Part shown: piece after piece, positions 1 to 34,762 of the stretch
How positions within the stretch are numbered: the stretch's first letter is position 1
How the letters are laid out: each line of letters begins with the position of its first letter
Source: a virus
Direction: 5' to 3' (one strand)
DNA: 34,762 nt
IMG/VR virus record: IMGVR_UViG_3300037132_000037
Coordinates: 1 to 34,762 of that record
Notes under the pieces: model-generated
What the model saw: the letters and a program-made list of their open reading frames with translations, nothing else
Database searches by the model: none
Told to the model about the DNA's origin: nothing
Position numbers and translations under genes: made by a program

Positions 1-158
1 ATGCCTCGACCTTGACTTCTGTTACTGCCACTTCCCAGGTAGTTGTCTCAAATGTCAATCTAACTATTGATTCAGTAATAACTATTGATATTACACAGGT
101 AGGAAGTTCTACTCCGGGCAAAGGTTTGAAAGTATATTTAATTGGAACGAGATTATAA
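1..158 (+). CDS. C-terminal end of a tail-tip protein (partial)
   Basis: An open frame enters from the left edge (codons in phase from base 3) and ends with TAA at 156-158, giving 51 residues rich in Thr, Val, Ser and Ile, a pattern typical of beta-structured tail proteins. It ends in KVYLIGTRL. If the right edge of the window is joined to the left edge, the last base (g) plus bases 1-2 (at) make one Asp codon, and this frame becomes the end of the tail gene that begins at 32878, for a product of about 680 residues. The sequence shows the frame match; that the ends really join is inference. Confidence 0.7.
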   Translation, partial: ASTLTSVTATSQVVVSNVNLTIDSVITIDITQVGSSTPGKGLKVYLIGTRL

Positions 159-176
159 ACTTAATAAATAAATATT

Positions 177-743
177 ATGATACCATGTGTATTAGTTCGC
201 AAGTCAACAAAGACAATTCTGAATCCTAATTGTGATTATCCAAGAATGGACGATCTTCCGGTAGTTGGGCTTGATCCTGATTTGATCTACCTGGCAAAAA
301 ATACGCCGTATCCCGAACCGGAGTATGATCCAAGAATTTATATTCTGATCACCCAGTTACCAGATTTGGCATCTCTTAATTTCGATACCATGCCTTCGCA
401 TCCCGACCATCCAAATATCAAAGAATATCGAATCACTTATACAACTGAGCAAAGGTTAAATGAAGCTATTTCTACTTCAATTGATAATGCCGAAAGTATC
501 GCTAATCAAAACGTATTCCCCGGAGAAGTTCAGGTAAAGTCCATGTTATTAGCTATTTCGAGCTTAATAAAACTTCAAAATAGTTTAAAACTTAACAAGG
601 ACGAGCAGAAAAATCTCGATACAGTCGTGGCGTATTCTTCAACTGTATGGGAAAATAACCAGATGGCACAGGAAAAAAAAACCTTATTAGCAACGAATCA
701 AATCCCTGATATTGACGCTGGGTTTCTAAAAGCAGTTTTATAA
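177..743 (+). CDS. Tail-associated protein, Bacteroidota phage type
   Basis: A 188-residue protein with no signal peptide or membrane segment. The N-terminal half is Pro/Asp/Tyr-rich (GLDPDLIYL near residues 31-39). The middle has RITYTTEQRL, and the C-terminal half is mostly helical with a charged tail. This resembles a family of unknown function often found just upstream of tail-fibre tip genes in Bacteroidota phages; I place it there from memory of the pattern, not from a search. The start is preceded by an A/T-rich leader without a Shine-Dalgarno site. Its stop codon overlaps the next start (TAATG), so the two are probably translationally coupled. A tail-fibre base or adaptor role is inference from position. 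Confidence 0.6.
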   Translation: MIPCVLVRKSTKTILNPNCDYPRMDDLPVVGLDPDLIYLAKNTPYPEPEYDPRIYILITQLPDLASLNFDTMPSHPDHPNIKEYRITYTTEQRLNEAISTSIDNAESIANQNVFPGEVQVKSMLLAISSLIKLQNSLKLNKDEQKNLDTVVAYSSTVWENNQMAQEKKTLLATNQIPDIDAGFLKAVL

Positions 744-1579
744 TGGAGAAAAAGATTAATCAACTTGATAACTTCCATAAAATTCATAAAAAGATGATGT
801 TTATTAATCCCTATCAATTCGGAGTCGCTTTTGATCCTTACGCTTCTGCTCTTATTGCCCGAATGACAGCAGCAGGAGAAACACCAACAGCAGCAAGACA
901 AACAGCTATTAATAATTGTATTGTAAGTTTAAAAGCAAACAGTCTATTTAATACACAATTCGATGTATTTGTAACAACACGAGGACACGGACCGTTATCA
1001 ACTAAAATGAACTGGATAAAGAATGCTAATACTGCTACATCAACAGCAAAAGTTACATATACTCAAGATGTTGGTTACAATCACGTTACAGCATCACACA
1101 GTGCAGCAGAATGTCTAAATACAAATTATACTCCAAGTACTTCAGGTAATTTGTTGGTATCAAATAATGCTTGTTTTGGAATTAAAGCAAGTGGTACAAT
1201 AGGTTCATCGGAAGGTTATCACGGTGGTTGTAATCTCGCAGGTGTTAATGGTACAACTTTGGGTTATACAGGAGGATGTATAAATGGTAATAGTACTGCT
1301 CACACACACGGTATTGCTGTTGGATATAATTGTGTAACAAGATTTCAAGCAAATCAATTAACATTTCATCAAAACACTAATACTTGGAATGTTGTTGGTG
1401 GTGAACAAGGATTATGCACAGTACCTTTATTTATTTTTCAATGTGACGTAAATGGTGGTTACTATTTAGGTGTTGATAAAACTGAAGTAAATGAATTGTA
1501 TTGGATGGGTAAAGGTATGACACAAGCACAATTTTTAACTTTTCAAACAATAATGAATGCGTATTTCGCAACATTTTAA
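743..1579 (+). CDS. Probable receptor-binding tail-tip protein
   Basis: A 278-residue protein. After a polar N-terminus comes a short helical module (ALIARMTAAGETPTAARQ, about residues 37-54) followed by a Gly/Thr/Asn/Ser-rich body and a C-terminal element with YWMGKGMTQAQFLTFQ. This helical-module plus beta-sandwich plus 'G-x-G-[ML]-[TS]' ending is the pattern of tail-fibre tip domains in Bacteroidota phages and prophages, where the body is lectin/LamG-like. Eight cysteines and many histidines stand out. Codon and word use (runs of aca, gca, ggt) look different from the genes on either side, which fits exchange of a host-range module. Receptor binding is inferred from domain type and place; the family resemblance is recalled, not searched. 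Confidence 0.65.
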   Translation: MEKKINQLDNFHKIHKKMMFINPYQFGVAFDPYASALIARMTAAGETPTAARQTAINNCIVSLKANSLFNTQFDVFVTTRGHGPLSTKMNWIKNANTATSTAKVTYTQDVGYNHVTASHSAAECLNTNYTPSTSGNLLVSNNACFGIKASGTIGSSEGYHGGCNLAGVNGTTLGYTGGCINGNSTAHTHGIAVGYNCVTRFQANQLTFHQNTNTWNVVGGEQGLCTVPLFIFQCDVNGGYYLGVDKTEVNELYWMGKGMTQAQFLTFQTIMNAYFATF

Positions 1580-1597
1580 TTGAATAAATCTAAAGAT

Positions 1598-1885
1598 ATG
1601 AAATTTATAATTTTTACAAAAGAACAGTCTGATAACATTCGGGGAATATACGACAAGGGGTTTTCAAGTCTTGAACCTATTACCGTATATCGTAATAAGT
1701 ATCTAATGGGAGTGAAGATACCTCTTACCGAAGTAGAAGAATATGCACTTCCAGAGAATTGTTTAGTAGATCCAAATTTATATCAGGTAAGAGGTTTTTT
1801 GCAATGTTTCCCTATTTATGATGCAAATTATTACCGAAAAGAAAAGGATATTGAGACAGGAGCAGAAACTTTAATATATTATTAA
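1598..1885 (+). CDS. Small tail-tip region protein
   Basis: I choose the ATG at 1598 (95 residues) over an in-frame TTG at 1580, because the ATG follows an A-rich stretch (aaatctaaagat). The protein is mixed alpha/beta with an acidic centre (LTEVEEYALPENC) and a Tyr-rich C-terminus. No signal peptide, membrane helix or known motif is seen. It sits directly behind the probable receptor-binding gene, so a chaperone or accessory role for the tip is possible, but nothing in the sequence shows it. Confidence 0.55.
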   Translation: MKFIIFTKEQSDNIRGIYDKGFSSLEPITVYRNKYLMGVKIPLTEVEEYALPENCLVDPNLYQVRGFLQCFPIYDANYYRKEKDIETGAETLIYY

Positions 1886-1923
1886 GGGAGATGATACTAA
1901 ACTCAACAATATATTAACCTGAA

Positions 1924-2316
1924 ATGATACACAAAGATTGCGATATGGAAGATAAGTTAACAAAGGCGGTTGAGGGCATGAGGGCTCAAAATCGCTGGTC
2001 TATGGGTCTTTTTCTCGGTATTTTAGTGGCGTTAATTATTTCTATCACTACAATAGGGACTAATCAAAAAGCAGACAATAAACAGCTAACAAAGATCAAT
2101 CAGGATTACATGCCTTATGAAGTTGTTAATGACCTGATAGAAAATACCGATAAATACATTTCAATTGTTCAGATTATTTCAAACTCGGCAAAAGACGACA
2201 CAAGATACCGTGAAGCGATTGATAATCGGAATAAGTTTCAAAGTGAAGCACTCAGGAGAATATCAATGTCGAAACGTAGCGGAGGGAGTGGTACTAATTC
2301 AGGAAGCAGTCAATAA
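1924..2316 (+). CDS. Small single-span membrane protein
   Basis: 130 residues with one clear hydrophobic helix (about residues 28-45, SMGLFLGILVALIISITT), a short charged N-terminus and a polar C-terminal domain of about 85 residues ending in a Ser/Gly-rich tail. A second in-frame ATG at 1945 (MEDKLTKAVEG) is an equally good start. It opens the group of four membrane or cell-wall genes up to 3732, so a part in lysis is likely from context. A holin has not been ruled out, but a single span with a large polar tail fits an accessory membrane protein better. Confidence 0.6.
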   Translation: MIHKDCDMEDKLTKAVEGMRAQNRWSMGLFLGILVALIISITTIGTNQKADNKQLTKINQDYMPYEVVNDLIENTDKYISIVQIISNSAKDDTRYREAIDNRNKFQSEALRRISMSKRSGGSGTNSGSSQ

Positions 2317-2323
2317 TTAGGAT

Positions 2324-2785
2324 ATGGAGTTAATTGTCTTTCGGAAATACTTTGGAGAGAAATATACAATCGGTAGGTTTTATGCTGATAATGTTTTGCT
2401 CTGTGATACTCTTGAGGATAAAGTTAGGGTCCTAAAAGACTTAAATCACGATGGAGACTTTACGGACCCCGGCGAGGGTAAGATTATGGGAAAGACTGCT
2501 ATTCCATGCGGACGTTATCAGGTAGTTATGCAAATGTTTCAAAGACACAATAGAATGACACCACTTCTTTTGAAAGTCCCAGGATTTACAGAGATATTCA
2601 TACACGCAGGGACGGATGAGGGATGGACGGCCGGATGTGTACTTGTTGGAGAAAACAAACTAAAAGGTAAATTAGTAAATTCTCCATACTGGGAATCACA
2701 TATTTCCAAGTTAGTCACAGATGCGATTGCAAACAAACAAGAGGTATTTTTGACAGTAAAGCAAATGGATCCTTATAAATGTTAA
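2324..2785 (+). CDS. DUF5675-like protein of the lysis cassette
   Basis: 153 residues. The signature is FIHAGTDEGWTAGCVLVGEN (about residues 91-110): a His-x-Gly pair followed by Gly-Cys, the pattern of DUF5675, with the usual N-terminal RxYFGEKYTIGRFYADN strands and KTAIPCGRYQV. The His and Cys arrangement recalls L,D-transpeptidase (YkuD)-type active sites, so a murein-directed role has been suggested for this family; that is not proven. It has no signal peptide, so it would need a holin to reach the wall. It lies between two membrane-protein genes, which supports a lysis role. Confidence 0.7.
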   Translation: MELIVFRKYFGEKYTIGRFYADNVLLCDTLEDKVRVLKDLNHDGDFTDPGEGKIMGKTAIPCGRYQVVMQMFQRHNRMTPLLLKVPGFTEIFIHAGTDEGWTAGCVLVGENKLKGKLVNSPYWESHISKLVTDAIANKQEVFLTVKQMDPYKC

Positions 2786-2786
2786 T

Positions 2787-3056
2787 ATGAAAAACGCAAA
2801 AGATTATTTTCAGTACATTCTTGGAGGCTTAATCGTTATTGGCTTCTTTATTCTACTTTACATGTTGGCAGCAAAAGAAGTGCCGGACCCGAATAAAGAC
2901 CTCTTAAACCTCGTCGTAGGTGCTTTGATTGGCAGTTTTGCAACGGTCGTCGGGTATTTTTACGGAAGTAGTTCGTCAAGTGCTAAAAAAGATGAAGTAA
3001 TTTCACAACAATTAACTAATAAAACTGATGAAAATACTACAATTTCTGAAAAGTAA
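2787..3056 (+). CDS. Holin-like two-span membrane protein
   Basis: 89 residues with two hydrophobic helices (about residues 10-28 and 41-60) joined by a short polar loop (AKEVPDPNKDLL), then a Ser-rich stretch (YGSSSSSAKKDE) and a charged tail. Size, two spans, charged C-terminus and place directly after the DUF5675-like gene fit a class II-type holin. It starts one base after the upstream stop and overlaps the next gene by 29 bases, so the three are tightly coupled. The holin call is inference; no family signature was recognised beyond topology. Confidence 0.6.
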   Translation: MKNAKDYFQYILGGLIVIGFFILLYMLAAKEVPDPNKDLLNLVVGALIGSFATVVGYFYGSSSSSAKKDEVISQQLTNKTDENTTISEK

Positions 3057-3732
3057 CTGGAAAGTCACTCTGATAATTGCCGGAGTGCTATTTGTAATTC
3101 TGTTCTACTCTTTTAAACAAGGTCAGATAAAAAGACTCACTGCAAAGATCACTACTTTGGAAATGGGTAATTTTGCGCTTAATAACGACCGGTTAAATTT
3201 AGAGTTTATTAATAAAAAACTAACATTTGATAATTCAGTCATATCGGTTAAAAACGACTCTTTAAAAAAAGTACTCGCTAAATACCAGGCTCAACTTGTC
3301 GAGATGAAGAAATCCCATCAGGCGGAACTGGACGACTTGAAAAAGATCCCGCCTGATATTGTTTACGTCAATTTGAATAACATATTTCCGAATGTTAATA
3401 ATGAACCTTTGAAATATCCATTTGCAGCGCAGCAGATAGGGCTGTTTTACCGTAATACAATCGAATTGGGTAATCTTACAGAGGAATACATAGGGCTCGG
3501 CAAATCGCTTAATACATGCCTTAGTCTGAATAATGGTTTTGAGTCTTCTGTTTCAAATCTGAATAAACAGATCAGTAACTACAAATCTGATATTGCTAAA
3601 TGTGATCTTCAGGGCGTGAATTATACTAAAAATATCGAAATCTTAAATAAGCAGGTTAAGAATAAGACGTTTTGGAATAGGACACTTTTAGGAACCGAAC
3701 TTATAACAGTACTACTCTTCGTATTAAAATAG
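3028..3732 (+). CDS. Membrane-anchored coiled-coil protein, spanin-like
   Basis: 234 residues. An N-terminal membrane anchor (about residues 11-28, KVTLIIAGVLFVILFYSF) is followed by a long heptad-rich coiled coil (about 33-105), a Pro/Asn-containing middle (IPPDIVYVNLNNIFPN), a second coiled stretch (about 170-215) and a weakly hydrophobic C-terminus. This layout resembles an inner-membrane spanin or another periplasm-crossing protein, and the gene is last in the lysis group. No embedded lipoprotein partner was seen in another frame, so it may not be a classical two-part spanin. It ends 23 bases before a strong terminator and is thus the last gene of the late transcript. Confidence 0.5.
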   Translation: MKILQFLKSNWKVTLIIAGVLFVILFYSFKQGQIKRLTAKITTLEMGNFALNNDRLNLEFINKKLTFDNSVISVKNDSLKKVLAKYQAQLVEMKKSHQAELDDLKKIPPDIVYVNLNNIFPNVNNEPLKYPFAAQQIGLFYRNTIELGNLTEEYIGLGKSLNTCLSLNNGFESSVSNLNKQISNYKSDIAKCDLQGVNYTKNIEILNKQVKNKTFWNRTLLGTELITVLLFVLK

Positions 3733-3755
3733 TTTTCAGGGTTAGTTAGTTTTGG

Positions 3756-3791
3756 CGGGCGGGTGTAAGGGTTTCACTCGCTCGTTTTTTT
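3756..3791 (+). terminator. Rho-independent terminator ending the late operon
   Basis: A 10-bp stem CGGGCGGGTG / CACTCGCTCG (3756-3765 with 3775-3784, including G-U pairs), a 9-base loop and a run of seven T (3785-3791). It stands right after the last lysis gene and before the early region, so it marks the late-to-early boundary. Confidence 0.85.
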
Positions 3792-3823
3792 ATTTCATAC
3801 AGTCAGAACACCATTTCAAAAAC

Positions 3824-3837
3824 ATGTTAAAGAACAT
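3824..3837. promoter_or_regulatory. Inverted repeat ATGTT-N4-AACAT, possible operator
   Basis: ATGTTAAAGAACAT is a perfect 5-4-5 inverted repeat in the gap before the first early gene. A second copy with the same arms (ATGTTTTATAACAT) is at 22749-22762 in the gap before the late operon. No other copies were noticed. It shares the ATG...CAT outer bases and 5-4-5 geometry with the TGAC-type sites described below. An operator role is inference. Confidence 0.35.
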
Positions 3838-3882
3838 TTTAAATAATTGCTAAATAATTAGGAATATTAAAAGTATTAGTAG

Positions 3883-3890
3883 TATATTTA
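3883..3890 (+). promoter_or_regulatory. Probable early promoter, -7 box TATATTTA
   Basis: TATATTTA fits the Bacteroidota -7 pattern TAnnTTTG except for the last base, and lies 23 bases before the ATG at 3914. The sequence 35 bp upstream (TGCTAAATAATT at 3848) matches the TGAC-type motif only weakly. It would drive the first early genes after the terminator. Confidence 0.45.
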
Positions 3891-3913
3891 CATGAAAATT
3901 AAAACTAACAGAT

Positions 3914-4102
3914 ATGACAAAGAAAAAAGAAACTTCAAAAATGGTAATTGAATTAACCCGCTCAGACAGGGCTAAGCTCAAAGAATTACAAGGCAAACTC
4001 GAAGGTCTAAGTATTGACCGGACTCTTTCAGAACTCGCCGCAGAGTGTTTAACAGCAGGTATTGATGTTAAATCATTTGCAGTAAATAATACAATATCAT
4101 GA
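3914..4102 (+). CDS. Small ribbon-helix-helix-like protein
   Basis: 62 residues: basic N-terminus, one beta strand (KMVIELT), helix (RSDRAKLKELQGKLEG) and second helix (TLSELAAECLTAGI). Strand-helix-helix with this length is the pattern of Arc/CopG/MetJ DNA-binding proteins, which bind short palindromes as dimers. It is the first gene after the late terminator and follows a palindrome at 3824-3837. It is the best candidate in the window for a protein that reads the repeated operator-like sites. DNA binding is inferred from predicted fold only. Confidence 0.5.
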   Translation: MTKKKETSKMVIELTRSDRAKLKELQGKLEGLSIDRTLSELAAECLTAGIDVKSFAVNNTIS

Positions 4103-4287
4103 CAGTCATAACAGAATTAGGAAACTGCAAAACCCTCTCGGAGGTAAAACAGATCGAGCGGAAATATTACGATATACTTCCCGACAATCAGAAATGGGAA
4201 TTACTCAACTGGTGTCATCATGCTTCGATGAGGATAACTCGAGTTGAACAGGAAAAGAAATTATCATGGGCAAATAAACTGAATTAA
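4099..4287 (+). CDS. Small hypothetical protein
   Basis: 62 residues, overlapping the upstream stop by four bases (ATGA), so probably translated together with it. Helical and charged, with two neighbouring histidines (WCHHASMRI). No known motif or membrane segment. Function unknown. Confidence 0.6.
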   Translation: MTVITELGNCKTLSEVKQIERKYYDILPDNQKWELLNWCHHASMRITRVEQEKKLSWANKLN

Positions 4288-4308
4288 AATAACTAAAAAC
4301 CTGAAAAA

Positions 4309-5193
4309 ATGAAAACTATTTATTTATGGGTAACTAATGAAGGATGGACTTCATTTGATTTTGATGCACCTGAAACAAAACAGGCATTAATTGATAGAAA
4401 AATAACTATCAGTAACTCTGCGGAAATCGGTGCCTATGCGAAAATCGGTGCCTATGCGGAAATCGGTTACTCTGCGAAAATCGGTGCCTCTGCGAAAATC
4501 GGTGCCTCTGCGGAAATCGGTGCCTATGCGAAAATCGGTTACTCTGCGGAAATCGGTGCCTATGCGAAAATCGGTGCCTATGCGGAAATCGGTTACTCTG
4601 CGAAAATCGGTGCCTCTGCGAAAATCGGTGCCTCTGCGGAAATCGGTGCCTCTGCGGAAATCGGTGCCTATGCGGAAATCGGTGCCTATGCGGAAATCGG
4701 TTACTCTGCGGAAATCGGTGCCTATGCGAAAATCGGTTACTCTGCGAAAATCGGTGCCTCTGCGAAAATCGGTGCCTCTGCGGAAATCGGTGCCTATGCG
4801 AAAATCGGTGCCTATGCGGAAATCGGTGCCTATGCGAAAATCGGTGCCTCTGCGGAAATCGGTGCCTCTGCGGAAATCGGTGCCTCTGCGGAAATCGGTG
4901 CCTATGCGAAAATCGGTGCCTCTGCGAAAATCGGTGCCTCTGCGGAAATCGGTGCCTCTGAAATAATTATAAAAACCCTTTTCATAACCGGCACGAAGCA
5001 TACTGTTACGTGGTGGGGAAAAGACATCATTAATATAGGATGTCATAAAAAAGAAATTGAATGGTGGCTTGAAAATGGTACGGCGGTTGCTGAAAGAGAA
5101 GGATATACTCCCGATCAGATTAACGAATACAGGCAGTATGTTGCTATTTGCGCTGAACTTCAAAAAAATACTACCATTGAGGTTAAACCATGA
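4309..5193 (+). CDS. Hexapeptide-repeat (left-handed beta-helix) protein
   Basis: 294 residues in three parts. Residues 1-33 are a unique N-terminus (YLWVTNEGWTSFDF). About residues 34-219 are about 30 successive six-residue repeats of the form I-G-[AY]-[YS]-A-[KE], matching the [LIV]-G-x4 hexapeptide rule of left-handed beta-helix proteins (three repeats per coil, so about ten coils). Residues 220-294 are a unique domain with HTVTWWGKDIINIGCHKKEI. The helix part resembles that of acyltransferases, but no catalytic His loop interrupts it, so a structural or binding rod is more likely than an enzyme. The start follows a leader (aactaaaaacctgaaaaa) similar to that before 7967. The stop codon forms part of the promoter motif at 5191. 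The role is unknown. Confidence 0.8.
   Translation: MKTIYLWVTNEGWTSFDFDAPETKQALIDRKITISNSAEIGAYAKIGAYAEIGYSAKIGASAKIGASAEIGAYAKIGYSAEIGAYAKIGAYAEIGYSAKIGASAKIGASAEIGASAEIGAYAEIGAYAEIGYSAEIGAYAKIGYSAKIGASAKIGASAEIGAYAKIGAYAEIGAYAKIGASAEIGASAEIGASAEIGAYAKIGASAKIGASAEIGASEIIIKTLFITGTKHTVTWWGKDIINIGCHKKEIEWWLENGTAVAEREGYTPDQINEYRQYVAICAELQKNTTIEVKP
4426..4959 (+). repeat. 18-bp tandem repeat array, about 30 units
   Basis: Each unit is atc-ggt-(gcc or tac)-(tat or tct)-gcg-(aaa or gaa), in frame with the host gene. Twenty-nine full units run 4426-4947, with a partial thirtieth. Variation is confined to three codons, and only three body types occur (GAYA, GASA, GYSA). Units 1-5 and 8-12 are identical in order, pointing to block duplication. 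Because the unit is 18 bp without stops, open frames appear on both strands across the array; these are by-products. Confidence 0.95.
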
Positions 5194-5233
5194 CAAATAT
5201 CAGCAATTACTATAAATCAAATAAATAAATTTA
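5191..5233 (+). promoter_or_regulatory. TGAC-type promoter/operator module, copy 1
   Basis: Near-palindrome TGACAAATATCA (5191-5202), then 23 bp, then the -7-like box TAAATTTA (5226-5233). The stretch aaatcaaataaataaattt just before and in the box is identical to that of the copy at 13016. The ATG at 5237 is only three bases after the box, so the transcript would be leaderless or nearly so. Confidence 0.7.
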
Positions 5234-5236
5234 GTC

Positions 5237-5401
5237 ATGAAAAATTTAAACGACATTAACCCCGAAAGTTTCTACCAAGAATTTAGCGAAGAAATATACG
5301 ATAGAGATGAAGACGTAACCGAAGAATCCCGAATCTGTGAAGCCTGTAAAGGCCAAATCATTGATGGCAAATGTATTTATGGATGTGATGATGTAATTTA
5401 A
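5237..5401 (+). CDS. Small acidic protein with a zinc-ribbon-like C-terminus
   Basis: 54 residues. The acidic N-terminal part (SEEIYDRDEDVTEE) is followed by CEACKGQIIDGKCIYGC, giving two cysteine pairs that could hold one zinc ion. It directly follows promoter copy 1. Too short for many gene finders but with clear coding bias. Function unknown; a DNA- or RNA-polymerase-binding regulator is one possibility. Confidence 0.6.
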   Translation: MKNLNDINPESFYQEFSEEIYDRDEDVTEESRICEACKGQIIDGKCIYGCDDVI

Positions 5402-5411
5402 AACTGATAAA

Positions 5412-5588
5412 ATGAAAAAACTATTAACTGTTATTATTGGAATATTGTTTGTTTGGCTTATTACACTACTTCCGCCATTGCCACAAAAAGAATTATCTAT
5501 TACTGCAATTCCTGTTATATTACTCGGAGTTGATGTGATATACTTTATTATGTTATGCTTCTGGTCTGATGATGATCCGGCATTTTAA
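5412..5588 (+). CDS. Small two-span membrane protein
   Basis: 58 residues with two hydrophobic helices (about 4-20 and 30-50), separated by PPLPQKE, and an acidic end (WSDDDPAF). Its ATG lies ten bases after the previous stop, and promoter copy 2 begins three bases after its own stop. An early membrane protein may act in superinfection exclusion, but nothing here shows that. Confidence 0.6.
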   Translation: MKKLLTVIIGILFVWLITLLPPLPQKELSITAIPVILLGVDVIYFIMLCFWSDDDPAF

Positions 5589-5590
5589 CC

Positions 5591-5633
5591 TGACATTTAT
5601 CATCTTTTATTAATCAATCCTTATGTAGCTTTA
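5591..5633 (+). promoter_or_regulatory. TGAC-type promoter/operator module, copy 2
   Basis: TGACATTTATCA (5591-5602), 23 bp, then TAGCTTTA (5626-5633). It lies before the recombination module; the ATG at 5647 is 13 bases after the box. Confidence 0.7.
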
Positions 5634-5646
5634 TAAAAAAATAATT

Positions 5647-6141
5647 ATGGAAACTAAAACCCACTGGAGAAAAGTGTTTTTATCTGACTATCTTGGTTCA
5701 TGCGACCTAGAGGACGGAAAGGATCTGAAGGCAGTAATTAAAAACGTTACTGTAAAAGAAGTAAAAGGAACGGACGGAAAGGCACAGGAACGGAATGTTG
5801 CGACCTTTACGGATGCTAATTTGAAACCGATGATTTTAAATTCAACTAATTGCAAGTTGATTAAGAAGTTTGCAAAGTCGGTCTTTATTAACGACTGGAA
5901 TAACGTTCCGATACAAATCTATGTAAAGGACGATATTAAGGCTTTTGGCGAGGTTACGGAAGGATTAAGGATAAGACCTACCCAGCCGGTAATGAGTAAG
6001 CCAAAACTTATCCCTACTATTCAGGCATGGAATAAAGCGATTGAGTATTTAAAAACTCCTGCCGGAACTATTGATGGAATTAAAACCCGGTACGAATTAA
6101 CCCCAGAGAATGAAGAACTTTTAAAAGCTGCAATTTTATGA
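5647..6141 (+). CDS. Recombination-module protein, partner of the YqaJ-type exonuclease
   Basis: 164 residues with no membrane segment. Features are the N-terminal HWRKVFLSDYLGS, a beta-rich body with LKAVIKNVTVKEV and LKPMILNSTNCK (about residues 59-70), and RIRPTQP near 110. This combination is familiar from Bacteroidota phages, where the gene sits next to a lambda-exonuclease-like gene; the body may be an OB-like fold. It overlaps the exonuclease start by four bases (ATGA). A single-strand binding or exonuclease-helper role is inference. Confidence 0.6.
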   Translation: METKTHWRKVFLSDYLGSCDLEDGKDLKAVIKNVTVKEVKGTDGKAQERNVATFTDANLKPMILNSTNCKLIKKFAKSVFINDWNNVPIQIYVKDDIKAFGEVTEGLRIRPTQPVMSKPKLIPTIQAWNKAIEYLKTPAGTIDGIKTRYELTPENEELLKAAIL

Positions 6142-6740
6142 TACATCACGACATCGACCAGAACTCTGAGGAATGGATGGAATTACGAGGCGGTAAATTT
6201 ACAGCTTCAACCTTTGCTGATCTTTTCATGAAAAAAGATACAAAGACTTACAAGAATGCGATTATCAAAGTAGCTTACGAAAGAGTTACCGGAGAATGTG
6301 AAGAAAGCTATTCAAATAAATGGATGCAAAGGGGACACGAAAAAGAACCATTTGCAGTTGAAAATTATGAACTACTTTCTTTTAATTCATGCGAGCCCGC
6401 CGGATTCTATGAGTATGACGAATTTACCGGAGCAAGTCCAGACCGGAAAATAATAGGTTTAAATGGCGGCTGCGAATTTAAATGTCCTTCATTTCAGATT
6501 TATAACGAGTATCTTGAAACCGGCAAGATTCCAAAGGATTACTACTGGCAGATTATCGGTCAATTACTTTGTACCGGATGGGACTTTATAGACTATATGC
6601 CGTATTCAAGTCCTAAACTAAAACAAATACTCATGAGAGTAGAAAGAAGTGAACATGAAGCATCTATTGAGCAATTGAAACAACAGTTATTAATTTGTAT
6701 TGAAGAGGTTAAAATATTAATAGAACGCATCAAACAGTAA
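6138..6740 (+). CDS. YqaJ-type (lambda exonuclease-like) recombination nuclease
   Basis: 200 residues. It has the order of conserved elements of the YqaJ/lambda-Exo family: EEWMELRGGKFTAS (11-24), GHEKEPFAVENYE (66-78), SPD with Asp102, GGCEFKCP with Glu113 and Lys115, and YYWQIIGQLLCTG (135-147). Asp102, Glu113 and Lys115 fit the PD-(D/E)xK metal site. These enzymes digest one strand of duplex DNA from an end and feed single-strand annealing. The neighbours on both sides (putative helper and SSB-like protein) agree with a recombination operon. Confidence 0.88.
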   Translation: MIHHDIDQNSEEWMELRGGKFTASTFADLFMKKDTKTYKNAIIKVAYERVTGECEESYSNKWMQRGHEKEPFAVENYELLSFNSCEPAGFYEYDEFTGASPDRKIIGLNGGCEFKCPSFQIYNEYLETGKIPKDYYWQIIGQLLCTGWDFIDYMPYSSPKLKQILMRVERSEHEASIEQLKQQLLICIEEVKILIERIKQ

Positions 6741-6744
6741 TATT

Positions 6745-7080
6745 ATGGGAAAAATGATTAGTGCAAAAATCAATCTTGAAAAGATTAAAGACGACCTTTT
6801 ATATGTCGGAGAAAAAGGAACATATCTGAATCTTACGATTTGGATCAACGAAGACAAGCCGGATAAATATGGCAACACAATTTCTATTCAGCAGACTACC
6901 AAAAAAAATGAGCCAAAAAACTATCTTGGAGAAGGTAAGTTTGTAGAGAAAAAAGAAGAGGAACAGTCTATTGAAGCCAAGGGCGAATGGCGTGGAAAGG
7001 TCGGGGTTAAGTCAATGAGTGACCCGAAAGATTTACCGGGAGCGGATATTGTACCGGACGGAGAAGAACCATTGTTTTGA
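6745..7080 (+). CDS. SSB-like protein with acidic tip
   Basis: 111 residues. The N-terminal half is strand-rich (YLNLTIWINED); the C-terminus is acidic and ends DIVPDGEEPLF, close in style to the acidic hydrophobic tip by which single-stranded DNA-binding proteins recruit partners. No classic SSB core signature was recognised, so this is a proposal from tail, size and place between exonuclease and NinB-like genes. A second in-frame ATG at 6754 is possible. Confidence 0.5.
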   Translation: MGKMISAKINLEKIKDDLLYVGEKGTYLNLTIWINEDKPDKYGNTISIQQTTKKNEPKNYLGEGKFVEKKEEEQSIEAKGEWRGKVGVKSMSDPKDLPGADIVPDGEEPLF

Positions 7081-7505
7081 AAAAAGTATCTGCCATAGGG
7101 ATTAAAGAGGACGGGAAAGCCTTCAGGGTAATCAATAGAGTTTTGTTGGATGTAGAACTATCTGGATTACCTAAAGGCCGTTACCGTCTTACTGTTGAAA
7201 AGCTACGAAAGAACAAATCAAACAGTCAACTCGCTTGGTTATATGGTCAAGTTTACCCTTTAGTCTTAACAGGACTGAATGATGCCGGATGGGAATTTAC
7301 TTCTTTGGATGAAGTTGATGAGTACTGCAAATCAATGTTTTCGAGTCGTGAAATACTTAACAGACATACCGGGGAAATATTGGACGTTCCGGGACTTAAA
7401 CGGAATATGTCAACCGTTGAAATGATGAGTTATGTTGAAGCCATAAGGGATTGGGCTTCTGAATATCTTAGCATAAACATACCTGATCCCGAAACAAACC
7501 TATGA
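7077..7505 (+). CDS. NinB-like recombination protein
   Basis: 142 residues, starting at TTG 7077 inside the upstream stop (TTGA overlap); no suitable ATG is near. It shows the family run KSNSQLAWLYGQVYPLV (about 47-63), then FSSREILN and a C-terminal helical region (STVEMMSYVEAIRDWASEYL) ending in IPDPE. This fits NinB/phage Orf-type proteins that help load recombination proteins on single-stranded DNA. The following gene is NinG-like, the same order as in the lambda nin region. Confidence 0.7.
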   Translation: MKKVSAIGIKEDGKAFRVINRVLLDVELSGLPKGRYRLTVEKLRKNKSNSQLAWLYGQVYPLVLTGLNDAGWEFTSLDEVDEYCKSMFSSREILNRHTGEILDVPGLKRNMSTVEMMSYVEAIRDWASEYLSINIPDPETNL

Positions 7506-7906
7506 AAAAACCCGTATCAATACCAAAACTAAAAACTAAGGCATTAAACCTTTATTCAGAGTATGTAAAGCTAAAAGCTCACAGCGAAGGAAGGTTATTC
7601 TGTTACACGTGCGGGAGTCCTTTACAGTTGAATACTTCTAATTGCCAATTAGGACATTATTTGTCCAGAGGTGCTTATCCTGGCCTTACGTTTCATCCTT
7701 ATAATTCGAGGCCTCAGTGTTACCGGTGCAACTGCCATTTGCATGGTGCTACTATTGAATTTCGGGAAAGGCTTATTATTGAACTTGGATTTGATAGTGT
7801 TAAAGAATTGGAAGATCAAAGACATATTCAGGTTAAATGGTCACGGTCAGATTTACATGAGATTATTGATAAATACTCAGGATTGATAAAAGAATTGAAA
7901 CAGTGA
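7502..7906 (+). CDS. ninG: NinG (Rap)-like Holliday-junction nuclease
   Basis: 134 residues. Two zinc-binding cysteine pairs (CYTC at 34-37 and CYRC at 73-76) flank GHYLSRGAYPGLTF (51-64), the core signature of NinG/Rap, which cuts branched recombination intermediates. The N-terminus PIPKLKTKAL-type (here SIPKLKTKALNLYSEYV) also fits. It overlaps the NinB-like gene by four bases. The stop codon falls inside promoter copy 3. Confidence 0.85.
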   Translation: MKKPVSIPKLKTKALNLYSEYVKLKAHSEGRLFCYTCGSPLQLNTSNCQLGHYLSRGAYPGLTFHPYNSRPQCYRCNCHLHGATIEFRERLIIELGFDSVKELEDQRHIQVKWSRSDLHEIIDKYSGLIKELKQ

Positions 7907-7946
7907 CTTTCGACATAAAATACTAATCCCACAATAAATATTTTTA
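7904..7946 (+). promoter_or_regulatory. TGAC-type promoter/operator module, copy 3
   Basis: TGACTTTCGACA (7904-7915), 23 bp, then TATTTTTA (7939-7946). The right half-site is the most divergent of the six copies, but the spacing is the same. The ATG at 7967 is 20 bases after the box. Confidence 0.6.
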
Positions 7947-7966
7947 CATAAACTAAAAACCCAAAG

Positions 7967-8080
7967 ATGCTTTATAACGACCATTTTCAAAACTTTAAGG
8001 TTTATCAAATACCGAAGGCGCAATTAGATATGTTTATAGAACGACCTGAAATAAGTTTAATTGAAATGATTGAGAAATAA
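7967..8080 (+). CDS. Very small protein
   Basis: 37 residues, hydrophilic and helical (PKAQLDMFIERPEISLIEMIEK). It starts after a leader aactaaaaacccaaag similar to that before 4309 and lies directly downstream of promoter copy 3. No known motif; could be a leader peptide or a small regulator. Confidence 0.45.
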   Translation: MLYNDHFQNFKVYQIPKAQLDMFIERPEISLIEMIEK

Positions 8081-8130
8081 CCCCTCAAAACTTTTTTAAT
8101 CGAATTGGATTGATTTATTGAAATAAAGAG

Positions 8131-8138
8131 TATATTTG
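8131..8138 (+). promoter_or_regulatory. Canonical-type promoter, -7 box TATATTTG
   Basis: TATATTTG is a full match to the Bacteroidota -7 box, with TTG elements 18-23 bases upstream. Unlike the six TGAC-type promoters it has no near-palindrome at 35 bp. It would serve the small ORF at 8163, the HNH gene and the replisome organiser. Confidence 0.5.
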
Positions 8139-8162
8139 TAATTGAATATTTAAAGTGTTACG

Positions 8163-8279
8163 ATGTTCAGAAAATTATTATTAAGCAATAAGGCCGGTTC
8201 CGGCTACAATATCCACGAAAGATTCGGTAACGCTTTTCTTAGTGGATTTTTTGTATCTGGTTCTGGCCTTTATATTTAA
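8163..8279 (+). CDS. Possible 38-residue peptide
   Basis: An ATG frame placed 24 bases after the TATATTTG box, ending six bases before the HNH gene. The peptide is basic at the start (MFRKLLLSNKAG) and Gly/Phe/Ser-rich afterwards. The stretch also holds a GC-rich inverted repeat (GCCGG-tt-CCGGC near 8189-8200) not typical of the AT-rich surroundings, so it could be an RNA element instead of a gene. Confidence 0.3.
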   Translation: MFRKLLLSNKAGSGYNIHERFGNAFLSGFFVSGSGLYI

Positions 8280-8285
8280 AGCGTT

Positions 8286-8720
8286 ATGAAAAAAAAGACT
8301 TATTCAGAGAAGTTAAAAAGTCCTCAATGGCAGAAGAAACGTCTTGAAATAATGAAACGTGATAAATTCACGTGTAAATTATGCGGAGATACTGAAACAA
8401 CATTACATGTTCATCATAAAGAATACATAGACGGTAACAATCCGTGGGAGTATGAAAATTCATATTTAGTAACTCTATGCGAAGACTGCCATACGGAAAT
8501 AGAGACTATTAAAAAAGACAATCCAGAAGTTTCTTTCGAAAAAATAAAGATTTTTAAGTCTGATAATTGGACTAACGGAAGTAAAATAATATTCACTAAA
8601 ACACCCCATAATTTAGCAATGTCAATTTATGATGATACCGGCAATTATGTATGTGGTTATAATTTTAACCGGGATATTCCTGATCTTATTAAGATATTAA
8701 AACAAGCGCAAAATGGCTAA
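8286..8720 (+). CDS. HNH endonuclease
   Basis: 144 residues. CKLC (30-33), HVHHKEYIDGNNPWEYEN (41-58) and CEDCH (65-69) form the zinc-ribboned HNH site. The N-terminus (SEKLKSPQWQKKRLEIMKRD) is typical of short phage HNH proteins. The C-terminal 70 residues are not recognised. It overlaps the replisome organiser start by eight bases. It could be a free-standing mobile endonuclease lodged in the replication module. Confidence 0.8.
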   Translation: MKKKTYSEKLKSPQWQKKRLEIMKRDKFTCKLCGDTETTLHVHHKEYIDGNNPWEYENSYLVTLCEDCHTEIETIKKDNPEVSFEKIKIFKSDNWTNGSKIIFTKTPHNLAMSIYDDTGNYVCGYNFNRDIPDLIKILKQAQNG

Positions 8721-9462
8721 AAGATTTACTGATACAAATAAATGGCGTAAGGACTTTATAAGGGGCTTACAAGGGGCTTATAAATTGCTTTGGTTGTATA
8801 TTCTTGATGAATGCGACCACGCCGGAATTTGGCACGTTGAATTAGACGTTGCAAGTTTAAGGATCGGGCATGAACTTGATGAGAAAAAAACACTCGAAGC
8901 ATTCAATGGTCATATTGTTGTTTTTGACAAAGGACATAAGTGGTTTATTCCTGACTTTATAGATTTTCAATATGGGGTTTTAAATCCTGAAAATAGGGCA
9001 CATAATTCTGTTTTAGAACTTTTGGAAAAATACAAACTTAAGGGGCATCTAAGGGGCTTACAAGGACGTAAGGATAAAGAAGAAGATAAAGAACAGGATA
9101 TGGATATGGTTAAAGAAGAAAGCGAAATTTTTGAAATTTTCAGAATAAGCTATCCGGGTACAAAAAGAGGGCATGATGCAGAATTTGAAAATCTAAAAAA
9201 GAAACACAAAGACTGGAAGAAAATTATTCCACTTTTATCTGACTCTTTAAATTATCAAAAATCAGCTCGTGAAATAAAAAGACTTTCGGGCGGGTTTATT
9301 CCTGAATGGAAAAACTTACAAACATGGATTAATCAAAAATGTTGGGAAGAAGAAATTGAAACTAATAATATATCAAATGGAACCAATAAAAAATCTAGCG
9401 GTGCAAGCAATGAAGCAATTGCAAGAATTATTGCCGAAAAATTCGGAACTGATTCTAATTAA
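8713..9462 (+). CDS. Replisome organiser / replication initiation protein
   Basis: 249 residues. The N-terminal winged-helix-like domain (KRFTDTNKW, then YKLLWLYILDECDHAGIW at 23-40 and VASLRIG) is followed by a charged linker (KDKEEDKEQDMDMVKEE, about 116-135). The C-terminal domain ends in FIPEWKNLQTWINQKCWEEE, the pattern of phage replisome organisers of the DnaD-related kind. Such proteins bind iterons within their own gene and help load the helicase. The gene contains two sets of 11-bp direct repeats, which encode the twice-occurring RGLQG. No helicase gene was found, so the host helicase is the expected partner. Confidence 0.7.
   Translation: MAKRFTDTNKWRKDFIRGLQGAYKLLWLYILDECDHAGIWHVELDVASLRIGHELDEKKTLEAFNGHIVVFDKGHKWFIPDFIDFQYGVLNPENRAHNSVLELLEKYKLKGHLRGLQGRKDKEEDKEQDMDMVKEESEIFEIFRISYPGTKRGHDAEFENLKKKHKDWKKIIPLLSDSLNYQKSAREIKRLSGGFIPEWKNLQTWINQKCWEEEIETNNISNGTNKKSSGASNEAIARIIAEKFGTDSN
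8749..9072. repeat. Two clusters of 11-bp iteron-like repeats, candidate origin
   Basis: Cluster A: AAGGACTTTAT (8749), AAGGGGCTTAC (8760), AAGGGGCTTAT (8771), head to tail. Cluster B: AAGGGGCATCT (9040), AAGGGGCTTAC (9051), AAGGACGTAAG (9062), head to tail. The 11-bp period puts each on the same DNA face. Both are inside the replisome-organiser gene, as with the lambda O gene and its origin. No further AAGGGGCTTAY copies were noticed elsewhere. Origin function is inference. Confidence 0.6.
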
Positions 9463-9850
9463 TGGCGAAGTAAGTCTTTACAATGGATCACTTTCAACTC
9501 CATGTGTAATACAAAATATTAAAAGAATTAAAAGTGCTTTCCCTTCTTTGCCTGAGGGTTTTTATGAGATATTTGCGGAAAGAATAATTGATTGTGTTTT
9601 TACAGATGAGAGGCTGGATGATGCGGTTAATAATGTAATTGATAATTGCGTTTATCCGACTCCAACTATTGCGCAATTTATTAGTTTTGATAAAAGAGTA
9701 AAGGTTTTTAAATATCCTGATATTATTAAAATGATTGAGGATGGAGACCCCGAAGCTTTCAGCCGTTATAAAAGAATTGAAATGCCAGGATTACCGGAGG
9801 CGGTTTGGATTCACGTGAATGACATTGCAAAGTATAAAATCAAAGTATGA
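9377..9850 (+). CDS. Replication-module protein of unknown function
   Basis: 157 residues from the ATG at 9377, which follows an A/T-rich leader; in-frame ATGs at 9356 and 9410 are alternatives. All overlap the end of the replisome organiser gene. The protein is soluble and mostly helical: LPEGFYEIFAERIIDCVFTDERL, then DAVNNVIDNC and TPTIAQFISFDKRV. It resembles a protein that follows the replisome organiser in Bacteroidota phages. A helicase-loader or initiator-partner role is suggested by place only; no ATPase motif is present. Confidence 0.6.
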   Translation: MEPIKNLAVQAMKQLQELLPKNSELILINGEVSLYNGSLSTPCVIQNIKRIKSAFPSLPEGFYEIFAERIIDCVFTDERLDDAVNNVIDNCVYPTPTIAQFISFDKRVKVFKYPDIIKMIEDGDPEAFSRYKRIEMPGLPEAVWIHVNDIAKYKIKV

Positions 9851-9890
9851 CATTTATCATTGCACGTTAAATTGATATTGTCGAATTTTA
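9848..9890 (+). promoter_or_regulatory. TGAC-type promoter/operator module, copy 4
   Basis: TGACATTTATCA (9848-9859), identical to copy 2, then 23 bp and GAATTTTA (9883-9890), which departs from TAnnTTTA at its first base. The ATG at 9904 is 13 bases after the box. Confidence 0.6.
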
Positions 9891-9903
9891 CAAAAAAAAA
9901 GTT

Positions 9904-10122
9904 ATGGAAATAATAACCAGTCAGACAGTAAAAATAAAGAAGCACCTCGAAAGTGGTAAAAGCATAACCCCGCTCGAAGCACTTTACATGTTCGGTTGCT
10001 GGGCTTTGAGTAGTCGGATCAGCGACCTGAGAAAACAAGGTGTAAATATCAAGTCCGAATTAATTGAGATTACATCAGCCGGAAAGACCAAAAGAATTTC
10101 TAAATATTCAATTATAAAATAA
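9904..10122 (+). CDS. Helix-turn-helix protein (HTH_39 type)
   Basis: 72 residues covering a single winged HTH: TVKIKKHLESGKSITPLEALYMFGCWALSSRISDLRKQGVNI is the classic pattern of this phage family (short helix, SITPLEAL, then SRISDLRKQG as recognition helix), with a C-terminal wing (KTKRISKYSI). It lies directly behind promoter copy 4, and its stop overlaps the next start. It could regulate early promoters or act at the origin. Confidence 0.75.
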   Translation: MEIITSQTVKIKKHLESGKSITPLEALYMFGCWALSSRISDLRKQGVNIKSELIEITSAGKTKRISKYSIIK

Positions 10123-10730
10123 TGGAATATACACCGGAAATAATAATAAAAACAGTATCGGACTTTTATAAAGTCCCTATCGAGATGACTGTTTCAACAA
10201 GTAGAAAAGGCGAATACATTACAGCCAGACAGGTATCAATGTATTTCATGCGGGAACTTATTGATAAAATGCCGTTAAGGGAAATAGGATTAAACTTTTC
10301 AGGAAAGGAAAGATTTAAATCTCATTGCACCGTATTACACGCCTGCAAGACTGTTAATAATATGATTGACACGGACAAATATTATGCAAAGAATATCAAT
10401 AAACTTCTTGAGCTATTTGAATGTGGAATTGACGAAATGCAAAAAGAGTCTGAAGATGAGTTTAGAACAAACGCACTTGTCTTTGAAAATACCCATTTAA
10501 GAAACGAGATAATAAAACTAAAGTCGGAATTAAGTAAATTACAGGGAGTCATTTATGGGCTGAAGGCTGCAAAAAAGCAGATCAAAATAACTAAACGGGA
10601 TTACGTCAAAAAGAAAATTGAACAACTCGAGAAGCCTAAAATTCAGGAACCGGAAAAAATGACTAATCCCTTTTCACACATTCCCGCACGTTCATACGAG
10701 TATAAATCTTATTCACCTCATAATAACTAA
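10122..10730 (+). CDS. DnaA domain IV-like protein with coiled-coil tail
   Basis: 202 residues. Residues 1-95 match the DNA-binding domain IV of DnaA: IIKTVSDFYKVPIEMT, RQVSMYFMREL (36-46), LREIGLNF and HCTVLHACKTV (68-78), which correspond to the basic loop and DnaA signature. No AAA+ ATPase part is present. After it come a coiled coil (about 108-140) and a basic, Pro-containing tail. It could bind DnaA-box-like sites at a phage origin, or compete with host DnaA. It starts at the stop of the HTH gene (TAATG). Confidence 0.8.
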   Translation: MEYTPEIIIKTVSDFYKVPIEMTVSTSRKGEYITARQVSMYFMRELIDKMPLREIGLNFSGKERFKSHCTVLHACKTVNNMIDTDKYYAKNINKLLELFECGIDEMQKESEDEFRTNALVFENTHLRNEIIKLKSELSKLQGVIYGLKAAKKQIKITKRDYVKKKIEQLEKPKIQEPEKMTNPFSHIPARSYEYKSYSPHNN

Positions 10731-10732
10731 CC

Positions 10733-11053
10733 ATGACACTAACTATTATTATCGTATTCTTTGCAATGGCACTTATTATCGGTGCATGGCTTTATTGCGA
10801 ACTCGTAAAAGAAGTATCCGCAGATACGGCTGAAAGTACTTATAACCTGACTTACTCAATGATTCAGAGCGACATTGATAGGGCAAAATTAACCCTTGAA
10901 AACTATCACGACATTGATGATAAGATTGAACGGTTAAGTAAATTGCCCGGGAATAACCCTGAAAAGACTGTGATTCTGGATTTGACCTTTCGGATTAAGT
11001 TTGAGAGGTTTATTGATGAACATTCACCGGAGGAAATATTTACAGGAGAATGA
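10733..11053 (+). CDS. Single-span membrane protein
   Basis: 106 residues: N-terminal hydrophobic helix (TIIIVFFAMALIIGAWLYC, about 4-22), then a soluble helical, acidic domain. Could be a membrane anchor for a host-directed function. Overlaps the methyltransferase gene by four bases. No family recognised. Confidence 0.55.
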   Translation: MTLTIIIVFFAMALIIGAWLYCELVKEVSADTAESTYNLTYSMIQSDIDRAKLTLENYHDIDDKIERLSKLPGNNPEKTVILDLTFRIKFERFIDEHSPEEIFTGE

Positions 11054-11586
11054 AACAGCCAATTATTTCAAGAGTTTGGGAAATGCCAAACAGTAATACA
11101 TTTAAAATTAAGTGTATTAATAAGTTAATTCATAAATATTATAGAGTTGATTTAAGGTGTGAAAGTATTGATCCTTTCGCTAATAAATCAAGGCTTGCAG
11201 GAATTACAAACGATCTAAATCCGATATATGGTTGTGATTATTCAATGGATGCTGTTGAATTTCTTAAAATATTTAAAAATAATTCTATTGATTTTGTTTT
11301 TTATGATCCGCCATATTCACTCAGACAGGTATCGGAATGTTATAAAAATGTAGGAATAGCCGTAACAACAGAAACAACTCAGAGCAGTTGGAGAACAAAA
11401 CATATAAATGAAATATCCCGCATTGTAAAACCGGATGGAATAGCAATGTGTTTTGGATGGAATAGTTCAGGAATAGGAAAAAAACGAGGATTTGAGTTAA
11501 TTGAAATATTATTAGTTGCACATGGTGGAAGTCATAATGATACTATTGTGACGGTTGAAAGGAAACTACCAACATTATTTACATGA
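11050..11586 (+). CDS. Solitary adenine-specific-type DNA methyltransferase
   Basis: 178 residues. DFVFYDPPYS (81-90) holds the DPPY catalytic motif of amino-methylating DNA methyltransferases. DPFANKS (41-47) stands where the SAM-binding D/F-x-G-x-G motif would be, and IVKPDGIAMCFGW follows as expected. The C-terminus GGSHNDTIVTVERK is typical of a small phage family annotated as adenine methyltransferase. No target-recognition domain or restriction partner is next to it, so it probably protects phage DNA or alters regulation. Confidence 0.7.
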   Translation: MKQPIISRVWEMPNSNTFKIKCINKLIHKYYRVDLRCESIDPFANKSRLAGITNDLNPIYGCDYSMDAVEFLKIFKNNSIDFVFYDPPYSLRQVSECYKNVGIAVTTETTQSSWRTKHINEISRIVKPDGIAMCFGWNSSGIGKKRGFELIEILLVAHGGSHNDTIVTVERKLPTLFT

Positions 11587-11810
11587 AGCAAACCAGCTTA
11601 AACGAGATTCAGCCGAATAGTTCAGCTGATCTTATAACCAAAATCGGGAAAGACAAAGTTAAAAAGTGTCATAAGCCCGACACTTCAAAAATGATCTCAA
11701 TAAGTGTTCCTTCATTGCGCCTGGTCTATTTCGTCAAGAATAAGACACGCATGGACAAACGGATTAGAGAGATAAAGAAATTAGGCAGAGAGTACTTTAT
11801 AAATAATTGA
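11583..11810 (+). CDS. Small basic hypothetical protein
   Basis: 75 residues, Lys-rich, with a central strand segment (MISISVPSLRLVYFV) and a basic C-terminal helix (RMDKRIREIKKLGREYF). Overlaps the methyltransferase stop by four bases. The basic helix suggests nucleic-acid contact, but no known fold was recognised. Confidence 0.55.
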   Translation: MKQTSLNEIQPNSSADLITKIGKDKVKKCHKPDTSKMISISVPSLRLVYFVKNKTRMDKRIREIKKLGREYFINN

Positions 11811-11811
11811 T

Positions 11812-12036
11812 ATGAAAAGCGAAAAGCAGATCAGAGAGAAAATTCTTCAACATGAGATTAAAATTGAAGAGCAGTTTAAAAAACCTATTCCTGATGTGGA
11901 AATATTAGACACTTTAAAAAAAGGAAGGATTGCATTATTCTGGATATTAATAGACAAGGACAAAGTAGAACCCGACGAACTTACTAAAAAGATTGAATGG
12001 GAAATAACCTGTCAGGAAGCAAGTAATTTATTTTAA
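11812..12036 (+). CDS. Small charged hypothetical protein
   Basis: 74 residues, helical, with alternating Lys/Glu (EKQIREKILQHEIKIEEQFKK). No membrane segment or cysteine motif. It begins one base after the upstream stop. Confidence 0.55.
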   Translation: MKSEKQIREKILQHEIKIEEQFKKPIPDVEILDTLKKGRIALFWILIDKDKVEPDELTKKIEWEITCQEASNLF

Positions 12037-12081
12037 CTTACCTTTGTCCTAATATTGAGATTATTCATTTAAAAAAGCGCA

Positions 12082-12492
12082 ATGAAACGTATGATAATTA
12101 TAATTTATTTAATAAGCTTCTTCCAAGTCCTCACAGCTCCGCCAAACGGTCTGATAACAATAATTCAGGATGAGCCGATATGTATTTATGATGTTTTGGT
12201 TAAAGCAATTGTGCAGGTCGAGTCTTCCGGCAATAGATATGCTTTTAATGAGAAAGAGGGGGCTTATGGATGCTTTCAGATTAGAGAATGCCGACTAAAG
12301 GATTACAACGCTGTAACAGGCCTTAAATTGACTTTAAACGATATGTATGATTATGAGATAAGCCGGAAGGTATTTCTTTTTTATACAAAAGGGCGGAGCT
12401 TTGAAATTATTTCCCGGGCGTGGTGTTCGGGAGAGTCGGGCAAATTAAAGTATTCACAGGCATATTGGGATAAAGTAAAACAGTTGATATGA
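12082..12492 (+). CDS. Secreted lytic transglycosylase-like enzyme
   Basis: 136 residues. N-terminal signal-like segment (MIIIIYLISFFQVLTA, 4-19), then the SLT/goose-lysozyme-like core: IVQVESSGNRYAF with catalytic-type Glu47, GAYGCFQI (61-67) and RLKDYNAVTG. Such enzymes cleave the glycan strand of peptidoglycan in the periplasm. A secreted wall enzyme in the early/middle region, far from the lysis cassette, could be a signal-arrest-type endolysin or a local wall-remodelling enzyme. Overlaps the next gene by four bases. Confidence 0.7.
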   Translation: MKRMIIIIYLISFFQVLTAPPNGLITIIQDEPICIYDVLVKAIVQVESSGNRYAFNEKEGAYGCFQIRECRLKDYNAVTGLKLTLNDMYDYEISRKVFLFYTKGRSFEIISRAWCSGESGKLKYSQAYWDKVKQLI

Positions 12493-12725
12493 AACAAAAG
12501 GTATTAGAAATGATTTCCAAAGGGCCTGATGAAGGAAATGAATGTCTGGCAGAAAAGATTGTAAGTCAATTTACCGAGTTCATTGAATGGAAGGATCATC
12601 CAAAGAATGAATTTAACACCTGCTTTAACGGAACCGATAAAACCCGTCCAAAGGTTTGTTATGAGAAAAAAGACAAACATTACACTTTGCAGGAATTGTT
12701 TACTTATTGGAATAATCATAAATAA
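12489..12725 (+). CDS. Small protein of the FxxFIxW family, copy 1
   Basis: 78 residues. FTEFIEWKDHP near the middle and HYTLQELFTYWNNH at the end match a pattern (F-x2-FI-x-W ... Y-[TS]-[LI]-x-[EQ]-[LV]-[FY]-x2) also seen in the proteins at 14210 and 15129. No known function. The shared pattern points to a paralogous set, present three times in the small-gene region. Confidence 0.6.
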   Translation: MKQKVLEMISKGPDEGNECLAEKIVSQFTEFIEWKDHPKNEFNTCFNGTDKTRPKVCYEKKDKHYTLQELFTYWNNHK

Positions 12726-12733
12726 TTAACAAA

Positions 12734-13006
12734 ATGGCAGATTACAGAATTAAGGAATATTGTGGTAGATACAATATCGAAATAAGAGGATATGAAGAAA
12801 AAGGTATTTTATGGTGGAAACATAAAGTATGGGGATGGGAAGGAACAAACTCATGGGGAGGGGTGCATTGGTGTTACCCGATAAGCCAACCATATAGTAA
12901 AACATACAAAACTATTAGCGGGGCTGTTAATCAAATTGCTAAATGGAAAGCGGGATTTCATTATTTTGATAGTGATGGAAATCCTATAAAAATATTAATA
13001 GAATAA
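12734..13006 (+). CDS. Small Trp-rich hypothetical protein
   Basis: 90 residues, rich in Trp, Gly and Tyr (ILWWKHKVWGWEGTNSWGG), with strands at both ends. No signal peptide or membrane helix. Function unknown. Confidence 0.55.
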   Translation: MADYRIKEYCGRYNIEIRGYEEKGILWWKHKVWGWEGTNSWGGVHWCYPISQPYSKTYKTISGAVNQIAKWKAGFHYFDSDGNPIKILIE

Positions 13007-13015
13007 GTAAAAGCA

Positions 13016-13058
13016 TGACATTTGTCAGGTTTTAAATGAAATCAAATAAATAAATTTG
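13016..13058 (+). promoter_or_regulatory. TGAC-type promoter/operator module, copy 5
   Basis: TGACATTTGTCA (13016-13027), the most symmetrical of the TGACA-type copies, then 23 bp and TAAATTTG (13051-13058), a perfect -7 box. It shares aaatcaaataaataaattt with copy 1. The ATG at 13081 is 22 bases after the box. Confidence 0.75.
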
Positions 13059-13080
13059 TTGAAATTAATAACTCAAAATT

Positions 13081-13185
13081 ATGTACAACGACGAAAAATG
13101 TATAAAAGAAAATCCAAATCCTGCAAAAGCAAAGGAATTGGTAAATGTAATTATGAACTGTACTATTTCAGCCCTTACCCGATAG
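13081..13185 (+). CDS. Very small protein (start and frame uncertain)
   Basis: 34 residues (MYNDEKCIKENPNPAKAKE then LVNVIMNC). It is the first ATG after promoter copy 5 and follows an A-rich leader. A second frame from 13098 to 13262 codes for a basic 54-residue product and overlaps it; codon use does not settle which is real. Bases 13186-13274 otherwise hold nothing I can name. Confidence 0.35.
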   Translation: MYNDEKCIKENPNPAKAKELVNVIMNCTISALTR

Positions 13186-13274
13186 GGACACTTTTAATCT
13201 CAGTGCTTAATTTAAGATTAAGGCAAAACAGGAAGAATTACCCGATAAAAGTATTTATGTAATTAATTGAATAA

Positions 13275-13433
13275 ATGAGTAAGAAAAAATATAGAATGGA
13301 AATATTTGAAACGGCAAAAGCACAATGTTTGCACTGTGGAAGATTCTTTATTAAGAAAACAGCTCATCAATGTACCGGAGGATATAGAAAGCATCATCAA
13401 AAATGGGTAGAGGTAAATAACTTGCAAGCATGA
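13275..13433 (+). CDS. Small basic Cys/His protein, zinc-finger-like
   Basis: 52 residues with CLHC (18-21 region), HQC and KHH, enough for one zinc site, in a Lys-rich background. Overlaps the next gene by four bases (ATGA). Too short for many gene finders. A nucleic-acid-binding role is plausible only. Confidence 0.55.
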   Translation: MSKKKYRMEIFETAKAQCLHCGRFFIKKTAHQCTGGYRKHHQKWVEVNNLQA

Positions 13434-13606
13434 AAAAAGATACAAGCGTTTGGATATTTTTCAATAAAGAATCAATCCGCATGACTCACGATTCCAAGCG
13501 GTTTCTTTATGCTAAGTTTCCTGAAGGAGAAATTAAGCTGACTTTGAAAGATTCAGACGGTAAAATCCTGGATAGAATTAAACTTAAAGACCTGTATAAC
13601 AAATGA
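13430..13606 (+). CDS. Small hypothetical protein
   Basis: 58 residues, strand-rich (TSVWIFFNKESIRM, then GEIKLTLKDSDGKILDRIKL). ATGA overlaps at both ends with its neighbours show it is one link of a tightly coupled run. Function unknown. Confidence 0.55.
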   Translation: MKKDTSVWIFFNKESIRMTHDSKRFLYAKFPEGEIKLTLKDSDGKILDRIKLKDLYNK

Positions 13607-13806
13607 AAAGCGAACTACAAACCAAAATAGAGTCAATGCCGATTAAAGATATTGCGGCGTGGATTGAAGAGAACTGTGTGGAGAGTGATGAATTGCGTGG
13701 CGAATTAATTAAGTTTTATTGCTGGTATTCTGATAATATTGGAAGTATTGAGGAATATAGCCATAATGCTATTGATGTGATTGATGAATATTTAAAATCT
13801 AATTAA
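13603..13806 (+). CDS. Small acidic hypothetical protein
   Basis: 67 residues, acidic and helical (DIAAWIEENCVESDELRGEL and YSHNAIDVIDEYLKSN). No known motif. Coupled to the upstream gene by a four-base overlap. Confidence 0.55.
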   Translation: MKSELQTKIESMPIKDIAAWIEENCVESDELRGELIKFYCWYSDNIGSIEEYSHNAIDVIDEYLKSN

Positions 13807-13812
13807 TGAGCC

Positions 13813-14085
13813 ATGAATAAAAAAGACGAATTAATCCAAAGTTATCAGCGATTTATAAAATGGGTATTAAGACATACTCCTGAGATTGAAGAGTCGGAAC
13901 GGGGTAGGGATTATCTATTTGAAATTGACCAAAGAGAGAAAGCTATTCAGCATCAGGAACCCGATAAGACGGAAAGCGAGAGTGATTGTAATCATGTTAT
14001 AGGAGCTAATGATAACTCAGGTATTTGTATTAAGTGTGGGAAAAAAGTATGTGAAATTATAAACAATGACTTATGCAGCCAGTAA
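13813..14085 (+). CDS. Small protein with C-terminal zinc ribbon
   Basis: 90 residues. N-terminal helices (RFIKWVLRHTPEIEESERGRD), a linker with DKTESESD, then CNHVIGANDNSGICIKCGKK, a C-x-H...CxxC ribbon of the kind seen in many small phage proteins. The linker's DNA (gataagacggaaag) recurs at the gene at 14210. Overlaps the next small gene by 13 bases. Confidence 0.6.
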   Translation: MNKKDELIQSYQRFIKWVLRHTPEIEESERGRDYLFEIDQREKAIQHQEPDKTESESDCNHVIGANDNSGICIKCGKKVCEIINNDLCSQ

Positions 14086-14213
14086 AAGTTAAAAGCAAGG
14101 TAAGAATAGTCTCCGACTATGGTTTTTCTCCATTTGGAGGACTTGGACTTCATTTCTACATATATGAAAACGATAAATTAATTAAACATTTATTTCAAAA
14201 AGACAGGCAATGA
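14073..14213 (+). CDS. Very small beta-rich protein
   Basis: 46 residues (KVRIVSDYGFSPFGGLGLHF, then basic tail). The start lies within the end of the upstream gene and its stop overlaps the next start (ATGA), which supports it as a real coupled gene. Function unknown. Confidence 0.5.
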   Translation: MQPVKVKSKVRIVSDYGFSPFGGLGLHFYIYENDKLIKHLFQKDRQ

Positions 14214-14578
14214 AAACAGAAAATCACTCACAATTTAAGGTTCAGGATAAGACGGAAAGTAAGAGTGCGGAAGAGATACTTGACGAGGTAGCTAAAGAAA
14301 ATATGGTTAATGTGCATAATATGTTACCTACTAAAGAAATGGTTTATATTGCAATGAGAAAATATCACAATCAGTTCAGGGAGGTAGGCACGAAGGATAA
14401 TGAACTTATGTTTAGGTTTATTGATTGGCTGTATTCCGCAGGTTATTCAAAATATTGGGGTAGCGATGAACCTAACAACGGTAAATGGTATAAAAACTAT
14501 ACAATGCCTGATAGGAAGTATTATACCTTAAAGGAATTGTTTGATATTGCAGTTAATGGCCAACTTAAAAATAAATAG
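14210..14578 (+). CDS. Small protein of the FxxFIxW family, copy 2
   Basis: 122 residues. MFRFIDWLYSAGY (about 67-79) and KYYTLKELFDIAVN near the end repeat the pattern of the proteins at 12489 and 15129, with an added N-terminal region that contains QDKTESKSAEE. Function unknown. Confidence 0.6.
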   Translation: MKTENHSQFKVQDKTESKSAEEILDEVAKENMVNVHNMLPTKEMVYIAMRKYHNQFREVGTKDNELMFRFIDWLYSAGYSKYWGSDEPNNGKWYKNYTMPDRKYYTLKELFDIAVNGQLKNK

Positions 14579-14609
14579 TCGAAACGATTGAAACTTAAAA
14601 GGAAGAAAG

Positions 14610-14774
14610 ATGAAAAATACAAAACTAGAAAAATCAGTTGAAAGATTACAGGTAGATATTAACGACTCAGCTAATGGAATTATCTATGAATTAACCGAAG
14701 AAATAGAAACCCTTGAAAATAGAATAGACGAACTTGAGCGCAAAATAGAAGAATTAACTAATGATAGAATTTAA
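14610..14774 (+). CDS. Small coiled-coil protein
   Basis: 54 residues, almost entirely heptad-patterned (LTEEIETLENRIDELERKIE), strongly acidic. Preceded by aaaggaagaaag, a purine-rich ribosome-binding-type stretch. Probably dimerises. Function unknown. Confidence 0.6.
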   Translation: MKNTKLEKSVERLQVDINDSANGIIYELTEEIETLENRIDELERKIEELTNDRI

Positions 14775-14777
14775 CTC

Positions 14778-14918
14778 ATGCTCAAATTCCCCCGCCTCGA
14801 AAAGCTACGTGCTGAAATGGCAAAGGACAAATGGCACGTTAAGTTAAGAAGGTGGTTAAGATTGCAATACTGGTTAATTTGGTGTAATTTATTCAATAAT
14901 AAAATCGTACGGAAATGA
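14778..14918 (+). CDS. Very small basic Trp-rich protein
   Basis: 46 residues, Arg/Lys/Trp-rich (WHVKLRRWLRLQYWLIWCNL), could sit on membranes or nucleic acid. Begins three bases after the upstream stop and overlaps the next start by four bases (ATGA). Confidence 0.5.
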   Translation: MLKFPRLEKLRAEMAKDKWHVKLRRWLRLQYWLIWCNLFNNKIVRK

Positions 14919-15109
14919 AAATAATTCAAAATGATTTTGCAAAAGAATTATCAGAACTTTTAACTAAGCATAAAAAGACTTTTACGGCAGATAAGTCAGG
15001 AATACATGTGATTAATACAGATGAAGATGTAACTATATTTCTACAAACTGCTGAAACCGCATCAGAGGACAGTAGAGATACTTTGTTATTTTTAATCGGT
15101 AATGTTTAA
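14915..15109 (+). CDS. Small hypothetical protein
   Basis: 64 residues, mixed helix and strand (ELSELLTKHKKTFTADKSG), acidic C-terminal half. No family recognised. Confidence 0.55.
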   Translation: MKIIQNDFAKELSELLTKHKKTFTADKSGIHVINTDEDVTIFLQTAETASEDSRDTLLFLIGNV

Positions 15110-15128
15110 TAATTAAATCATAACAACA

Positions 15129-15404
15129 ATGGAAGAAGAGATAAAACAAATTTTGGATGATAAAGTAACATTGGGTATGGATCCCCCTTATCAGCCAGTT
15201 TATATTGAAACCGACATAGCCGCCAAGGAGATAGCACAGCATTTCTCCGCTTTTATCGGTTGGTTAGAATTTGAACAGATACGCTTTCATAATATTGATA
15301 ACGATCATACATTCTGGACAGTTGATTGGCAATATGAGAAAGAAGAGCAATTCACTATAGATCAGGTATATGACTATTACAAAGTTAACGTTTTAAAGAA
15401 ATAG
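15129..15404 (+). CDS. Small protein of the FxxFIxW family, copy 3
   Basis: 91 residues, acidic. HFSAFIGWLEFEQIRF (about 38-53) and QFTIDQVYDYYK near the end align with the pattern in the proteins at 12489 and 14210. Function unknown. Confidence 0.6.
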   Translation: MEEEIKQILDDKVTLGMDPPYQPVYIETDIAAKEIAQHFSAFIGWLEFEQIRFHNIDNDHTFWTVDWQYEKEEQFTIDQVYDYYKVNVLKK

Positions 15405-15406
15405 AT

Positions 15407-15619
15407 ATGAAAGCAGAAGTAAAAAAGTATTCAATTGAAGTGATTGAAAACGATAAGGGTTATTCTATGAATCGTGAATGTACCGGATTTACAGCCTTAG
15501 AACTTTTGGGAGTGTTGGAATTTGTTCAGTTTGAAATACTTGAACAAATGAGAGGGAATATTAAGCCTACTTCCATAACCAGAACAATAGTAAAGAAGCA
15601 GCGAATAACAACCAGGTAA
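15407..15619 (+). CDS. Small hypothetical protein
   Basis: 70 residues: strands (YSIEVIENDKGY), a helix (TALELLGVLEFVQFEILEQM) and a basic tail (KKQRITTR). Last gene of the small-gene run before the glycan module; 20 bases separate it from the first glycosyltransferase and no promoter is seen there, so the module is probably read from upstream promoters. Confidence 0.55.
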   Translation: MKAEVKKYSIEVIENDKGYSMNRECTGFTALELLGVLEFVQFEILEQMRGNIKPTSITRTIVKKQRITTR

Positions 15620-15639
15620 GAACACAATAAAGAATAATT

Positions 15640-16635
15640 ATGGATCTAAGCATAATAATTTCATACCATCAGGAAGGATTGAACTTCATAAAAGAAACTA
15701 TTAATTTAATACAGAATACTATTGATATTTCAGATTATGAGATAATCGTGGTAGATGATTATTCTGACAGACCTATTAAATTAGAAGGCGTTAAAGTTAT
15801 AAGGCATGTGCGAAATTATGGAGTTGGAGCGGCTTTTGATACAGGAATAGGAATAGCACAATCAGATAATATTTGGTGGCAAGGAGCGGACATAAGATTC
15901 GCTTCAAATAACTGGGCATCAAAGATGATTAAAGCACTCGACGAAAACCCAAAGTCTTTAATCTGTACTTCGGTAGTTCATCTGTCTGCTGGGACTCCGG
16001 ATCTTACATTTGAGATGAGTCGGGAAAACTTTGTTTATAATGGTGCAACTATCTTAATGGCTTACGGAGATGAAGAAAGGAATATCTTAAAAGCTCAATG
16101 GCTTCCAAGAGAAAGCCGGTTATTAAAACGAGGTGATGAACTTGCAAAGAAAATGTTATTGCCTTATGGTGTTTATTATTCTGATACGGAATGTTACGAA
16201 GTACCATGTATTTTGGGGGCTGCTTATGGGGTTAAAAAGTCCTGGTATAATCATATTGATGGTTTTTGGGGACATATTAAATGGGGATCATTAGAGCCGT
16301 ATATATCTTTAAAAAGCTGGCTATTTGGTGGTAATTGTATGACTGCTCCGCACATCGAAACAGGGCATATCTTTAATGACACACAAGGCAGACATGGATA
16401 TAAAGACCTTTCACACTTGGCTTATAATTCTATGTTGGTAGCTTGGTTGCTTTTTAATAACAAGGAACGTGAATATCTGGTTAATCAATTAATACCTCAT
16501 GACTTTGTTATTAAGGGAAAAGAAATGATTAATGATAGACTTCCTGAGATACTTGTAAAACGAGATGAATATAAAGCTAAAAATAAAATGACAGTTGATG
16601 AGTTTATAACCCGATTTAACCTAAAATTCTTATGA
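15640..16635 (+). CDS. GT-A family 2-type glycosyltransferase
   Basis: 331 residues. LSIIISYHQEG at the start, EIIVVDDYSD (34-43), and GADIRF (82-87) at the place of the DxD metal/nucleotide-sugar motif give a family 2 GT-A fold. The middle has ILGAAYGVKKSWYNHIDGFWGH, an acceptor-side pattern also seen in GalNAc-transferase-like enzymes. No membrane segment, so it acts in the cytoplasm. It opens the eight-gene glycan module and overlaps the next gene by four bases. Donor and acceptor cannot be told from sequence. Confidence 0.8.
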   Translation: MDLSIIISYHQEGLNFIKETINLIQNTIDISDYEIIVVDDYSDRPIKLEGVKVIRHVRNYGVGAAFDTGIGIAQSDNIWWQGADIRFASNNWASKMIKALDENPKSLICTSVVHLSAGTPDLTFEMSRENFVYNGATILMAYGDEERNILKAQWLPRESRLLKRGDELAKKMLLPYGVYYSDTECYEVPCILGAAYGVKKSWYNHIDGFWGHIKWGSLEPYISLKSWLFGGNCMTAPHIETGHIFNDTQGRHGYKDLSHLAYNSMLVAWLLFNNKEREYLVNQLIPHDFVIKGKEMINDRLPEILVKRDEYKAKNKMTVDEFITRFNLKFL

Positions 16636-17426
16636 GAATAAAACAATTATTCAGTGCCTTTGGTAATCACTTTGCCGAGGCTATTGCAAAGAAGTATGAT
16701 CTTGAACTTAATAATGAATCCTTAAAAATGGATGAGCCCCTTTTCATGTTTGGGTGCTATGGAGGTAAGCAGATTTGGCGGGCGATCACTCACAGCGCCG
16801 GAGGGCAAATGACTGTTATCTGTTGGGCGGGTAGTGACGCTAATAATCATGGAGGATTCCCTGGAGTGTTTAATCAATTCCCGAACATTAAACATATCGC
16901 TATCTCAAAATGGATCGCTGCCGACTTAGGCATGAACGCTCTATCGTTTTATCGTATTCCCGTAACTCCTTACGATCACTCGGATATTAAACCCGAACCA
17001 TTAGGCGATTCAATTTACATGTATAAACCCGATTCAAGAGTTTATAATGGAGGTATCTATCAACAAGTAAAAGAAGCTCTGCCGGAATATAATTTCATTG
17101 AATGTTCATGGGGTGATCATACCAGAAAGGAGATGCTTGATATTTACAAAAAATGTTTCATTGGTTTGCGGTTTACCGAACATGACGGACTGAGTAATAC
17201 GGTTTGCGAAATGGGTATGATGGGACGTTACATGGTAAATAATGGCGAACTCCCAAATTGTCTGCACTATGATTCAAACAATATTAGTGAGATAGTCAAT
17301 ATGATAAAAAGAGCAAGTATTACTATGGGATCAATGGCCTTAGCAAAAGGGATGTCTCATAATGTTGCAATATATTTAAACATTGGAGACTCATTCCTAA
17401 ATACCGAATATTATGAATCCCTTTAA
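16632..17426 (+). CDS. GT-B type glycosyltransferase
   Basis: 264 residues. The C-terminal half has IYKKCFIGLRFTEHDGLSNT and VCEMGMMGRYMVNNG, the pattern of GT4-like enzymes where a Glu pair and Gly/Arg-containing segment hold the nucleotide sugar. The N-terminal half (FMFGCYGGKQIWRA, VICWAGSDANNH) is a short version of the acceptor domain. It is smaller than the usual 350-400 residues. Overlaps the following aminotransferase-like gene by 14 bases. Confidence 0.65.
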   Translation: MRIKQLFSAFGNHFAEAIAKKYDLELNNESLKMDEPLFMFGCYGGKQIWRAITHSAGGQMTVICWAGSDANNHGGFPGVFNQFPNIKHIAISKWIAADLGMNALSFYRIPVTPYDHSDIKPEPLGDSIYMYKPDSRVYNGGIYQQVKEALPEYNFIECSWGDHTRKEMLDIYKKCFIGLRFTEHDGLSNTVCEMGMMGRYMVNNGELPNCLHYDSNNISEIVNMIKRASITMGSMALAKGMSHNVAIYLNIGDSFLNTEYYESL

Positions 17427-18015
17427 AGTAGTTGAAATGTTTGAAGAGGCTATGGCGGAATATACAGGATCACCTTATGCCGTTGCAGTAGATAACTGCA
17501 CTGATGCGCTTTTCCTTTGTTGTAAGTACATGGAAGTTGAGGCGGTTAATATTCCTTCACGGACTTATTTGAGTGTCCCACAATCAATTATTCACGCAGG
17601 AGGAGAAGTTATCTTTGATACCCGTATGAACAACTGGAAAGGCATCTATCAGTTATGGCCCTACCCGATTTATGATGCTGCCAAAAGACTAACTTCGGGA
17701 ATGTGGAATGGGGGGACAATGTGTTTAAGTTTTCATATTAAGAAACATTTGAAGATCGGGAAGGGGGGAATGATTCTGACTCCAAATAAAAAAGCTGTTG
17801 AATGGTTTAAGAAAGCACGTTACGAGGGGCGGTCTGCCGTTCCTTATGAGCATGATAATATTGACATGCTTGGCTGGAATATGTATATGTCTCCTGAACA
17901 AGCTGCAAGAGGATTAACACTACTTCAAAACTATCCTCTTCACAATGAGGATTTAGAAGAAGTTTATAAAGATTTAACAGATTTTCCGGTATTCAGAAAT
18001 TGCACAAAAATATGA
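17413..18015 (+). CDS. Short DegT/DnrJ/StrS-type sugar aminotransferase
   Basis: 200 residues, about half the usual 370. YAVAVDNCTDALFLCCKYM (22-40) matches the G-T/C-AL pocket; IYDAAKRL has Asp88 for the PLP ring; SFHIKKHLKIGKGGMI (106-121) puts Lys111 where the PLP-binding lysine lies; then KARYEGRS. The C-terminal small domain is missing, and no frameshift or leftover piece follows, because the next gene overlaps. The enzyme would put an amino group on a nucleotide-keto-sugar. Whether the short form is active is open. Confidence 0.7.
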   Translation: MNPFKVVEMFEEAMAEYTGSPYAVAVDNCTDALFLCCKYMEVEAVNIPSRTYLSVPQSIIHAGGEVIFDTRMNNWKGIYQLWPYPIYDAAKRLTSGMWNGGTMCLSFHIKKHLKIGKGGMILTPNKKAVEWFKKARYEGRSAVPYEHDNIDMLGWNMYMSPEQAARGLTLLQNYPLHNEDLEEVYKDLTDFPVFRNCTKI

Positions 18016-18722
18016 AAGGAACAGTAGCACTTCCGCTCTGGAATATGCCAGATATTACATGGCTTTTTATGGAGTCATTATGTAATCAGATAAAACCGTG
18101 CGAGGGTTGGGAATTAGTAATCTTTGAGGACGGAGAGAATCAGCTAGGAGAAGATTTCTTTTACTCTTATGAAGAAAGGCTTTCACAGGTAGGTTGTGAA
18201 CAGATTAAATATTTCAACTCCGAGAATCGTTATCCACTTTCAATGAAATGGATTATGATAGCAAGTCAATCTGAAGGCGATTACTATTGTCTTTGTGCTG
18301 GAGATAATTATTATTCACCTTACATGCTTATTGAGGCGGAAAAGTATTCCAAAGAGGCGGACTGGTGCGTAACTACAAAAGGATATATTTACGATATTAA
18401 TCTTGATAAGGTTTGTAGGTATGATTTCTTTGCTCCCTTCGGACTTCAAATGACTGCCAAAACAGAACTTGTAAAGCGGTTCAAATTTGAAACTGTAAAT
18501 AAGGGAGTTGATAAATGGTTTTCAAATCACATCAAAGATAAAATGATATATGAGCCGAAGAGGAATACGTTAATCACCAATGGAAGGAATCATATCTCTT
18601 ATGAGCGGGAGGAATTATTTATACATCCTGCGTCTCCATACTACAAAACCAAAACTAAACTTGAAAATATTATCCCAGTAGAAATCGCTAAAAAACTAAG
18701 ACTATGCCGAAAATCACAGTAA
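18012..18722 (+). CDS. Glycosyltransferase, GT-A type
   Basis: 236 residues from the ATG at 18012, which overlaps the upstream stop (ATGA); an in-frame TTG at 18000 is less likely. TVALPLWNMPDITWLFMESL, ELVIFEDGEN (34-43) and EGDYYCLCAGDNYYSP (88-103), with AGDN at the DxD place, point to a family 2-like fold, though shorter and more divergent than its neighbours. The C-terminus has a DKWFSNHIKDKM helix. Overlaps the next gene by 19 bases. Confidence 0.6.
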   Translation: MKGTVALPLWNMPDITWLFMESLCNQIKPCEGWELVIFEDGENQLGEDFFYSYEERLSQVGCEQIKYFNSENRYPLSMKWIMIASQSEGDYYCLCAGDNYYSPYMLIEAEKYSKEADWCVTTKGYIYDINLDKVCRYDFFAPFGLQMTAKTELVKRFKFETVNKGVDKWFSNHIKDKMIYEPKRNTLITNGRNHISYEREELFIHPASPYYKTKTKLENIIPVEIAKKLRLCRKSQ

Positions 18723-19390
18723 TCGTAACAGCCTACATGGATAGGGGTTGGATTAAAGAAGCTATTGACAGCGCAAAGAATCAGACATTTGATGACTATG
18801 ATATTATCTTTTGTGCTGATGGAAACCCAGAGTTGAAAAAATACGCCGGGGATATTCCGTTCTATAATTTCCCGAAGTCAAATTATGCCAATATGGTTAA
18901 TCAGGCCATGAGTAAAGCCAGGGGGGAATGGATCAAAGTATTGCACGACGACGATCTGTTAAATCCTACATGCTTACAGGATTTATACGCTGCACGGGGA
19001 ACGGCGGATCTTGTCTATGCTAATGCTCTTTGTTTTAATGATGATGATTTCGGTGGGGCGAAACAATACAAACCACCCAAAGAAGTTACTATTAAGACTC
19101 TTCTTCCAATTGGTAATAATCCGGTAAATTTTGAAGCTGAGCTTTTCAGAAGGGATATGTTTATTGATGTTGGAGGCTTTGATCCGAAGTTGGGATATGC
19201 AGAGGATTACGATTTTCTTCTTAACTTGCTGACGAAAGGTTATAAAGTAACTTATTGCGATAAGGATGTAGTTTGGTACAGACACCATGCAAGGCAAATC
19301 ACAGGCAATGAACCTCAGATGAGACATGATGAACATGAGTATCTTCAGAGTAAGTATATGGATATAATCGTAAATCAAATAAAATGGTAA
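18704..19390 (+). CDS. Family 2 glycosyltransferase
   Basis: 228 residues, a complete compact GT2: ITVIVTAYMDRGWIKEAIDS (4-23), QTFDDYDIIFCADG, NQAMSKARGEWIKVLHDDD with the DDD metal motif at 82-84, GGFDPKLGYAEDYDFLLNL (the ED catalytic region) and WYRHHARQIT near the end. Transfers a sugar from a nucleotide donor with inversion; donor and acceptor unknown. Overlaps the fucosyltransferase gene by seven bases. Confidence 0.88.
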   Translation: MPKITVIVTAYMDRGWIKEAIDSAKNQTFDDYDIIFCADGNPELKKYAGDIPFYNFPKSNYANMVNQAMSKARGEWIKVLHDDDLLNPTCLQDLYAARGTADLVYANALCFNDDDFGGAKQYKPPKEVTIKTLLPIGNNPVNFEAELFRRDMFIDVGGFDPKLGYAEDYDFLLNLLTKGYKVTYCDKDVVWYRHHARQITGNEPQMRHDEHEYLQSKYMDIIVNQIKW

Positions 19391-20103
19391 GCGTAAATCT
19401 CAAGGGCGGATTGTGCAACATGCTTTTTCAGATTGCCTTTATTGAGGATTTGGCTCGAAGGGGCGGATTTGAGGTAAGATATCCTGATATTGATGAGGTA
19501 TTCCAAAGACTCCTGCTTTCGGGTCATTCTCAAAACTGTTATGACTATCTGAATATCTTTAAGAACTTTGACTGGAACAAGAATCAGGATAAACCAATGC
19601 CGAATAGGATAGTAAGTATTCCGCATCACTATGAGTATATCGAGCCGGTTGATAATATGATTTACGACGGATACTTTCAGAGTGAGAGATATTTTGACAG
19701 GGCAGAGACTTTGAAATTGTTTGAGTTTGATTATTGTCATTATTATGAATGGGGATATAATACTTGTTCTATTCATTATCGGAAAGGCGATTATATTTCT
19801 AAATATTCAGATACCTACGAAATTCCAGATGACGAGTATTATGGGAAAGCAATGCGATTAATTGATGCCCATGAATATTATACATTTACTGATGATAGGT
19901 CTTATCATGGTACTGATTATGAAGATTTATATATGATGTCACAATGTGATCATAACATCATTGCAAACTCTTCCTTTAGTTGGTGGGGTGCTTACCTTAA
20001 TCAGAACCCAGACAAGAAAGTTATTGCACCCGCTAAATGGTATAAACCCGAATCAAAATACAAAGCAACTGATATTTATTGCAAAAACATGATAGTAATA
20101 TGA
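19384..20103 (+). CDS. GT11-type fucosyltransferase (alpha-1,2-like)
   Basis: 239 residues. It carries the GT11 landmarks in order: KGGLCNMLFQIA (7-18), SIHYRKGDYI (129-138, the HxRxGD donor-binding motif), YYTFTDD (165-171) and NSSFSWWGAYLNQNPDKKVI (195-214). These enzymes add fucose from GDP-fucose, mostly in alpha-1,2 linkage to galactose. No GDP-fucose synthesis genes are in the window, so the donor must come from the host; many gut Bacteroidota make it. Confidence 0.88.
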   Translation: MVSVNLKGGLCNMLFQIAFIEDLARRGGFEVRYPDIDEVFQRLLLSGHSQNCYDYLNIFKNFDWNKNQDKPMPNRIVSIPHHYEYIEPVDNMIYDGYFQSERYFDRAETLKLFEFDYCHYYEWGYNTCSIHYRKGDYISKYSDTYEIPDDEYYGKAMRLIDAHEYYTFTDDRSYHGTDYEDLYMMSQCDHNIIANSSFSWWGAYLNQNPDKKVIAPAKWYKPESKYKATDIYCKNMIVI

Positions 20104-20756
20104 TCGGACAAACTAATCTTTCAAATCGTAACTCATGGATAGCAGAACAATTAAAATCTATTCCATCAGGAAAACGAATACTCGATGCCGGAGCTGGTGA
20201 GCTTCAATGGAAACCTTATTGCGGTCATCTTGACTATGTAAGTCAGGACTTTTGTCAGTACAAAGGCGGAGGGGATGGTAAAGGACTTCAATGTAAAACA
20301 TGGGATGTATCAAAAATTGATATAGTTTCCGACATAACTGATATACCAGAGGTTCATGGACATTTTGACGTAATACTTTGCTCCGAGGTTTTAGATCATG
20401 TCCCTGATCCCGTTGAGGCGATTAACGAACTTGACAGAGTATTGACAAGAGGAGGCACAATGATTTTAACTGAATCGTTTTGCGGATTAACTAACCAGGC
20501 TCCATACTTTTTCCAAACCGGGCTATCTGAATATTGGTATAAAGAACATTTAAAAGATTACGATGTCCAGATTCAATATAACGGTAACTATTATGAATGG
20601 ATGGCACAAGAAGTTCATAGACTCGCTTCATGGCGGAAAATATCTGAAATGACAAAAGCAATGATATTAAGGGATTTGGAGATTGCTTCATCTGAAGATA
20701 AAACTTCCCATGAAATACTCTGTTTTGGATTATTAGTAAAAGCTATAAAATTATGA
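20100..20756 (+). CDS. SAM-dependent methyltransferase, class I
   Basis: 218 residues from the ATG at 20100, which overlaps the upstream stop (ATGA). RILDAGAGE (motif I) near residues 27-35 and HFDVILCSEVLDHVPDPVEA with LDRVLTRGGTMIL fit a UbiE/COQ5-like small-molecule methyltransferase. In this place a sugar O- or N-methyltransferase is likely. Overlaps the next gene by four bases. Confidence 0.8.
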   Translation: MIGQTNLSNRNSWIAEQLKSIPSGKRILDAGAGELQWKPYCGHLDYVSQDFCQYKGGGDGKGLQCKTWDVSKIDIVSDITDIPEVHGHFDVILCSEVLDHVPDPVEAINELDRVLTRGGTMILTESFCGLTNQAPYFFQTGLSEYWYKEHLKDYDVQIQYNGNYYEWMAQEVHRLASWRKISEMTKAMILRDLEIASSEDKTSHEILCFGLLVKAIKL

Positions 20757-21256
20757 GCTATTCGCAAGTAGGACAGGATTTATGGGTTCTTTCTTTAATT
20801 AAGAAAGGGACGTTTTTAGACATTGGTTGCAGAGGACCAAAGGATATTAATAATACTTTATTATTGGAAGAGAACGGATGGACTGGTGTGTCTATTGACA
20901 TTGAGGATTATTCCGAAGCATGGAAAGACAGAAAGACACAATTCATTTGTGCCGATGCAATTACTTTTGATTATAGGAGTATTCAGAACGGATCGGCTTT
21001 AGTTGATTATCTTAGTCTTGACATTGAAGGCAATGGCGATAGGTTTAAAGCACTTGAGAAAGTCATCAATGATGGCTTTGAGTTTAAGTTAATCACTATT
21101 GAACATGATTCTTATCGTGTCGATCCCGAACTTGAAAGAGAACCACAGAGGAAACTATTATTATCTTTAGGTTATAAATTTGCGTTTAAAGATGTTGGTG
21201 ATCCGCAACCTTATGAGGACTGGTATTTTAATCCGAAGTATATATGCCTACCATAA
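20753..21256 (+). CDS. FkbM-type methyltransferase
   Basis: 167 residues. SYSQVGQDLWVL (2-13), GTFLDIGCRGPKDINNT (19-35), then GWTGVSIDIE and DYLSLDIEGN (85-94) are the marks of the FkbM family, which methylates hydroxyls on sugars and natural products. It closes the glycan module and overlaps the HNH gene by 13 bases. Confidence 0.8.
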   Translation: MSYSQVGQDLWVLSLIKKGTFLDIGCRGPKDINNTLLLEENGWTGVSIDIEDYSEAWKDRKTQFICADAITFDYRSIQNGSALVDYLSLDIEGNGDRFKALEKVINDGFEFKLITIEHDSYRVDPELEREPQRKLLLSLGYKFAFKDVGDPQPYEDWYFNPKYICLP

Positions 21257-21534
21257 AACTGCTCCCTAGAAGGGGTGTCAGGGTTGCGACTACTCGTAAA
21301 AAAGAGTATCAGGAAATATATCAGGATAAGAGATGGCTTAAACTTCGTAACCATAAAAGACGGGTTAATCCACTTTGCGAAAGATGTGAAAGTCTTGGAA
21401 AGGTTACTCCGACAAAAGAGGTACATCATAAGATTCCGTTTGATGTTGATCCTGATTTAGCGTTTGAATGGGAAAATCTTGAATCGCTCTGTTGCGATTG
21501 TCATGAAATAAGACATAAAGAATTAAAACTCTGA
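21244..21534 (+). CDS. HNH endonuclease of the packaging region
   Basis: 96 residues. NPLCERCESLGKVTPTKEVH and HHKIPFDVD with LESLCCDCHEIRHKEL give the CxxC...HH...CxxCH HNH site of the small phage nucleases that stand next to terminases and help cut at cos sites. Here it is separated from TerS by a two-gene cassette. Cos packaging is inference from family knowledge. Confidence 0.85.
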   Translation: MPTIKLLPRRGVRVATTRKKEYQEIYQDKRWLKLRNHKRRVNPLCERCESLGKVTPTKEVHHKIPFDVDPDLAFEWENLESLCCDCHEIRHKELKL

Positions 21535-21551
21535 TTCATTTTTCGACAAGG

Positions 21552-21591
21552 TGAGGGGATGATATTCCGGCAACCATACCGGCTCCCCTCA
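21552..21591 (+). terminator. Probable terminator / stem-loop after the HNH gene
   Basis: TGAGGGG (21552-21558) pairs with CCCCTCA (21585-21591), and CCGG / CCGG can pair inside. The stem is followed by A/T-rich sequence (tttattatg) and not by a clean T run, so strength is uncertain. It would end the glycan-module transcript. Confidence 0.6.
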
Positions 21592-21620
21592 TTTATTATG
21601 TTATTAAACATATCCCAACA

Positions 21621-21663
21621 TGATAAAAATCATGTATTTGTTTGAATAGGTAGCATATCTTTG
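21621..21663 (+). promoter_or_regulatory. TGAC-type promoter/operator module, copy 6
   Basis: TGATAAAAATCA (21621-21632), part of a perfect palindrome CATGAT-aaaa-ATCATG, then 23 bp and TATCTTTG (21656-21663), a perfect -7 box. It lies between the stem-loop and the zinc-finger gene; the ATG at 21682 is 18 bases after the box. Confidence 0.75.
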
Positions 21664-21681
21664 ATTTCATAAATTAATGTT

Positions 21682-22350
21682 ATGGGAACAAATATTAAGG
21701 ATGATATAATACCTCTCAAAGAATATCTTATAAGAGAAAAACTAAAATGGTTGCTCATTAATATTAACAATAAGCAAGAGATTGAACAATTACAATCCAT
21801 GCTTTTGTCTCATTCTGAAAATAGCAAAGAAGATGAATTAATCATGGCTAATGAGTTACATTTATGTAAAACATGCGAGAGTTATTTCCCAAAAGAGGAA
21901 ATGAGAGTAACGGGGAATAATAAAATGTATGCTCAATGTTACACTTGTTATACCAGAGATACAACTACCAGAGGAATGATTAAAACATTACGCCAATATA
22001 TAGATCATGAGATTGGTAACAAATATGATGCAGTAAATAATATGGAAAAAGTTTGTGCTGGATGTGAGTATCTATTCTTAGATAAAAAATTCACTTCGCA
22101 AAAATGGTATGAATGTAAAAAAGATTCTGATAAAAGGGATAATGATGATGATGGATATTATTTTGGTCAGTGTCTTAAGGCTAAAAAACTTGATTTATTA
22201 TGGGAATTATCTCATGAAGAAGACCATAGATTAAATAGATTATTGAATGATACATTAAATAATAATAATGAACTAATTGAATACAGAAGAATTTTAAACA
22301 GATTTAAAGATAAAATAACTAAGTACAAACTAAGAAATCAATTATTATGA
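21682..22350 (+). CDS. Protein with two Cys-rich zinc-binding segments
   Basis: 222 residues. CKTCESYFPKEEM with CYTC (about residues 61-95) and CAGCEYLF...C...C (about 125-165) form two possible zinc modules in a Lys/Asn/Asp-rich, helical protein. The first resembles the short 'CxxC...FP.e.F' ribbons found in phage proteins. No membrane helix. Base composition is more AT-rich than the flanks. It has its own promoter and lies between terminators, as in a moron. Function unknown. Confidence 0.65.
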   Translation: MGTNIKDDIIPLKEYLIREKLKWLLININNKQEIEQLQSMLLSHSENSKEDELIMANELHLCKTCESYFPKEEMRVTGNNKMYAQCYTCYTRDTTTRGMIKTLRQYIDHEIGNKYDAVNNMEKVCAGCEYLFLDKKFTSQKWYECKKDSDKRDNDDDGYYFGQCLKAKKLDLLWELSHEEDHRLNRLLNDTLNNNNELIEYRRILNRFKDKITKYKLRNQLL

Positions 22351-22670
22351 AACCTGTAAACACTAAATCAATGTTTTCTCTATTATGTATTTATATGGAG
22401 AAATTAGACTCTGGAGAAATTGACTCTAATCAAGCTAACTCAATGTGTAAGTTAGTTGCTCAGGCAGAAAATCTTTTGACTTATGAATTAAAAAGATCAG
22501 CATTATTGGCGAATGATGAGTTCCAGAAGAATTTCAGAAACATAGAAACAAAGGCATTTGATTCTATTCCTGAATCGTTTAATAACGTAGATGCAAATGA
22601 TTCACTTCAAACGGAAGTAAACAAATTAACTCTTGAACTTAATGAATTGAAAAGGTTGCAAAACGTATAA
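22347..22670 (+). CDS. Small helical protein, second gene of the moron-like cassette
   Basis: 107 residues, helical: MFSLLCIYMEKLDSGEIDS, then MCKLVAQAENLLTYELKRSALL and a coiled C-terminus. This pattern resembles phage proteins of unknown function usually found near replication genes. It overlaps the upstream gene by four bases and is followed by a strong terminator. Confidence 0.6.
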   Translation: MKPVNTKSMFSLLCIYMEKLDSGEIDSNQANSMCKLVAQAENLLTYELKRSALLANDEFQKNFRNIETKAFDSIPESFNNVDANDSLQTEVNKLTLELNELKRLQNV

Positions 22671-22703
22671 ATAAAAACTATTTCGTAGCTAGGGTAGTTT
22701 TTA

Positions 22704-22729
22704 GCCTCTCAGAAATGAGGGGCTTTTTT
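22704..22729 (+). terminator. Rho-independent terminator before the late operon
   Basis: Stem GCCTCTC / GAGGGGC (22704-22710 with 22717-22723, one G-U pair), six-base loop and six T (22724-22729). Ends early transcription and insulates the late promoter. Confidence 0.85.
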
Positions 22730-22748
22730 ATTGTTTAAAAAATAAAAA

Positions 22749-22789
22749 ATGTTTTATAACATATAATTCAAATATTAGTTTTAATTTTG
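22749..22789 (+). promoter_or_regulatory. Late promoter with upstream inverted repeat
   Basis: TAATTTTG (22782-22789) is a full match to the Bacteroidota -7 box and lies 19 bases before the TerS start. A perfect inverted repeat ATGTT-ttat-AACAT (22749-22762) stands upstream, with the same arms as the repeat at 3824 before the early region. The spacing is 32-33 bp, not the 35 of the TGAC-type sites, so this may be a differently controlled class. TAGTTTTA at 22776 is a second possible box. Confidence 0.55.
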
Positions 22790-22808
22790 TCATAAATATT
22801 CTTTCCGT

Positions 22809-23201
22809 ATGGCAAAGAAAGTAATTAATTCTTCTATTTGTCCCGAAGCGCAAACCTTTCTGGATAATCTTACCAAACTTTTAAAGAAGCAAAACATACT
22901 TACTTCACTCGATGAGGACACGCTTGTATTGATTGGCAATACCTATCATAACTATATACAGGCTACACAGATTCTTTTAAGGGAGGGGTTATTGGATTCC
23001 GAAGGAAAGAAAGCGCATCCGTGTATTAAAATTCAATTAGATGCGCAAATCCAGCTTAATAAGATGATGTTTGAGTATGGCATGAGTCCAAAGGCACGCA
23101 AGGAAATAAGCAAGCCTACGGAAAGAGCAAAAGAAGAAAGCGACATGTCAAAGTTTTTAAAGAAATCAAAACAGCCGAATGTTGAAGTACAAAATAATTA
23201 G
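22809..23201 (+). CDS. terS: Terminase small subunit, P27 type
   Basis: 130 residues. DEDTLVLIGNTYHNYIQATQ, then GKKAHPCIKIQLDAQIQLNKMM and FEYGMSPKARKEI are the successive marks of P27-type small terminases, which recognise the packaging site on phage DNA. First gene of the late operon, 19 bases after the -7 box. Overlaps the next gene by 23 bases. Confidence 0.85.
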   Translation: MAKKVINSSICPEAQTFLDNLTKLLKKQNILTSLDEDTLVLIGNTYHNYIQATQILLREGLLDSEGKKAHPCIKIQLDAQIQLNKMMFEYGMSPKARKEISKPTERAKEESDMSKFLKKSKQPNVEVQNN

Positions 23202-23421
23202 CAAATCATCAGGGAAAGTCTTGATGCAGATTACTTGTGATGATTTTAAAACAAGTAAGAAAAGGCAGTTATTTCTTTTGGCTCACAGGATGCACCCAGA
23301 GCCGATGATGGCAACACACTGTTTCAAACACGGGATAATGGATTTTGATTTCATACCAGAGCAACAGATCGAGAATGCAATTATAGAACCACAGAAAGAA
23401 ATACGCAAAAGAAAGGTTTAA
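23179..23421 (+). CDS. Small basic protein between TerS and TerL
   Basis: 80 residues, basic, with Cys and His scattered (AHRMHPEPMMATHCFKHG). Starts inside TerS at ATG 23179. No known family. The position, between the two terminase genes, suggests a packaging accessory, but the sequence does not show it. Confidence 0.5.
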   Translation: MLKYKIISKSSGKVLMQITCDDFKTSKKRQLFLLAHRMHPEPMMATHCFKHGIMDFDFIPEQQIENAIIEPQKEIRKRKV

Positions 23422-23452
23422 AAGTAGCAAGTTGAGGGAATGTTTTTATTAG

Positions 23453-25078
23453 TTGAAAATTCTAGATGACTACATATTAAATATCGAAACGGGAGTTATC
23501 CCCTCTTGCTCTCATGTTCGTAATGCTGTTAAGCGATTCAAAAAAGACCTTGATAATCCAAAGTTTGAGTTCAGAGAAGATAAGGTTAAGTCCGTTCTTG
23601 ATTTCATCGCTCAGTTAAAACATTTCACAGGATCGCACTCAGGTAAACATTTCATTGCACAGCCCTGGCAGGTATTTATCACAGCTGGAATTTATGGCTT
23701 TTATTGGAAGGGAACGGAAAGACGAAGGATCAATGATGTTTATATTGAGATCGGTCGTAAGAATGGAAAGACGGCTTTCTTTGGTAGTGCTTTGGGTCTA
23801 TATCATTTAGTTGGTGACGGAGAAGATGCAGCTCAGATACTACTTGCTGCCAACTCAAAAGAACAGGCTCATGTTTGTTTTGATCTTACCCAGGGTTTCG
23901 CAAAGAAGTTTGATCCCGATGGTTCATTCTTGAAAGCATACCGATCAGATATTAAGTTCCCGGAAACAAAGTCATTTATAAAAGTACTCGCTGCCGACTC
24001 TGGAAAGCTCGATGGGTATAACGCTTCTTATGGATTAATCGATGAGTATCATTCCGCTCCTGATGCAAGGGTTAAGGATGTTATTGAGTCCTCAATGGCT
24101 ATGCGGTCAAACCCAATGTTAATGGTTATCACAACGGCAGGATTCAATAAAGACTCTGTATGCTATAAGATGCGAACCAATGCCGTAGAGGTTATCTCAG
24201 GTGTAAAAGAAGAAGATTCTTTATTCTCAATGATCTTTACAATGGATGAAGAGGACGACTGGAAAGACGAAACCAACTGGATTAAATCGAATCCGAATCT
24301 TGACGTAACGGTAAACCGTTCCTTTTTAAGAAAACAAGTCATAAAAGCTATCAACAGTCCTTCGGAGGAAGTAGGTATTAAGACTAAAAACTTTAATGTT
24401 TGGTGCGATTCTGAACAAACCTGGATTCCTGATGAATATATTTTAAGATCAACCGGAAAAGTTAATCCTGAGTTCTTTAAAGATGAAGAGTGTTTCATCG
24501 GGGTTGACTTAGCTTGTAATCAGGATTTCACGGCAGTAGCTTATGAGTTCTTTAAAGAGAATAAAAAGTATTTTAAGGTTAAATACTATCTTCCTTCAGA
24601 CTCACTTAAGACAGCTACGAATAAAGAGATGTACCAGCAGTGGGCGCGAGAAGGTCATTTAACAATTACTCCCGGAAACGTAACCGATTACAGCTATATC
24701 ACTAATGACATTCTAAAAATATCAGAGGTTTGTAATATTATTAAAATCAATTACGACAAATTCAATGCTACTGAATGGGCAATAAACTGTACTCTGACGG
24801 GGTTGCCTATTGAACCTTTCAGTCAAAGTATTGGAAACTTCAACGGCCCGACTAAAGAAATTGAAAGATCAATATTAAATGGCGATGTTATTATTGATGA
24901 TAACCCGATTACAAGATATTGCTTTAGAAATGTAGTTTTAAGACAAGGCCCAAATGACAATGTAAAACCTGAGAAACCAAACGCAATACAAAAGATTGAC
25001 GGCGTGATAGCAATGATTCAAGCCGATGCTGCTTGTGTCGCAAGAAATGAAAACGTTTACTTAGGTTCAATTTATTAA
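23453..25078 (+). CDS. terL: Terminase large subunit (Terminase_1 type)
   Basis: 541 residues from TTG 23453; no ATG in this frame lies nearby. ATPase: Walker A-like GRKNGKT (101-107), Walker B YGLIDEYH (193-200) and motif III region MVITTAG (224-230). RNase H-like nuclease: FIGVDLACNQDFTAVAY (348-364) with Asp352, and IDGVIAMIQADAACVA near the end with the last acidic residue. This is the motor that cuts and translocates DNA into the prohead. Three bases separate it from the portal gene. Confidence 0.93.
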   Translation: MKILDDYILNIETGVIPSCSHVRNAVKRFKKDLDNPKFEFREDKVKSVLDFIAQLKHFTGSHSGKHFIAQPWQVFITAGIYGFYWKGTERRRINDVYIEIGRKNGKTAFFGSALGLYHLVGDGEDAAQILLAANSKEQAHVCFDLTQGFAKKFDPDGSFLKAYRSDIKFPETKSFIKVLAADSGKLDGYNASYGLIDEYHSAPDARVKDVIESSMAMRSNPMLMVITTAGFNKDSVCYKMRTNAVEVISGVKEEDSLFSMIFTMDEEDDWKDETNWIKSNPNLDVTVNRSFLRKQVIKAINSPSEEVGIKTKNFNVWCDSEQTWIPDEYILRSTGKVNPEFFKDEECFIGVDLACNQDFTAVAYEFFKENKKYFKVKYYLPSDSLKTATNKEMYQQWAREGHLTITPGNVTDYSYITNDILKISEVCNIIKINYDKFNATEWAINCTLTGLPIEPFSQSIGNFNGPTKEIERSILNGDVIIDDNPITRYCFRNVVLRQGPNDNVKPEKPNAIQKIDGVIAMIQADAACVARNENVYLGSIY

Positions 25079-25080
25079 AT

Positions 25081-26358
25081 ATGGAAATATTCGGATTACA
25101 TATAAACAAGGAAACGGACGAATCAAAGTTTGACAGACTTATTCAGAAAAGGGATGTTACCGTTGGGCCGTCAACTCTTTTAGGAACAGGTATTTCTTTT
25201 GGTGGGACGATGGCTCCTTTAAGTGCTTCATCCTCAATGAAACTATCGGCTGTTTATAGATGTGTTGACGTTGTTTCTGACTCAATAGGCGCAATGGACT
25301 TTATTGTTAAGACCCGGCAAGGAAAAGAATGGTCTAAAAATATGGATCACTTTGCGCTCCCGATGCTTAACTCGCAGCCGAATCCTTCGATGAGTAAGTT
25401 TTCCTTTATGAAGACATTGGTTGCTCAGGTTTTCTTAAATGGGAATGCTTATATATGGATTCACAGAGATTCGTTTGGTAATCCTGTTTCACTTCAACTT
25501 ATTAATGGTTTGGTTCTACTTTTCATTAAAGAAGACCTTACAATTTATTATGAGATTCAGGACGTTTACACTCATCAGGAGGGACAGGTAGACGGAGAAG
25601 ATATGATTCATATTATGAACTTCTCTTATAATGGTCTTATCGGTGTTTCTACGCTTACTCATGCAGCGATAAGTCTTGGCATAGCTTCAGCAGCAGATGC
25701 ACAGGCTAAGAACTTCTTTCAATCAGGTGCAAATGCTTCAGGTATTATTTCCGTACCAGGTAAACTCACAGGAACAACAGCCTCGGCATTAAAAGCATCG
25801 TTTGCAGCAGCACTTCAATATGATTCAGTTACAGGACTCGCCGGAGGTATAGCAGTAATGGAAGGCGGAGCGGAATTTAAACCTATTACGGTAAACCCGA
25901 AAGATTCCCAGATGCTTGAGACAAGGGGATTCAATGTAATTGATATTTGTAGGTTCTTTGGCGTTCCTCCGGTTAAGGCATTCGATACAGGCGGAACGAA
26001 AACAAATGTAGAAAGTTACCAGCTTGAGTATATCGCTGATACTATCATGCCGTTCGCTGAAAAGATCAATAATGAGTTCAATCGTAAACTTTTAAGACCT
26101 TCTCAAAGAATAAGAGCAAGAGTATCACTTGATCTTAAAAAACTCATGCAAGCAAATTTAACTACTCAGGCAGATTACTACTCAAAAATGATTTTAACAG
26201 GTACATATTCGCCGAATGACATTTGCAGAGAGTTAGACCTTGAAACCGATCCAGATGGAAATGATAGGTATTATCAGGTTAATCTTGCTAAATTGGGAAG
26301 CGTGCCAGTAGCAACACAAAATAAAAATACAGGTGTAGATACTATGCCAATTAAATAG
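25081..26358 (+). CDS. Portal protein, HK97 type
   Basis: 425 residues. SAVYRCVDVVSDSIGAMDF (about 57-75) is the family's N-terminal helix; YIWIHRDSFGNPVSLQ, then GLIGVSTLTHAAISLGIASA and FGVPPVKAF follow in the usual order, and the end (GTYSPNDICRELDLETDP) is the standard C-terminal helix. It forms the dodecameric ring through which DNA enters. Confidence 0.93.
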   Translation: MEIFGLHINKETDESKFDRLIQKRDVTVGPSTLLGTGISFGGTMAPLSASSSMKLSAVYRCVDVVSDSIGAMDFIVKTRQGKEWSKNMDHFALPMLNSQPNPSMSKFSFMKTLVAQVFLNGNAYIWIHRDSFGNPVSLQLINGLVLLFIKEDLTIYYEIQDVYTHQEGQVDGEDMIHIMNFSYNGLIGVSTLTHAAISLGIASAADAQAKNFFQSGANASGIISVPGKLTGTTASALKASFAAALQYDSVTGLAGGIAVMEGGAEFKPITVNPKDSQMLETRGFNVIDICRFFGVPPVKAFDTGGTKTNVESYQLEYIADTIMPFAEKINNEFNRKLLRPSQRIRARVSLDLKKLMQANLTTQADYYSKMILTGTYSPNDICRELDLETDPDGNDRYYQVNLAKLGSVPVATQNKNTGVDTMPIK

Positions 26359-26365
26359 AAAAAAG

Positions 26366-27250
26366 ATGGAAAAGGAAGTAAGGGCGTTTGATGCCACGGA
26401 TTGTGAGATACGACTTGTAAAGCGAACTCGTAAAATAGAGGGCTATGGTATCGTATTTAACAAAGAGTCAAAAGACTTAGGAGGTTTTAAAGAGATTATC
26501 AATCCTAAAGCGTGCGAAGGTGTATTAGAACGGTCTGATGTTTTAGCTCTTTTAAATCACAATGAGGATAAGGGAGTCCTTGCAAGAAGTACTAACGGCG
26601 AGGGAACATTGGATTTAACTATTGATGACAATGGTGTAAAATACTGTTTTGAGGCTCCCGACACTGTTTTAGGTGACGAGGTATTATCGGGTGTAAGGAG
26701 AGGAGATATTAGAACTTCCTCGTTTGCTTTTTCAGTTTCTGAGAGTGGTCAGAAATGGGAGAAGCGCGCTGATGACACTTATTTAAGAACGATAACAAAA
26801 TTTGATGCGATATATGATGTTTCTCCTGTTTATAGAGAAGCATATTCAGATACTACTGTCGCAATAAGAAATCTAACAAATATTAAAAATAAAATGGAAA
26901 AGCCAATAATTCCTGGACAGGAAAAAAGGACGGTTATGGATATAACCAAAATGAGAAAGGACACCTTAAAAGATGGTACGGTTATTCTTTATGAAGACTG
27001 GCTATCTAAAGGATCTCAGGTGTTTGTTGAGAAAGATGGTAATATTGAACCGGCTTCCGATGGAGCAATGACCATAAGAGAAAGAGAAGAAGTTTACACA
27101 TCTAATATGGTAATGACTATTAAAGATGGTTTTGTTACTGAAATTAAACAAACATCAACAACAACAACAAGAAAACAACCAGTGGTTAAACCGGAAGATT
27201 TAACAAATTATTTTAAAGAAATTGAAAACGAAATTAAAAAAATGAAATAA
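26366..27250 (+). CDS. Prohead protease (HK97/U35 type) with long C-terminal extension
   Basis: 294 residues. Residues 1-170 are the protease: KIEGYGIVFNKES, LALLNHNEDKG with catalytic-type His65, and GDIRTSSFAF with the Ser at 118/119, then EVSPVYREAYSDT-like (here DVSPVYREAYSDT). Residues 175-294 are not part of the usual protease; they include a beta-rich stretch with DGAMTIREREEVYTSNMVMT and a helical C-terminus. Similar 'dG...t.kdGfvtei' segments are known at the ends of Bacteroidota phage head proteins, so a scaffold role is possible. An in-frame ATG at 26894 could give a separate product. Confidence 0.88.
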   Translation: MEKEVRAFDATDCEIRLVKRTRKIEGYGIVFNKESKDLGGFKEIINPKACEGVLERSDVLALLNHNEDKGVLARSTNGEGTLDLTIDDNGVKYCFEAPDTVLGDEVLSGVRRGDIRTSSFAFSVSESGQKWEKRADDTYLRTITKFDAIYDVSPVYREAYSDTTVAIRNLTNIKNKMEKPIIPGQEKRTVMDITKMRKDTLKDGTVILYEDWLSKGSQVFVEKDGNIEPASDGAMTIREREEVYTSNMVMTIKDGFVTEIKQTSTTTTRKQPVVKPEDLTNYFKEIENEIKKMK

Positions 27251-28500
27251 TGAAAGAATTAACACTTTTGGAATTAAGAGACAAAAGAGGTGGATTCGTT
27301 GAAGACAACGAAAGAATCCTCGCAACCATCAAAAAGGAAAACAGGGAGATGAAACCTGAGGAAAAAACTTATTTTGATGAGAATGTAAAGAATGCCGCTG
27401 ATCTTGAAATACAGATCCTTGAAAAAGAAGAAGCTCGTAAGATGCCGGAGAAAGTAACTAAAGTTGGCGAAAACCGTGAAGAAGGCAAACCGTTCAGTAT
27501 CTTTGCTGCTATTAAAAATGAGATTGACCATCAACCAATGGACGCTCCAACCCAGGCATTAAGTGCAGAGGGAAGAAGTGAGCGTAAAAAATCAGACCTC
27601 CAGCCAATGGGTCAGATTATACTTCCGCACGAATCTAAAATCGTTACTCGTACAGCGATTGTGTCTGGCGGAACGACTACTGGCGGTTATATCGTGGCTA
27701 CTGAAAAAAAGGCCGTGCTTCCCCCTCTTACGAACTATCTTGTTCTGGCAAAAGCTGGAGCGACATATCTCACCGGTCTGAATGGAACTGTTTCTATTCC
27801 GACATATTCAGGCACTACCGTTGCATGGAAAGAAGAAACAGTGTCTGCTGCTGATGGAGCCGGAACATGGGGCAAGGTGGATTTAGTACCTCACAGACTA
27901 ACTGCTTATCTTGATGTATCAAAATCCTTCTTAGCACAGGATACGGTCGGGGCTGAGTCTATGTTATTTGAGAATATCGCAAAAGCAATTGCTTCAAAAC
28001 TTGAGTCTACCATACTCGGCGTACAGGAAGGCGATATTGTTGCAACTCCATCAGGATTATTCTGGGGTCAATATACCTCCGGAGCAACGACTCTTTCATG
28101 GTCAAGCATAGTTCAGCTTGAGGCTGATGTTGATGGAGGTAACGCACTTATTGCACCATTAGCATATATAACTAACGCTAAAGGACGTGGAATGGCAAAA
28201 ACAACCGTCAGAACTGCGACTTATGGTGAGCAGATGATTATGGAGAAAGATACCATCAACGGCTATCCTGTTTATGTAACAAACGGAGTTCCAAAACTTA
28301 CGGACTTCTCAACGACTACCGGTACTGGGTTTATCTTTGGTAACTGGTCAGACTTGATGATTGGTCAGTGGGGCGGTTATGATCTTACAATTGATCCTTA
28401 TTCACAGGCTATTTATGCTAACGTCAGAATCGTAGTTAATTGCTATTTTGATGCTAAAGCAGCTCGTTCAGCTTCATTCTCAGCTAAACATATGGCATAA
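27250..28500 (+). CDS. Major capsid protein, HK97 fold
   Basis: 416 residues. An N-terminal helical, charged delta-like region (1-100; ERILATIKKENREMKPEE) is followed by the capsid core: GGTTTGGYIVATE (about 140-152), then TLTAYLDVSKSFLAQDTV-like (here RLTAYLDVSKSFLAQD), ENIAKAIASKLESTIL and FIFGNWSDLMIGQWGGYDL with the C-terminal P-domain strand. The delta region is probably removed by the upstream protease in maturation. It overlaps the protease stop by one base. Confidence 0.93.
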   Translation: MKELTLLELRDKRGGFVEDNERILATIKKENREMKPEEKTYFDENVKNAADLEIQILEKEEARKMPEKVTKVGENREEGKPFSIFAAIKNEIDHQPMDAPTQALSAEGRSERKKSDLQPMGQIILPHESKIVTRTAIVSGGTTTGGYIVATEKKAVLPPLTNYLVLAKAGATYLTGLNGTVSIPTYSGTTVAWKEETVSAADGAGTWGKVDLVPHRLTAYLDVSKSFLAQDTVGAESMLFENIAKAIASKLESTILGVQEGDIVATPSGLFWGQYTSGATTLSWSSIVQLEADVDGGNALIAPLAYITNAKGRGMAKTTVRTATYGEQMIMEKDTINGYPVYVTNGVPKLTDFSTTTGTGFIFGNWSDLMIGQWGGYDLTIDPYSQAIYANVRIVVNCYFDAKAARSASFSAKHMA

Positions 28501-28805
28501 TGGGAGTGTACGTCACTTTAGAACAGGCAAAGGACCATCTGAGGGTTGACATAACGGATGATGATACTCACATTGGTGATCTGATTGATGTAGCGGAGAC
28601 TTCCGTTGAGAATGAGATCGGGGTTACTCTTGTTTCGCTTGCAGTGGGTGGCGTACTACCAAAACCATTGTATCAAAGTATTCTATTTATGGTAGGACAT
28701 CTTTACAATACCCGTGAGCCGGTAATGGTGGGCGTTGGTGTCGCAAAGTGTCCTTACACTATGGAGTATCTTTTAGCACCTTATAAAATCTGGACTGTAA
28801 AATGA
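28500..28805 (+). CDS. Head-tail connector (gp6 type)
   Basis: 101 residues. YVTLEQAKDHLRVDITDDDT at the start, DLIDVAETSVENEIG and YQSILFMVGHLYNTREPV are the standard elements of the Phage_connect_1/gp6 family, which forms the ring below the portal. Overlaps the capsid stop by one base and the next gene by four. Confidence 0.88.
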   Translation: MGVYVTLEQAKDHLRVDITDDDTHIGDLIDVAETSVENEIGVTLVSLAVGGVLPKPLYQSILFMVGHLYNTREPVMVGVGVAKCPYTMEYLLAPYKIWTVK

Positions 28806-29134
28806 AAGCAGGACAAATGGATAGAAAGGCGAGTTTCTACGCTAAAGTTAAAAGTAGTGATACTGATTTTGGAGGTACTACCGACACATGGCCAACGGTT
28901 ACATTAACTGTCAGCGCACAGGTCGTAAATAAAGGCGGGGGTTACTCACTATCAGATCACGAAAAATTCTACTCAACTACCTTAACTATTAAAGTAAGGT
29001 ATCGGGTGGAGATTCTTGAAACGATGCGCGTGAAACTTTCTAATTTTCCAAATGTACTGTTTGAGATTACTAACATTGATGAACTGGGAAGAAAAGAAGG
29101 ATTGAGTATCTCACTTCAAAAAATCAACGAATGA
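28802..29134 (+). CDS. Head-tail adaptor / head closure protein
   Basis: 110 residues. MDRKASFYAKVKSSDTDFGG, then TWPTVTLTVSAQVVNKGG and IKVRYRVEILETMRVKL fit the SPP1 gp16 / Phage_H_T_join family, a small beta-barrel that closes the head. Overlaps the next gene by four bases. Confidence 0.82.
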   Translation: MKAGQMDRKASFYAKVKSSDTDFGGTTDTWPTVTLTVSAQVVNKGGGYSLSDHEKFYSTTLTIKVRYRVEILETMRVKLSNFPNVLFEITNIDELGRKEGLSISLQKINE

Positions 29135-29520
29135 TAGGGAAAACGATTAAGGCAGCACTTACGGCCAATTCAGCACTCATGGCACTCGTACCGGCAACAA
29201 AGGTATTTCCTTATGTCTGTACTGAGAATACCGTGATGCCTATGATTGTTTATACCATTGATTCTGTCACGCCAATTTACAATAAAAGAGAATGGGCAAA
29301 TGATGAAATCATATTTAGTATTTATTCATCAGCGGTTGATTATGCTCAACTTCAATTAATCGTTTCAGCAATCAGAACAGCCTTAGAGGGTTATCATACA
29401 GGTTCAGGAACGCAGGCAATTAATCGGATGTATCTTCAATCATTTCAGGAAGATGTAATACCGGATTTAACAGGTTTTTATAATAAATTAACTTTTAGTG
29501 TAGTAATTAACACATATTAA
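29131..29520 (+). CDS. Tail terminator / completion protein (DUF3168 type)
   Basis: 129 residues. KTIKAALTANSALMALVPAT, then PMIVYTIDSVTPIYN and SIYSSAVDYAQLQLIVSAIR form the DUF3168/gpU-like pattern. It caps the finished tail tube and joins it to the head. Place between adaptor and tail tube is standard. Confidence 0.82.
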   Translation: MIGKTIKAALTANSALMALVPATKVFPYVCTENTVMPMIVYTIDSVTPIYNKREWANDEIIFSIYSSAVDYAQLQLIVSAIRTALEGYHTGSGTQAINRMYLQSFQEDVIPDLTGFYNKLTFSVVINTY

Positions 29521-29523
29521 AAA

Positions 29524-29997
29524 ATGGCAAATGATGTTATAGCTGGTGATCTTGTGATGGTGTTTATGTCGGCTTCGACAGGAACAACCACATGGAAATC
29601 CGTAGCACATGCAACAAGCCACTCACTTTCGATAAAGATGGCAACCAGGGACACTACTAATAAAGGCTCTGGTAATTATGTCACTCGCAAATCGGGAAGG
29701 CTTGATGTATCAGGTACACTCGCAGGAATGTACATAGACAACGACAAATATAATGCAGAGGACTTTGCACTAGCTATTGTGGCACGCAAACCGATGCTTA
29801 TGATCTTTGGAAAGGAAACAGTTCAGTTAAATGGAATACCAGATACGACTACCGGAGGCTTAACACACTTCTATGCTTCAGGTCAGTTCTATCTTACTTC
29901 AATTGACTTGACTTTTCCGGACAAAGAGAACACTACTTACTCCGCTTCATTTGAACATGCAACGGGATTCGCATTAAATCAACTTATTACTTCTTAA
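29524..29997 (+). CDS. Major tail tube protein
   Basis: 157 residues. DLVMVFMSASTGTTTWKSVA, then HSLSIKMATRDTTNKGSG, SGRLDVSGTLAGMY and SIDLTFPDKENTTYSASFE match the TP901-1-type major tail protein, a beta-barrel that stacks as hexamers to make the tube. Followed by an attenuator-like hairpin, as expected for a highly expressed gene. Confidence 0.88.
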   Translation: MANDVIAGDLVMVFMSASTGTTTWKSVAHATSHSLSIKMATRDTTNKGSGNYVTRKSGRLDVSGTLAGMYIDNDKYNAEDFALAIVARKPMLMIFGKETVQLNGIPDTTTGGLTHFYASGQFYLTSIDLTFPDKENTTYSASFEHATGFALNQLITS

Positions 29998-30000
29998 TTA

Positions 30001-30036
30001 GGGAAGCATCTCTAATGAGGGATGCTCCCTTTATTT
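30001..30036 (+). terminator. Attenuator-like terminator after the tail tube gene
   Basis: GGGAAGCATC and GATGCTCCC (30001-30010 with 30021-30029) form a stem with a one-base bulge, followed by tttattt. Located after the strongest structural genes and before the chaperone, it probably lets only part of transcription pass. Confidence 0.75.
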
Positions 30037-30044
30037 AAACCCTT

Positions 30045-30338
30045 ATGAAACTACTTGAAACCAAAACCATAAAAATAGGAGATAAAGATTATCCTATTAA
30101 AAAATCCGCGAGAACTTATCTGAAGTTTGAAGAATTATCAGGACATTCTATTGATCATTTTGACAGTAGCATGAGAGAAGGAATTTATTTCTTTTACTCG
30201 TGTCTTTGGGGCGGAGGATTGAGAATATCTTATGATGAATTTCTTGATTTGATTGATGATGAGGATATTAATATACTTATTGTTTCTTTCATCAATTTAA
30301 TGAGCGAACCAACAGAAAAAAAGCAGAAGGCTCGATAG
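30045..30338 (+). CDS. Tail assembly chaperone, short form (gpG-like)
   Basis: 97 residues. IGDKDYPIKKSARTYLKFEE and IDHFDSSMREGIYFFYSCLWGG, with an acidic LIDDEDINILIVSFINLM, is the standard short-chaperone pattern. The end of the gene holds the heptamer A-AAA-AAG in the correct phase, so part of translation would shift to the -1 frame and make a longer fusion. Binds the tape measure before tail assembly. Confidence 0.8.
   Translation: MKLLETKTIKIGDKDYPIKKSARTYLKFEELSGHSIDHFDSSMREGIYFFYSCLWGGGLRISYDEFLDLIDDEDINILIVSFINLMSEPTEKKQKAR
30317..30323 (+). other. Programmed -1 ribosomal frameshift site A-AAA-AAG
   Basis: In the short chaperone frame the codons are gaA-AAA-AAG, an exact X-XXY-YYZ slippery heptamer. 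After a -1 slip the ribosome reads on without a stop into the second frame to 30643. A weak stem (ATAGA / TCTAT) lies about 10-30 bases downstream. Confidence 0.8.
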
Positions 30339-30643
30339 ATATAGGGGAAGTCTATGGGCGTGTAGTTAGTTTGGGAATATCCCCTGAGTATTTTTTGGAT
30401 GAGATGAGCTTTGACGAGATGGGCTCTTTGTTAAGGAATGAAAACGAAAAGGAAAGAAAAGAATGGGAGAGGAGTCGGCTAGGATGGTTTTTCTCAATGA
30501 TAGCGCCGGGATTAAGTAAAATAAAAGAACCTTCAGAGTTAATGAAGTTTGGGTGGGAAGCTGAGGCGGTTAAGGAAAAGAAAATATCGAAAGAAAAAGC
30601 GCAAGATATAGGGGCAAAACTTGAAAAAATGATAAATGGTTAA
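30323..30643 (+). CDS. Tail assembly chaperone, -1 frame extension (gpT-like)
   Basis: The -1 frame entered at 30323 codes for 106 more residues, making a 199-residue fusion with the upstream 93. It has SPEYFLDEMSFDEMGSLLRN, FFSMIAPGLSKIKEPSELM and a basic helical end. Without frameshifting the only start in this frame would be a TTG at 30371, so the fusion is the more likely product. The longer form is thought to link chaperone and tape measure. Overlaps the next gene by eight bases. Confidence 0.78.
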   Translation, partial: AEGSIDIGEVYGRVVSLGISPEYFLDEMSFDEMGSLLRNENEKERKEWERSRLGWFFSMIAPGLSKIKEPSELMKFGWEAEAVKEKKISKEKAQDIGAKLEKMING

Positions 30644-31151
30644 GACTGAACTTTTTTTAGATGACTCAAATGTAAAGATACTTGAAGAGTTCTTTAATGA
30701 TCTTTCAAAAGTTGATCAGAAGAAAATATTTACTTCTGCCTTTAAAAAAGCCTCTGTTCCACTTGTTGCAATGATTAAGAACAATGTTGCTAACGATGCT
30801 ACCGACAGGGGAAACTTATGGAGAAGTATCGGAACTAAAGCAGCAAAAGAACAGCCGGGCTTATGGGTAGGGTCTATTTTAAAGACAAAATACGTAACAA
30901 AGAGCGGGAAGTTAAATAATGTTTGGTACGGAAGATTAACTGAAGGAGGAGCGCATAATGTAGGAAGGAGACCAAAAGGCATGGGAAGAAAAGCAGTCAA
31001 AGCATCCGGAGGGGGTGGAACTATTTCAGCTCGTCATTGGTTCTCAGGTGCATGGGATTGGGGTAAATATCAGGTTTACGAAGGGATTGATAAAGAATGG
31101 TATCAGGAGATTAACAGAATGATTGTCCGAACTAATAATAAACAGAAGTAA
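30636..31151 (+). CDS. HK97 gp10-like neck/tail component
   Basis: 171 residues. DRGNLWRSIGTKAAKEQ, VWYGRLTEGGAHNVGRR and TISARHWFSGAWDW fit the gp10-like family, which normally sits between the adaptor and the tail terminator. Here it lies after the chaperones, directly before the tape measure. It overlaps the next gene by one base (TAATG). A role in tail or neck assembly is known for the family. Confidence 0.68.
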   Translation: MVKTELFLDDSNVKILEEFFNDLSKVDQKKIFTSAFKKASVPLVAMIKNNVANDATDRGNLWRSIGTKAAKEQPGLWVGSILKTKYVTKSGKLNNVWYGRLTEGGAHNVGRRPKGMGRKAVKASGGGGTISARHWFSGAWDWGKYQVYEGIDKEWYQEINRMIVRTNNKQK

Positions 31152-32881
31152 TGGAAAGTAATAAAACATCCATAAAGATAGATGGCGATGCTTCTGGGTT
31201 AGAGAATGCAGCGAAAAAAGCGAAAGCCTCTATTAAGGAATTAAATGATACCACAAGAGAGGCTAAAAAGACTCTTAAAGAAACTTCTTCAGCTTTTGAT
31301 GAGATAGGCGGGGCTATCGGAGGAGTCACGGGCAAGTTTGCAAATATGGCCTCTACGATGATGACTGCAACAGGAGCTATTTCACTGGTTGTTTTAGGGA
31401 TCGAGCAGATAGCAAGTGCATGGGAGAAATCACAAAAGAATGTTGACGAATATTTAAAATCCAGGAATAAGGTATTAACATCTTCAGTAGATTTTAAGGC
31501 ATTAGCGCAAACACAATACGGGGGGGCGACATCAGGAGCAGAGGGGGAATGGACGTTAGGTAATAAGCAACTTAATGACGCTCAGACAATGATCGGACTC
31601 ACAAAAGAGCAAAGAATTGAATTACAAAAAAGTGGACAAGCGCACATAGCTAATAGTATATTATTAAAGAATCAATTAGGAATAGGTCTTGGAGTTGTTG
31701 AAAATGCAAGGAAACGCAATCAGTTGCTTTTTGAATTAGAAGCATTAAATAAACGAGCCGCCGAATTAGCACAAATTGAAATAAAATATCAGGAGGAATT
31801 AGCAATACTTGACACTGAGAAATTAAAGATATTCAATGCGATTAAAGATAAAAAGACCGAAGAAGATAAGACTAAATTACTTGAAGATTACAGGGCAAAA
31901 CTAAAAGAGATAGCAGATTTTAGAGCTAAGGACGAGAATGAACAGTATGAGAATAAGAAAAAGTTATTAGACATACAAGGACTATCTGAGGAGTCAGCAA
32001 TGCTTACTCTTAATCACAATAAAACATTAGTTGAGATTTATAGGGATTACGAACAAACCCTAGTAAAAGGATGGCGGTTAGAATCTTCGATAACAAACGA
32101 AAAAGATAAACAGGTTAGTGCTGCAACTGCTTTATTAAAGAAGCAAAGAGAAATAATTCAACTTGGAGAGTCTGGGGCTAAAATAGGACAAACATATTAT
32201 GATGATGCTGGTAATGCGCATAAATCAGGGATGGCAGATGTCAGTATGTCAGGGCTAAAGTCTTCCACAATAGGCACATGGAAACCTGATATGAGTAATA
32301 CAGGTATTCAAAAATATGGAGGAACTAGCACAGGAGAGATAGCGCAAATAGTTTCAGATAATAAACTTACTGATAATCTTAAGGAAATGCCTAAGATGAT
32401 TGACCTTGTATCTAGTTCTTTTAATAAACTAGGTGCTTCAATTCATACATCTATGGGTGCGTGGATTTCATATATTGGAAATATAATTGGTACCATTCCT
32501 GGAGCTATTTCTGCAATAACAGCGTTAATAGCAGCTAAGAATGCGGAAGCCATTGCAAATACAGAAGTAGCTGCAACAGGAGCAGCTGCATCAGTAGCAG
32601 CTATCCCTATTATTGGGCCTTTAATGGCAATCGCCGCTGTCGCATCAGTATTGGTAGCACTAGCAAATATACCAAAGTTTGCAGACGGCACTAACTTTAC
32701 CCCCGGCGGATTAGCTTTGGTCGGTGAGCGCGGTCCGGAATTAGTAAATCTTCCAAGAGGTTCTCAGGTGATACCGAATGGATCAGAAGGAAGATCAGTT
32801 AGGCTTCATGCGGTGTTAACAGGAAGAGATATTTATTTAAGCGGAATGATGTATCAAGATATGTTAAATAATAATACATGA
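31151..32881 (+). CDS. Tail tape measure protein (short)
   Basis: 576 residues. A charged coiled-coil N-terminus (AAKKAKASIKELNDTTREAK), a hydrophobic segment (about 72-90), long coiled coils (about 200-330), then an Ala/Ile-rich membrane-like stretch (about 440-505) and the tape-measure ending ADGTNFTPGGLALVGERGPE. It sets tail length; at about 1.5 angstrom per residue this would suggest a short tail near 85 nm, a rough rule of thumb. It overlaps the next gene by four bases. Confidence 0.85.
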   Translation: MESNKTSIKIDGDASGLENAAKKAKASIKELNDTTREAKKTLKETSSAFDEIGGAIGGVTGKFANMASTMMTATGAISLVVLGIEQIASAWEKSQKNVDEYLKSRNKVLTSSVDFKALAQTQYGGATSGAEGEWTLGNKQLNDAQTMIGLTKEQRIELQKSGQAHIANSILLKNQLGIGLGVVENARKRNQLLFELEALNKRAAELAQIEIKYQEELAILDTEKLKIFNAIKDKKTEEDKTKLLEDYRAKLKEIADFRAKDENEQYENKKKLLDIQGLSEESAMLTLNHNKTLVEIYRDYEQTLVKGWRLESSITNEKDKQVSAATALLKKQREIIQLGESGAKIGQTYYDDAGNAHKSGMADVSMSGLKSSTIGTWKPDMSNTGIQKYGGTSTGEIAQIVSDNKLTDNLKEMPKMIDLVSSSFNKLGASIHTSMGAWISYIGNIIGTIPGAISAITALIAAKNAEAIANTEVAATGAAASVAAIPIIGPLMAIAAVASVLVALANIPKFADGTNFTPGGLALVGERGPELVNLPRGSQVIPNGSEGRSVRLHAVLTGRDIYLSGMMYQDMLNNNT

Positions 32882-34762
32882 TCAAGTACAGAGCTGAATG
32901 GACTGATATTTTAGGACTTGACTGGAAGGTTGATTTAAGTGATGTTAATTATAACGGATCAATAACTACGTTACAGGCAACAGGGAACCCGTTAGTTATT
33001 GAGTATCTTTCATCCTCACAGGAATTACTTGAAGGTCCGATAAAAGGTTCAAGAGCTGATTTGAAAGTCTACTCTGATGCTGATTTTACCCTTATAGATT
33101 TATATACAGTACAAGATCAGCAGTATAAAATGTCTGTTTATTATTATAGCGGAACTGATATATTATTTTGGGAAGGATATGTTATGGCGGATAATTATTC
33201 AGAACCGTATAGTCATACATCATACGAAGTAATAATTTCGGCATCTGATGGATTAGGAGTGTTAAAAAATATTTTATTTGATAATGCAGGAACTCCATAT
33301 ATAGGCAGGATTTCAATTCGAGAAATCATTATTGATATATTAGCAAAAATTAACATCATAACATTTGGCGAGTTCGTAAATATTTATGAAACGCATCATT
33401 CTAACGGAGTTGGTGATTCTCCACTTGATCAAACCTTCATAAATGTTGATGTATTTAAAGATATGTATTGTTATGAAGTTCTTGAAAATATACTGAAATC
33501 GTTCAATGCGAACATAAGACAGATAAATGCTACTATAACTATTTATCGACCAACAGAACTATCTCAGGATTTAATATACGGCAGGATATTTACAGCGGCA
33601 ACAAAAACATCCACTACATTTGCGCCGCAACAATTTATAAAAAGAGATACAGTTACCTCTGATATTATAGATACTGAAGGGGGTACGATGTTAATGAGTT
33701 CTCCTGCAAAGAAAGTAACTATTCATCAGGACTATGGAAATAAAGAAAGTTGGATTGATAATTGGGAATTTAAAAGTAATACATATCAGCCAACTCCAAT
33801 TTTTAAGTATAAAGAATGGACTTATGCTGGAGGTTATGGTATAGTTCCTATTAGCAATCAAATACGCACCGATACCGACGGATGGGCTATGTTTACAAAT
33901 GCTAATAATCCATCAACTGTTTATATTTATCAGGACTTTGGATGGAATGCAGTTGTGTCAAGTAATGTATTTAATATTGAATTTGAATATTTAGTCTATA
34001 ATCCATTTGCAATAAATAAAACAATTATATTTAATCTCACTTTAATGGATTCCGGGGGTCATAAAATGCTATACATATATGACGCTACCGAAGCACGTTG
34101 GCAAATATCGGCTTTTTATACATTTACTGAGACGGCACTTCCCGGATCTTCAGGATGGAAATCACATAAAAGAACAATAAACGGCATTCAATATGTGGGG
34201 CCTTATCGAATTACCTTATATGGACCTTCTGGTGATTTAGGGATAACGCTAGGAATAAAAAATGTTAAGTTTTATTCGACATCTGATGAAATAGTTGTTA
34301 AAAAAACTCCTCATAAAGGGCCCTTTCCAAGATTAAGTAGATGGATATTAAAAATGCCGAAGTATATATCAACATATTTAGATAATATTGAAACAGTCCA
34401 AAGTATTTATAATCCTGCAATAAGCGTAACCAGCGGAAAAACATTGGACTATGATTATATTCTTGGTGATGTAATAGATGCTAATCTTGATAATGTTGTA
34501 GAACAATTAGCGGGTGCATTTTCTTTATCAGATGTAACTAAAACTGCTGTTTGGAATACTCGCGGAGGATCTGAGTCAAAACCAGTATTGCAAATTATAG
34601 GTGATGAGATTGCACAACAATATGGAAGACCGAAACAAATTATAACACTACCAGTATTGGAAGGCGATACAATAAATACACCTCATATAAATGTTATGGG
34701 GAGATTTGAAGATCCATTAAATCAAATAATGGCTACAAATCGTAAGTTTGTATTTAATAGTG
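32878..34762 (+). CDS. Distal tail / tail-hub protein, runs off the right edge
   Basis: 628 codons from ATG 32878 (overlapping the tape-measure stop) with no stop before the window ends. It begins MIKYRAEWTDILGLDWKVDL and has GNPLVIEYLSSSQELLEGPI, a Dit-like beta-domain pattern; later parts contain YCYEVLENILKSFNANIRQ (typical hub domain) and a beta-rich region. It fills the place of Dit/Tal in this gene order. One base remains after the last full codon, and joining to base 1 continues the frame to 158, for a predicted total of about 680 residues. Confidence 0.75.
   Translation, partial: MIKYRAEWTDILGLDWKVDLSDVNYNGSITTLQATGNPLVIEYLSSSQELLEGPIKGSRADLKVYSDADFTLIDLYTVQDQQYKMSVYYYSGTDILFWEGYVMADNYSEPYSHTSYEVIISASDGLGVLKNILFDNAGTPYIGRISIREIIIDILAKINIITFGEFVNIYETHHSNGVGDSPLDQTFINVDVFKDMYCYEVLENILKSFNANIRQINATITIYRPTELSQDLIYGRIFTAATKTSTTFAPQQFIKRDTVTSDIIDTEGGTMLMSSPAKKVTIHQDYGNKESWIDNWEFKSNTYQPTPIFKYKEWTYAGGYGIVPISNQIRTDTDGWAMFTNANNPSTVYIYQDFGWNAVVSSNVFNIEFEYLVYNPFAINKTIIFNLTLMDSGGHKMLYIYDATEARWQISAFYTFTETALPGSSGWKSHKRTINGIQYVGPYRITLYGPSGDLGITLGIKNVKFYSTSDEIVVKKTPHKGPFPRLSRWILKMPKYISTYLDNIETVQSIYNPAISVTSGKTLDYDYILGDVIDANLDNVVEQLAGAFSLSDVTKTAVWNTRGGSESKPVLQIIGDEIAQQYGRPKQIITLPVLEGDTINTPHINVMGRFEDPLNQIMATNRKFVFNS

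Follow-up and report, generated by a model that had tools for sequence, protein, structure and literature searches.

The window analysed here is a virus record of 34.8 kb from IMG/VR (34,762 nt, IMGVR_UViG_3300037132_000037), which contains phage recombination, replication and terminase genes. A sequence-only reading of this window had described a six-copy class of promoter or operator, in which a near-palindrome starts exactly 35 bp before a -7-like box. The sequences, coordinates and 35-bp offset of all six sites were confirmed and are presented in Table 1. The description as a six-copy class held only in part: the copies at 5191, 5591, 9848, 13016 and 21621 are real, but the copy at 7904 is degenerate.

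Table 1 Palindrome-and-box modules in the window, with weight-matrix (PWM) scores and gene context.
Site	Span	Strand	Palindrome	Box	PWM score (bits)	Gene context
1	5191-5233	+	TGACAAATATCA (5191-5202)	TAAATTTA (5226-5233)	23.9	Downstream: 54-aa ORF at 5237
2	5591-5633	+	TGACATTTATCA	TAGCTTTA (5626-5633)	27.0	Downstream: recombination cluster with phrog_21613 protein (5647), YqaJ/RecE-like exonuclease, NinB-like and NinG-like proteins
3 (degenerate)	7904-7946	+	TGACTTTCGACA	TATTTTTA	7.8 (noise level)	Directly 3' of ninG-like gene
4	9848-9890	+	TGACATTTATCA	GAATTTTA (9883-9890)	26.5	Downstream: winged-HTH gene (PF14090), DnaA_C-type HTH gene, methyltransferase
5	13016-13058	+	TGACATTTGTCA	TAAATTTG (13051-13058)	33.2 (window maximum)	Downstream: cluster of small ORFs
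6	21621-21663	+	TGATAAAAATCA	TATCTTTG (21656-21663)	29.6	Downstream: operon at 21682, just upstream of terminase genes

In three of the copies (5191, 7904 and 9848), the initial TGA doubles as the stop codon of the preceding gene, which at site 1 is a hexapeptide-repeat gene. Most of the latter (4309-5193) is built from DNA repeats that are nearly perfect and encode units of the hexapeptide-repeat type (PF00132). Copies 1 and 5 share a 19-bp stretch, as had been claimed. The further claim that no TTTG -33 element is present at the expected place also held; the element is missing because the right half-site, that is the TCA of the palindrome together with the next base, fills its place. The -7 box of site 4 reads GAATTTTA, and a G is found at that place in 6 of the 45 sites overall. 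The TGA-N6-TCA core of the inverted repeat is present in the five window sites and in 40 further sites. This core was a selection criterion, but the AAACA flank and the T-rich bias of the right arm were not. Over the full 22 bp of the palindrome, the flanks of the window sites are a poorer fit than those of sites in related phages.

Several additional features were observed in the window. A second palindrome, ATGTT-N4-AACAT, occurs in three copies (3824-3837, 21598-21611 and 22749-22762) compared with 0.15 expected, and all three lie in gaps: one precedes the first early gene, one is located a little upstream of site 6 and one precedes the terminase genes. These copies could be sites of a phage regulator. 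A long stable hairpin (8143-8290; -41.1 kcal/mol, z -3.8) was located inside a 206-nt gap that has its own TATATTTG box at 8131; comparison of the hairpin with Rfam gave no match, and it may represent a structured RNA. Between the early and late genes (15640-21256), the first residues of the encoded proteins resemble glycosyltransferases, a DegT-type aminotransferase and methyltransferases, as judged by eye only.

The word TGAY-N4-RTCA was enriched in the window, with 9 occurrences compared with 3.2 expected and none of 100 shuffles reaching 9. An NAnnTTTR box was found exactly 35 bp after 5 of these 9 words, an arrangement observed 0 times in 60 Markov-simulated genomes, and every other spacing to NAnnTTTR occurs at most once in the window. 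The window was also scanned on both strands with a weight matrix whose training set comprised 36 sites, all of them from other phages. The five highest scores, from 33.2 to 23.9 bits, were obtained at 13016, 21621, 5591, 9848 and 5191, all on the coding strand, while the best score among 12 simulated genomes was 13.1 bits. Since the TGACTTTCGACA sequence of copy 3 is not a TGAY-N4-RTCA word and its score lies inside the range of simulated maxima, the window has five solid copies and one apparently decayed copy.

Relatives of the window extended the motif to AAACATGAY-N4-RTCATNGTTT, with the start of TGA located exactly 35 bp before NAnnTTTR, and the logo of the pooled sites reads AAACATGAY-WWWW-RTCATNGTTT. 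The viral records were gathered as gene-related or motif-selected contigs. A first pattern scan of viral contigs returned 32 hits, which is about the number estimated for chance; several of these, such as one at 61% GC (G016), are probably chance matches, and only multi-copy or gene-related records were kept. Over a dozen uncultured phage records contain about 3-10 copies each. All of the first seven records studied were brought in by a single strict site apiece and hold 4-8 wider-kind sites in total; the additional sites count as independent because only the one strict site was used in selection. When pooled over phages, the 35-bp spacing occurred 30 times, whereas other spacings averaged 1.3 occurrences. 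Of 41 boxes, 35 were intergenic and 32 had a co-directional ORF starting no more than 120 bp downstream. The motif, its spacing and its multiplicity are direct observations, as is its conservation.

Comparison of the same gaps in related phages demonstrated that two of the window positions recur. At the ninG position, corresponding to 7904 in the window, an intact copy is present in G011, L005 and L266 in place of the apparently decayed window copy, and the G011 copy also begins on the ninG stop codon. At the junction of genes 9356 and 9904 (wHTH), the location of site 4, corresponding sites were found in G022 (14331, on the stop codon of a gene-9356 relative) and G013 (39495, before a gene-9904 relative). 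Strong sites were also present in L266, L267 and L269, loci fetched by protein similarity alone. Site 2 lacks positional support since relatives of gene 5647 were without the corresponding gap and site. Several relatives had no sites, among them L006-L009 (88% identity in one protein), so the trait is patchily distributed. In two viral records (G551 and G547) and two genomes (G073 and G084), one palindrome is flanked on both sides by boxes at or near 35 bp, an arrangement that may allow one FNR-type site to serve a pair of divergent promoters.

All phages carrying the array are uncultured. No multi-copy array was detected in the 19 named phages examined, which were mostly phages of Bacteroidota: the stretches read from phi39:1, Nekkels_1, Freya_1, Danklef_1, mumin6-4, 6H and FCL-2 contained nothing above 11.3 bits, and the 12 further named-phage records had at most one match each to a loose pattern. 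A megablast of 5000-13200 against named phages gave no match, and the matches returned for 30-nt blastn queries look like chance. A close prophage was not found in 396 Bacteroidota genomes, in which only distant terminases (31-34% identity) were detected, and the host of the phage was not identified.

The same motif, spacing and box were observed in cellular genomes, demonstrating that the phage motif belongs to a host promoter class. The stringent motif with its box was found in more than 119 stretches of GTDB species genomes, compared with about 4 expected by a base-composition estimate; the observed count is a lower bound. The titles listed were nearly all Bacteroidota, mainly Flavobacteriaceae, with 2 Ignavibacteria and 1 cyanobacterium. 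When the spacing was left free (8-37) in 121 Flavobacteriaceae genomes, 55 of 63 hits had a spacer of exactly 22 bases, equivalent to 35 bp. The genes downstream of the host sites encode predominantly CcoI-type ATPases (41 loci) and CcoS/FixS (26). Smaller groups comprise HemN-like radical SAM proteins, universal stress proteins (Usp) and cytochromes, and a Cu-oxidase with a cytochrome c domain, other oxidoreductase-like proteins and a Crp/Fnr gene were also found.

A divergent FNR-like gene, the product of which has a CxxC N-terminus, was located beside the site at 40 of the 41 ccoI loci, usually 14-21 bp away; this adjacency, like the identity of the phage and host promoter class, was observed directly. 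The FNR-like protein of one locus (L146) matches PF00027 and PF13545. Its closest relatives of known structure include 2gau, of the Crp/Fnr family, and FNR-type regulators, among them 5cvr; NtcA is one of the sequence matches. The recognition helix of the flavobacterial FNR-like proteins (L146 and ccoI loci such as L165) reads ES[AC]IR, compared with ETISR in aligned FNR, and could fit the altered half-site ACATGAY. No description of the box in Bacteroidota or phages was found in the literature searched; subscription papers and regulon databases were outside the search, and an earlier description of the host box is not excluded. Within the same literature, the earlier statement that no Bacteroidota phage regulon with such a layout has been described still holds.

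In Flavobacterium psychrophilum, TAnnTTTG spans -12 to -5 (PMC9723704). The 35-bp spacing combined with this box position places the palindrome at a computed -47 to -36, centred at -41.5; no phage start sites were mapped. A centre at -41.5 is the class II activator position of CRP and FNR, and the fixed distance between palindrome and sigma box was observed in both phages and host genomes. Under the proposed mechanism, the modules would be class II promoters that depend on a Crp/Fnr protein. The activator would be supplied by the host, namely the FNR-like regulator that Flavobacteriia encode next to ccoI in divergent orientation. Bound to AAACATGAY-N4-RTCATNGTTT around -41.5, it would stand in for the absent -33 element and bring host RNA polymerase with the primary sigma factor to the TAnnTTTR box (-12 to -5). 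In this way, the phage would couple its operons for recombination, replication initiation and methyltransferase, and the one preceding the terminase genes, to the oxygen-limitation state of the host. At site 1, the predicted +1 lies within the ATG annotated for the 54-aa ORF; a different start point, a leaderless mRNA or a target other than this ORF are each possible there.

Class II promoters activated by a host FNR-like regulator are the best explanation of the modules and a likely one, with binding, activation, the low-oxygen signal (based solely on the host target genes), the timing in infection and the presence of the regulator in the phage's own host all being inferred. The phages themselves have no recognisable Crp/Fnr gene: a PF13545 search of 12 phage records gave no match over the cut-off, and a PF00027 search of 18 phage records gave none. 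Weak PF13545 matches in G019, G024 and G011 were below the cut-off, and that in G019 is to a gene related to window gene 8713, which encodes a replication-initiation type protein and not a Crp protein. The sequence-only reading had suggested that the near-palindrome may replace the -33 region as either an activator site or an operator. The activator version is supported by relatives and host genomes, because the half-sites are arranged as in 22-bp Crp/Fnr sites, the computed centre is -41.5 and the site lies before host cbb3-oxidase maturation genes beside an FNR-like gene; the operator version is less likely. Membership of the site in a host regulon goes beyond what had been proposed and is likely, although inferred from sequence alone.

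The nearest precedent is provided by T4-like cyanophages, which have 1-16 predicted NtcA sites each with a mean of 8.9 (PMC3037559). NtcA is itself a Crp/Fnr-family protein, so that in both cases a phage genome carries several predicted sites for a host regulator of this family. NtcA senses nitrogen/2-oxoglutarate, whereas the regulator proposed here is FNR-like with host targets in low-oxygen respiration, and the present modules are found in phages of Bacteroidota, with the TAnnTTTR box at a strictly kept distance of 35 bp. Class II CRP and FNR promoters of E. coli are centred at -41.5, and the modules resemble them in the 22-bp inverted repeat, the TGA-N6-TCA core, the computed centre and the lack of a good upstream promoter element. 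They differ in the box, which is the Bacteroidota sigma TAnnTTTG, and in the half-site, which is ACATGAY compared with TTGAT for FNR or TGTGA for CRP. The host targets are of the same kinds as in FNR/FixK/ANR regulons (fixS, fixI/ccoI, hemN and usp), including the FNR-like gene beside fixI/ccoI, but the literature searched describes neither the Bacteroidota box nor any use of it in phages. T4 MotA middle promoters use an activator site in place of the upstream promoter element, as the modules appear to do at middle phage genes; MotA is phage-encoded, whereas no phage-encoded Crp/Fnr regulator was found here.

Several other explanations were considered. Imitation of the pattern by AT-rich gaps and TGA stop codons has in its favor that a TGA stop codon begins 3 of the 6 copies, but it is contradicted by the simulations, the spacing peak, the independent matrix ranking and the positional conservation, and is all but excluded. 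Chance is refuted for 5 of the 6 sites, and only copy 3 is indistinguishable from chance within the window. The palindromes could instead be operators for a repressor that holds the genes off, for example in lysogeny, as they are palindromic and promoter-proximal. This reading is very improbable given the exact computed centring at -41.5 where the -33 element is missing, in phage and host promoters alike, and given that a non-exhaustive search of the window recognised neither an integrase gene nor a repressor gene.

The identity of the activator also admits alternatives. A phage-encoded protein, such as the PF14090 winged-HTH or DnaA_C-type protein, could drive a phage-specific middle regulon that merely resembles host FNR sites. 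In support of this, both genes lie directly downstream of site 4 and a DnaA_C relative is present in 6 of 8 motif-bearing phages. Against it, the host ccoI/ccoS promoters have the same half-sites, spacing and box, DnaA_C relatives also occur in phages without sites (L009, Freya and Danklef), and no protein family is common to all eight motif phages compared. Such an activator is considered highly unlikely, but an unrecognised small phage DNA-binding protein is not excluded. Recognition of the site by a different host Crp/Fnr paralog (a carbon, nitric-oxide or general stress sensor), with a signal other than oxygen, is an unlikely but less remote alternative. In its favor, several Crp/Fnr genes are present in these genomes, with a second, more distant type at some loci, the L146 protein has fewer N-terminal cysteines than aligned FNR, and a bioreactor study placed Flavobacteriales homologs in a MalR-like carbon group (PMC8510549). 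It is opposed by the single FNR-like family adjoining the site at 40 of 41 ccoI loci and by a target list typical of FNR/FixK/ANR regulons. The choice of paralog rests on gene adjacency, and another of the several in Flavobacteriia could bind.

The FNR-like reading would provide a low-oxygen box usable for Flavobacteriia, in which AAACATGAY-N4-RTCATNGTTT is separated by the 35-bp offset from TAnnTTTG. It would also offer a sequence-based means of assigning uncultured phages to those Bacteroidota hosts that possess an FNR-like regulator. To our knowledge, few phages are known to place the expression of their core genes under a host regulator that responds to the environment, the main example being cyanophage NtcA; if true, the present reading would contribute a case of the FNR type from a large, poorly studied phage group and would predict oxygen-dependent infection. 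A bolder interpretation, which we regard as more doubtful than probable, is that widespread uncultured Bacteroidota phages make recombination and replication conditional on host oxygen limitation, with the host FNR-like sensor deciding whether an infection proceeds, pauses or is productive. Should this be correct, infections would change along the oxygen gradients of sediments, biofilms and stratified water.
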